This document shows, piece after piece, positions 1-64,000 of a DNA stretch of 64,000 nucleotides. The position numbers and the translations under genes were made by a program. The stretch's first letter is position 1; each line of letters begins with the position of its first letter. The stretch lies in assembly GCA_021292105.1 (NCBI GenBank), contig CM037861.1, forward strand, positions 47,795,310 to 47,859,309. The letters are read 5' to 3'. Under the pieces are notes generated by a model. The model saw nothing but the letters and a program-made list of their open reading frames with translations. It had not been told where the DNA came from and did not search any database. Source of the DNA: Anadara kagoshimensis. Its lineage: Eukaryota; Mollusca; Bivalvia; Arcoida; Arcidae.

Positions 1-339
1 TTGAACATAGGTGCAAATCACAAAAAGAATGAACATGCAACCAGGTGATCCTAATTTCCTAAAGTTGCTTGTTTGTTTACTGTTGTTACTGCGTTTTTCA
101 TTCGAATGCTGTGTCGTGATTTGGATATTTTGACTATATTGGCGATCCTATGTTTCCATCACTACACTTCTTATCCAAAAGCGAATATATAATTGTCTTT
201 GACAAACAAGCTAAGAATGCCATAAATATTTGATAAACTATACAACTACCAACAAAGCGCGGGAAGATAAGGGTTAGATTTATCTTTATTGTTATTTAAT
301 GTCCATTTAGACCGTTTATCCTACCATGACAATCAGGTA

Positions 340-574
340 GTAAAGTACGTCAAGTTTGACTTTGCCGTTTGACCTTTCATTTAAATATTTAAGCAGACAT
401 ATCCATTACGTAATTTAGGGGTTATATAAAGTTGATATATAAGTATAGAAGATAGTAGTACTGGGTGTTAATTGTATTGAAACATGTTGTCTTACCTAAA
501 TTACAGAGTATATGAGCCCAAATTAATATTCAAATTAAAGGTCAAACGGCTAGGTCAAACTGAACGCACTTTAC
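340..574. mobile_element. Foldback/MITE-like element
   Basis: Ends GTAAAGTACGTCAAGTTTGA (340 on) and, in reverse complement, GTAAAGTGCGTTCAGTTTGA (574 back) are inverted repeats of about 45 bp continuing into a shared GCCGTTTGACCTTT stretch. The inner part resembles the arms of the elements at 16090-17100 and 32340-32582. Confidence 0.65.
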
Positions 575-1799
575 GTGTGGTCCAAACAAGATTCCTATAA
601 TGGTATTCTTGGCATTCAAATGACCTTTTTTATTTTATTTTCAAAGAAATGGAACCTTAGTCCGACATTTATGACCACAATAATGTTCTGTAATTTTGAT
701 ATGCACTTCGGAATTTAATTATTTAGCTGAAATAAATCGATAATTCTACGGTTAAGTTTGCATTTTTATTTTATCTTTATAGAGGTTCTGAAAAATGGTT
801 GATGGAAGAAAACCTTGCAAATACAAAACAGAAGGCTTACCAAATATTATATTACTTTTTATTACATTTAATAATCGTTATAACAAAAGAGACAGAAATC
901 TTTAAAAACTGAGACATATCATAAAACTATTTCCGAGACAACACATACAAGATATAAACACTAAGGTCATTGCCCAAAGAAATATATTCAAAGCGAATTT
1001 TCTTGAAGAATTCTCAATAATTAAACATACCACATACACGCCAAATTTAGGAAACAAACAACTTTAGTATTTCGTATTGATACACTTGTCATGTCAAATT
1101 AAAACAAAAGACTATCATTTCTCACATTGATAATATCCTGAAATGATTAATTTCATGCTTATTTCAGAAATATTTTGCTTCTGATGGATCGTGAATCTGA
1201 AAGTTACCGATGAACCCTGCGTACAAGTGGTTGGAATATTCATCACTGTCATAAGTTCAACTTAAATATTCCGTGAACTATGCAGTGATGAGGTATTTGG
1301 TAAAGTAATTATTTGCATTCTAGCCGTAAAAAATTAATGAGAATGTGCCACGGTTTTACCGGTGCTGTTTTACACGCAACGTATCAGTAATTGTGTAGGG
1401 AATATTATAATTGCAGACAGTTTCCATTCTGCTAAATATAGCGGCTTGCCAATTTTTAACATAATACTTTGACAAGGTCAATTTGTAAGAATGAATTTAG
1501 AACACATTTAATTGAGGCTAAAACAATGAGGCAAAGGTAAAGGCTGTGCTCACAAAAACCTTTAAATAGTTTATTTTTTACTTTTTCGCAAGAGATAGGA
1601 ATTTCGGTTGTGATATTTTCCTGAAACTCCATTCTTGGTCGTGACTTAGTGGAGGTGAACTTGTTAAAAGGTATCCCGTAGTAACCGAACCTTCGTTTAA
1701 ACAAATATGGTGGTTGAATTGAGTAAAGTTATTTACTGTCCAAGTCAAGAATACAAGAATATTTCACTTATATCGAGACGTCGGCAGGTATAAGCTAAG
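575..1799. other. AT-rich intergenic, nothing recognised
   Basis: No coding, RNA or repeat feature supported on either strand. Confidence 0.5.
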
Positions 1800-2052
1800 A
1801 TACAGAAAATATGTTTGTGTATTGGGCTGAGTACTATACAGCAGGGTTCTTTATCGTGCCGCGCTTACTGTGACACAAGACCTCGGTTATTGCAAGTTCC
1901 CATCCGGAAGAACTGTAACATTTCGCAATTCCAAGTGCTTGGCGAAAAAACAGTCAATACCTACTTTTAGGTCTCGGGCAGACCGGTCGGGATTCAAACC
2001 CACGACCCCACTTGCGAAGCGGGCAATCTACCAGCAGAGCTACCGGATGATG
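1800..2052 (-). mobile_element. tRNA-derived SINE
   Basis: On the minus strand the head (about 2046-1978) reads like a tRNA: an A-box-like GTAGCTCTGCTGGTAGA, a 5-bp anticodon stem CCCGC/GTGGG closing the 7-nt loop TTCGCAA, and the B-box-like GGGTTTGAATCCC. The acceptor stem is not intact, so this is not a working tRNA. A body of about 180 bases follows, with GCGGCACGATAAAGAACCC near its end, a string type I associate with bivalve SINE bodies. Pol III promoter boxes are therefore present. The family name is uncertain. Confidence 0.7.
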
Positions 2053-2873
2053 ATATACATTTAGTTAATTAATCAATGAAACTTTTTAGAAACTTTTTAT
2101 TTTAATATTTGAGAAAGCAAATCGTTATCACTTTTACTCATCAAGTAATGAACTTTTAAAAAAAAATATTTATATAAACTGTAGATTCGATATTTTTCAA
2201 AAAGTTCAATATTATTAAAGCTTATAGAGACTAGATATTTGAAACTGAATTAATATTGGTTTTTATCTATCAGATCTGTATAAAGCTGATGTAGATGATT
2301 GACAAGGTCAATACATTATAGTTTGGTTGGCTTAAATTAATGTTTACATTGAATATGTAGTAAGACATAAAAATTGTGTACAATTCGTTTTATGCGTTTG
2401 ACAAGATTTGATGAAGTAGGCAAATGCCAAATGTAAAATGTTCAACGGAAATTAATGATCAATATAAAAACAAGTATACTAGTTTGTGGAAATTAAATGG
2501 ACGATCAGAAATGAGAGTTAAGATTTGGTTTTACAATTTTATGTCAGCCATAAGGATTTTTAAATTGCTAGTCTTAAAACGGTTACCATATAATGGATTC
2601 CTATGTCTTGTTTTGGAGCCATCAGTATGCATATCAAGTCTTGACAGCAATAAAATCTGATACGTTTTCCGTATGGGGTGGAAAAAGATCATCTCAAAAA
2701 CATATTTCATAGTTAATGATGGCACATGATAATGATCAACGGATTATATTGCTTTGTACTTTAATAAGAAGAAATAGAAGTGTATGAATTTTATATTTTT
2801 TCTTTCATTTTTTTATTCACTTTCCTATTTTCTTTTTGGATAAAAGCTGTTGGTTTGTTTGTTTTTTCTAAAT
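2053..2873. other. Intergenic, nothing recognised
   Basis: Short overlapping frames at 2424-2725 on both strands lack any motif. Confidence 0.5.
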
Positions 2874-3133
2874 TGATGTCTCTGTGTCCAGGATTGCCTT
2901 ATATATATTTGACGTCCCATAGTTACATGTTGCTTTCACTCAATTGTGATTACACACGTACGCGTGGTGCGTGTAGCTACCTAAACAGGAGTTGCTTACG
3001 CTGCGAGAATAACCGGCCCCACTTTCCTGGTGGAAGTTCGTGTGTTTAACTTAACTTGTCAGTTTCGAAGTTTTTACTTTGTTTCTGTTTTGTGATTGGA
3101 ACATGGATTAGTACGTTTGTTTTTGATTATTGC
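2874..3133 (+). mobile_element. Penelope-like element 3' fragment
   Basis: Matches the end of the RT reading frame (TATATTTGACGTCCCATAG equals the C-terminal DIFDVS-stop region of the copy at 50016) and then the 3' tail: ACACACG, GTAGCTACCTAAACAGGAG, GGCCCCACTTTCCTGGTGGA, TTTACTTTG, GGATTAGTACGTTTGTTTTT. A 5'-truncated copy without usable coding sequence. Confidence 0.7.
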
Positions 3134-5115
3134 CCACCGGTGTGTTCCTCAGATAAAATATTTCCAATACTAAACTCCGCTTTAACAACTTAAATGACTT
3201 AACCTATTATATTATATATTAAAGCACTTTTTAAATATTGACGGAATCTCCAGAATGTCTGGAATAAACTGTAAACCTAATTGTCTGATTTTACAATTAT
3301 GATTTGATGTAAATTTTTAATCATGTTTTAGATATCTTTAACAACAAAAGAATATGTATAATTTGACCAACATAATTATGAAAAATTACAGGTTATATAC
3401 GACAAAATGGTTAATCCCGATATATTACATGCAGGAGGTTTCAGCTTCAAAATTTAAAAAATCAAAGCATTGTAACAACGGGTTTGGTAACAAAAATTTA
3501 AACTTCAACTAGGAACAGAATAAACGGTACCACAACATTGTTGGGAGGTGTTCATATGTCACATAGTTGATATCTGTTGAAATATTCCTTTATTAGATAT
3601 TTTATCCAACTTTTTCCAAAAACGCATTTTGTACAAAATTATATGAGACTTGAAACGGTAATTTAGATATTAAATTTTAGTTACGAAACCCGTTTTTTGT
3701 TGCCAATCCCGTTGTAAGCATATCAGTTTCGTTACGGAAACAACGTTAAACAGCGTGATGATTGATGATAGAACACGAAGGAATACTTGGATAATATAAT
3801 GATTACTTAATATAATCTGAGTTTATAATTCATCATTAGTTGTGTCAATTAATTGTATTACATAATACGATTTTGATGGATATTTCGAAATAAAAAGAAA
3901 ATAATCTCTGAACGCTTTGATTCTAAAACGCATTTTTCATTCTTCAATTATGGCATTTCTTGCTTGCTTGCCAACTTTCAAAAACACCAGAAATCATCAA
4001 TCAATGTTTTAAAAAAAACTGCATTAGCAATATTTAATTTTCTATATCTTTCAAAAAATCACATATGAATGTGATTAAACGAATTTCAATGTCAGATTTT
4101 ATATATTTTGTTCTGATACAAATGTTGTGTATCCATGTTAAAGATGCTTCATTTTGAGTAATGATGTGCCTAAATCCAATTATTTAGCGCTATCAACAAA
4201 GTGTTCATTAGACAATATTCAATGCAAATCAATTTTATTAGAATCAGCTTTATCTAGTCCCAATTGTTGATAGACTAATTCATGAATCTTCTTCAAACTA
4301 GAAGTATTATTATTCCGATCCAAGTGTTTAAGAAAGTAAATTAATTGCCATCGAAAAGCTTGAAGGAGAGGGATGTTTCCTTCTCAAACTATCTGACATA
4401 CATGCTTGATTTGCTTTACAATTCATACATTGTGTTGTTTTAATATGATTTATCTGTTTGTTTTATGCTTAAAGAAAATCAGAAAATAAACTACTTCATT
4501 TAAGCACCAATTAATCACATCAATGACTTCAGTTATAATCAATTATCGTTTATTTCGCTTAAGACCCACTTATTGGACATAGTCTTGAAAAACGCACTTG
4601 TATCTATAGTTAATTAACTGAAGTAGTTACATCTTTGTTACATAATAAGTTGTCACAATGACCAATACCTAGGCACACAGATATAGGGAAATAACGACAT
4701 AAAATGACGTACTGACACATGACAGCCAACATCGTTGCAGCATAGTGACAAACGCGGTTAAATGATTTAAAATATAAAAAAGAAAATTGTATCTGAAAAA
4801 TGAAAGTGTACTTGCTAAATACCAATGGAACTAAGAATATATATCACAAAGCAAATAAATGAAAATAAATGATAGAAATTAACAGTCAAACAAAACGCAT
4901 ATTGGGACATATTGGGACCTTTTGGGGACATTGCCATTTTAAAATTCCCGTTTTTTGGACCGGCACGGAAATAAATACTAGAGGTGTTATTATAGTTTTA
5001 TTAGAAGGAACGTTTAAAATACTATTTCAAATTCATATCCCCAAGTTTCATGCGCACAATTTTTACTTTACTTGACATGCTAACAATTGCAATTTAAATT
5101 CATATGGTCTCGTAA
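3134..5115. other. AT-rich intergenic, nothing recognised
   Basis: No motif-bearing frame; several A- and T-runs only. Confidence 0.5.
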
Positions 5116-5801
5116 GCATTGTTACGCCACATAGCGGTGTTGCCGCATAAACGCACCCAACACGTCTATGCGGGGAATTCCAACGCATAAAGAGGTCCGC
5201 CACGTTTATGCGGCGGCGTTCAACGCATAAAGATGTGTTGATTATATGCGGCGCAAGGCTGCCTTTTTGACGCATAACGATGGCTAATTTTAACGAGTTG
5301 GTATGAAATTTAAAAAGAGCTGATATCTCGACAAAAACGATGGTGGTGATATAAATTATGACGACGACGACGGTGACAATTGAGAATTTATGTTGTTGGT
5401 GTTGTTGATAATGGTAATAATAATACGAGGATGGGGACAGGGACGATGAGAGCGCGACGACGATGTTACCGTCGTCGTGCCGACGGCGGTGGCGATTATG
5501 ACTGTAATGTTGATGATCGTTAAATTGTGATTTTGGCAGAATTTCGACTTTTGCTGTAATAATAATAATAATAAAAATAATAATAATATGATGATGATCA
5601 TCACGATGGTAGTGGTTCTTTTGTGAAGGTGGTAATAATGATGAAGGTGTAAATGCCGGTGATGATAGTAATTGTTTTCTTTATGCGGCGGAATGTAGCC
5701 TTTTTGCCGCATAAAAGCTTTCTCTTTATGCGTTGAAATTCCCCGCATAGACGTGTTGGAACACGTTTATGCGGCAACACCGCTATGTGGCGTAACAAAG
5801 C
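5116..5801. mobile_element. Foldback element with ~80-bp terminal inverted repeats
   Basis: Left end (5116-5195) and right end (5722-5801) are nearly perfect inverted repeats. They share TTGTTACGCCACATAGCGGT, TTGCCGCATAAACG, CAACACGTCTATGCGGGGAA and CAACGCATAAAGAG. Both arms then continue with further variants of CGCATAAA/TTTATGCG in alternating orientation, about a dozen in all. The centre is GAC/GAT-rich triplet sequence and an (AAT)n tract. No transposase, so it is non-autonomous. No clear target-site duplication. Confidence 0.8.
5558..5597. repeat. (AAT)n microsatellite
   Basis: Imperfect AAT/AATA run in the centre of the foldback element. Neighbouring GAC/GAT triplets give spurious ORFs on the minus strand. 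Confidence 0.85.
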
Positions 5802-8608
5802 ATTCTCTCAACGACTCTGTCTTTTTAATTTTGACAAAAACCTTTTTATAGCGCGGTGAAAGAAATTATCTAAAGAATATAACAATGTTTGAATTCCATC
5901 CGGCGTGTAAAACATATGCAAATTTCGACATAAAACAACATGAATATGTTCACGAACATAGACGTCTTACCACGTTTTTGATAAAGATTATGAATAGTAA
6001 CATTTGTCATTGTCCTTGGACATATCCATTAAAGTGATTAAAAAAATTAAAATACGTCCCCTTTTTTACTTCATATTTTTATCTGAGCAAAGTCAAGAGC
6101 GCGACAATGACTGGTCCCAACCTCTATATGCAAAGTGTCTACATCTATGCTTAACAGTAGTTTGTTTCATTGTAAATCTTTGTAGAAGAGATTCTTGATT
6201 GAATATTGAAACAAACTTACATTGTAAGTGATAAATCAACACAATCACACAAACCTTCACTTTCAGAATATGCAAATTAACATCAAAATATTAAAGTGAT
6301 AGTAGAATTAAACACATTTTCGACAAAACTTTACTACAGCAGTGGCAAATTAAACGCGTTTTTTGTCAAAGTAGGATAAAACTGGCGAATGTTCTAAAAA
6401 GTCATTTTACACGGCATAAACTTGTTATAATAACTATATAAATAAGCAATATCCACATATGATTCGATTTGGCTGAACTAAAAGTGTAGGAATCAATGTC
6501 CGTTATGCAAGAATTACCCCCTTCCTCTGTTTGCTGATTAAACAGATTTACATATTTAAAATATATTAGGGTGTTAATTTGGAAACCTTATGTTTTTGAA
6601 ATCAATTGCTTCTTAGTTCAAACACATGAGGATCGCTGCAATTTGATCTCGGTATCTATTTATCCATGTAGTAGCAATTATCCACACTTTTATATCACAA
6701 AGTATCCTCTAATTATGATTAAGAGCAATTACTACTTCCGTTTTTAATTTTTCACTATCAAGGGTTTTGAGTATATACATCTTGAAAGATTGTATGTTTG
6801 TACTTAAAGGGATTTCTGAAGGCCTAATTCTTAACAAATTAATTTTTACTTTTAATTCAAACAAGACTTCTCTTTCTAACATATGAAAATATAATTATTA
6901 CTAATTTTCAATTATGCAATTTAGAGCAATGTCTAGTGTACCGTCGATGTTAAAAGCAAATGGCTGAAACCATATATTCGTCCATGTCTTTTATACTAAG
7001 TTATTGAAACGCATGAGCTACTTGAAGAATTATCAATGGCAAAGCAATGTAGTTTCATCTTGTATTTTAATATTAATAACAACATTAAACTCATTTGCCA
7101 AGCATAAATCAGGTCTTTGAACGATATCATTAGTTATGTGAATGTTTCATAATAGAATTTACAAATCCATGAATTTTGTTGTCAAGACGAAAAACTTCTG
7201 TAATTTAAGAGGGGTTATGTATGTACAAATTTCCATGTCTTTATTGAGTCTTTATAAATTATAGCGTCAACATCTTTAAAAACTATCGGTTTCCAATCAG
7301 GATATATATGTATATTCAAATTGGATATTACTGAAACTATTGACTATGAAAACGAAGAAAAAAATTCTTTATACAACACCTGCAAATATCTGTGAACATG
7401 TTTTCTTTTTTTTAATATGGAAATTTCGTTTTAATATATTTTTGAGGGCTAACAATTTGGAATTGGACTCTTATAAACTTAAAATTAGCTAAATGTGCAT
7501 ATAGGTCACACTGACATTAAAGCATAAAAGTTGTTCCTGAGACAAACCTAGTAGAGTACATATTTAAGGGGGCATTCTCCTTCATGGTAGAATTGTAGAA
7601 ACAATAACTGAAGTACCTGTTTTATTTATCTTCTTACATAGTTACCGGTTTTCTTTCGGGATGTTCTGAATATTATAAATGGTGATTGTGATGCTGTAAT
7701 ATTATAAATGGTAATTACTTTTGTAATGATAATTTTCTATGAGTTAATCGTCTTACCATGTCTCCGAAGAAGTAAATCGTGCTTCCCTCATTAGTAACGA
7801 CTTGTTATTTTTTTAACGTCAGAACCAACAATCTTGGATCATATTGCAAGAACAAATCTGTTTTATAAATGATCCTTTTGTTTTTGGCAGTTGTCAAAAT
7901 ACCTCTATACGCTCTTTGTTGCATATAAACAGGAGTAATCAATGTCTTTTAACACTTCTTTAGAAGAGAGCTGTTCAAATGATTTCTTACATAATGACGT
8001 TCATTAATACAATAAAGAAAAGTAGGATTCACTGATAATGCTTTTTTAATCACTCGCAGGTTAATTAGGGATTTAGTTTCGCTTCCCAGTAATTTCCGAC
8101 TGTTTCTTTTACAAGTGACTGCAAATAAACTAATGTTTGTTTTCTTTTTTGTCTTTGTTGCTTTAATTATAATGTAATATGTTTTTTTAGTTTCCTTTTC
8201 GCTGAACAAAGATTTTCTATCATTAAAACAAAATCACCGGAAAATCCACCCAGTCACTGCAAACAGAAAAGGGGAACCACAACCTTGATGTTTGATGAAT
8301 ATAATTATGCGTATATAATATGTAACCCCTCATACCAGGATGAATAATGATGAAATAATAGCCAAATATTATGACGTTTTATTCTATATATTTCCATTTT
8401 TCGAAATACAATTATGTTTTATAAAGTAAATATATCTTTATTGTCGTGAGTTATGAGAAATTTGAACTTTGTATCAATCTAGTTAGATACTTTTGTTCTA
8501 TTTAAACATTTAAATAATTTGGTAGTTTTTCATGTGATTGATTTCAACTAGAGCTAATTTTACTGTAATTCAATTTTCTCCTTATTAGTTTTCGTAATTG
8601 TTTTTCTC
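5802..8608. other. AT-rich intergenic, nothing recognised
   Basis: Only short motif-free frames. Confidence 0.5.
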
Positions 8609-8756
8609 TCTATCCCTCTCTGTGTTTTTGTTAGAGAGAGAGAGAGAAAGGGGGAAACAGATAGTGGTGAAAGATTTAGTGCGTAGTTGTCCCCTTCTCT
8701 CTGTCTCTGTGTTTGCGTGTTATAGAAAGGATGGAGAGAGAAAGAGAAGGAAACAA
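8609..8756. repeat. Polypyrimidine/polypurine low-complexity tract
   Basis: TCTCTC-type and AGAGAG-type runs alternate (TCTCTCTATCCCTCTCT, then AGAGAGAGAGAGAAAGGGGG, and again). The two types can pair as an imperfect inverted repeat. No gene. Confidence 0.7.
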
Positions 8757-10228
8757 CTAACATAATAAATCGTTCACTAATAAGGAAATAATGATAGGCA
8801 TTGATATGGTTGTTTTCGTTTTTACACTAGACTACGCTGACATTGTTAAGAATTTGCTTCTAATGTAGTATAATCTCAATCATTATTTTGTCCTTATCCG
8901 ATTATCATCCCATCAACAGCATACTATGTCTATATCAATTAGTAGAATATCTTTTGAAGCATTAATGAAATATGGCATTTAGCTTTTGATATAAAGCTGT
9001 TACTATCGCGTTACATCTGACCATTTATCTTCACTGTCATATTCCTATCTATTCTGCCTCTATGAGATCACTATATGATTATAATTGTCGTTTTGACAAA
9101 GAGTTTGGTATTTCAGTCAGCTATTTTTATGTTATATGTATTTACCAATTAATGTATTGATGTTAAACATTTCTTGTTATCAAAATTGTAGACTATGTTG
9201 ATTTATGTTCACATTGTTTTCAACATAAGAGTTGACTGGAGGACATGGGTTTCGTGTAGCATGCTTTGTTATTCATGGATTGACGTTTGAATGGGTCCGA
9301 AATATAATAAACGTTGCAGACGATAGTATATGACTGGTTCTTGATTTATTGATCGCGAAGATGAAGAGAAATCTGATTATCTTGATTTGACCTTACGGTA
9401 TTGGTTTCACAAAGTTTTATTGCAAATTTATGTCAAAGCTTATCATAATGCTATGTTAGTTTTTTTAGGATTTTTCCCGAGAAAATATAGCAATTATGGC
9501 ATCGTGATGACTGAAGAAATAATTTTATATGGTCTGAAATAAAACATCAATAATTGTTAACGTCGAACATTTTGGAATAAAATTTGCCACTGAATACAAT
9601 GTACTTAGCAACAAGCTTAGCATTAACAAATGAATGAACATCGCAAAACAAAACTGAGTATAAACATTTATTTTAACCAATCATTATGACACTTTCTAGT
9701 TTCTTCTAGTGGCAAAATAGAATCCATTGTTGTGACTTATGTCTTTTTTTTATTGTTAATAAATTTGTTGGAAAAATTTGTGACCATGTATCGAATTCTC
9801 AAAAGTTAACAATATATTCTATGACATTAAACATCGTCTTTGGAAATATTTCTCCATCATTTGTAATTTGAAACCATTTGAAGCCGGAACATTGTCATCA
9901 GTAACAAAATGGTGGTTTCTTCCTTTAGTTTCACGTACACTAAATACAATATACTCCTGATGCTAAGATAAGAATCGAATCAATAGGCTAAAGATTTACT
10001 GCAGTCTTCTTATAGGCATAATTCCCCTTTATTCAGCATACAGTATCTATACACAAAATAAGGAACCCTATTGTTACATCTATAAAAGAAAATCGATGGT
10101 ATAGGATATAGGTATCAAAGTAACAAGCAAGTAAGTGTATATTGAATTCTTCTTAATAAATAGCCTCTTCATTATTATTTCAATGCCATATATTTCTTCA
10201 GAGGTCACACTGCCCAGCAACAATTGTG
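8757..10228. other. AT-rich intergenic, nothing recognised
   Basis: No feature supported. Confidence 0.5.
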
Positions 10229-10425
10229 AGTCTTGTGTGGTTCATATAAGAAATTTGTATGACTTGTGTGGTTGATATAAGAAATTGCTATCTAGGAGTA
10301 TTTGTGACTTGTGTGGTTGATATAAGAAATTACTATCTAGGAGTTTTTTTTGACTTGTATGGTTGAAATGACTATCTCGGAGTATGTTTGACCTGTGTAG
10401 TTGATATAAGAAGAAATTTGTGTTG
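10229..10425 (+). repeat. Tandem repeat, ~44-bp unit, about 5 imperfect copies
   Basis: The phrase GACTTGTGTGGTTGATATAAGAAATT plus CTATCTAGGAGTATTT recurs with small changes and indels. Unit length varies, so it is a diverged minisatellite. The copies are tandem without unique spacers, so it is not a CRISPR-like array. Confidence 0.8.
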
Positions 10426-10564
10426 ACATAATTTGTAATAACACCGGTATTATTATAACCTTAACTTTGATTACTTACTACTGATTCGATAATGCAAAAA
10501 TCAATTACTGTATCTTTGAACTAAGTGGTGGTTTTATACTTTGTAAGTTTGTAATTGTTGATAA

Positions 10565-10650
10565 GTTTGATGTCCAATATTACCCTTGATATACTTGACG
10601 TCTCATAGTTCCATGTTCCTTTCACTCAATTTTTGTCGGTTAGCGTGTAT
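10565..10650 (+). mobile_element. Penelope-like 3' fragment, short
   Basis: GATATACTTGACGTCTCATA and TTCCATGTTCCTTTCACTCA match the frame end and start of the tail of the family. The rest of the tail is absent. Confidence 0.55.
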
Positions 10651-13327
10651 CATATTTTTGGTTCGGCTCTTATATCTTTTGTTGTATTATAGTCTGTTTG
10701 TTTTGATTTGTTGCCAAATTTTTTATATATTTTTTCAGTTGTCCTTATCAATAACGATGTCGTCTGATATTCTGTGAATTTCGTGATCAAAGGTACCTAG
10801 CCTTAGCACCATCTTACCCAGATGATTATCTGTACAAATTAGACATAATTGCTAACAACTTTAACAAAATTATTTATGGTCCTATATAGTATACATTGGT
10901 TTTACCAATTTTTAAAGGTTAAACTATATAATAAAAATACTAAAATTATCTTATGCGCCAAATCTTTCTCAATGCTTACCACGTTTCTGATTGGCTGTCT
11001 AAACATTTAACATACCAATGAAGTATAATGATTCCAACCAACTACAATATTTTAATATGATAGTTTTATATAGTAATCTTCTAATCAAATAATACAATCA
11101 CCTCACTTTAATTTAGTTGCACATTTTTTGCAACATATCATTCGAAACCGAATTTCTTCAACTACAATATGAACTAAGATGATATTAGGAATTTTGAGGT
11201 CATATCTGCGAAATGTATATTCAGTAAACGATTCATATTAAACTGCATTTCCAAAATGATTACTTTCAAATCGCATTACTAGAATACTTCATTCTTAAAT
11301 ACTTCATTTCAAATGTCATTTCCAAAATGCTTCATTTTAAATGACGTTTGTTACGGATCTGTTTCTGAAATGTGATTTGACGGATGTTATTTCAATATCT
11401 TCAGTTTATGTATAAGATTGATTATTTGCTGAAAAAATCTGATTTGTAAAATGTAACTCTGTGACAGGTAATTTTCTAGCAAGTAATTGAAGTATTCCAT
11501 TATTAGATCTAATATAAATGTTTGAAAACTGATCGAAGTTTAATATCAACTTGTTTACAGTGAATGAAACTTAATATTAACGAGGTTTACACTCAAGAAA
11601 CTTTCATAACTTTTAAGTTTATTTCATTTTTATTGTACCCACTTGCATTACGCTGCACGATGCATGGATGTAAACTCGAAATAATTTACAGACATGTATA
11701 CAAAGAAGATCGTAATAATATAAGTGATATCGTAAATTAAAAGATATTACAGTTAATGACAGCTGAACAAGGTGTGTTTCTCTTCTCATGTTGCCGTATG
11801 TACATGTTTGGTTCTCGTGTTATTTTCTTTTTTGCATCATGCTGTTGGTCAAGATTGTTATTGGAGCTACATTTTGCTGACTAATACGTGTCATAGCCTC
11901 GTTATTCTCTTCCTGGTTATACAATACAGTATTGAACTGCGGACTTTAAAATATCATTTGACCAATAAGAGCCAGTTAAAAAATTACAAATCTAAAAAAT
12001 GAAAAGAAATGCAAATAAATAAGAGCACAAGGTGTTCTGGGATTTGGGTTAAAACGAAAATATTTTTTTCTCATTTTCTTATAATATCATGATGAATTTA
12101 TCGTGGAATCATATCCGCTTAAGACATGATCGTGATAAATAGTTTGTGGTTGAACTATATTATGTCTTTTGCCGTTACAGTAGGTATTTTGACAACAAGA
12201 ACTCCAATAGGCGCACAACTGGTACGTTTTGCATTTGAATATCGGACAGCCGTGTCAGACTCAATTTTAAATATAAATTGACAATTTTTTTGTGATTTTA
12301 TAATGGCTTAATATGGCTCAGATTTTCTAGGAAAAAACATCTTGAATGTTTACCTGTGCCACCTAGGGACATTCCATACCCAATATGCGCATACTCATCC
12401 TGTAGTTTTAGTAAAGAAAAAAATAAATATAATATCTTATTGAAATATTACGCTAATAACGACCAAATTATAATGTCTGGAAACAATTTTTACAAGTGTT
12501 TTCGCAAAACTTTTACAAATTTTTCAAATTGACATATTTGTTGCAATGCAAAAGATTTCGCGTAGTCCGCGAACAACGACCCATCGAAACTGTTTGGTAA
12601 AAACTCGTTAAATATGTAATGGTTATACATCTACACATACTTTAAATACAACAAATTAAAACTAAAAAAATATCAAATAAATCCATATCGATTTGATCAT
12701 GAATCACTTTTATATCTTGCTATTTATAGTTGCGACACCCTTCTTGGATGTTGCAGAAAGTTCCTTTGTGCTCAAACTAGGGGCCTTTCAAATTAAGTTT
12801 GGTTCAAATTGTTCCAGTAGTTTCAGAAAAGATTAAAGGTTATACACAGCCAGTCAGACCATGAGGTCAGCTTGATACTGGATATTGACTAATGTACGTA
12901 AACACAGGCTACTCACATCCGTATTTTGCAAAAAGAATACGGTACTTAAGAGTAATGGTTCTATTAAATCGCATAGATCGGGAATGGTGTTTTCATTCAT
13001 ATATTGTTCTGACAATGGACACGGAACATCAAATGAATATGTTTCATATAAAATAATAAAACTGTAAATAACCACGAATAAAGGCATCGTAACTAATCGC
13101 AGCTATACAAACATTGTATAACTCCCAACTTAGAACGGACACTGATGACAGTAGGCTTAACACAAGTGTTTTACAATTTTCTAGTCTTTAACATATGTAA
13201 CCTGCAACCTGCAATATTTGTCCAAAATAAGCATAAAAGTTTCTTTTAAATTACAGAACAGCGATCCATAAAACAGTCGCTAATAAATACTTCATTACAC
13301 TTTTAAAAAAATTATATACTGGTTTTG
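10651..13327. other. AT-rich intergenic, weak TTCATTT/CATTTCCAAAATG repeats
   Basis: At 11235-11345 the strings GCATTTCCAAAATGATTACT and CATTTCCAAAATGCTTCATT recur irregularly. Overlapping frames on both strands at 12854-13087 lack motifs. No gene supported. Confidence 0.5.
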
Positions 13328-13485
13328 ATGTAGCTACTATCTAAACAGAGATGTTTATTTTCCGAAGCACCCGGCCTCACTTCCTGGTTGAAGTTCACAA
13401 GGCTAACCTTGTCGAAACTTGTCAGTTCCAAAGTTTTTACTTTGCCTCTGGATTGTGATTCGGTCATGTTTGTTTTTGATTGTTT
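13328..13485 (+). mobile_element. Penelope-like 3' fragment
   Basis: GTAGCTACTATCTAAACAGA, CCCGGCCTCACTTCCTGGTT and GTTCCAAAGTTTTTACTTTG match the tail of the family. It is followed at once by a hammerhead-like repeat (13505-13605). Confidence 0.65.
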
Positions 13486-13504
13486 TATATTGTTGGTAAA
13501 ATAT

Positions 13505-13612
13505 ATTTGGTACTTTGAGTATTTTTTCAACCCCTTGAAAATATTTTGGTTTCACAATTTTAGTCCAAGCACTACTGATAAGGAATTGCATTCAGAAACA
13601 TGAAACATTCGC
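13505..13612 (+). repeat. Dispersed repeat with hammerhead-like core, copy 1
   Basis: TTGGTACTTTGAGTATTTTT, AGTCCAAGCACTACTGATAA, then a stem-loop (GGAAT, loop TGC, ATTCA) and GAAAC (13595-13599). CTGATAA at 13575-13581 differs by one base from the hammerhead consensus CTGANGA. Confidence 0.55.
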
Positions 13613-14408
13613 TAAAATACTTCATAACACTTTTAAAAATTATATACTTGTTTCTTCTTTAATTGCATCATAAATTTTATTATTGACATGTACAAAGTAA
13701 ATTTATTATGTGCTGTTGGTAAAAGACACCCAAATTTGACATCCATTCCAAATTTTACTACCACAATCAAATAGCGCCACGAGATACTGTCAGCATCGAA
13801 ATATAACTAGCAGTCATTTGGTGCTGCGTTGATTTATTTTACATAATTTTTTTTATCCCTAATATGTCATTATAAACACTGTATGTTATAAAATTGTAAT
13901 GACAAGGTTGATATTGTTTGTAAATTAGATAGTGGCTGTAAACGAGCATAAAAGATGGAAAACTTTTAAAACCGTCAATTTGTTTATTCTTTACGATGTC
14001 ATTTTAAGCTTTCTGAAACACATTTTTCGAAGATTATATTGAATTTATTTGCACAACGCTCGTTGCTAAGGTAGCTGTTTTTCATGCATGTGCATTAAAA
14101 TGTTTTAGTTGACGTAATTATCCTGAAAGGGGAAATTGGTGTAGTGTCAACGACTTTTAAAACCATTTATCTTTTGAATGTGTTGATTGGAATTATCTGT
14201 ACAAAAAGCCCGATAAGGAGATATGTAACTACATATTCAATGTTTAATAAGGAAAAATAGGTTATTGAAGTTCAGGCAACTGTAATTGTTAAAAACTGAA
14301 CCCGGAAGAACTGAGATACCTTTAATATATGCAACTAGAAATAAACGATTTGCATCCTTAAAGCCATAACAGATTTATTTTAAACATATCTTAAAACACG
14401 GATAAAAA
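13613..14408. other. Intergenic, nothing recognised
   Basis: No feature supported. Confidence 0.5.
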
Positions 14409-14570
14409 CTGGTGTAGCTAGTTAAACATGAGGTGCTTACCGTTCTGGAGCACCCCGCCTAACTTCCCTGGTGTAAGCTCATGTAATAAAGGTATTCTGT
14501 CATTTTTAAATGTTTTACTTTGATCTGGGATTGCGATGTGGATATGGATTGATATGTTTGTATTTAATTA
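14409..14570 (+). mobile_element. Penelope-like 3' fragment
   Basis: GTGTAGCTAGTTAAACATGA, GGTGCTTACCGTTCTGGAGC and AACTTCCCTGGTGTAAGCTC match the tail. Ends near GGATTGATATGTTTGTATTT. Confidence 0.65.
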
Positions 14571-15442
14571 ATCAAAAAAATTTGTTTTAAAAAGGAACGA
14601 AGCTGAAAAATAATGTTTTAGTTTTGTAAGCCGTCAAACAAACCAGGTCAATTGTCAATATTTGCATTGGTATTTAGATTATGATTGATAACAAGATATG
14701 ATTAATTTCTTACAAACAGGTTAACAGGTTTTATTTTTTTTTTATTTTTGCTAATTTGAAATTCAGAAATCAAATAGTAAATTAGATTTTTCTGGTTACA
14801 AATCTGTATGATTTATTTGGAAGATGCATCAAAAGTAATATACATTTTGACAGTAATAACATAAATATTCATATAAAATATGTATTACTTGGATACACTA
14901 CGGAACAATTCTTAAACATAAACACCTAATGTGTTATTATATTTATGAGACACGCACCTTATAATCTTGTTATATAGACTTATACTAGTTTGGTATATGT
15001 GTATCTGGTATCGATTATCCGTTAAAACTTTTCCTTCGATTGCATTTCTAATTCATCACCTTGTCAGTTCATTGGCGTTTAAAAGACTTGTTTTCTGCTA
15101 GAAACCGATTTATCATATTTTATAGACTTAATTTAATTTGTATTGGGCATCAAATAAAGTTTTCTCTCTAGAAAGAAACTTCTTTGGTAATATTGTCGGG
15201 AAAACTTGATGATTGACGGTCTGTTTGTATGGCTTAGTTGTATTCATACGAAATAATATATATATTTTTTGTTTTCTAATGGAAATGCGTGTAATTTTGC
15301 ATCTACAAATTCAAAAGGGATAACTGGGTAACATAAGGCATGTTTAATTTGATATTCTAATTGAACAAAAAAAAATGTTTCGATTATTATAGAGAACTAG
15401 GTATTTTGAATAACAATATCACAATGAAGATTGTAACAGTTA
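14571..15442. other. AT-rich intergenic, nothing recognised
   Basis: No feature supported. Confidence 0.5.
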
Positions 15443-15612
15443 TAGTTATCCATGCCCGAATCACAATCCAGAAGGAAAGCTTGACACTGACAAATTAGTT
15501 AATCTACGTGAACTTTCGCCAGGAAAGTGAGACCTGGTACTACTCAAGGGCAAGTACCACCTGTTTAGCTAGCTACATCCGCCACGTGTGTAACAAAATT
15601 GAGTAAAATGAG
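15443..15612 (-). mobile_element. Penelope-like 3' fragment
   Basis: Minus-strand copy: CCCGAATCACAATCCAGAAG, CGCCAGGAAAGTGAGACC and CCTGTTTAGCTAGCTACA are reverse complements of the tail. It faces the plus-strand copy at 15703-15850, forming a loose inverted pair. Confidence 0.65.
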
Positions 15613-15702
15613 CAATAGCCAATATAAAAGTAAAATAATGCTATAGATTTAGAATACGCTTTATAGCTGTAGATAAACGTATTACACACGCGACTAATGA
15701 AG

Positions 15703-15850
15703 GTAGTCAAACAGGAGGTTTTACCCTTTCGGACCATCTGGCCTCACTTCCTGGTGGAATTTCACGCGTTCAACTTAACCTGCAGTTTATTAGTTTTTAC
15801 TTTGTTTCTTGATGTGGTTCGGTCATGGTTTTGTTTGTTTGTTTTTTTTA
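15703..15850 (+). mobile_element. Penelope-like 3' fragment
   Basis: AAACAGGAGGTTTTACCCTT, TGGCCTCACTTCCTGGTGGA and TTTACTTTGTTTCTTG match the tail. Partner of the opposite-strand copy at 15443-15612. Confidence 0.65.
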
Positions 15851-16089
15851 TTTTCAACACACTGATATACTTAAATTCCACAGCCGCCAATCACTTATAA
15901 GCTTGCATGCACAGTATTATTGGAAGGCAAACAATCACAACAACGGAGTTGCTTATTCCAAATATAAAACGCAGTATGCTTATGTCATGATCAAACAAAA
16001 ATGGTTTAAAATAATTATCAATTCTAAAAGAGTTATAATAATATTAATAATTTACAAATGACAATATATATGAAATTTATAAATCATAG

Positions 16090-17100
16090 GCACATAAAAT
16101 TGATCTCTCCGCTTGACATTTCATTAGGAATATCCATATAGGAGGATACAGTAATGGGTAAAGGCAAACAACATTGACCTGCACGTTTTACTTTGCATTA
16201 GAAATTTTCATATAGAAGAGTCCATCCTATACATAGGTAGTAGTAGAATTGGCTGTTTATAATGTTTAAGATATAGGCAAACAATACTGACCTGTTCGTT
16301 TGACCTTTTATTGGAAATATTGATAAAGGAAGATCCACCCAATACATAGATAGTGTGAGGATCCAAGTTTATATATACACGTGACACAGGTTTACTCTAT
16401 GAGGTGATTATATCTAATGATGTATACAAAATGAACACCTGTGTTCCCTATACATAAATGAACTCGGTCCATGATAAATATTTAAATGAAAAGTCAAGTG
16501 GACAGGGCAATGTTGTTTGCCTCTACATGATTAGTGTTCGCATTATGTAGACAAAAAACCCGTGAGATCACTATAAATAGATGCAAACGTCCGTCATAAA
16601 CATTTAAATTGAAGGTTAAAGGGACAGGTCAATTAAATTGTTTGCCTATAGTGTTAGGTTTTAAGGTAATATATAATAACTGTATGCGTTTTCAGTATGA
16701 AATAAGTATAAAAATATATATGAGTATGGGCAAACAACCATGACCTGTCCGCTTGACCTTTGAATTAAATAGTCATGTTGGGCGAGTAAATTGAAGTAAT
16801 AGGGATGATGCGTGTATATTTCGTCTATATGATGTGAACATTAGTCATGAGCAATGTGTATATATATATTAATTGCGAATCCTTGCATTACTTATGTATA
16901 AGGTGGTCCTTCCTATATGAATGTTCCTAATGAAGGGTCAAAGGAACATGTCAATGTTGTTTGTCTATATGAGTACTTCGCATGATGTAGACAAAATAAA
17001 CATCTGGGTTTCATATACATAAATATATTGATACTTAATAAATATTTCAATGAAAGGTCAAACAAACAGATCACTGTTTCTTTGCCTATACACGTTTATA
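16090..17100. mobile_element. Cluster of inverted-repeat (foldback) elements, ~250-bp unit
   Basis: Full copies at about 16271-16527 and 16727-16980 begin with GGCAAACAA..TGACCTGTYCGYTTGACC and end with the inverted form GGTCAA..G.ACA.GTCAATGTTGTTTGYCTATA. Half copies lie at 16090-16155, 16160-16256, 16530-16660 and 16980-17100. Inside each full copy are GGAGGATCCA-type and AAACACCTGTGTTCCTATACAT-type segments. The arrangement suggests repeated insertion of the element into itself just upstream of the GPCR gene. No coding sequence. Confidence 0.75.
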
Positions 17101-17465
17101 ACCACAGATAAATTTTATATTGTGGATTTTATAGTGTTTAGATTGTATATGGTGTGATTGAATAGAAACCGAGTAAGTGATGGTCGCCCACGTATGAAGA
17201 AGTTTTGTATTTAAAACAGTATTTGAAGGTTATCCGGTTAATTTAATTTATGTCTGAGTAATGATGATATTATCTGGATTTCGAAACAAATGTATTTTAT
17301 TGAAAAAACATAGCACTTAAATAAACAGAGCAGCTAAGAAAGAACCTTAACAACGAATACGAAACTAAAAAAACATGACACTATAACACATTACTGGGCA
17401 AATAGTATGAGTGACCTAATCATTCCAGACTTATCAATTATAGAAATGTCGTGTAAAGAAAATAA
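17101..17465. other. Upstream flank (presumed intron) of the GPCR exon
   Basis: AT-rich sequence leading into the acceptor at 17482. No branch point or exon singled out. Confidence 0.4.
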
Positions 17466-17534
17466 TTTATTTTGTTTTTCAGGATGTTCTGACAGCATTA
17501 ATAAACAGAAATTCTTTTACCTAAGATACCAAAC
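17466..17534 (+). promoter_or_regulatory. Probable 3' splice site and 5' UTR of the GPCR exon
   Basis: A T-rich tract ends in TTTTTCAG at 17475-17482, 52 bases before the receptor ATG, and an in-frame TAA lies shortly upstream of that ATG. This fits a 5'-UTR intron whose acceptor opens a single coding exon, a common layout for peptide GPCR genes. No upstream exon or promoter was identified. Inference from sequence context only. Confidence 0.45.
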
Positions 17535-18687
17535 ATGGACGGAATAAATGAAACGTTCATAAATTGTTCCATGGTTGAGTCGAACGTAACAAGTAACCCA
17601 GAAGATGATGAGTTCGAAAGACTGGTGAGGTATATTGTACCGACTATATTCGGTGTCATAGTTGCCATTGGTTTCGTTGGTAACTTGTTAGTGATAATTG
17701 TCGTCTGCTCTAATAAGCAAATGCAGAACACGACCAACATCTTAATTTTGAGCCTTGCGGTTGCAGATTTGCTTTTTATTGTGTTCTGTGTGCCGTTCAC
17801 AGCTGCAAGTTATGCAATGCCTATATGGCCTTTTGGAAATATCTGGTGCAAAATAAACAACTATTTAATGTACGCATGTGCATACGCTAGTGTCTATACT
17901 TTAGTCCTTATGTCGTTGGACAGGTACCTAGCTGTCGTCCATCCAATAGCGTCAATTAATTTTCGTAATCAACGTAACGCCATTATCATGGTTTATCTAA
18001 CTTGGATAATAATACTTGCTGGAAACGTACCAATCTTGTTTCAGTGGCTGGTTATTACCTATTGTTATAAGGGAGAATCAAGGTCAGCTTGCATCAACCC
18101 ATTACACGATCCTTCAGTCGATCAGACAGATCGCCGAATATTCTTTGGATCTTTCTTCGCATTCGGTTATTTGATACCGTTAGCTCTAGTGTGCTTTCTA
18201 TATGGATTTATGTTAAAAAGGTTATTGTACGGTGTTGTACCAGGAGGAAGTCAAAGAGCAAGAAATATCAAATCAAAGAAACGTGTCACACGTATGGTTG
18301 TAATTGTTGTTGCTATATTTGCACTTTGTTGTACCAATACAAATACTGTTTATGATTCAGAGTTTTGGAACATTTGACCAGAGTGCCGTCAGCGCTGGAT
18401 TTCAGATGGCTTCTAACTGTCTTGCCTATATGAACAGTTGTGTAAATCCAATTTTATACGCCTTTTTGTCCGAAAATTTCAGAAGGAGTTTTATGAGATT
18501 ATTATGTTGTCAACGAAATGGTGGGTCACGGCTTGATTACGAAAAGACCAACGTCCGCGCAGACACTGCAAAAGAGATGCTCCTTAACAATACGGCAACA
18601 ACCGTGTGTCCTAATGGATCCAAGGACAAAAACTGCAACAATGACACTGTTGTAAATACACCAAATACTATAAGTACAAGTATATAA
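17535..18687 (+). CDS. Allatostatin-A / buccalin (galanin-like) neuropeptide GPCR, frameshifted in TM6
   Basis: A rhodopsin-class peptide receptor of the allatostatin-A/galanin receptor group, expected in the plasma membrane of neurons or target tissue. The first frame (17535-18377) has three N-glycosylation sites (N5, N10, N17), TM1 with GN50, TM2 LAVAD78L, WPFG and Cys105 before TM3, DRY at 129-131 followed by LAVVHP, the partner Cys186, and KKRVTRMVV entering TM6. The sequence then moves to the +1 frame and continues with PIQ, TM7 NSCVNPILYAF and a CC pair in the tail, ending at TAA 18685-18687. The family motif CWLP would need TGT TGG nTA CCA, but the DNA reads TGT TG TA CCA around 18327-18336, so two bases are missing between 18331 and 18332. 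With them the product would be about 384 residues, normal for the family. The start is the first ATG after a splice acceptor and gives a normal N-terminus. Whether this is a pseudogene, a null allele or an assembly error cannot be decided here. Family assignment is strong; the ligand is inferred. Confidence 0.9.
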
Positions 18688-19027
18688 ATAGACGATGTAA
18701 AATCTCTCACCGTGATTAGTGACTGAGTTATGATAATTATGTACACCATTTAGGTGATAATTATCTCTGTATAAAGTATAGATCACCTAATGCCTTTGCT
18801 GTTAGTAATCGAAGTATCAGGAACTGCAGGGATGTATAGACAAAGATGAAGGAAAAAAACTTAGCCAGTCAGTGTTTGCTCGAAAATATATGATAGAAAA
18901 GGATAGGTTGCAATTATTTGAAACTGGATTTGGCACCGTCACTAGAACGTTTGATATTTGTATCACAAGATTGGAAAGTGCAATGGTTTATTTTAAATTG
19001 TATGTGTATAACTTAGTTAATCCTTTA

Positions 19028-19071
19028 ACACACACACACACACACACGCACACACACACACACACACACAC
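19028..19071. repeat. (CA)n microsatellite
   Basis: About 22 CA units with one CG interruption, downstream of the GPCR coding region. Confidence 0.95.
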
Positions 19072-19292
19072 TTTTGCAGGCTAGTACTTAACGTATTTCG
19101 AATTTGTAAAAAAAACAAATTCAATATATATTTAATAGAAATATTTTGAAAACTATTATTATTTATTATTATTATTATCATTATTAAATCAGAACTTATA
19201 CAGAATCGATAACAATTTTTGAAGCACATAAAAGCAATCTTCTACAAAAAGTTTTATCGTGGAAATAGCTCAGATAAATCAACTCTAAATGT

Positions 19293-19298
19293 AATAAA
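19293..19298 (+). terminator. Candidate poly(A) signal AATAAA
   Basis: AATAAA lies about 600 bases downstream of the receptor stop codon, after a (CA)n tract. It would give a 3' UTR of ordinary length. AATAAA is frequent by chance in DNA this AT-rich, so support is weak. Confidence 0.2.
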
Positions 19299-20089
19299 GC
19301 TGTTTTTCAATAAGCAAAATCTATGTAAAACATGGTGTTATGATCACCACCTGTCTGTGTGATCAATGTATAGCTACTACAATAATGATATACTATTTCA
19401 CTTTAGGAAACTCAGTTTAGTAGTATTCTAAAAAAACTAATTTGATCATAGGTAAAGTAAATGTTTTATTTAATTGCATTATCGCGTCTACAAATCCTAC
19501 AAGTCGTTTATGATTGACCATAAACATCCATCAATGTCGCATCTTTTCCCAGAACAGCCTTCTGGTAGCAGTCACTGGATTAGATTATTCTTCAAAGTAG
19601 AATGTACTGTACATTGCTTCAGCGTGTATATGTCGAGTATATCTAATTGTAAATGAATAATAATTCCAGCACCATTGGAAAGTTATCGGATGAATTACCG
19701 GGTAGATAACTAAACATTTTTCCAATTGCGAATAATAAATGACATTCGTTTGGCGTGTTTGTATTTGTAACTATGGTCAAATTTAATTATGTCGTTAAAT
19801 TCGTCGTGGTAAAAGTAAAGGTCATACCTGATGAAACCTATATAAATAATAAACAAATTCAAATATTATAAATCAACTACATTGATGCAAAAGAAATGCA
19901 AATCATACCGTATCAATCATTACTCACGGAGGTTAAGTTAGACATTGTGCTATAACTGTTATCGTTGTTTTCATATTTTAATTATAAGTCCGTATTGCAA
20001 TAACGAGTTGCAGTACCTAATGTATGTATTGACCATCAACAATTTGAGACTGATTGAAAAGTTTATATTTATATTTATTTATTTTCCAT

Positions 20090-20262
20090 AATTCCATGTT
20101 CATTTCTCTCAGTATGGATACACACGTGGTGGTAGTGGCTAGCTAAACAGGAGAACCTGGTCTCACTTCCCTGGTGAAAATATATCATTTGTCAATTTAA
20201 AAGTTTTTTTTACTTTGCTTCTTGATTGGCAGCGATTTTGACATGGATTACTATGTCTGTTC
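20090..20262 (+). mobile_element. Penelope-like 3' fragment
   Basis: AATTCCATGTTCATTTCTCT, TACACACGTGG, GGCTAGCTAAACAGGAGA and TCTCACTTCCCTGGTG match the tail. The central part is shortened. Confidence 0.65.
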
Positions 20263-20695
20263 TTTTTTTTTTCCTTCTAAAATTATGCCTGCATAAAGAA
20301 AAAATTAAGATCGCATTTAGATTGATGAATACAATAGCGTTGTTCATAAAAGTACCAGTTACCAGTTTTTTCTTCCACTGTAATTTGTCTTTCGATCAAT
20401 TTTATTGTTCTCGTCTCCATTAATACTGTTTGCATTAGATTGTTTCACACAGACAGAGTTCGGTAAGATTTTATTTATGTAATACTTCTTTTCATTTACG
20501 ATTGTGTAATGATAAATGTGTTAGTAAATGACCCAGAATGATATCGATCATATAAACCAATGTTATATCAATTTTACATGAGTGGAATAAGATTGTCTAA
20601 GAATTTCTTCGTGATGTTGATACCAGCTTTGTCTAATTCGACTTTTCGTTTATTTAATATGTTTAATATAGTTTTAAGTTGTTTTGTATCGCATG
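20263..20695. other. Intergenic, nothing recognised
   Basis: No feature supported. Confidence 0.5.
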
Positions 20696-20882
20696 TAAGG
20701 TCAATCATGTCTATAAAGGTCACTATAGGGACCCAGTAAACGTTATCTTGATGGGCAGGTGTCATTTATATACATGTTGAAATATCATGGATAAAAGCAA
20801 TTGAGATAACGTTTTACTGGTCTTTAAAACCAGGTGGCCCTTATAAAGAGGTTGACTTTCAGGCAGGTTTGACTGTATTTTA
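20696..20882. mobile_element. MITE-like element, second copy
   Basis: Same family as 26164-26349: GTCTATAAAGGTCAC on the left, GGCAGGTTTGACTGTATTTT on the right. Long inner arms pair, including CCCAGTAAACGTTATCTTGAT against ATTGAGATAACGTTTTACTGG. Confidence 0.65.
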
Positions 20883-23154
20883 AATTGTATCTGTAATTGT
20901 TGCTTTTAATGAAGTACCAATCTTGTACGTATATTTATTTGTAAGTTCTTATAAATATCACATGTACGCTTCAGTTTTATGTACAGCTGATGTAAAAGTC
21001 TTTTCGAAAGTACAACAAAATATTTTATGTAATTAACTAAAAATAGTTGACTGATTTTACTCATGTAATTGTAAAACGCATTACTGTTTGTTTAGCAATA
21101 TATGGAACTATTGCGACTCCAGCAGTGGAATTTACATTATCTTATCCTACCATACAGTATATTCCCTGATTTATAACTGTTAAACACATACATCATCAAT
21201 AATAAATTGAACTATGTTACTATATTGCGACTCCTTTAGTTCAACTAACAACAATATACCCTACCATACAGTATTGTTAGGTTCTTCACAACCCCTATAG
21301 CTATGACCGTTAATATTGTTCTCAATAAGATTCAACCATTGATTTATGAAATACTGTTTCATCTACACTGTGGTTCTGTTGAACCAGCACTGATAAATTA
21401 CCACGCAATATTGGTCAAAACCATCGAATAAATACATATGCAGTTACGAACTTTGCGATTTCTAATAGGTTTGTTTTTTGTAAATATTATAGTAATTTTA
21501 TCACGTATAAGTTACGACAATCGCATAATCAGATATTCATAAGTGTAATGTGGTCAAATAAAATTGTTCTTGCATCAATCATAATGTTTGTTGTCTTTTT
21601 GTGCACTCTATGTTGTTATGACTTCTACAACTTTACAACATCTATATAGATTTAGTCATTCTATGCAAATTGTGTGAGATCATGACTTAATTTTTTATTA
21701 TAACCTTACTACAAACATCTCTACAACAGATTAAAACATTTTATAAAAGTATAACAATGGAACGTAAAATGTTATTATTTTAACCTCTGACCTCATTTTG
21801 AAGTCATTTTAAGATCACGTCAAAACTGAATAACCTATATTCCTGGGTTTTGATAGTAAATTGACTTTTGTCAGTTGATCTCTGTAATAGTTTTAAAGGG
21901 GCAAGATACTAAAATTAATAATTTAATATAGGGACTTGTGCAAGTCTAGCCTTTACTATGTTTTGACATAAATTCAAGAAATGAACATACAACGGACGTA
22001 AGAGCATACAAAGTCAACACATACAATTTCTTCAAATCATCAATTCCAAGTGTTTTAAGCCTCTGTAACTTGGTGTATCAAGCTTTTACAACGCCGAAAA
22101 ATATTTAATAATAAGTCAAAAATTTATCCATTTACTGTGTTAAAAGTTCACTGTGTTATGCAAAAATTTTGGCTATCCTAAAATCTGAAAACAAATAATG
22201 TATAATACAAATCCTACCACAATGAAACATGGATCTTAAAAAAAATACTGTATTACATAACATATTGAAGATTTCCTTGTATGTGATTAAACATTTTATT
22301 CCTGAAACAATATACATACATTGTATGTATTATGAATACTTTAATTTTAAATTTAAAAATAAGTAGAACTCCTTTGATAAAAAATGTATCAGACGCCATT
22401 TACGACAAGTAATGTAATAAAATTTGAGCTCCTTTGAAGTTGACTTCCTGATATTTTAACTGAATACTTTTATAAAAAGAAAAAGACCTTTTTCTCCAAA
22501 GACAACGGAAAAATGTAACAGTATTCTCAACTTGTAAAAACTATGTCAAACATATCACACTAACGATGAAAAATAAAATAGTTTGTCTATGAATGTCGAA
22601 AGGTCGCCGTATGAAAGACTTATGTGTAGCGTTAATGTTGCTCTTTATTTTGGCCTCGTAAGGGAAAACTCTTAAGGAAGACTGAAACAATAAATCGACA
22701 AATTAGACGTAAAACCCACATTGACGAACATCGAACACAATGACTAATTGATATCCAGCGGTGTGGTTCAAGTTTGTTTCTACTAGCTTGCATTTTCACT
22801 TAATTTCGACATCTGTCTAAAACTACAGGACATTTGGTTACTGATTGATCAAATGTTGTTTTTCCATTTACCACAAAAACTGATAACAACCCTTAATTGA
22901 CAAAAACAGGCGTTAATTGTACATCACAAGTCTACTGTTCATAAAAAGGTCTGTTTTTGTGGGGTATTCATCCAAAACAAACATACCTCTTTGAAATCGG
23001 CGCAAATTTAACTTTTCATTGAGGTAACCTATGACGTCCTGTAAAAAAGAGAATGGCATATAAAGTGTACTTTCTACAGTTACTATCCCATGTGAAAAAT
23101 GGTTTGTCTACATTTTACGAATCGATTTTATTATCATTATTATTATTATTATAA
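20883..23154. other. AT-rich intergenic, nothing recognised
   Basis: No feature apart from the (ATT)n tract at about 23132-23155, at the end of the LINE ORF1 remnant. Confidence 0.5.
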
Positions 23155-23426
23155 ATATTATTTTGTAATATGTGCATTTCCCTATAATTGTTTTGGGATG
23201 TTTCTGTTTGCGATTCTTTAGGCCTAGCCTGTGTATTCTTTCAAACAGTATTGGTGGAAGTTTGAGCTCATTCTCAACTATTTGATTGATGGAGGCACGC
23301 AGGTTCTCATTATCTTTTTCAGAAAGACCTGTGATTATGAGATTGAGTATGTATCATGTGTCTCAAGTTTATGCTCTTTTCTAACTGTGTAGCTTTGAAA
23401 TAGTTTCATGTCACTTGCAAGGGTTT
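23155..23426 (-). pseudogene. L1-type ORF1 remnant, RRM-like part
   Basis: On the minus strand this encodes NLIITGLSEKDNENLRASIN, then IVENELKLPPILFERIHRLG and KNRKQKHPKTII. This is the layout of the RRM/C-terminal region of L1-type ORF1 proteins (IxGLxE ... ERxHRLG ... RPII). The stretch between 23426 and about 23355, after the insertion junction, reads as helix-like sequence in the frame continuous with the coiled-coil part at 27802-27990, followed by one frameshift/stop just before NLIITGL. It is a non-functional fossil. An (ATT)n tract borders it at about 23132-23155. Confidence 0.75.
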
Positions 23427-25536
23427 CAGGGGAAACGCCAACCCGGCCTACGCATTGATTCATTAAACAAGTTTGCACGCGCAGAAGGGGAAAAAATGGC
23501 CAAAAACGGCATACACTCGAGGCGTGGAAATACTGAAATATTTCTAGATCTCTTACCGACTGTTTTTACTCAAACACGTGACATTTTATTAAAATTTCTG
23601 GATAATTGTAATTGATTAAAGGGAGATTTGCTCAAATTTGGTGGCAATTTTACAATTTAAATACCGATTGAATGTTGGACACTTGCCTGAAATCAAAAAC
23701 TATTTTTTTTTAAAAAATGTCATCTCTTTCAAACATTTGCTCATGCACCAAAGATGTTTTAATATGAATGGAAAGAACTTTTTCCCGTGTTTATTTTGAT
23801 GTATAATTCGACCGTTAAAGTTTCTGGTACAAAAAACGTACAAGTTTTAAAGTCGAAAAATCGATGAAAATGTCGGATATGTGATCATTGGTCGGTCCCT
23901 TTTCCGTCTCATTTGACCCATAAATAATGCAACGGTAGTTTCCTCATGGTACATCATATGTAAATTTAATAATTCAGAGACGCTGTTTGGATTTATTTGC
24001 TGTTTTCTTTACACTTCAAGCCGATTTTGCCGGAATTCTGGGTCTACTTTCAGGCAGCCATCTTAGAAAAGTGCCGTCACCGCCTCAAAGTTATTTTTTG
24101 CATTCCCAAATGATCCTTTTCTATTTTGTACATGGCAGTCATGGTTTTTACACCATATAACATGCAGGATTGATCTGTGGTACCACTGAATATATGAAGT
24201 TTGCATGGATACAAATTCACTGGCCTGCATGTATTCAGGACACATTGGCCTGTATGCTTTGTAGGCCTTCAATTTATTTGGCTGCTAAATAACATTCAAC
24301 TGTCTTATTTTATTTTATCTTATTTAAAATACATGAGGGATGGGTATACTCAAAATATTTACCATTAATATTTGACCAGGAATGTGGATTTCTACATAAA
24401 ATATTTCTTAGATGAGGGACATCTTTCAAGTTAGATTTAGCTCATTTCATAAATATGTACATTTTGAATTTCATTACAAGATTGGCACTGGTCTTAATTA
24501 TATATTTTTTTCAAATTCTAATGTAATAAAAAAAACCGGCTTCCTTACTTTGGTACAAAGCATGAATTCGTGGTTTATTATACAGTCCCATTTAATTGTT
24601 TAATTAAATTTTAACAGAAAAAAAAATCATTTGAAATCCTATAAAAATTGAAAATTTGCATATAAACTGGACTCATACAGTATCTATACATCTATGACCT
24701 AAGCTACCCTGTAAACACAGAATGACACATGTGCTTCCATTATTGTTATTTTTATTGTTATTAGATCTGACATGTGCTACTATTGAATTTTTATGAAATT
24801 GTCATGTACTGATTAAAGTGATTTTGAATTTTTATTAAAATAATGCATTCAAAGTCAGTAAATTTCAATTATGTTATTTTAGTAGCTGCCAGCTCTACTT
24901 TTTTGCTCTAAAAGTTTAGAGAAGACAGCATCTTTTTGCTAATGTAATAATTGAAATTGCTAAATAATGAAATGAAACTATAATTCAACTTAAACCATAA
25001 ACAGATAGGTCTAAAACATTGTAAATTGCCCTTTATAAATTATAATCTTGGTTCAACACCCACAACTGAGCCAAGTCATTATAGTCACTATGCTTAAAAA
25101 TGATTTCACTTTTTGTGAAATTTGGACAGAAGTCCTGCAACTAGGGTGCATGATCAGTTGGCACATGTATAAACTTTCTCTTATTCAGTAACAAACACCT
25201 TATTTCACTTCTGGTATGTTATATTATTCCTTGCTGATTATGTTTTAGTCCATGGATTTAACAAGTTTTCACTGATAACTCATGATGTGTGCATTTTTCA
25301 TTTCTAATTATGATAAAAACCGTTTTTTAGACTGATGAAATTAGTATTAAAATTAAAACTAAATTGATGTGAAATTATAATACGTTTTTGATGTAAATCT
25401 TATTTACACTTTCATTTGTGTAACATTCAACCTCAAATTCACCCTCAAAAGTTAAAAATGATCGGGAAAGAATAAAATTCATGATTGAACACTGAAATTA
25501 CACATTAAACAACTAAAATGCATGTAGATATACATG

Positions 25537-25559
25537 TATATATATATATATATATATAT
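25537..25559. repeat. (TA)n microsatellite
   Basis: Run of alternating TA preceded by ACATGTATATACATGTA-like sequence, inside the 4.4-kb element. Confidence 0.85.
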
Positions 25560-25994
25560 GAAACTTCGTGATATGAAATATTGAAGAATGGCTTAAGATG
25601 TTAATCAGCTAAGCTAATTTAAAATTAAACAAACCCAAGTTAATGAATATTGTTTTCACAAGCACTGCCTCAACATAATCTGGTTTATGCTTTTCCCCTC
25701 ATTAAAATGTCAAGTCCATGACTACTTCACATGTACAATCAATTTTAAAATTTAAGAAAAAATGACATTTATCTTTGGTTAGTTTTGATGCAGCATTCTT
25801 ATTATTAAATGTATGCATTTCATTTTCAATTTATAAATACTTTATAACACTTGCATATTCTGGTGTTGGTTTGAAATAAGTCAAGTATTGTGGTAGCCTA
25901 CTTTTGTACATATATATGGCTTGTATTGGGTAAATCTGTTGCAAAATGATGCAGTTTTAAAATTCCTAAAATCCTACCTTCCCATCACACACAT

Positions 25995-26054
<60 letters not shown>

Positions 26055-26081
26055 AACACACACACACACACACACACACAT
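25995..26081. repeat. (CT)n then (CA)n microsatellite
   Basis: About 17 CT units run directly into about 25 CA units with one AA interruption. Inside the 4.4-kb element. Confidence 0.95.
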
Positions 26082-26163
26082 TAATGCTGATTATTTGGAC
26101 CAGTAAGGCATATTGCTTTGAGTGGAGGTCAATATCAGAGGTCCTACCATTCCTATATTTTCT

Positions 26164-26349
26164 TACACAGTTAAACCTGTCTATAAAGGCCACACAAAGG
26201 GACCAGTAAAAGTGGCCTTAATGGACAGGTGGTCTGTATATACAGGTCCAAATAGTATTAATAAAGAACAATTATGATACAATTATACTGACCTTTATAG
26301 GCAGGTAACCATTATATAGATGTGGCCTTTAGGGCAGGTTGGACTGTAT
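26164..26349. mobile_element. MITE-like element, ~186 bp
   Basis: Left end ACACAGTTAAACCTGTCTAT and right end GGCAGGTTGGACTGTATT form imperfect terminal inverted repeats. The arms carry matching AAGGCCAC.../...GTGGCCTT segments. A second copy is at 20696-20882. No coding capacity. Confidence 0.65.
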
Positions 26350-26912
26350 TTCCTATAAATTTTTTACCCTTTTCTTATATTTTCCTATATAATTTGAAAA
26401 ACCTCCTATATTTTCCTATTTTTTACTGGTAGCTTCAGGAATTCAGAATGGGGACATTTTCTTGCATTTAGTACATGTATAAAACAACATTCAAGTTTAA
26501 GTATTTTTAAACCAGTAAGTGTACATTGCAGTTGCCAATATTTTATGTTTGTTAGTAAAAGGGGAACAGAAATGGCTGTAGGATAGGCCATGGATGTATA
26601 TTTTTGTGTAAATTATAAAAATATTCCTATAATTTCAGTGGAAACTCCTATAATTTCCTATGAAACTTCTATAATTTTGATGCCACATTCCTATTGTTCC
26701 TATATTTTGGACCTAAAAAATGGAAGGACCCCTGCAACATGTAAGATTAGAAGTCAGCGCAATATAAACATGCTGGGCAGCTGACAGTGCATGTAGGTAA
26801 AAAATCGATAATCATGCAAAAGTCATGACTGTGATGAAGCGAAACACGGTGTTGACGTCACTACGTCAGATGTATGTACAATGTATGTGTACCAGTAGCC
26901 AGTACGTTGAAG

Positions 26913-27700
26913 GTCACGGCCATATTTGTTTTCATTGACGACAAATGAAGGCTCTTGGTTTTTTATTTTTTCAAATATTGACACCGCATGCACCAGGTAT
27001 AATACTTTGATAAAATAAATAACAATAATATTGTAATATTATGTCAAAATTTCAAAGAGAAAAGATCATGGAACAAAAAACGTACAAGTTTTAAAAATCG
27101 AGTTGAATATCATCCTGATTAGGCTACAGTGATTTTTAAGAGAAATCAGGTGCCGTCAGAAAATAGAGGTTTTTTGTAAGTATGTATGTCATCCATGATT
27201 TATTCATACATGCGCAATTCTAAGTTCATAACAAATCTGCTTATGATGCGTTTACATCAATAAATGCAAATTTTACCGTTAAAATACGACACTAAATTTA
27301 GTGCACACTGAGTCTCTCGGCCATATTTATTTTTTATTGATAACGAATGAAGGATCTTGGTTTTTTGCTTTTTTCAGATATTGACACCGCATGCACCAGG
27401 TAAAATACTTTGTTAAAATAAATTACAATAATATTGTAATATTTTGTCAAAATTTTAAAGAGAAAAGACCATGGAACAAAAAACGTACAAGCTTTAAAAA
27501 TCAAGAATTTCAAGCTGATTTTCAAGAGAAATCAGGTGCCGTCAGAAAATCGAGAATTTTTTATAAGTATGATAAGTCGACTAACATTTTATCATACATA
27601 CAAAATTTTAAGTTGATGACTTATGTGCTTATATAGGTTTTCATCCATTAATGCAAATGTACCGTTAAAATATCAACCACTGAATGTGGTTGATATTTTT
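26913..27700. repeat. Two tandem copies of a ~403-bp unit
   Basis: The string GACACCGCATGCACCAGGT occurs at 26980-26998 and 27383-27401, 403 bases apart. Long stretches around it match (GGCCATATTT..., ACAAAAAACGTACAAG..., CAGGTGCCGTCAGAAAAT...). A shorter related piece (ACAAAAAACGTACAAGTTTTAAA) lies near 23829, close to the other end of the same 4.4-kb element, as expected for subterminal repeats of a DNA transposon. Confidence 0.8.
27667..27699. repeat. Perfect 14-bp palindrome with 5-nt loop
   Basis: Arms AAAATATCAACCAC and GTGGTTGATATTTT separated by TGAAT. It lies about 100 bases inside the right end of the 4.4-kb element and may be a transposase-binding or structural feature. Confidence 0.75.
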
Positions 27701-27801
27701 CCGGTTTGGACACTTGACAAAAAGTAATCCCGTTTTTTCGAGCGCGGAAGGTTAAAAAAAAAACAAAACTGAAACACAATTTGCTCTTGGCGTTTTCCCT
27801 G

Positions 27802-27990
27802 TTTTATATTGCTGTTTAAGCTCTGTGATCTCGTCTTGTTGTTGTTCAACCATTTCAGTCACACATTGGAATGTTTGCTCTATCCCTCCCTCTCTGTGTA
27901 TATGTAACTTTAGCTGGTTCACTTCTTAACATCGATCTGTTGTTTACAAATCGCAACAAGGCACCTGTATCGCACATCTGTATTGTACTA
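27802..27990 (-). pseudogene. L1-type ORF1 remnant, N-terminal coiled-coil part
   Basis: Read on the minus strand, the segment gives a glutamine- and glutamate-rich helix-like stretch (IEQTFQCVTEMVEQQQ, then DEITELKQQYK) typical of the coiled coil of LINE ORF1 RNA-binding proteins. A frameshift or stop lies near 27926, and a further weakly coding-like segment extends to about 27990. The reading stops at 27802, where a 4,375-bp insertion begins, and resumes at 23426 with the rest of ORF1. Assignment comes from pattern and from the adjacent RRM-like part. Confidence 0.6.
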
Positions 27991-28765
27991 ACCTAATAAA
28001 CAAAATGATATGCCATACTTTGCCGTCATAAAACCACTTTATGTTCGATTGTTGTACTTTCATTCCATTTCTTCTAAGAAGCAATGTATTCTTTTATTTG
28101 ATGCAGCATTCAATTCGACATTTGAGTCGCTGATTATTTTTTTAACGATGTTGTTTTTCCAGATAATATTACCACGTACTTAAGAAACCTGCTTATACTA
28201 ATAAAACAGCAGTTTAAGTATAATGTCAGATGCTACGAAAAAGTGAGTTCTCTTTTATTATTTCTGAAGTAAATATTTGCCTCTTTTGCACCTTATACCC
28301 TGTTTGTGTCTACGGTCGTAACATGAGTTTGTTTTTGTTTAAATATCACCAAATATACAAATAAAAAAACATTAAATTGTAGTCTGTTGTTTGATATTTG
28401 TAAAAGAACGAATTTGTACAATTTTATATGATGGCAAAGCCTTGGATATATATTTCAATGATACAAAACTCCTATCTAGGTCACAAAACACTTTCTTATA
28501 ATCCATCGACAGCCTACATTAAATCGATAAAAAGCTGCCAAATCGTTTAATGCAGCTTATTTATCTTTGGCACATTGTATTTGTATGTAGAAAGTCTACC
28601 TACAGCGAAAGACATCTCTGTTTAAGTAGTTAATCATTTTAAATCAAACAAGAAAAAATAATACAATCATTCTAGCATTAAGAGATAAAAAGTACATATT
28701 TCTATATGTAAGATGTGTTAATCAAAATTTAGAGGACAACATGTATGTGCTTGATTCAATATAGA
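27991..28765. other. Intergenic; contains only the doubtful exon at 28163-28242
   Basis: No other feature supported. Confidence 0.45.
28163..28242 (+). other. Possible short exon with start codon
   Basis: A TTGTTTTTCCAG acceptor-like string ends at 28162. ATG at 28223-28225 opens ATG TCA GAT GCT ACG AAA AA (reads MSDATK), followed by a good donor, GTGAGT at 28243. This could be a 5'-UTR-plus-start exon. No following exon was found downstream, so support is only the splice-site pattern. Confidence 0.15.
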
Positions 28766-29033
28766 GTAAACTAGAATTGTCTCTAGAAGGCTAAATACCC
28801 CCGCCCAACATTTAATGTTTTTCCACGACGTTGACTTTTCCGATATGACATTAGTTTAAAATCGTTCCACATCTCTGAGACATGAAGAATATTCATATGA
28901 AGTGTCATGATAGTCGTCAAAAGCAATTATGAGATATGACCCGGATACGATTTTACACGGACAGACAGACGGACGGACAGGCACGGTGATTCCTATATAC
29001 CCCCCAAACTAGTTTTCGGGAGTATAAAAACTT
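28766..29033 (+). repeat. Dispersed repeat with ACGGACGGACAG...GGTATAAAAA-type end
   Basis: The segment opens with AACTAGAATTGTCTCTAGAA and TAAATACCCCCGCCC. It contains an ACAGACAGACGGACGGACAG run and ends with CCTATATACCCCCCAAACTA and GGGAGTATAAAAAC. I recognise this layout as a common interspersed repeat of bivalve genomes. Class (SINE or MITE) not determined. Single copy in the window. Confidence 0.5.
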
Positions 29034-29857
29034 TAACCCTTAGTCCATTAAGTGCAGATTATCTAATGTGATTAGATTATAGGTCACCATATAATCAGGG
29101 TTAATCGTTTAGTGAAAACAATATGGGGTCAAATACTTATTCTTTAAGAGTATTATGTCTAGATAGTCTCGGATTCTAAACACTATTCCAGTTTTTTCCG
29201 TATAAAGCCATCTTTTAATTCAATGCTAGAAGGCGTTTAGATACATATTTCAACGTAAACTAAAGGTAATTGTCCTATCTACACCCGATAAAAATTGCAG
29301 CAAACGATATAAAGACAAAATTGTTTAGGGAAGTATATAGTACAGAATTGTTTAGGGAAGTATACAGAAGTATATAATGATAAATAGTACCAGAAAGTTT
29401 TCTTTGATTTACAATACATACACTTCATGATTTAATATGCTGTATTTTACATTGTAATGCTTTAATTTGTAATGCTAGTAAGCAGCTAGTTGATAATTGT
29501 TAAATAAACAATAAAATAAGTTCCCTTGGGATTCCATGGCGAGTGATTCAACGTACATGTAGATAACGTCAAAAGGTAAGTATTTATAGTTGAAGGGGTT
29601 AAGTCCATCAATTCTTGAACATACATGCATAGGGCAGCGATAAAACGTACATGTACTTGACAATAGCCAGTTAAGAAGTGTATTAAACATTAGCCAATAT
29701 ATACACATACTGTCAAGAACACTACTTTGCTAACATACTTGATATAATGATAAAATGTATACTTATGTATCTTTTTATTACTATCTTCAAAAATCACGTT
29801 AAATCAAAATGAAACAATTCGTGTCAAAATCATTAATCACAAGCAAAGAATAAAAAA
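29034..29857. other. AT-rich intergenic, nothing recognised
   Basis: A short direct repeat (GAATTGTTTAGGGAAGTATA) at 29320-29360 only. Confidence 0.5.
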
Positions 29858-30008
29858 GTATGAACTTAAACCAAGAAAGTGAGACTGCGTGCTCCAGAAG
29901 GGTAAGCACCTCCTGTTTAGCAAGTACAACTGCCAAAGGGGTAATCAAAATTGAGAGCGAAAGGAACATAGAACATTTGGACGTTAAACATATCCAGGTC
30001 AATTTTGA
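29858..30008 (-). mobile_element. Penelope-like 3' fragment
   Basis: Reverse complement of the tail: AAGAAAGTGAGACTGCGTGC, AAGCACCTCCTGTTTAGC and GGACGTTAAACATATCCAGG. The apparent 136-codon plus-strand frame running through it (29860-30270) is antisense to the repeat and is not a gene. Confidence 0.6.
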
Positions 30009-31288
30009 AACGATATATCATACTTATAAACAATTTTGTGATGACGGCCACAAAAAACTTTTTTTTCAACACCAATTTTCAAATAAAAGCAAATGGTGCA
30101 TGTTAGACAGAATGCTAACTTCAGCAGGTTTTCGTTTCCTTAATAAAGTTACTAAATTAACAACCAAACACAAACACTGGTCTATGTTCACAATCAATCA
30201 CAAAAGCAAATTTTCAATCAAACTTACACTTCAAACAACAGCAAATGGTGTATGCAAGACAGAATGGTAAACATTAAGAGTTTTTCATTTCCTAAAATAG
30301 TACTAAATAAATTATATTTCGTCAAACAGTTGAATGGAAATCAATTATGACTTAGCGTCACTAATTAGGATATATTTGTGCACTCTCACATTCTCTGCAA
30401 TAACAATTAGTTTAGTATTACTATGTTGTAACATGTAAAAATAAATGATGTAATGTTTCTTATCCTATTATTCAAAATAAGCATGGAAATTGTATACTCT
30501 CACACTGTCAGGTGGCGTATAGATGAACCATGCATTTATGAAATGTGTTACAGATAACGTACGAGACTAAAGTGTATTATTATCATTAGTTATCTAGCAA
30601 GCATGCCTTTAGCATGTGTATTACATGTTAATTAAACCACCGAGTTATTTTTTGAAAAGCAAATTAACAACATGACATCGAGTAGATACGGGATAAAAAC
30701 AAATATTCGATGCATATAAAAGACGGAGTAGGATTTGTTGAATGGATAAAAATAGCAATCGACCTGGCTACAATGACGCCAATGTTTAAATCTTTAAAAT
30801 CCCCGTTTAATTCATCTTGCATTCAATATTCAAAGAAAAGGTTTACATAAAACATAAATTTAAATACCTTAACGTTGTTTTTAATCTCCACCCCCGTAGT
30901 TAAGATTTTTGATTGACTTTATAATGCAAATTTCTAATAAAATCTGTTCTTATATCCCCATTCGTTTCAGTTTATTAAACGGAATTTTGTTAGTATAAAT
31001 TTATCGATTAGGAATTACAGTCTAGAATAGAAGATTTTGGATTTCATAATGCATACTTTCCTTTTCTCGATGTCGTTGTTTCTAGATTTCGTCACTATGG
31101 TTTCTACATTTCTACACTTGTACGATTAACTAATCTTGCAAAGTAACTTTACTTTTCAAAAGAGCTTTATTTATTTTCCATCGTATCAGATTTTGCACCT
31201 TATATTCATCAGAAGTGTTTCGCATAGACAAACGTCGTCAAGACACTTTCTTTAGGAAGACGTAAATTATATTCAAAGGTTTAAAAAC
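30009..31288. other. AT-rich intergenic with a diverged ~150-bp duplication
   Basis: Two similar stretches at about 30060-30130 and 30190-30280 share CAATTTTCAAATAAAAGCAA/GCAAATTTTCAATCAAAC and AGCAAATGGTG...GACAGAATG.TAA. No gene supported. Confidence 0.45.
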
Positions 31289-31627
31289 ATGACATTTTTA
31301 AAAATACAAAAAACACCAAGACTAACTTTAGTTAATGTGATTAATAATAGAAGGATTATTAAGACATTGCCAAGTCAAATTCAGTCTTTATTGCAACGAT
31401 TCTATGAGCTTAACGTTGGACCTTCTTTGCCAATAATCGATAATTTAGTGCCTCAATGATGCATTCCTGCCACCCACATTGTTGGAATAATCAAATTTTA
31501 TGACACATTTTTGAAAATATATCAAAATCAAGATCATTCTAGAATGTGTGTAGAATGTAAACAAAGTTCAAAGCGGAAAAGAGAAAATTACCAAGCCTCA
31601 TCACTAAATTGTAAATGTGGCGTATAG
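31289..31627 (+). pseudogene. Degraded coding-like segment, unknown
   Basis: From ATG 31289 to TAG 31625-31627 the frame holds 112 codons with a single internal TGA (31457-31459), unusually open for this AT-rich DNA. The product has TPRLTLVNVINNRRIIKTLP near the start and RMCVECKQSSKRKRENYQ...CKCGV at the end, a CxxC...CxC pattern vaguely like the zinc-binding tail of piggyBac-type transposases. I do not recognise the N-terminal part. It may be a transposase remnant or chance. Confidence 0.25.
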
Positions 31628-32339
31628 TCTCAGTTTAATATGTTTTAGGTACAAGTCACAATTGTAAAAGAATTTTATATGTGAAATAAGTTTATAGCAT
31701 TGATGTATTTGGGTTAAATTTTAACCATAAGCTACAAAATATACGGAATGCCAAGAAAAAGGATATTTTTATATTTTTTATTACATTGTATTTCCATATT
31801 ATCTTAGGGATGAATGTGTGTGTGAGTGTGTTTATTACTTGGCACTTTCTTACACTATAAATAATAAATAACTTTCTCAAAAATATTTCCTCAAAACTGT
31901 TTCAGTTTACCCGATGAGAAACTTTTCAGAAGAGAGGCAGATGAATATGATAAGTGTGCGTATGTATGTTTGTCGAAGAAAAATCAGGTTACCAGATTCT
32001 AAATATTATTTAGATCTTTTACAAAACGATTTTTAGTAGAACAAGTGCATATGACGGACACTTTTCAGATACATTAGAACCAGACTTGACAAATTCGATC
32101 GTATCATATTGGTGTTCTTTTAACGAGGAATTTAACCAAGCATTCAAACAACAAAAAAAGAACAAAACCCAAAAAAAACCACAAAAAAAACAACTTAAAA
32201 GAGTATTCGTATGGAATCAGTCCATAAAGTTATTTTATATATAAATCAGTAAAACTGAACTAAAACTAATTTGCAAAAACAAGTGAACGTAATAAATGCA
32301 CATAGGTATAATGAACGTCTTTAAGAGTTATAACCACTA
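31628..32339. other. Intergenic, nothing recognised
   Basis: A-rich tract at 32145-32195 (CAAAAAAAGAACAAAACCC and similar) only. Confidence 0.5.
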
Positions 32340-32582
32340 TAGGCAAACAACATTTACCTGTCCGCTTAGACTTTCATTAGGAATATTCATATAGGAGGAT
32401 CCATCCAATACATAGGAAGTGTTAGAATTCAAGTTAATACTTACATAGTAAACAAGTTTATGAGAAGATTATACCTCACGATGCATTCAAAATAAACACC
32501 TGTGTTCCTATTCAAAGATGTAATTGATCCTAAATATTTAAATGAAAGGTCAAGCAGACTGGTCAAAGTTGTTTATCTATAT
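32340..32582. mobile_element. Foldback element, isolated full copy
   Basis: Same family as 16090-17100: starts TAGGCAAACAACATTTACCT, contains CATATAGGAGGATCCATCCA and AATAAACACCTGTGTTCCTA, ends with the inverted arm GAAAGGTCAAGCAGACTGGT and GTTGTTTATCTATA. Confidence 0.75.
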
Positions 32583-33833
32583 ATACTAAAAAGGCAATAT
32601 CATAATATAAACATCTACATAAAACAGCAGACAGAAACAATAAAAATAATAAAAACATACAGTAAAATAAAGTGCAGTGAGACATAAAATAATGAAATAA
32701 AAATGAGAGGAAAACTATATACACATTTAAAATTTAATTTAATCAACTAAATAAACATGAAAAGCAATCATGCAGCCAGACATATGTACATTTATTGAAT
32801 ATAAGAGTATAAAAGATGATCTTATTCAGCAATAAAATATACTAGAGGATGGGAGAATGCGTATCTGCATAAAGAGGCAATAATCTTCCAAAAATAAAAC
32901 GTGTTCTTTTACTAGCTGGATATGTTGTCCAATGCTCATTCAATTAGCCTTGCAGACTTTAGAATTGAAATCGGGCTTATTGTTTTTTCATGAAAAGCAA
33001 ACTTTAACATAACTTTTAAATTGTATTAAATTGACGCATTGTCATAACACTGTCACGTTTTGAATAGCCAACATCAACATAAATTTCTTTTTAAAAACAG
33101 CATAATTGTTTTATTGTGGAAAAGCATTCCATCATTTTCAACTAATTATTTTAACTAATTTTGGATATTTACAATCGCAATATCTTTGCTTCAATACAGT
33201 ATTTAACATCGACTATACTTTGCAACTTCATAGAGACATTGCTTTACGCGCTGACGTAATGACGTCAGATGTCAATTGCTTTCGTTGACTGACAGGAGAC
33301 AACCCATTTTTATAAGAAGATGCAACAAAAACGCATTTCAAAACTGTTTTCAAATGAACATGGAAAATGCGGGACAGCAATAAAACTATTTTTTAATAAA
33401 TATTGTAAATATAAGAAATAATATCAGTCATTTATTAATAACTTGAATATATTTTTTTACGATTACAATAATTTTAAACCATTCTGCTGCGATAATATGC
33501 TTCAGAAACTACCAATTATTCAATCATATATTCTTAATACTAAACCCAGTGTCTGGTTTAATTTATAATTTCTATTTAGATCAAAAAGCTTAATATCGTA
33601 ATATTGGAAACAAAGAAAGAGAAACATTCTTTAAGGTTTAAACCACAGATATTTACATACGCCAAAAAATATTTACTACTTCAGACAGTTCAGTGTAAAT
33701 CATCATATACTGTCAATTTGGATTATTTTGGTTAAATTGGATACAGTCTAATGATTCAAAGGTTGAATCTTACTAAGTTTAACTTGACTATATTATTAAC
33801 AGAACGCGTGTCTCTTATCTTATTTATCAAAAA
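32583..33833. other. AT-rich intergenic, nothing recognised
   Basis: No feature supported. Confidence 0.5.
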
Positions 33834-34392
33834 CAAACATACTAATCCATTTCCGAATCACAATCCAGAAGCAAAGTAAAAACTTTAGAACTGACAAGTT
33901 AGGTTAAACACGTGAACTTCCACCAGGGAAGTGAGGCCGGGTGCTCCGGAAGGGTAAGCACCTCCTGTTTAGCTAGCTACACCCGCCACGTGTGTAATCA
34001 AAATTGTGTGAAAGGAACATGGAACTATGAGACGTCAAATATATCCAAGGCAATCCTGGACACAGAGACATCAAACTTATCAACAATACTGTGATGACGG
34101 CCATAAAACGTTTTGAGGGCCCTGATAAGCCTAGGCTTGCAATATCCCTGAGTCAACAATTTATTTGCAAGCAGCCTACTTCGTTGTACAAAGTCCCCGT
34201 AGTGGGAACAAGCTCTACCATAGCGTATTAATTGGGAAACAAATACACCATAAGCAGGAGAAGCAGGTATATTGCTGCATAAAAAAGGAAAGTTGACAAT
34301 AGAAAAATTGAAGTCATCACGTTTGTCATAAAGTTTCAAATGTAGCCTTTCCTGTGCGTCATAATTCAGGTATAAGTCTAAATATGAAACAG
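33834..34392 (-). mobile_element. Penelope-like element copy, 3' 560 bp with RT C-terminus
   Basis: The minus strand encodes the last ~120 residues of the family RT frame (LYDKRDDFNFSIVNFPFLC, YGVFVSQLIRY, FYGRHHSIVDKF ... DIFDVS-stop), intact from 34339 to 34025, then the 3' tail to 33834. It is more conserved in its coding part than the copy at 50016. It is cut off at about 34392, upstream of which the YIDD catalytic motif would lie. Not functional because of truncation. Confidence 0.75.
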
Positions 34393-35373
34393 ATATTATT
34401 CAACCATGAACTAATAATGCGTTTTAGCTGACCTGTGTTGTAAGAATGATAGGGTAGCCAGTAACGTTAGAATAATATGTTGCCCAATGATAAATTCTAG
34501 TTTGATATAGGTCGTTGTTTAACTGAGCCAAAGTAAACACATGGACACACACAATATTAAGTACAATTTTAAAAAAATATGATGTTCATCTTTCGTCATT
34601 TGTAAAAATGTAGTGTGATGAGATCAGCTACATGTGAAGTCCAAGGATTTTATTTACCTTTTGCTGTTTGCTAACACCAATGAGATGGAATGGCATGGTT
34701 ACCTTGATACGTGGATTTGTTTTTTAAGATGTTTCGTAGTACCTGTCACTTTCAATTTTAATTAAGTTCTTTGTAAAACAGTGTTTACAATATATTTTGA
34801 AGTCTTGATCAGACCCTACTAGGGTTAGAATTCCGACCCCTGGCCAATGTACCGAGTAATAAATTAGCAGTATGAGCAACTGCGCTAAATACAAAGGTGG
34901 TAAATTTCTGATCGACGAGACGGTACAAAAACGTTTGATGTTTTGCCACATATTAGTGACATTTCAATAGTATTTCCTTCTTTCCACTGTTTCAAAATCT
35001 TTAGGTGTATATTTGGCGATGTAGATCTGGCAAAAGTATTATTCAACAAGGTCGTTAGGTCGTTGAGAACATTGATTCAGTCAGGTACATTTCACTACAT
35101 ATACATCGATGGCAAAAGGAATAAATGTATAAATTTTTCTTGACTTATTTGACTAGTCTGAAAAAAGTTTACCGACATTTTTGGCATGACCAGCTTATTC
35201 CTGAAAAAGTATCATTGATTCGCTGAAGGAGTTTAACATTTAAATGGAGGTCTGATTTAAATCCTGGGATAATGGTAAACTGCTGTACTTAAGTTTCGTC
35301 GATTTGATCTCAAAGGTATTCTGATCATTTTGTACTCGTAATTCTATGACAAAGTGAGTAACATGGACTTTAT
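34393..35373. other. Intergenic left flank of the LINE
   Basis: Holds only the doubtful SINE head at 34800-34925. Confidence 0.45.
34800..34925 (-). mobile_element. Possible decayed tRNA-derived SINE head
   Basis: On the minus strand TATTTAGCGCAGTTGCTCA resembles an A box. GGGTCGGAATTCTAACCC about 60 bases on resembles a damaged B box, followed by CTAGTAGGGTCTGATC. No intact cloverleaf. Weak. Confidence 0.3.
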
Positions 35374-35390
35374 AAGTATAATACCAAAAC
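35374..35390. repeat. Left target-site duplication of the LINE
   Basis: Perfect 17-bp direct repeat with 38504-38520, flanking the LINE insertion. The LINE sequence begins at 35391. Confidence 0.93.
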
Positions 35391-37753
35391 TGGGTCTGAT
35401 GGTTTTACTGCAGAATTTTTTAAATTCTTTTGGAAAAATTTAGGGGTATATTTAGTTCGTTCCATAAATTATGGTAATAAAGAAGGTGTTCTATCTGTTA
35501 CACAAAAATTTGGAGTAATAACATGTTTGCCAAAACCGAATAAACCCAAAAAATATATAAAAAATTGGAGACCCATTAGCCTGTTGAATATTACTTACAA
35601 AATTGCCAGTGGGTGCATAGCAAATAGAATTAAAAGGGTATTAGACAAACTTATCAATAAGGATCAAACGGGGTTTCTAAAAGGTCGATACATAGGGGAA
35701 AATATTAGATTAATTTACGACATTATGCATTATACTGAAAAACACGACATACCTGGTCTGTTAGTACTTATAGATTTTGAAAAAGCTTTTGATTCGGTTT
35801 CTTGGGATTTTATAAAAGACGTTTTAAAACTGTTTAATTTTAAAGATTCAATTATTAACTGGATTACTACTTTTTTAAAAAATTCAAATTCAGCAGTTCT
35901 ACAAAATGGATTTTTGTCCGAAAGTTTTACTTTACAAAGAGGATGTAGACAAGGAGATCCTTTATCGCCCTATATTTTTATTCTGTGTGCAGAAGTGATG
36001 GCTATCCTTATAAGAAATTCTAAAGAAATTAAAGGTATTGAAATAAATGGAGAAGAATATAAAATTTCGCAGTATGCGGACGACACAAGTCTCATTTTAG
36101 ATGGGTCTCCCAAGTCTCTAAACAGTGCACTTCAAGTATTGGATTTATTTGCTCAAATATCGGGGTTATGTATTAACACGTTAAAAACTAAAGTTATATG
36201 GATAGGTAAGAAAAAATTTTCAAGAGATGTATATCACCATGATAGGTGGAAGCTGGAATGGGGGTCGGAAAATTTTACTTTATTAGGTATAAACTTTTCA
36301 GTTGACCTATTTAAGATGAATGAATTAAACTATACACACGTGCTCCAGAAAATGAAAAACATTATGAACCAATGGGGTAAGAGAAAATTAACTGTGATTG
36401 GCAGAATTACACTTGTGAAAACTCTAATAATTTCTCAAATGGTTCATTTACTAATATCCTTGCCCAACCCGCCAGTTAAATTTTTAGATGAGTTAAACAA
36501 GTTATTTTATAATTTCATATGGCAATCAAAAATAGAAAAAATTAAAAGAAAGATATTAAATAAGAACCATGATGAGGGGGGCTTAAAAATGATAAATATT
36601 TACAATTTTTTGATTGCTCTTAAGACATCATGGATAAGAAGACTCATTTTCAATGATTCAAAATGGAATTATCTGTTTGAGTCTGAAACAAATTCTAGTA
36701 TCAATGAACTTATGAATTTCGGAAATGATTATACTATTTTGCTGATGGAAAGAACTAGTAACCTTTTTTGGAAAGATGTGTTGTATAGCTGGGGTATAGT
36801 ACAAAATAAAGCTAAATTATCAGAAAGAGAAAATTTAGAATTACATAATATATGGTATAATAAGGACATAGCAATAGGGGGAAAACACTTTTCTATAAAA
36901 ATTACTGGAAAGCAGGTATTATATATATAAATGATATTTTAGACAAAATGGTAAATTTCAAAATTTTGAAGATTTTAAGAAGACATTTGGAATAAAAACA
37001 AATTTTTTGGAATATGCCACGTTAATTAAAGCAATAAAGCTATTTTTAGTTAGATATGATGGAAATAGTATATCTTCTAAAGCATCACAGCCCTTTATAC
37101 CTCAAAATATGAAAGTTTTGATGAGTTACAAGTCAGGTTGTAAACCAATCTATGAAATTTTATGCAAATGCAACACTACTCCCACGGCACAGTCTAAGTG
37201 GACAGAATTTGGATACGATTTTCCAGAAGAACAATGGAAAAAGAACTACGTACTATCTTTTAAATGCTGTCAAGAAATTGCTGTACAATGGTTACAATAT
37301 AGAATCTTACACAGAATTTTGGCTACTAATTCATTCCTGTATAAAATTAAAATTGTTAATTCAAACTTGTGCACCTTTTGCGATATCCATGATGAAACCA
37401 TTGAACACTTATTTTTCCAATGTAGTTACGTAAACAAAATATGGGACAGCTTGCAAAAAATGCTTGAAATTAAATTTAGAAAAACATTTCGGTTAGATAA
37501 GCAAACAATCGTTTTTGGTACAGAATTCGCTGGTAAAGAAAATAAAGCACTGAACTGGTTAATATTAAATACTAAATGTTTTATCTACAGCAAAAGATTA
37601 CAAAAACAAAAGCCAAATATAAATTCACTAAGGCACTATATTGAAACCAAATTGGCAGCTGAAAAATATTTGCTATTTAAAAATTGTAACTACAACGTAT
37701 ACTATGAATATTGGCATATATTGGAAAATATTTTTGAGTATGAAACATTATAA
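35391..37753 (+). pseudogene. LINE ORF2 C-terminal two thirds: reverse transcriptase plus zf-RVT
   Basis: Reverse transcriptase of an L1/Tx1-type LINE. The readable frame opens at the truncation with the GSDGFTAEFF motif that precedes the RT core in L1-type proteins. Then come RPISLLN, motif A IDFEKAFD, RQGDPLSP (motif B) and the catalytic YADD at 36073-36084, the thumb region with WGKRKLT, and a C-terminal Cys/His motif C-x2-C-x8-H-x4-C (CTFC...HLFFQC, near 37370-37425), the zf-RVT domain. The endonuclease domain is missing because of 5' truncation. The frame is broken twice, each time by an apparent loss of one A in an A-run (about 36882-36885 and 36945-36948), giving three successive frames. 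Apart from these the frame is intact to the TAA at 37751-37753. This copy cannot encode an active ORF2 as read. The two breaks could be real or homopolymer errors. Confidence 0.92.
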
Positions 37754-38080
37754 TGTTATATTCTTAAATTTTTGTTTACACATTTCACGCATGACAGGAT
37801 TTACTTTGATAACTTAGCCTTAGCAAAAGAACACTCTTTCAATATATTTAGTTTTAATAAATTATCAAAAAATTATATAGAAAGATAACTTACGGTACAA
37901 AATAACAATAAAATCCATATCTTTATATACATCATATATATCACAAACACAGCATTTTTTATATCCACGGTATTATACACCACATGTATTGACCTCTTTA
38001 AAGTCACGCACGGGATATTCATGCGTGTTTTAGCGTTTGTACATCGATTTAGTGCGTCAGAACTCGCAAGGATGTCGGGC

Positions 38081-38143
<63 letters not shown>

Positions 38144-38198
38144 CTCGCTCTCTACAACACACTTCACACACACACACACACACACGCACGCAGTTTTT

Positions 38199-38231
<33 letters not shown>

Positions 38232-38455
38232 CACGCATTTTTTGGCACACACACACACGCACACTTTTTCTATAGAATGTATTTATTGTTACAGTACAGG
38301 CCTGGCGGAAGTTTAACACTGAGCTAACGAATGGATGTCGAATCGAAAGCTAATCGCCTACTTTCGTTACATATACATATAACAGCTGTTGTCGTATATA
38401 TATCAGCAGCTTCGGTCACTAGTTATTCATACATCGGAGTTCGGCAGCTGATCAT

Positions 38456-38456
<1 letters not shown>
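37754..38456 (+). other. LINE 3' segment between ORF2 stop and poly(A), with microsatellites
   Basis: This sequence lies inside the target-site duplications, so it was inserted with the LINE. It has an AT-rich first part, a (CT)n run at about 38089-38141, interrupted (CA)n runs at about 38166-38260, and about 195 bases of less AT-rich, CpG-containing sequence before the A-tail. It is either the normal 3' UTR or partly flanking DNA carried along by read-through (3' transduction). No ORF of interest; apparent frames in the CA/CT runs are artefacts. Confidence 0.6.
38089..38262. repeat. (CT)n then interrupted (CA)n microsatellites
   Basis: About 26 CT units followed by several CA runs separated by short G/T-containing spacers. 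They lie inside the LINE insertion. Confidence 0.9.

Positions 38457-38505
<49 letters not shown>
38457..38505 (+). repeat. Poly(A) tail of the LINE
   Basis: An uninterrupted run of 49 A immediately before the right target-site duplication. Confidence 0.9.
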
Positions 38506-38508
<3 letters not shown>

Positions 38509-38520
38509 TAATACCAAAAC
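38504..38520. repeat. Right target-site duplication of the LINE
   Basis: Second copy of the 17-bp repeat, directly after the poly(A) tail. Up to two leading A residues are ambiguous between tail and duplication. Confidence 0.93.
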
Positions 38521-39404
38521 AATTTTTTATTTTGGACAGAATGCCTAACGAATTTGAAACGTGTTTACAAAGATGTTAAACCAACGTTTTAAAGATCAAT
38601 TATGAAAAATAGATTAATTTGTAATCTAATGTTTAAGGTTCTATTGGTTTCATGCTATCATTCTTTAGATCTTGTAAACGTTTTAACCAATATCTTAGAA
38701 AAAAGGAGAAAACATGTAAAAAAGAAATACACCATAGATAAAAATAAGAGCAGAGTAATCTGATCAGGCGCCATGAAGCAATCCAATCTAACAAAATAAA
38801 TCTGAATCATTTATCATGGCTACCGACATGTTATCAGTTTTCAAAGTACATTCAAGTATATGTGAAAATCATTGAATAAAAGAATTGCTTTAAAATCTTT
38901 CTAGCCTTATTTTTAATGTCGGGGGTTTTAAAAGCAGTTAACAGCTCATTCCATTACATAATGTTACTTATCTGGTAATTTCAGTTTATTTTTTCAGATT
39001 CAAATACAGTCAAACATAAAAAACAAATGGCAGCAACTGTTTCTGATCTAAGAACAATGTTTAAGTTACATGTTTTCCTGATGAATTCTTTCTTTGCTGG
39101 CATGGTTATTTTAAAACAGGGTCCAGTCGTTTTCTAGATATAAGATATCTGAAATTCGTGAATATGAAAGCTATATGACAAGGAGTTTATCTTTAATATT
39201 TATATATGATAAAGTTCGTTTAAAAAAAAATCCTCGCATAAAACACAAATTGTGTTATTCATATTTATTATTTGATTTTAATCAAGTTTTCGCTGTTTAG
39301 TATTGAATATACTATGCTAATTTAAATATGGAATTCTTGAAAAACCACAGTATACTTCCCCGTACACAGTATTTCTTTAGCTAACTTCGAAAAACTACAT
39401 TTTG
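38521..39404. other. AT-rich intergenic right flank of the LINE
   Basis: Continues the pre-insertion sequence after the target-site duplication. Nothing recognised. Confidence 0.5.
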
Positions 39405-39512
39405 GTCCTTTTGATATTTTTTTCAACATCATTTTTGGTCCAAGCATTACTGATCAGGAATTATATTCCGAAACGGTGGATCTAGTGTGATAAAATTAAA
39501 ACTAGTATAATA
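39405..39512 (+). repeat. Dispersed repeat with hammerhead-like core, copy 2
   Basis: TTTGGTCCTTTTGATATTTT, TTTTTGGTCCAAGCATTA, then CTGATCA (39450-39456), a perfect 5-bp stem-loop GGAAT-TAT-ATTCC (39457-39469) and GAAAC (39470-39474), followed by GGTGGATCTAGTGTGATAAA. The best-preserved stem II in the window, with one changed core base (G to C). Confidence 0.6.
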
Positions 39513-42488
39513 TGTAATTCTAAGGTGACCACAGCTATAAGTTGCACTTTGTTTTACAAGATTATTGGAGTAAATATTGTGTATTTATCCTTAAGAGTTT
39601 CTTAGCATAGATAGAAAATCTAGACATTCTTTCATAAAGTTTTAGTTTTTTTACCGAAACATTTTCACTGTTTTTCTCGCGATGTTAATTAATTGACAAA
39701 TGGAAAAATCTTCAATTGGGCACGTACAATTAGTAACCATCACCAAACATCTTGACGTTTAAAGGTAAACGATAATGCTGACTATTATGTTTTGAATTTT
39801 ATGCTTAAAATACACTAATGCTTTACGAATAAACTAATCAAAAATCGATGACGGGTTCAAACAAGTTTAAAATGTTTCTAAGAATAATTACATTTAATTA
39901 CAACTCAAAATAGTGTATAATTATATTTTGATTTTTAGTCAATCCTGTATTGCTTTAGAAGTACAAATAATTAAAGTAATATGAGAATCAAAATCTCAAC
40001 AATATTAAAACCATATTCATTATTACTAAATTACCGTTTTAAGAGATTGTAACAACATTTTAACAATCCTTATAATTTCTTCTTGTGACATTTTTATTTA
40101 AAAAGTCTTTACGCTAGGAATAAATTTCAATTTCACTTCAAACTCAAAATTTTCTATGTCTTACAACTCCATCTTTTTTACCTTGAAAGGAATGATTGGA
40201 CACCTGGTCAAAGGCTCAAGGTTGACATGTGTTCAATTCAACTTACTTTGGTCAGGTAATTTGTGATGTAATCAACATAACAGCTATCATTAATAGAAAT
40301 CATTTCTATTAAGGGTAAAAAGGTGGAGTTGATGGACATAGAAATTTAGCGGTGTTAAGTAAAATTGAACAAAATTACATAGTCTTTTTGAAATAGGATT
40401 TTGAGCAGACAAGGTCACTTCCTTAAAACATAAGACATCTAGAAAAAATGTCGCCTCGATAAATGGGTACGTTAATCTTGCGACAATTGCATAAAAAAGA
40501 AGTCGCAATGAGCTCAGAAAATTTTGCATGTATTAACCCTTTTAAAACGATATTCCAGTGATAGCTTTATTTCGAACATATTATTATTCGAAAGTCATCA
40601 TGCACTGACAATGACGTCACGAACAAATCATTTTACGGTACACAACATTTTGAGTAATTTTTCAAACAGCATCATTGGCTTTAACGATTTTTACGCTTGG
40701 TAATAAATGCACACCTTGTGCGTAGCAAAATTTTAATTTTACATCACACGAAACGTTTATTACAAACGCTAAACCTTGTTTTTGTTGCATTCACGTCCTT
40801 TTTAATACATAACAATGTGTCATTACATTTCCCGAAAAAAATCATTACACTAGTAGGTGGGTATTACATTACTTGACATTTATTACATAACCCAGCGTAT
40901 CAAACGTTGTTTATCCCTGTTCACTTTCTTTTCATTGAAAAACACCTAAAAGGTTAAATCTGAAGGGTAAATGCTTCAAAAGTACATTTTACACTAAATA
41001 TCGGTACAAAAATGGATATTTATATAGATTTTTACTATATCTTATTCCTTTTTATTTCCTCTTTACATACAAAATGAGAAGCAGCACACCATGGCCACAG
41101 GTTGAATTCTACATAAAATGATGTCCAATTAGCAATTATTTCCGTCAGTGATATATTAGAAATGGAACGTTGTGACGAAATAAGGCATGGAATTAACACG
41201 ATATGTGTATATTTCATCTATGTGTGATGATTTATAATCCTCTTAAATGACGTAAGTTTTTGTGGTGCAGTAGGTACGTTTTAATTAAAATTCATGAGTT
41301 CTTTTATTACTTCCGTAATAGATGGATTGATACAAACTAAATAACTCATAGGGATCACAAAAAGTGATTTTAGCCAGGTCTCTGAGCGACATTTAGATCA
41401 ATAGGCAATATGTTATACCAGCATGAAGCTCGACATTACAGAAGTGTCTGGTATCTCAAATTGTATTTTTATTTTCTACGTCAGAACGCAAAATGGATGT
41501 CAGGTAAACTACAATTGAAATCATCATCTAGAAACACCTCATTTAGGTAAAACTTGTATCATTTAATGAAGCAGAATCAGGGTTTAAATAAATCATTATT
41601 ATAATATATTATTTTCTTTTTTTTTTTTGTACAGCCATTTACAATTATGAGGCCATTTAAAGAAAAACAAAAACAAATCACGACCATATCTGTTGTTTGT
41701 CCTTATCTTTGCTTGTTTGAAAGTATTCTTATAAAAACTATTAAATTAATTTTAAACATGTTTCACTTTTTGTGAAATGGCGGCATCTAGTATTCAAATT
41801 ATATATATATAGCAACATAAATATTTAATTTTACTACTACACTCATACCAATGAAAAAAAATCGACAAATAAAAACAATAAACTAATATGCTTTAAATAA
41901 TTTTCATTAGACTTGATAATATCAACAGGTTGATATTTGTAATAATTAACGCTACATCCAACCAACAGCAATATGACACATGGCAAAGATATGCATTTTC
42001 CAAAACATTTTATTTCTGTTTTGTATAAAAAATCCTTGTTCATGAAATACCAAATTAAATTTATATCAACATCAACCATTCACACAATGTCAATTCATCG
42101 AGTTCGCGCCTTACCAACGTCTTGTTGCAAAAAACAAAAAAAAAGACCTTGAATTTCAAGAAATCTGCTGATACACGTTATTACTACATATACATTTATG
42201 TTTTCATTAATTGTTGATACAAGACGTCACGTCAGATTTATTGAATAAAACATCGATGTTGCGTGCGATTTAAATATAATAGTGATTCAAATGCAATATG
42301 AACATAATTTGTTGAGATGTCAGACACGTTCCATTTCATCTTCTCCTTTTGGACTAATCGTTATTTGCAAACTGTGTTTTTAGGTTAAGTAGATGCAGAT
42401 TCCAGTAAAATGAAATAAAACATGCAGTGATACCCGTGTAGTTTTAAACACTATATTCCATTAGTTTAATTTGTTGATACCGTTTGTT

Positions 42489-42490
<2 letters not shown>
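39513..42490. other. AT-rich intergenic, nothing recognised
   Basis: No motif-bearing frame on either strand. Confidence 0.5.

Positions 42491-42523
<33 letters not shown>
42491..42523. repeat. (GT)n microsatellite
   Basis: About 16 GT units. Confidence 0.95.
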
Positions 42524-42526
<3 letters not shown>

Positions 42527-44319
42527 GTAATAATACATAATATACATTAGTTGTCGATTGTTTAGAACGAATACCCATTGGGGTCATGAAAATTCATAAT
42601 ATTTGTTGACATTAATTTCGTGGTATACAAGAACCCATGAAAATTGTGAAACGAATCCCAAATGAAAATGTGTGATTTTACAGTCGATTAAATTATTATA
42701 TGTTTTGGAATCAATATTAACACTAATCGACTGAACCTATCTGAGAGAATTGAATAAACAAAGTCAGTAGTAATTTATGTTGGTTGATGTAACAAAATAT
42801 TCAAATTACATTATACCTACTTTTTATCTCGCCATGTCAAAGGAGTATCCGATAAAAAAATAAAAAGTACTACTACTAAAATGACTCTTATCACCATATG
42901 CAGTTCTTCTCATGAGGAATATTCCACAAATAATTTTACTAAAGTTAAGCAAAGAAAATACTTTGTATGAGGGAGTATACTTTAGTTTTTGAGGACTAAT
43001 GTTACATTAGAAACAGCTTAATATACACTGTATAATTCTATCGTCTTTTTATTGAAAACACCATGACTCCCTATAACAGAATACGTTCCCACCTACAGGG
43101 CTTATTTTATTCAAGTTCTCAATGTGCAAGGAAATATACCCGACTGCGTCGTTAGGGTGTTCCTAGAAATATATAATGAATCGAAGAACGAACGAAGAGA
43201 TCAACGCCAACAAGAAGGGAAAAAGTTTATTTTCTTCTCTGAAAGGTAAACATAAAGACATCCGTTCACATCCAAGAAATCAAAGAATGCAAAAATATTA
43301 ACTGAACAAGAATCTGAACTGAAAAATACGTCGGACGACGATCACAACTTTCAAAACAAAAGGTTTAAATGATCCTTTGCTTGCTTTTCTCCAGTCTCCC
43401 CAAAATAAAATGCCTTCAAAGTTTTGTTAAATGGGGGTCTTCAAGTACCACTTGATAAATTTCTACAACATTGCATATATAAACCGTATTATTACCACAT
43501 AATGTAGATCACATCGACCAAAACAATTGCTGATTGTGGTATAATAACTTGAACTTAGCTGTTTATTGATTTTTTGAAATTTATAAAGTTAAATGTTGTC
43601 ATAAGGTTGTTACGTGATAAAACATTTGATGGCGGTTTTAAGGAGTCATTGGCCTATTTAGAACTGTAAAGAGTATTAGTTTAACTGCAATAACACTTGG
43701 AACTCAGATAAGCAGATTACAAATTTCGAATAATTAAATGAACGATTGACGAAAATCTCTAAACTGATTTGTGTTTGTCAAGTTGTTAGTTCAAATATGA
43801 ATACTTGATTATGCATTTCTAATTAAGTCGTTACAAGGGAACAAATTAACGCTAATTATTAACCTTAAGTAACACAAAAACGTCAAAACATCGAACAATT
43901 ATCCTTTGGAATTAATCAAAGCATGAAGCCAAAATTCAAAGAAGTGGCCTTTTTCACTGCTTTTCTGATTCTAGCATTAAGGATTTTTTGTCAACATGTC
44001 CGATTATATTGAAAGTGTTTGCTGTTAATAATTTAATAATTGCTTCTGCGAGTGAAAACAATCCTTGTGGATAAAAGTGCAAGAAGTTGATAACATAATA
44101 TTTGTTCAAGGTAATGTTACCTCTTAACACTCATTTCTTTCTTGAACATTTTCATAACCATATTAAATTTTTCCATGATCAAATTTCTACATACTGTATC
44201 TGCATACTTACTCCTTACATTCTTACATTAGTTCCGGATCTGGAAATATGCGTATTGTCTCTATATTTTACCCGTTAGTAATTTTGTTATTTAATTTTAA
44301 CGCCCAGTCTTAACAAAGT
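42524..44319. other. Intergenic, a 41-codon frame at 43176 only
   Basis: ATG 43176 opens MNRRTNEEINANKKGKSL... with a possible donor (AAAG|GTAAAC) at about 43246. Too short and without motifs to call a gene. Confidence 0.4.
42564..42664. repeat. Possible dispersed inverted-type repeat
   Basis: GAACGAATACCCATTGGGGT, ATTTCGTGGTATACAAGAAC and GTGAAACGAATCCC resemble a common bivalve interspersed repeat built on TTCGTGG/ACGAA strings. Weak; single copy here. Confidence 0.25.
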
Positions 44320-44381
44320 CTTAAAGACCAAGGTAAGTACTATGTTGTTGGGCTATGTGTTTTGCATTAAGGGAAAAGGTT

Positions 44382-44548
44382 TACACACGTGGCGGATGTA
44401 CTTCGCTAAACAGGAAGTGCACTCACCCAGAACATCCGACTTTACCTCCCTAGTGGAAGATTACATGTTTAACTAACTTGTCAGTTTTAACGGTTTTATT
44501 TTCCTTCTGGATTGTGATTCGGACATAGATTAGTATGTTTGTTTTTTA
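44382..44548 (+). mobile_element. Penelope-like 3' fragment
   Basis: ACACACGTGGCGGATGTACT, GCTAAACAGGAAGTGC, GGATTGTGATTCGGACATAG and ATTAGTATGTTTGTTTTTTA match the tail. It lies at the left edge of the direct-repeat array. Confidence 0.65.
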
Positions 44549-45238
44549 TCTGTTCACAGTGCTAATGTTAGTTTTGGAATGTTACGACGTCGCATAATTA
44601 ACATAGATCGATAACACATAAACTATCAAGAAGGTGAAGAACCAGGCAATACTGACTTGTTCATTTAAACTTATGTTATCAAATGTGTTTAAATTATTCC
44701 TACAGTATTCAGTCACACTTGTTGGAAGAAACAAATGCATATCACAACTTAGTGAAGATTTATACATTTATATATATCTTTTCGGTCAATAACATTATAT
44801 AACAGATAAATATACATTATGATGAATATATAAATACATAAGATAAACCTAACGATAATAAACTCAAATCTTACAAGCGTATCTTGTAGTTCAGAATGAA
44901 TGTATAATTAAAACATCGTGATTAATTGCACCAACAAAATGAAATGAAGTTATACAACTCACTGTAACTGATTATATAAGTTCAAAATTTAAACAACCAC
45001 TACATAAACTATCATAAGGAAATAGTGTCAGTTTTTTAGAGATTAAAGATTAAGATTAAAACATTGTGATGGATTCCACCTACAAAATTAGGTTATACCA
45101 AACAACACTACTGGTTATATGAGTTCAAATTTTACACAACCAACATAAAAAATAACATATCGAAATAGCGACAATCCCATAGAGGTTCAAAACCAATTTA
45201 TCTAACACTTTGATACTAACATTAATTCATTAAGTCAA

Positions 45239-45394
45239 GCGTAGCTACCTATAAAGGAAGTTTGTACATTTTAGAGCACACAGTCTCACTCCCCTGGTCA
45301 AAGTTTAAGTGTTTAATCTAATTAGTCAGTTTCAAAGTTTTTACTTTGCTTCTAAATTATGATTCGCACATAGATAAGTATGTTTGTTTTCGAT
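45239..45394 (+). mobile_element. Penelope-like 3' fragment
   Basis: GCGTAGCTACCTATAAAGGA, CAGTCTCACTCCCCTGGTCA and GTTTCAAAGTTTTTACTTTG match the tail. Diverged. Confidence 0.6.
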
Positions 45395-46150
45395 ACATTC
45401 ATTGCTAACCGTCAGCATGGTTTCGTTTCAACTGTCCTATTTTGAATGCAATAAATCATAATTTGTTCAGAAAACATCAGTAGAATTATAAAGCTAAACA
45501 TGTTAGTAGGATGTATTGCATTGAAGATGTGATGGTGGCTGAATAGATGTCCATTTCCAAATCGAACAAGCTATGCTAAATTTTTAAACCTTAGTAGAAT
45601 TATTGATTTTTATCCTAAATCTCTCCACCTAAAGGTTACCGCAATACGGTTAGGACATTTTTTGTATTATCTGTTTAATGATATACAATACTGCTTACGG
45701 ACGACATGATTGCAAATTTCACCAAACTAGAATGCACAAATTTCATCATATCAAATTTCTAACATTACAATTTATATTATTTACGAGTTTTAATTAATGT
45801 ATTCTGTTGTTAGATCTGGCATGCAATATCGTTGAGGGAATCACTTACATACTATTATCATTTTGAAGTTATAGCTGTAATATGATTTATACATATTCAC
45901 CTATGTTTATGTAATATTTTACTTTATTCAAAATAAAGTTACATAACCGATATCTTTTATCTGCCTGTATATAATCGTTAAGTTGCACATACGACTTGTT
46001 TTAAACGTTTTTATGAACCATGAAAATTATTTGTTTCGATGATTTTACATAAAACACGACGCAAAGAAATATATTTATTATTGTACAAAAAGAATGAAAG
46101 CACACTGCAGACAAGCAACTGACAAACTATATAAATGTAAGATCCTCTAA

Positions 46151-46372
46151 CTTGATGTATTTCTGTCTAGGACTGCCCTGGATATATTTGACACCCAATA
46201 GTTCGAGGTTCCTTTCATTCATTTTTATTACACACGTGTAGCTAGGTAAACAGTAAGTGCTTACCCTTCCCGAGCAACCGGTTTCACTTTCCTACCGGAA
46301 GTCAGTTTCAAAGTATTTACTTTGGTTCTGGAATGTGATTCGGACAAGGATTTATATGTTTTTGATTTAAAA
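46151..46372 (+). mobile_element. Penelope-like 3' fragment
   Basis: GGATATATTTGACACCCAAT (frame end), ACACACGTGTAGCTAGGTAA, GGTTTCACTTTCCTACCGGA and GTGATTCGGACAAGGATTTA match the family end to end in the tail. Inserted in block a of the first array unit; block a of the last unit lacks it. Confidence 0.65.
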
Positions 46373-47989
46373 ACTTAATAAAGAATTAAGTTTGTGATAC
46401 TCCAAAGAAACATGGGAAATTGGAATTATTCGTCCAAGCACAAGAATATAATATAAACAATTTCATGATGATTTATTTGAATAATTTGGATTTGATTAAT
46501 AAAATAAATTAATGATAGACAGTCCCATTATAATTATGACATAAAAAACCAAATAAGTAATAATTAGATGTTGATGAGCGTTTTATTCCGGACACTAAAA
46601 TGTTCGAATTGTTCTTCCAATCAAAAGAAAACTAGTATATTTATAAACAAAAAATGCAGATGACGCATTAAGCGACTGCAACGGAGAATTTGAAATGTTG
46701 TTTTAAAGTTCACTGTTATATATTCTTTTATTGAAAAGAAACGGATTCACGTTTTTGCAGAGTTTTCTGTATATTCACATTTTTATTTATTTAGGTTTCA
46801 GTTTAATTAAGACCATTGAATAAGGTACTTTGAAAAGTTTAAAAAACAATGACATGTAAGACAATGGAGTCATTCTTTGACCAAAAAGCAATTCATCACT
46901 TCTATTTCTGCAATATATTCGGAATTGAATGGCTGTAACAATGATTAGAATAGTCTTTTCAAAACGCTAAAGGGAATTAAAGTCTGCACATCAAATTTAA
47001 TTAAAATTGGACTACCCTACGCAATATTGTGCTATAGACAAACACTAAACCGAACTTTAATTTCACTCAGATAACATCCGAGATGCATTAGTGCAGTCTT
47101 TGGATTAAGTCGCCATTCTGTGATCATTGATTTAATTTTTTGCGAAATTGATTTTATTGTAATAGTTTCAAATATCCATTTACTTGTCTGAGACATCCTT
47201 TTTCTCTACATAATGTAATGAAAAAAACATCTTAGCAGACGATGAATCTTAAAATTTGAAGATAGGGTGCATTTGAAAAGAGTTTTAATTAAACTTTTAT
47301 TGGTTTATTTTTTTCTATAAAATTATTCTTGGGGATTTTGTCACGTAAACAAAATGTATATGTTTCAGTTACAATTTTCTTCAACGCTAAATCATATATC
47401 TATGTGACTCAGAAAAAAAGTCGCAGATTTTATCATTAAAGTTGGTTTGAATTTATATCTAGTATGTCTGACATAACTAAAAAATGACCATGTTTTTTAT
47501 ATAAATAATCTTAGGAACAAACTGCCCATTTTATCACTCACTGTTGAATGTTGTGCACTCTCTGTTTAAAAATGAATATTTTACGAAACATGACGAATCA
47601 CCAATATACATATATATATACACTCAGATGGGTTTTTTCTTATATTCTGAAATGTAAAACAACGAATCGTCAATATACAAATAATTGTTTAATTTCTCAA
47701 TTCAGGCTTATACATTTACTACTTGATATTTGTAAATGTTTGGTTTGGTATTGTTGGGTATATCAAACGTAAAGTTTGTATCATGACCTTAAAATTATGG
47801 CAAAATATTTTTAATGCAATTGATAAATGCAATATACATTTCTAGTAATGTCCAACACAAGATGGTATCTAAAGTTCAGGTTTTAATTTAGTAACATGCA
47901 ATACACTGTATTCTCAGATAAACGTTATTAATCAAGATTAGTTGCTACGTAAATTTTTAATTCCTAACATAACTAAGATACACTTAATC

Positions 47990-48545
47990 ACTTAATCATT
48001 TAAAGTATTGCCTACGGTGGATTTGGTCAAATAAAGCTTTGTCCTTCTCTTTTTCTAAATAGAAAAACCAAAACTAATCGGACTTTTCGAGCGATCACTA
48101 CTGATTCTATATGATGTCAATATTGAAACTTTCAATTAAAACATAGAAAACCATCAATCACGATCATTGCTTTATCATTAAAATATTCTATATACATTTA
48201 TTTACGTGTATATACATTCACTAAACACTATATTCTACTTTACATAAATTAATGCCAGAAAGGTAAAAAACAGTTTCGAAAAATATACAATGAATACAAT
48301 ATAAAAGGTTAAACAGTTTGTATTAATATATTGAATACAATCCTATTCATTATCTCCGTGTTTTTGCTATGAAGTGTCACATAAATTGAAACTTTAAAAT
48401 GCCAATGACTTATAAAGTCTATTATCAAATTTTATTGCTGTTATTCTCCTGTGGTCATTGATTTAAAAATCATTTGAAAAAAATAAAAATAAAAACATAT
48501 GATGAGTTTGAACCGTTTTAGCAACCTTTATATATGAGTCATTAA
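47990..48545. repeat. Block c, unit A copy 1
   Basis: Shares TATATGATGTCAATATTGAA, ACATAGAAAACCATCAATCA and the TATTCTAC/TTTACATAAATT stretch with four other copies. Closest to 59520-60135. The hammerhead-like core is deleted here (CTACTGATTCTATATGATG). Confidence 0.8.
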
Positions 48546-49009
48546 TAGTTCAAAAGGTCAAACGATAATCCTTCGAGGCTCATTCTTTTCTAATGTTTTG
48601 ACCAATTGTCAATATACACCAAATTGTTTAATTTCTCCATAAAGGCTTACAAATTTACTACTTGATATTTTTAGAAGCATATGAAATTATTTGTAAATAT
48701 TACGGAGGTTATCCTTTTTAATGCATAGCATTCATGGAATTTGGATGTATAATGTTTGGTTTGGTAATGTTGGGTATATCAAACTTGATTTATTTATCAT
48801 GACCTAAGGATTTATCATAACAACATAATTTTTATGCTAAAGATGCAAGCAATATGCACTTCCATATATGTTCATCAGAAGATAATACTTACAGTTCAGG
48901 TTTTATTTTAGCAACAGGCAATACACTGTATTGTCAGATAAACGTTGTTAATCAACAATATCTGATACGTGAAATTTAATCTAAAAAAGCTAAGCTACAC
49001 TTGATTATT

Positions 49010-49625
49010 TAAAGTATTGCCTTAGGTGGATTTGGTCAAATAAAGTTAGGTCCTTCTATCGTTCTAAATAGAAAATTAGACTTCTAGTTCGACCTCTACT
49101 CATGAGAGATTTTGTTCCGAACGACGGTCTTTTAGTGCTACAAAATCAAACAGGTTTAGTTACAGATACATATATATTCTATATGATGTCAATATTGAGA
49201 GTTGCATCCAAAACATAGAAAACCATCAATCACGATCATTGCATCACCATGATAATATTTTATATAGAGTTATATACGTGTTCGAACATTCAATAAAAAC
49301 TCTATTCTTCTTTACATAAATTGCTGCCAATATGAAATAAAAACATTTACGAGAAAATGTACGATGAATCTAAGATGAAATGTCACACAGAACAATGGAG
49401 AAATTCTCTGACTTAATATATTGAATACAATCCAATTCATCATCTCCGTTTTTGTTATCAAGTGTCATTTTAATTGCAAATTCAAAATGTCAATGACTTA
49501 TAAAGTCTACAAAATAAATTCTCCTACGGTCATTGATTTGAAAAATTATTTTAAAAAATAAAATAAATATAAAAACATATGATGAGTTACAACTTTGTTC
49601 TTTATTTATGAGTCAACAATATTTC
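49010..49625. repeat. Block c, unit A copy 2
   Basis: About 1,072 bases after copy 1. Nearly identical to 60620-61240, including GGTCCTTCTATCGTTCTAAA and GAGAGTTGCATCCAAAACAT. Confidence 0.8.
49098..49170 (+). repeat. Hammerhead-like repeat in array block c (second copy, unit A)
   Basis: CTCATGAGAGATTTTGTTCC then GAACGACGGTCTTTTAGTGC and TACAAAATCAAACAGG. Same place and spacing as the other block c copies. Core decayed. Confidence 0.45.
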
Positions 49626-49822
49626 GAAAGCTTTGGTAAAATTTCTGGAAGATTTCAGAAGAAAAATGAGGTTTGATGTACAGTTTGTTCTAAAATAAAA
49701 AAAAATGTCGCAAAAAAAAAAATATTTTTCATAATATACACTAAAATAGGGTATGCTTTTTCTGCATTTTATTAAAATTAATATAATATATTAAATGTAT
49801 ACATCAAATGCATTGTATCCAA

Positions 49823-51370
49823 AACAAACATATTAATCCATGTCCGAATCACAATCCAGAAGCTGAGTAAAAACTTTGGAACTGACAAGTTAGGTTAGAC
49901 ACGTGAACTTCCACCAGGGAAGTAAGGCCGGTTGCTCCGGAACGGCAAGCACCTCCTGCTTAGCTAGCTACACTCGCCACGTGTGTAATCAAAATTATGT
50001 GAAAGGAACATGGAACTATGAGACGTCAAATATATCGAGAGCAATCCTGGACACAGAGATATCAAACTTATCAACAATATTGTGATGACGGCCATAAAAC
50101 TTTTTGCGGGCCTTGATAAGCCTAGACTTGCAATATCTCTGAGTCAACAATTTATTTAAAAGCAGCCTACTTCTTTCTATAAAGTCCTCATAGTGGGTAC
50201 AAGCTCTAACATAGCGTATTAACTGGGAAACAAATACACCATAAGCAGGAGAAGCAGGTATATTGCTGCATAAAAATGGAAAGTTTACAATAAAAAAATT
50301 GAAGTCATCGTGTTTGTCATAAAGTTTAAAATATAGCATTTCGTGTGCGTCATAATTTAGATATAAGTCTGAATATGAAGCAGAACTTGAGGAATCACTC
50401 GTGTCTTTTATTTCAAGCTCACTAGGATAGATGACATTTACATAGTCTCCAAATTTAGGATTGTTTAGAGACAGAACGTCATCTATATATCTGTATGTTG
50501 AGTTGAATGATTTGGCGACAGTCTTCTCTCCAGATTTAACAAGGTTCTGCATAAATTCTGCTTCATAAGAATAAAAACAAATCAGTAAGCAATGGTGCAC
50601 AGTTTGTACCCATTGCTATACCGATTGTTTGCTGAAAAACTATATTACCAAACACAACAAATATGTTATCTATAAAAAACTCCAACATACTGTTGATAGT
50701 ATTTTCAGTATATTTTTGTTTGGAATCCGTATGATGCTTGACAAAATAACCAGAATCTCTGTTCAGCACCAGATATTTGTATCTTGGCTTACCGTTATTG
50801 TAAAAGAAAGACAAGTCACTTTTTCTTTAAGACGTTCTTTCAATTTAGAATGAGGGAGAGTGGTGTATAATGTAGAAAAATCAAATGTTTTTATACTTTT
50901 TACATGAGATAAAGTATTAGAAGGAAGATGTTCAAGTAATGTTTTTGACGATTGTCAAAATTGTGTTACAGTTACCGATAATGATTTAGTAGTACATTTA
51001 GATGAGCCTGCTATATATCTTTCCTTGTATGGTTTTTTTATGGAGTTTAGGAATCCAATACAAGATCAAGATCTTCCTCTTTAAGATTGATACCGAAAGA
51101 CTCGAAAACTCCCTTATGGTTGAAAATACTTCATCTTTGGTAAAATTAGTTCTAGTATATGCAGGGTTATTCGATATACTATCTAAACCAAGCTTCTTAA
51201 TAAGACATTCCAGGTAGAATCTCTTACAAACGAGAATAACATTGTTACAAGCCTTATCAGCTGGAACAATAACATATTTGTTGTGTATGTCTGTTAGAAT
51301 TGCCTTGATTTCTTGTATAAAATTTAAAAAGACATATATTAAACAAAAATGTACAATTTCTTCAAGATTC
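49823..51370 (-). mobile_element. Penelope-like retroelement, longest copy (~1.5 kb, 5'-truncated)
   Basis: Minus-strand insertion in the first unit of the direct-repeat array. It has a broken RT frame from 51375 down to 50016 and the 3' tail from 50015 to 49823. The matching place in the second unit (about 55080-55165) runs through without it, giving an empty site. The ~15 short fragments elsewhere in the window match only its 3' part, consistent with 5' truncation during reverse transcription. Assignment to Penelope-like elements rests on RT motifs, not on a search. Confidence 0.7.
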
Positions 51371-51375
51371 AACAT
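50016..51375 (-). pseudogene. Penelope-like reverse transcriptase, broken by frameshifts
   Basis: Reading 51375 to 50016 on the minus strand gives a continuous RT-like series split over several frames: VPADKACNNVILVC, YWIPKLHK (the PKxHK motif before the RT fingers in Penelope-like RTs), RYIAGSSKCTTKS in a second frame, FDFSTLYTT (motif A), GIAMGTNCAPLLTDLF (motif B), then SYEAEF and RYIDDVLSLNN (YxDD catalytic motif). The thumb-like VNFPFLCSNIPASPAYGVF and the terminal DIFDVS follow. Frames: 51375-50998, then a shifted stretch with an internal stop to 50815, then 50814-50563, then 50600-50016. A segment after KSLSVTVTQF seems shorter than in relatives, so there may be a small deletion. No GIY-YIG endonuclease is seen; the 5' end is truncated. 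Inactive. Confidence 0.75.
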
Positions 51376-52400
51376 TAACAGTTAGGTAAAAAATAGTATT
51401 ATTGGCATTTATCACTGAAGATGGGAAAAGGGAGGCGAGAAATCAAATACAAACTAAACCATTTCATACCCAATCACAGGCTCTGATGTACAGTTGGTTG
51501 TAAATGGATCACTGGAACGGCCGTCTAGTGCTGTAAAAATTAAAACTGGTACAATATGGAATACAAGAGTTCAAAATAAGCCCGATGAATTGTATTGTTT
51601 CACATTCTTAGGTATGGTTCTGGTCTATCAATTGTTTTTCAGAATCATCGTTTTTGTTAACCATATTAAAACATACGTTACTATTATTAAACGAGATCTC
51701 TATTACAGATGCCCTGAGTTATTCTAGATTGTTTTACAGTTTCACAAGGTAATTGGTGTATTTGGTCTCAATATGTTCTTTATAAAAAATTCAATATAAC
51801 CACGAGTTCTTTAAAGCGTCAATACGAAAACTATAAATCTAAGTGTTTTATGTCTGTCGCACTATCCTTAAAACATTGATTTGAAGCAAAAAACGTATTT
51901 ATACCCCAAGTCCGATGTAAAATCTTAAAGTGAGATTACCATTTTACGACTTATTGACATCAAAAAAGCCATTAGGGTAATTTCACTATTATCTGCATTG
52001 TCCATGTTTTATTAAAAAACGTAAAAGAAGACTTATAACAAATCTATTTTGACTTTTATTGTATTTGAAAAAATCGGTCAGCTCTTGAATGAATAAGACG
52101 TTATTTTTGTTTACTATACATCGAGACTTTAAAATCCAAATTTTGATTTAATTTAAAAAAAAATAGATGAAGAAAATAAAAAAACAGAAAGTCTGATTTT
52201 AAATCAGTGCATATCAAGAACAAATCTTTTCGGCTTACGTTTATTTCATCCTACCAAAGGTTGTGATATAACAGCATCTGAAGTAGTGAAAGATTTGAGT
52301 ATTTATGCTGTTAATCTGTTAAAACGGTTTATGTTTTGTTTATTATGTTTGTTTTTAATTTACAGAACAATATATGGCTAGATTGTTTAAAGCGGGTTGA
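51370..52400. repeat. Block d, unit A
   Basis: Matches 55145-56150: TAAAAAATAGTATTATT, CAGATGCCCTGAGTTATTCT, AACCACGAGTTCTTTAAA, CAAAAAACGTATTTATACCC and GACTTATTGACATCAAAAA occur in the same order and spacing. No coding frame evident. Confidence 0.8.
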
Positions 52401-52417
52401 TTGTATTTTAGCTATGT

Positions 52418-52692
52418 TTACTCATGACAAAAATGCCAGTTAGATCCTTTAGTATGCAGCATGTGAAGTGAATACGGAATCGTCGTTTTTTCAAGCTGAG
52501 TCTGAACTCCGACTACATCCATCGGTGTTTTGTTGATTGAATTCACGAGGGCATCCAAACGTTTGAGATTCGGACCGTCACAATGATTTATTTTCCTCGT
52601 CCATACTTTTGGACAATTTCTGGAACCAATCAACCACAAACATAAAAATATATGTTGAATAACATCTCCCAAAGCCTAAACAGATGCTAACC
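52418..52692 (-). CDS. Coding-like segment of 84 codons, possible exon of an unknown small protein
   Basis: Not recognised. On the minus strand the frame is open from a TAG-GCT boundary at about 52674 to TAA at 52418-52420. CTGTTTAG directly before it could be a splice acceptor, so this may be a last exon and not a whole gene. The product begins with a hydrophobic stretch (VIQHIFLCLWLIGS), then charged sequence (KVWTRKINHCDGPNLKRLD) and HMLHTKGSNWHFCHE at the end, with four Cys. Base composition is less AT-rich than the surroundings. No ATG stands at the start of the frame. The second array unit holds a damaged version (56420-56575). A small secreted or membrane-anchored protein is possible but unproven; it could also be a mobile-element fragment. 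Confidence 0.3.
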
Positions 52693-53479
52693 CTTTCGGA
52701 GAACATAGGAACCCAGTAACACATTTCCTTTATTAACGGTCAAGTATTTAAGTATTGTATTTAATTTGACAGCTTTCAAGTTTATACTATGTTGTTTTTT
52801 TATTTTTTAAATTCAAAAAACCCAAAACACAAGTTTGCTGCTATATATTCTTTTATCTAACAGAATAGGATTTACTTTTATTGAGCTTTTTCTTCATAAA
52901 CATTTATTTGTGTTTCATTAAGATCATTAGATTACGTAGTTTGAGTATTTGACAAAAAAAAAGACAGGAAATGGTCCGTGGTTTAAAAAACAAACGTCAT
53001 GTAAGACAATGGAGTCATTTCCTGACCAAAAAGCAATTTATCACTTTCATTTCTGCAATGTATTTGAAATTGAATGGCTGTAACAATGATCAGAATAGTC
53101 TTTTTCAAAACGCTAAGGGGATTTAAAGTCTGCACATCAAATTTAATTAGAATCAGACTACCTTACGCAATATTGTGCTATAGACAAACGCAAAATTGAA
53201 CTTTCAATATACTTAGATAACATCCGAGATGCATTAGTGCAGTTTATGGATTAAGTCCCCGATTTTATTTGCGAAATTGATTTTATTGTAATAGATTTGA
53301 ATGTTCATTTCCTTGCATGAGACATCTTTTTCTCTTCAGAATTTAATGAAAAAACATCTTAGCAGACGATGAATCTTCAAATTTTAAGATAGAGTGCATT
53401 TAGGAAGTGATTTAATGAAACTTTTTGTTATTTAAGTTTCTATAAAATTCTTCTTGAAATAAAAATTGCGGATTTTGTC

Positions 53480-53764
53480 TTGTGTAACACATAAAGCCAG
53501 TACTTTTTAAACAACAAAAACGCCTACATTTGACACCAATATTTTTCATTTTTTCTGTTATATTCTTTATTTTTATTGTATATATTAGGTTTTTGTCAAT
53601 TATCATGGCCTACAGCAAAAAAAAAAAAAAAAAAAAAAAAACTTCATCATTAATTTTAGCATTTTAGCTTGTCAGTCACTTGAATAATCCTAATATGCAT
53701 TTGTCTTTTCTTTTCATGATTGTTTGGTTCCATAATTTACCTGTGCTATACCGTGTCCTTAGTC
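53480..53764. mobile_element. 285-bp insertion in block b of unit C
   Basis: Units A and B read GATTTTGTC-ACGTAA..CAA without interruption, whereas unit C has 285 extra bases between GATTTTGTC (53471-53479) and ACGTAAGCAA (53765 on). GTC occurs at both borders (53477-53479, 53762-53764), a possible 3-bp duplication. It contains a run of 25 A (53617-53641). No terminal inverted repeat seen; class unknown. Confidence 0.5.
53617..53641. repeat. Poly(A) run, 25 nt
   Basis: Uninterrupted A-run inside the 285-bp insertion. Not at its end, so it is not evidently a retroposon tail. Confidence 0.8.
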
Positions 53765-54269
53765 ACGTAAGCAAGTGTATGTTTTTTAATTCAATTTTCT
53801 TCAACGCTAAGACATATATCAAACACCACAAAAGGTTTTAAATCATAAAAATTTCTTTAAACTTATATTTAGTATGTCTGACATTACGAAACAAAAGGCC
53901 GTGGTTTTTATGTGAATAAATTCTGTGAAGAAACTGCTCAGTACATCACTTTTTAAGTTTTTTGCACGCTCAAGTTTAAAATGAAAATGTCAACAGACAT
54001 TGACTAATTGTCAATATACACTCAGTATATCAAATCTGAAGTTCTTATCATGACCTAATGGTTTATCATAAAAATATTATTTTATGCCAAAGATGCAAGC
54101 AATATGTATGTCTAGTTATGTTCAACAAAAATGGCACTTTATGTTCGAGTTTTAATTAGTAACATGTAATACACTGTATTGTCAGATAAACGTTGTTAAT
54201 CAAGATTATCTGCTACGTAAATTTTCATTTACTAAACAACTTAATTACACTAAATTATTTAAAGTATTG

Positions 54270-54900
54270 CTTTAGGTGGATTTTATCAGTAAAGTTTGGT
54301 CCTTCTTTTTTCCTAAGTAATTTTTTTTTATTTTGACCACTGCTGATGAGAGATTTTGTTCCGAACGACGGTCTTTTAGTGCTACAAAATCAAACAGGTT
54401 TAGTTAAAAATACATATATATTCTATATGATGTCAATATTGAAAGTTTCCACTAAAACATAGAAAACCATCAATCACGGTCATTGCATCAACATGTTAAT
54501 GTTTTATTCACAATTATTTACGTGTTCGAACATTCAATAAACATACTATTCTTCTTTACATAAATTGATAGCAATATGAAATAAAACTAGAAAATGTATG
54601 ATCAATCCAAGATAAAATGTCAAACAAAACAATGGAGAAATTCTCTGACTTAATATATTTAATACAATCCAATTTATCATCTCCGTTTTTGTTATGAAAT
54701 GCCATTTTAATTACAAATTCAAAATGCCATTGACTTATAAAATATATAAATCAAATTTTATTACTTATATTCTCCTAACGTCATTGATTTTAAAAATTAT
54801 TTTAAAAAATAAAATAAAAATGAAAACAAATGATGAGTTTGAACCTTGTTCACCAACCTTTATTTATGAGTCAACAATATTTTGAAAGCTCAAGCGAAAA
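54270..54900. repeat. Block c, unit C
   Basis: Single copy in this unit: CTATATGATGTCAATATTGA, AACCATCAATCACGGTCATT, then ATGAGTCAACAATATTTTGA. Confidence 0.8.
54340..54412 (+). repeat. Hammerhead-like repeat in array block c (unit C)
   Basis: Intact CTGATGA at 54343-54349. The following stem is weak (GAGATTTTGTTCC) and GAAA is changed to GAAC. Then GACGGTCTTTTAGTGCTA as in the other copies. Confidence 0.5.
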
Positions 54901-55144
54901 TCCTTCGGAAAAAATAACAGAAGAACGATTAGGCTTGAAGTACAGTTTGTTAAAAAAACAAAACCGACAAATATTGTTATAAATGTAACTGTTTTTGTTA
55001 TTAAGCATTTATGAAATATTGAATATCTTTAATGCATTTGATTAAGATTAACACATATCGAATGGATACATTAAATATATGCAAATGCAAATAATATTTA
55101 ACTAACAAAAATTTCAGAGATGTAATATAACATTAACAACGTCT

Positions 55145-56150
55145 TAAGCATGCAAAATTAACAGTTTAGTAAAAAATAGTATTATTAACATTCAGCACAA
55201 AAGATAACAATGAGGAGACGAGAAATCAAACATAAAATATATAGCTCCATGCCCAAATCACAAATCCCAGGGTCTGTCATGTACAGCTTATTATAAATGG
55301 AACACTGGATAACTTTAAATCATAGTTACAAGTTTTAGGGGGTTTTCTTTTTTAATATAAATGAGTCCAATATACCAGAGATAAAGAAACCGTAAATAAA
55401 ATGAATTGTATTGGTTTACATTCTTAGATTCGGTTCTGGTCTAACAATTATGTTTCAGAACCATCGTTTCTGTTACTCGTATTAAAACATAGGTCTTTAA
55501 TATTAAACCAATTCTCTAGTACAGATGCCCTGAGTTATTCTATATTGTATTGCAGTTTCGCATGGTTATTGATATATTTGATCTCAATATGTTTTTATAA
55601 AATATTCCAATATAACCACGAGTTCTTTAAAACGTAAATATGCGAATTATAAATCCAACTGTTATATGTCTGTTGCATGATCTTTACAGCACGGATTTGA
55701 AGCAAAAAACGTATTTATACCCCAAGTCCTATGTAAACTCTTAAAGCGAGATTACCATTTTTACGACTTATTGACATCAAAAAGTCATCAGGGTAATTTC
55801 ACTTTTGTCTGCAGTGTTTATTGTTTAATTTTAAAACCGTAAAAGAAGACTTAAAACAAATTCATTATGACTTATCTTCTTTCTAAAAAAATTGGATATT
55901 ATTCAAATTGACCATAGTGTGAGATTTTACATTCGGTACTTTGATTTAATTAAAAAGAATAGATGAAGCAAAATGAAAAGACACATAGTCTGATGTGGTA
56001 CAATAGCTTATGAAAAGAAAGAATTGAGAATTTCTGCTGTCATTCTGTGAAAACAGTTTTATCTTTTTAGAACAATTTGTGGCATTATTTTTTTAAGCGG
56101 GATAATTGTATCTATAGTAGCTATGTTTATTGGTGACATTGTTAGATCTT
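55145..56150. repeat. Block d, unit C
   Basis: Second copy of block d. The sequence just before it (55000-55145) continues directly from block c and is the empty site of the Penelope-like insertion found in unit A. Confidence 0.8.
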
Positions 56151-56204
56151 ACAGTGAAGTCTACTTCCTCATGTTAATTATTTTCTCTGTTTAATTTGGT
56201 GAAA

Positions 56205-56345
56205 TATATTTTGGTCCTTTTGGGTATGTTTTCAACATTTTGGGAAAAAATTGTTTTACAACTTTGGTCCAAGCATTACTGAAGGGTTATTGTATTCGAA
56301 AGCGGCCGCCTTGTGGTGAAAGATTAAAACTGGTAGAGCTATAAT
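56205..56345 (+). repeat. Dispersed repeat with hammerhead-like core, diverged copy
   Basis: TTTTGGTCCTTTTGGGTATG and TTTGGTCCAAGCATTACTGA match copy 2. The core region then reads CTGAAGGG...TATTCGAAAGC, so GAAA is kept but CTGANGA is damaged. Ends AGATTAAAACTGGTAG...ATAATATG. Confidence 0.5.
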
Positions 56346-56419
56346 ATGTTATTAATATTCAACTAAAGACATTAATATCGAGTCGGAAACGTCGTTTGCC
56401 ACAACTAGTTCTAAATTCT

Positions 56420-56575
56420 TTATGTATGACTGCATGGATCGACTTGTGGTTGGTCTCCAAACGTTTGAGATGAAGACCTTTACAATGATTTGTGTTGCTC
56501 AACTATGCTGGAACCAATCAACCACAAACATACAGATCAATGTTGAAATAACAAACCCAAAGTCAAGTATAAACT
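56420..56575 (-). pseudogene. Damaged second copy of the block e coding-like segment
   Basis: On the minus strand the hydrophobic part is still readable (CLWLIGSS), with TGA and TAA stops before and after it. The DNA matches 52550-52690 (TGGAACCAATCAACCACAAA, CCAAACGTTTGAGAT). The C-terminal half is lost or unrecognisable. Confidence 0.3.
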
Positions 56576-56602
56576 TGAGGACAAATATTAAACTAAATGC
56601 GT

Positions 56603-56745
56603 GACTACTCATGAAGGAAGTGAGATTTGGTCACCCGTAAGGCTAAACATTTTCTTTCTAGTTAGTTACACTCACCATGTCTAAAAATAAAATGTAGAAT
56701 GAAGTATTGGATTATAAGACGTCAAATATATGCAAGATTTTGAAT
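56603..56745 (-). mobile_element. Penelope-like 3' fragment, strongly diverged
   Basis: AAGGAAGTGAGATTTGGTCA, CTAGTTAGTTACACTCACCA and TAAGACGTCAAATATATGCA are recognisable reverse complements of the tail and frame end. Confidence 0.5.
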
Positions 56746-57370
56746 ACACGTACAGAACCATAATTGGTACAATATTGTTGGATTATGTGTTTTGCATTAG
56801 GACATTTGTCTGTTTACGGTACTAATGTTGCTTTGGTGAAGTAGAAGACTGTTCCCGGTGAGTCTCATGATTAACATAGAATGATACAATGCAAACTATT
56901 AAGAAGGTGGTAAGTCAGACAATACCGACTCGTTCATTTAAATTATGTTATAAAATATGCTTAAATTATACAGATAGTACTCAACTACGCTTGACGGAAG
57001 AAGCAACATGCATATAACCTTTAAGTGAAGATTTATACATTTATATATCTTTAGAATTAATTAAATTACATAACAGAAATACACGTTATGCAGAATTTAT
57101 CAAATATATAAGCTAAACCGACCGATAATAAACATAATGTTTAATGATACGGCAATAAGATTCAGATCTTAAATTCATGTTGCAGTGCAGAATAGATGAA
57201 TGATTAAACATTAAAATTAAAACATTGTGATCAACTATACAAACAAAATAAAGTTATACTACTCACTGCCAGCGATTATAATAGTTCAAAATTTACACAA
57301 GCACAACATAAAACAAAATATGGAAATAGTCACAGTTCTCTTAAAAAGCTTATTTGAATTTTGTTATTTA

Positions 57371-57440
57371 CAGTTCCAAAGTTTTTACTTTGCTTGTGGA
57401 TTGTGATTCGGACATGGATAAGTTTATTTGTTTTTGGTTA
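57371..57440 (+). mobile_element. Penelope-like 3' terminal fragment
   Basis: CAGTTCCAAAGTTTTTACTT, GTGATTCGGACATGGATAAG and TTTATTTGTTTTTGG match only the last ~70 bases of the tail. Confidence 0.55.
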
Positions 57441-59519
57441 CAAGCCTAAATGCTCAATGTATTTTGTTGTTAGATATGGCATGAAATGTCGTTTAATAAA
57501 AAACTTTTTCACATACTATATGCATTTTGAAGTTATTTTAGTATGATTTATTCACCTTTTGTTTATGTAATATTTTTAGTTTTATTCAGAATAAAGTTGC
57601 ATAACTGATGATCATTTTACATTTTTTGGCTGTATATAATCGTTAAGTTGTACATACGGCTGGTTATAATCGTTTTTATGACTCATAAAATTATTTGTTT
57701 CGATGGTATTCACATAAAACATTACGAATGTAAATATATTTATTATTTGTATAAAAAAGGATAACATACTGTAGACAATCAACACACAAACACAATGTTA
57801 AACCTGTTATTTTGAAAAATGAATAAATTTTTAAGTTCTGCACCAAAGGGAACGAGGAAATGATTAACCATGCAATCTGTAAAAGTTCAAATGAGTTATA
57901 TCTGTCAGTAGTGTACTTTCTTATAACAACTTTTGTATACAATGTGTCATTGTTTTGGATAATTTGGATTGGCAGGATAAAATGAATTTATGATGAAGAG
58001 TCCTATTATAATTACGATATAATAAACCAAATAAACAATACTGATATGGTTATTAGTCGACCACTTATAAATATTCGAATTATTCGTCCAATCACAAGAA
58101 TACATTTAAAACTGAAAATGGTGACGCATCAACTGTCTGCAACGGGAAATTTCAAATGTTGTTTTCCGATTTTTCAAAAAAATTCAAAAACCCTTAACAA
58201 GAGGTCACTGCTATAAATTCTTTAATCCAACAAAATCGGATTTTCTTTTTTGAAGGTTTTCTTTATAAACACATGTAAATTTAAATTGGATTTCATTAAG
58301 ATTATGAGATTGCGTAGTTGAGTAATTGACAAAAACGACAGAAAATGGTCCGTGGTTTTAACCAAACGCAAATTAAGGCAATGGAGTCAATCTCTGACCA
58401 AAAGCAATTCATCACTTCCATTTCAGTAATGTATTCGGAATTGAATGGCTGTAACAATGATTAGAATGGTCTTTTCAAAATGCTAAAGGGAATTAAAGTC
58501 TGAACATCAAATTTAATTAAAATTGGACAACACTACGCAATATGTGCTATAGACAAACGCTAAAACGAGCTTTAATTTCACTCAGATAACATCCGAGATG
58601 CATTAGTGCAGTCTTTGGATTAAGTGGCCACTCTGTGATCATTGATTTGATTTTTTTTTTTGCTAAATTGATTTTATTGTAATAGTTTCAAATGTTCATT
58701 TACTTGTCTGACCATCCTTTTCTCAACACAATTTAATGAAAAAACATCTTAGCAGACGATGAATCTTAAAATTTGAAGATAGAGTGCATTTGAAAAGAGT
58801 TTTAATGAAACTTTTTTTGGTTTGATTTTTTCTATAAAATTATTTTTGAAATAAAACTCGGGGATATTGTCACGTAGGCAAATTTTGTGTTTCAGTTACA
58901 ATTGTCTTCAACGCTAAACCATATATCTATATGACTCCTCAAAAAGTCGCGGATTTTATCAGTAAACTTGGTTTGAATTTATGTTTAGTATGTCTGACAT
59001 AACTAAACAATGGCAATGTCTTTATGTGAATAATCTTAGAAACAAACTGTTCAATTTATTACTTACTGTTGAATGTTTTGCACTCTCTGTTAAAAAATTA
59101 ATTTGATGAAACATGACGAATTACCAATATATATATACACATTCGGTTGTTTTATTTGCATTTTAAAGTTATTCGCAAATAATTCACGGCTCATTCTTTT
59201 CTTATGTTTTGAAATGTAAATGACTTATCGCCAATATACACCTATTTGTTTAATTTCTCAATCAAAACTTACAAAGTTGCACTGCAAATCCGATGGTATT
59301 TGGTTTGATTATGTCGGGTATATCAAACTTGAAGTTTGTATCATGACCTTTGAAGAAGGATTATAATAACAATATTATTTTTATGCAATTGATGAAAACA
59401 ATATGCATTTCTAGTTATGTCCAACAGAAGATAGTATTTAGGTTCAGATAAACGTTGTTAATCAAGATTATCTGTTACGTAAAATCTCAATTTCTAAAAA
59501 AAACTAAGCTACACTTAAT

Positions 59520-60135
59520 CATTCAAAGCATTTCCTTGGATGAATTTGGTCAAATAAAGTTTGGTCCTTCTATTTTTCTAAGTAATAATTGGACTTTTAA
59601 TTCCACTATTGATGAGGGATTGTATTCCAAACGGCGGTCTTTTAGTGCTACAAAATCAAACAGGTTTAGTTACAAATACATATATATTCTATATGATGTC
59701 AATATTGAAAGTTTCAATTAAAACATAGAAAACCATCAATCACGATCATTGCTTTATCATTAAAATATTCTATATACATTTATTTACGTGTATATACATT
59801 CACTAAACACTATATTCTACTTTACATAAATTATTGCCAGAAAGGTAAAAAACAGTTTCGAAAACATCTACAATGAATACAATATAAAAGGTCAAACAGA
59901 ACAATAAAGAAATTTTCTGTATTAATATGTTAAATACAATCCTATTCATTATCTCCGATTTTTGCTATGAAGTGTCACATAAATTGAAAATTTAAAATGC
60001 CAATGACTTATTAAGTCTAGAATAAAATTTTATTACTATTATTCTCCTACGGTCATTGATTTAAAAATCATTTGAAAAAAATAAAAATTAAAACATATGA
60101 TGAGTTTGAACCGTTTTAGCAACCTTTTATTATGA
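59520..60135. repeat. Block c, unit B copy 1
   Basis: Matches 47990-48545 closely from TATATGATGTCAATATTGAA onward. Confidence 0.8.
59603..59668 (+). repeat. Hammerhead-like repeat in array block c (first copy, unit B)
   Basis: TTGATGA (59609-59615), stem-loop GGGAT-TGT-ATTCC with five pairs including one G-T, then AAAC in place of GAAAC, then GGCGGTCTTTTAGTGCTA. Confidence 0.5.
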
Positions 60136-60619
60136 GTCATTAATAGTTCAAAAGGTCAAACGATAATCCTGCGCGGCTCATTCTTTTCTAATATTTTGAC
60201 CAATTGTCAATATACACCAAATTGCTTAATTTCTCGATAAAGGCTTACAGATTTACCACTTCATATTTTAGATGCATATGAAATTATTCATAAATAATAC
60301 TGAGGTTATTCTTTTTAATGCATTGCATCCATGGAATTTGGGTGTATAAAGTTTGGTTTTTGGTTTAGTAATGTTGGGTATATCAAACTTGATTTATTTA
60401 TCATGACCTAAGAATTTATCATAAAAACATAATTTTTATGCTTAAGATGCAAGCAATATGCACTTCCATATATGTTCAACAGAAGATAATACTTACAGTT
60501 CAGGTTTTATTTTAGCAACAGGCAATACACTGTATTGTAAGATAAACGTTGTTAATCAAGATTATCTGATACGTAAGAATTTAATATAAAAAAGCTAAGC
60601 TACACTTGATTATTTAAAG

Positions 60620-61240
60620 CATTGCCTTAGGTGGATTTGGTCAAATAAAGTTTGGTCCTTCTATCGTTCTAAATAGAAAATTAGACTTCTAGTTCGACCA
60701 CTGCTCATGAGAGATTTTGTTCCGAACGACGGTCTTTTAGTGCTACAAAATCAAACAGGTTTAGTTACAGATACATATATATTCTATATGATGTCAATAT
60801 TAAGAGTTGCATCCAAAACATAGAAAACCATCAATCACGATCATTGCATCACCATGATAATATTTTATATACAGTTATATACGTGTTCGAACATTCAATA
60901 AAAACTCTATTCTTCTTTACATAAATTGCTGCCAATATGAAATAAAAACATTTACGAGAAAATGTACGATGAATCTAAGATGAAATGTCACACAGAACAA
61001 TGGAGAAATTCTCTGACTTAATATATTGAATACAATCCAATTCATCATCTCCGTTTTTGTTATCAAGTGTCATTTTAATTGCAAATTCAAAATGTCAATG
61101 ACTTATAAAGTCTAAAAAATAAATTCTCCTACGGTCATTGATTTGAATAATTATTTTAAAAAATAAAATAAAAATAAAAACATATGATGAGTTACAACTT
61201 TGTTCTTTATTTATGAGTCAACAATATTTCCAAAGCTTCG
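60620..61240. repeat. Block c, unit B copy 2
   Basis: About 1,095 bases after copy 1. Matches 49010-49625 closely. Confidence 0.8.
60700..60770 (+). repeat. Hammerhead-like repeat in array block c (second copy, unit B)
   Basis: GCTCATGAGAGATTTTGTTC then CGAACGACGGTCTTTTAGTG. Almost identical to the copy at 49098-49170. Confidence 0.45.
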
Positions 61241-61378
61241 GTAAAATTTCTGGAAGATTTCAGAAGAAAAATGAGGTTTGATGTACAGTTTGTTCTAAAA
61301 TAAAAAAAAAATCTCGCAAAAAAATAAAATTTTTTCATAATATACACTAAAATAGGGTATGCTTTTTCTGCATTTTAA

Positions 61379-62060
61379 GGAGGCTCGAGTGAAATAAATT
61401 TTAGGAGTGAGTCGCTAGACTGGTCCCCGTCACCAAACATGATGACGTAAAACGTTTTTTGTTATCTACTATATTAATCAGTAAATAAAACACACACACG
61501 TGTTAATATTCTGATATACTTTCAAAAGCATACGTAAAAATGTAATTACAACTTATTTAAATAACGGTGATAACGTCACATACGTGTACGACATATGACG
61601 TTTTACGGCATTAATACATCAAAACAGCAGCCAACCTAAACACGAGAAAGAAAAATACAATTAAATACAAAACCAAAATGCCGAAGATCACAAGGAATGG
61701 TACTTAAAATCTATTTAATCATACGTTTATGCTACATCGGATTTATCTACCGCGATTTTCCTTGTAATGCCGACATCAGTGACATCAAAACACGACCGTC
61801 GAAGGTCACAACTCCGTCATCTTGCTCAGTATAGCCGAGTGTTACGCTAGTCAGTCAGCTAACACTGAACGAGGTATGCAGACAAACAAATTTAGTAAGA
61901 CATCCGTTTAATTGGATATTTACTTGTGTCCGTGACGTCTAACATTTTTGGGTCACAGCCAGTTATGTTTGTTGTTTTGTACTGAACGGGTTACTATGAG
62001 ATGTGCCCAGTTCCACCTGCATCGTGTGTGTTTTATTATTTTTAAATTTTTATTGCAACA
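61379..62060 (+). promoter_or_regulatory. CpG-richer segment with four TGACGT (CRE-like) motifs, possible promoter
   Basis: The repeat array ends at 61378 and the base composition changes. TGACGT or its complement occurs at 61443, 61573, 61596 and 61933 (TGACGTAA, AACGTCA, TGACGTTT, TGACGTCT). CpG is frequent (ACGAGAAAG, CTACCGCGATTTTCC, CACGACCGTCGAAGG, AGCCGAGTGTTACGC). CGTAAAACG and CGTTTTACG form a spaced inverted pair. Possible donor-like GAG|GTATGC at about 61872. It could be the promoter and first non-coding exon of a gene lying to the right, which is not otherwise visible. Confidence 0.3.
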
Positions 62061-64000
62061 TCAATGGAAGGCTGACTTATGAGTCTGTGGATACGAGGAT
62101 GGTTCATTCAAAATAATTCAATATAAATGGACCAAATTCATTAACACATTTTAAAACAATGTACTGAATCTAAACTCCTTTTATATATTAATTTATGGAT
62201 ATTTTGTTTTAAAATTTATAATAAATCTAGACCTTAACATAATTAAAAAAATAGGAGAAATGTGGCTAGTGGTTACCTCACTACTAGTAGAGCAATGGGA
62301 ATAGGAGGTCTCCAGAAAAATCCCTCTCTGACTCTCTTAATGTTCTTACTGTTGACATGCTTGCCAAATATAACCAGAAAATAAGGAACATCTGTGTTCT
62401 ACTTCCCGTGACCAATGCATGAATGAATGGTCCCCCCTACCACAGAACAGATAAACTAGCTCCAGATATAAGAGGGAAGTGATAAAAGTACAAGCCTTGA
62501 GTAAAATTAAATTTTTGATTTTGTCTTAATGATTTATTTCATATAAGTGAATGTTTTAAAAACTGATTTTTTTTAATAAACTACAAAAGTCTACAAAGAT
62601 GATGACTACAAAAAGTGTGATTCCTTGACGAGGGAATTCAGGTTAAGCAAAGCAAAGTACCAGATGCTGATTTCTGTATGAAAAAGAAATAATCTTGACT
62701 TCAAAACCAAATTACAGTGTAATACCTGTACTGGTAACTTAAAATTAACTATATAATCTAATTGTCACATGACAGCTCAGTTTTCTCTAAGCAATGTTAA
62801 TATCACAATTCCCCACTCAATAAGCAATGGGGGTGGGGTCGGGGTGGGTGGGGTCTTGAAATGCTGACTAGGCATGATCAAAAACTGAATGAAGGTAGTG
62901 AATTGAACCAAGCAATCGGAAGATGAACACTGACTCACAGTGCCATTATATAGAACTCTCGGTCACTGCAACATGTATATTGCATGGGTTTAAAAATCAA
63001 CAACTTATTTAGCTGGCAACACCTCAATATAAGTGACATATCCTAACCCAGATGGCCAACTGGACCAATCTAAGCAATAACTGGTTTTTCTCTTAATTAC
63101 TTTGAATAAATGACAGCAAATTTACATATTTATTGCAAATCTGATATTTAATCACAACTGCAGTTTTTACATTTTAACAAATGATCTCTAACTATCCACA
63201 CATGTGTAAAGTATAATGCTTTGAAACAAATACATGTATGTGTATCTCTTAGTCTTATTAACATGTATTGTTGTAATTCTAAAATATACACTTATCATAC
63301 CTCCTCAAATAAACACACATACATTGTTTATACATTAATGAAAGTATGACAATTAAAAATTGTCATCAAACTCCTATAAACCAGATCAACTATCCCTGTA
63401 TTGTAATATAGTCGCATATTAAAGTATCATATATATGTGACAAGTCCATTCATATGATGCCCAGTTATTACAGAAACTAGTTGGTCTACTGCTTTGTTTA
63501 TATCCATGAAATGGCAGATGAGATCCTGTTGTATCTAAAAAATAAAAGAAAATACTTTATAAGAATTGTGTCAATTTGTGACAAAATATAAGTAAAAAGA
63601 TCACACACACCCAAATTAAAACATATACTGTACCCTTAATTGAATTGTAAGTATACTATTATGTGTACTGGTAATTAACATTAGAAATATCAGTATTGTA
63701 GTCATTACTAGTGGGTGAGGTCATCCTGGTCCAGACCTTGAAAAAAGGGCCCATGTTTTCATATAAACAAGAGAGAGTTGAAACTGGATTTATTCAAAAC
63801 TTAACATAGGCTAAAATATGGTTCAGTGTTGGCCAACAGACAGCATTATTATGAGACAAAAATATTATTTTGGGGTCAATCCACAAGAACTGAACACTGA
63901 ATATACTGGTACATATAAAACATATCATAATTGTCACCAAAATAAACTAGTACTGGGAGAAAAAAATGTACTTTATGCTGTCTTGAATGCACATAGATTG
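62061..64000. other. AT-rich sequence, nothing recognised
   Basis: A G-rich patch at 62829-62853 (GGGGGTGGGGTCGGGGTGGG) stands out. Otherwise no coding or repeat feature supported. It may be the intron or upstream part of a gene beyond the window. Confidence 0.45.

Follow-up and report, generated by a model that had tools for sequence, protein, structure and literature searches.

Decayed hammerhead repeats in an Anadara kagoshimensis contig as probable members of a large retrozyme-like family

The damaged hammerhead-like repeats in a 64,000-nucleotide stretch of the Anadara kagoshimensis genome (contig CM037861.1 of assembly GCA_021292105.1; hereafter the window) very probably belong, as decayed copies, to a large family of retrozyme-like elements that are short and non-coding. 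The unit of this family is about 330 bp long and carries a complete type I hammerhead, and we propose that it spreads by primed copying and then decays neutrally. Elements of this kind are already known in other animals.

A sequence-only reading of the window had listed four sites, and the core sequences it quoted are all present: CTGATAA, GGAAT/ATTCA and GAAAC at 13575; CTGATCA, a perfect GGAAT/ATTCC and GAAAC at 39450; CTGATGA followed by GAAC at 54343; and TTGATGA, GGGAT/ATTCC and AAAC at 59609. Stem I, which that reading had left unused, fits too. It pairs as GCATTA/TAGTGT at 39450, where the UC site lies immediately 5' of the stem I 3' strand, as CACTA/TAGTG at 59609 and, with one G-U pair, as CACTG/TAGTG at 54343. 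The latter two copies carry three extra T between the UC site and the stem I 3' strand, and the copy at 13575 is without this strand. At 54343 all nine fixed core bases are kept, with GAAC in place of GAAAC; the remaining copies read in the window are either changed in the core or incomplete.

Scored out of 20 as a hammerhead match on window data only, 39450 reaches 19, above 40 dinucleotide shuffles of the window (best 18.5). Both 54343 and 59609 score 17, a value shared by an unrelated site at 4523, and the shuffles contain on average 2.4 such sites. A lineage-weighted consensus of the window copies scores 17.5–20, varying with alignment and tie-break. For one such alignment, 15 of 20,000 column shuffles reached 17.5 and 3 reached 18.5; a consensus including non-element DNA past 13598 scored 17.5, with shuffles of at least 17 in 140 of 20,000 and of at least 18 in 13.

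Beyond the four listed sites, the window contains three more copies, one truncated copy and one half copy (Table 1). A profile built from the seven window copies recovers those seven and the truncated copy at 48025–48105; the half copy at 51516 falls under its inclusion line (E 0.015) and has an E value of 6e-8 with a profile built from other loci. Since the copies at 48, 49, 54, 59 and 60 kb all lie within one tandem segmental duplication, they are not independent, and the window holds about five independent insertions, all damaged. The repeat had been called dispersed, which holds for the copies at 13.5, 39.4, 51.5 and 56.2 kb but not for 54343 and 59609, which are duplicates of one insertion. 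A duplicate at 52 kb, considered as an empty site for the 56 kb copy, was dropped because the alignment was too weak.

Table 1. Positions of repeat copies and associated features in the window.
Feature	Position	Strand	Remarks
Direct repeat, left copy	13267..13325	+	55–59 bp; abuts joint insertion; resembles a target-site duplication
RT element 3' end fused to ribozyme piece	13326..13489	+	
Repeat piece, damaged core	13490..13598	+	G8 = A; ends at GAAA, short of cut site
Direct repeat, right copy	13599..13653	+	55–59 bp; pairs with left copy
Second RT element copy	33825..34393	-	92% identity to the element at 49816..51381
5'-truncated ribozyme-repeat copy	39301..39526	+	3' end at about unit position 36
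Hammerhead core, copy 39450	39444..39488	+	G8 = C; stems I and II complete
Repeat fragment, part upstream of ribozyme	42932..42997	-	
Copy ending inside core, duplicated block	47910..48105	+	
Copy, duplicated block	48915..49158	+	CTCATGA core at 49099
Broken RT element	49816..51381	-	YIDD reverse transcriptase pieces; 3' end at 49816
3' half of copy	51507..51562	+	GAAC GGCC GTC TAGTGC; 3' end at about unit position 35
Copy, duplicated block	54176..54402	+	CTGATGA core at 54343, GAAC
Decayed copy absent from the earlier list	56150..56353	+	CTGAAGG core at 56279; strong decay
Copy, duplicated block	59463..59668	+	TTGATGA core at 59609, AAAC
Copy, duplicated block	60519..60763	+	CTCATGA core at 60704

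Intact-looking copies elsewhere in the same genome indicate that the resemblance in the window reflects real descent and not chance. We sampled 200 kb as twenty 10-kb stretches on 10 contigs, their random positions drawn from 17 of 36 contigs and in some cases only up to the largest coordinate among earlier matches. An unguided hammerhead scan of this sample returned six sites at 19–20 of 20, all belonging to the window-repeat family, and two unrelated sites at 18; when the sample was block-shuffled ten times, no site exceeded 18. A profile search found nine matches in the sample (seven strong; the two weak ones were excluded from core and end counts) and none in the reversed sample. Three of the seven strong copies score 20, five have all nine core bases and two have a core change. 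Among the genomic copies retrieved, examples of intact ones are L013:9596–9639 and L029:3754–3797. The term decayed fits the window copies. By rough extrapolation, seven strong copies per 200 kb correspond to about 39,000 genome copies (Poisson range about 16,000–80,000) and five intact ones to about 28,000 intact-core copies (about 9,000–65,000).

The consensus from 27 copies has every part of a type I hammerhead and scores 20. It reads GCACTA-CTGATGA-GGAAT/ATTCC-GAAAC-GGCC-GTC↓TAGTGC, to which an outer A/T stem is added, and none of 50,000 shuffles reached at least 18. The fixed core CUGANGA...GAA, the A15.1-U16.1 pair and H17 are present in this consensus and in five of the seven strong random copies. 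Stems I, II and III stand in type I order, and 82.2% of 538 cells pair, against 30–45% when the structure is slid along the alignment. Covariation did not exceed shuffles (3 two-sided pair changes against a shuffled mean of 3.9), and dealing out the 3' letters anew gave 82.6% pairing, so the real cells show no gain. Minimum-energy folds of the seven window copies and a 66-nt consensus contained no three-way hammerhead, were of unremarkable stability and were judged uninformative. With its intact core and pairable stems, the 27-copy consensus supports the proposed descent from a canonical hammerhead; a consensus lacking either would have pointed to accident, and the retrieved copies gave the opposite. 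The reading that an AT-rich repeat resembles a hammerhead by chance draws on the single window copies, none of which except 39450 does better than shuffles, and on the negative Rfam results described below. Set against the intact copies, the perfect consensus score and the random-sample scan, we count it as refuted.

Covariance-model searches came back negative: at gathering score Rfam listed no hammerhead in the whole window or in 13 loci with intact copies among them, and it reported none around three single copies. An intact copy reached just 12.2 bits against Hammerhead_1 (RF00163), in a shifted register; it falls below the gathering score, and by hand alignment its core and stem order are alike. 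A match at gathering score is an aid to recognition, not a defining property of the hammerhead fold, and a family with intact cores can escape this threshold, as in the loci searched here. The repeat had no match in exact-pattern scans of viral_contigs and genome_contigs, the RT piece had none in related-locus searches, and no paper printing the sequence words searched for was found.

The repeat unit measures 323–340 bp, with one type I hammerhead each. Tandem units are clear at one locus (L009), and copies in the random sample and the window comprise about one unit or less. This unit length and tandem arrangement fit the retrozyme reading put forward earlier. The 5' ends of copies are scattered. 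The 3' ends lie 34–46 nt after the cut site in five of the seven strong random copies, in 2 of 6 window copies and in 7 of 16 copies from directed loci, where five of the nine misses are L009 units followed by more repeat. Directed loci were chosen because they resemble the 13.3 kb joint described below, and two of them (L012:5821 and L005) are near-duplicates. These 3' ends depend on alignment settings: a looser alignment over-extends several decayed copies and moves the end of the 56 kb copy from -3 to 36 and that of L029 from 36 to 77. A favoured 3' end 34–40 nt past the cut site, where those five random copies stop, is the trace expected of primed reverse transcription with a constant starting point. 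In the mechanism we propose, a transcript of at least one unit would be cut, and perhaps circularised, through the predicted ribozyme activity. At a nicked target, a reverse transcriptase would then begin from a constant point shortly after the ribozyme, close to UAUAAUAUGUAAUU, and would copy back over stretches of varying length, most often no more than about one unit. Inserted copies would subsequently decay neutrally, as seen in the window.

As for the enzyme that mobilises the ribozyme repeat, an abundant RT element is an unproven candidate. At 13.3–13.6 kb, one insertion within a direct repeat of about 55 bp joins the 3' end of this putatively telomerase-like element to the ribozyme. The RT pieces in the window gave no relevant domain match, and Pfam found no GIY-YIG in the broken RT pieces submitted; some Penelope-like elements are without this endonuclease. 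In L009, one piece of a relative matches telomerase RT (E 0.0025) and RVT_1 (E 0.002), weakly and under the Pfam cut-off. A structure model made for one RT piece was poor (pLDDT 43). From such sequence features we only infer that a Penelope-like element may stand beside the retrozyme-like repeat. The joint had been considered unique; this was dropped: among the 42 matches listed for 13326–13598, ten others besides the window's own extend over both the RT 3' end and the repeat.

Those ten matches also favour a somewhat unlikely alternative, that a Penelope-like element has the ribozyme in its terminal repeat (pseudo-LTR) and the solitary copies are leftover ends of that element, with no independent retrozyme. 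In six of seven inspected loci (L002–L007) the RT end is followed, in the same orientation, by the core region, whereas in L008 just the repeat sequence preceding the core does so. In L009, where an RT piece gave the telomerase RT and RVT_1 matches, the RT region is followed by two ribozyme units, although 3419–6839 of that locus, upstream of the RT region, contains no repeat unit. Anole Penelope-like insertions likewise end downstream of a hammerhead (PMC11167929). However, the joined loci are a selected set, since the query that retrieved them was the joint itself. Among RT 3'-end matches complete to the model end, one of the window's 13 and none of the random sample's 20 run into a ribozyme copy; the idea of a ribozyme on every RT end was dropped on these counts. 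Moreover, the 3' ends of the RT element and the ribozyme repeat differ in sequence, and in L003 and L005 the repeat flanks the RT piece on both sides, which fits insertion into a repeat.

That the RT element moves ribozyme RNA in trans, the 13.3 kb insertion being a template-switch or read-through product, we consider unlikely. It would account for the single direct repeat of 55–59 bp that encloses the RT 3' end and the ribozyme piece and abuts both outer ends. An intact random copy (L028) is also flanked by a direct repeat, of about 90 bp, lying 31 and 20 nt outside its approximate ends. Yet the clear case is one locus: long flanking direct repeats occur in these two of 12 tested copies and in none of the other ten, 14 other RT copies tested have no direct repeat of comparable score, and among 20,000 pairs of stretches drawn at random from the window, 12 match no worse than the two repeat copies at 13.3 kb. 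Sequential insertion could also have produced the joint. A more specific scheme, target-primed reverse transcription by the RT element from one site 34–40 nt past the cut, on circular or uncut RNA, with the 13.3 kb insertion as a captured joint of both RNAs, is slightly less likely still. Were the RT element indeed to copy the ribozyme repeats, the missing autonomous partner of animal retrozymes would be named.

Known systems close to the retrozyme-like family include the metazoan non-LTR retrozymes, and it falls within their size class of about 150–450 bp with one type I hammerhead. Further marks of these retrozymes are tandem copies, target site duplications longer than 4 bp and expression as small circular RNA; here, clear tandem units are seen in L009 and long flanking direct repeats in 2 of 12 copies. 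Those of mussels have a type I hammerhead in repeats of about 350–390 bp and about 5000 copies (Cervera and de la Pena 2020, PMC7229834). They share with the present family the hammerhead type, repeats of a few hundred base pairs, many copies and no reported protein-coding content. They are set apart by our unit of about 330 bp, by the favoured 3' end past the cut site described here, and by our rough copy estimates, which exceed theirs and have a wide error. A 2020 review (PMC7761336) states that animal retrozyme repeats have no conserved motif betraying the mobilising retrotransposon. The favoured 3' junction, scattered 5' ends, occasional long direct repeats and RT joints are features with which candidate partners can be tested in other genomes. 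Like the minimal type I hammerheads of Penelope-like elements, as described in PMC7761336 and PMC11167929, the family has a short helix III, dispersed copies, ends downstream of the cut and, in some loci, a joined, putatively telomerase-like RT. It differs from them in what is shown of its position, junctions at the RT 3' side in selected loci and not terminal repeats of an RT element, in giving no GIY-YIG match in the pieces tested, and in a helix III of two pairs (A-U and C-G).

The resemblance of the window repeats to a hammerhead is genuine, and an element type that is already known accounts for it. Descent from a hammerhead element, as the sequence-only reading had proposed, is thus borne out, and the window copies are fossil remnants of such an element. 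A majority consensus built from 27 copies, TCATAATTTTGGTCCAAGCACTACTGATGAGGAATTGTATTCCGAAACGGCCGTCTAGTGCTGTAAAATTAAAA, has an intact core and pairable stems and reaches 20 on a hammerhead score with a maximum of 20 (nine fixed bases of the core plus at most five pairs in stem II and six in stem I); no shuffle out of 50,000 reached 18. An unselected sample of twenty 10-kb stretches (200 kb), with positions drawn by a random script, yielded nine matches to the ribozyme profile, seven of them strong, and the same profile gave no match in the reversed sample. Five strong copies retain every one of the nine core bases, and the other two have a core change. When the 200 kb were scanned for hammerheads using no information on the repeat family, three sites scored 20 and three scored 19, all six within the family; the two sites at 18 both lay outside it, and 18 was also the best score in ten block shuffles of these 200 kb. 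Intact cores were further read in several loci from a genome search with window 13326-13598 as query, which comprises part of an abundant reverse-transcriptase (RT) element and part of the repeat; among the 42 matches listed, 11, including the window's own, cover both parts.

Direct reading of the window confirmed a CTGANGA-like sequence, a stem-loop and a GAAAC-like sequence at all four sites claimed earlier (13575, 39450, 54343 and 59609). At 39450, stem I pairs GCATTA with TAGTGT, and the UC cut site lies immediately 5' of the stem I 3' strand. Stem I pairs CACTA with TAGTG at 59609 and CACTG with TAGTG, including one G-U, at 54343; at both sites three additional T separate the UC cut site from the stem I 3' strand, which is missing at 13575. 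The 39450 copy scores 19, the best of 40 dinucleotide shuffles of the window being 18.5. The 54343 and 59609 copies score 17, as does the unrelated site 4523, and taken singly these two prove nothing because shuffled windows average 2.4 sites at that score. A lineage-weighted window consensus scores 17.5-20, depending on alignment and tie-breaks. Column shuffles of one such alignment reached 17.5 in 15 of 20,000 cases and 18.5 in 3 of 20,000; for a variant that wrongly includes flanking DNA beyond 13598 and scores 17.5, at least 17 was reached in 140 and at least 18 in 13 of 20,000.

When the hammerhead structure is mapped onto the alignment, pairing is seen in 82.2% of 538 cells, versus 30-45% with slid partners. 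Pairing is no higher than after redealing the 3' letters (82.2% versus 82.6%), and the alignment holds no excess of compensatory changes. The copies therefore look like neutrally decaying descendants of an intact source, with no selection seen on individual copies. No Rfam hammerhead was found at threshold in the window or in 13 loci including intact copies (Hammerhead_1 gives an intact copy at one locus, L013, 12.2 bits in a shifted register), so the identification rests on core, stem order and consensus.

A profile search of the window recovers its seven source copies (13.5, 39.4, 49.0, 54.3, 56.2, 59.5 and 60.6 kb) and adds a truncated copy at 48.0 kb; a half copy at 51.5 kb has an E value of 0.015 with this profile and 6e-8 with one built from other loci. 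Compared with itself, the window has segmental duplicates at 46.5-49.8, 52.8-55.1 and 57.9-61.4 kb, together with an inner duplication of ~1.1 kb, and therefore the copies at 48, 49, 54, 59 and 60 kb represent one multiplied insertion. This leaves about five independent ribozyme-bearing insertions in the window. The description as a dispersed repeat holds for the copies at 13.5, 39.4, 51.5 and 56.2 kb, but not for 54343 and 59609, which share one duplicated insertion.

Features of the window and of one other locus
Feature	Position	Observation
RT element 3' end at the 13.3 kb joint	13326-13489	runs into ribozyme piece 13490-13598
RT element 3' end, all matches	2972-57436	15 in 64 kb; 24 in random 200 kb
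Tandem segmental triplication	46471-61377	~5 kb each, with inner ~1.1 kb duplication
RT insertion, 1.5 kb	~49.8-51.3 kb	in first triplication copy; missing near 55.09 kb in second
LINE-type reverse transcriptase	35527-37753	RVT_1, E 1e-36, then zf-RVT domain
Rhodopsin-type GPCR reading frame	17535-18687	7tm_1, E 6e-53; second frame overlapping from 18304
Nested direct and inverted repeats	16119-17100	~1 kb; related to 32.3-32.6 kb
Eukaryotic small-subunit rRNA gene fragment (3' end)	L029:7997-8130	85 bits

Two points are worth another look: the joint with the RT element and a shared 3' end. Both outer ends of 13326-13598 adjoin a 55-59 bp direct repeat (86% identity by BLAST); among 20,000 pairs of window stretches picked at random, 12 matched equally well, and no repeat of comparable score flanks 14 other RT copies examined. 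An intact copy from the random sample (L028) has a flanking direct repeat of ~90 bp, 31 and 20 nt beyond the approximate copy ends, and 10 of 12 ribozyme copies examined have no long flanking direct repeat. At other loci, RT/ribozyme joints also fall within this AT-rich part of the unit, at slightly shifted points; these loci do not show joints to be commoner than chance, because the joint itself was the query. Of the RT 3'-end matches that extend to the model end, 1 of 13 in the window (15 matches overall) leads into a ribozyme copy at most 120 nt away on the same strand; for the random sample the figure is 0 of 20 (24 overall).

The ribozyme recurs in tandem at one locus (L009) with a unit of about 330 bp, and two random copies span slightly over one full unit. 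Numbered from the cut site, the starts of the random copies are scattered (14, 26, 148, 166, 240, 264 and 264), and five of the seven 3' ends cluster at 34, 36, 37, 37 and 40, the remaining two lying at 6 and 59. Some 3' ends shift under looser alignment; as aligned, they fall within 34-46 in 7 of 16 copies picked by similarity to the joint (of the nine misses, five are L009 units with further repeat sequence after them, and four end at 13, 15, 15 and 32) and in two of six window copies, the four decayed ones ending at -7, -4, -3 and 13. Target-primed reverse transcription typically leaves copies that share a preferred 3' end and differ in where their 5' ends lie. The template would have been copied as RNA with its cut site still joined, whether uncut, religated or circular.

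The family resembles the mussel repeats of ~350-390 bp, reported to contain type I hammerheads and to give circular RNAs (PMC7229834), and Penelope-like elements, reported to carry minimal type I hammerheads (PMC7761336). On unit length and ribozyme type, it may be filed as retrozyme-like. Among literature titles and abstract openings, we found none that describes animal retrozymes as having a fixed 3' end. In an anole Penelope-like element, reverse transcription is reported to start 111-118 bp into the ORF and the hammerhead to cut 26 bp in, so that insertions end past the ribozyme, and insertion in vitro is unchanged by ribozyme mutants (PMC11167929); insertions of the present repeat likewise often end beyond the ribozyme cut.

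The RT element is 5'-truncated, and its 3' end is sharp (TTTGTTTTTGAT). Broken pieces of it within the window carry a YIDD reverse transcriptase motif and gave no relevant match in Pfam or PDB. A related piece at L009 has telomerase RT as its best PDB match (E 0.0025) and matches Pfam RVT_1 with E 0.002, under the cut-off. Penelope-like RTs are close to telomerase, and because of this kinship and the telomerase match, a Penelope-like identity for the RT element is plausible.
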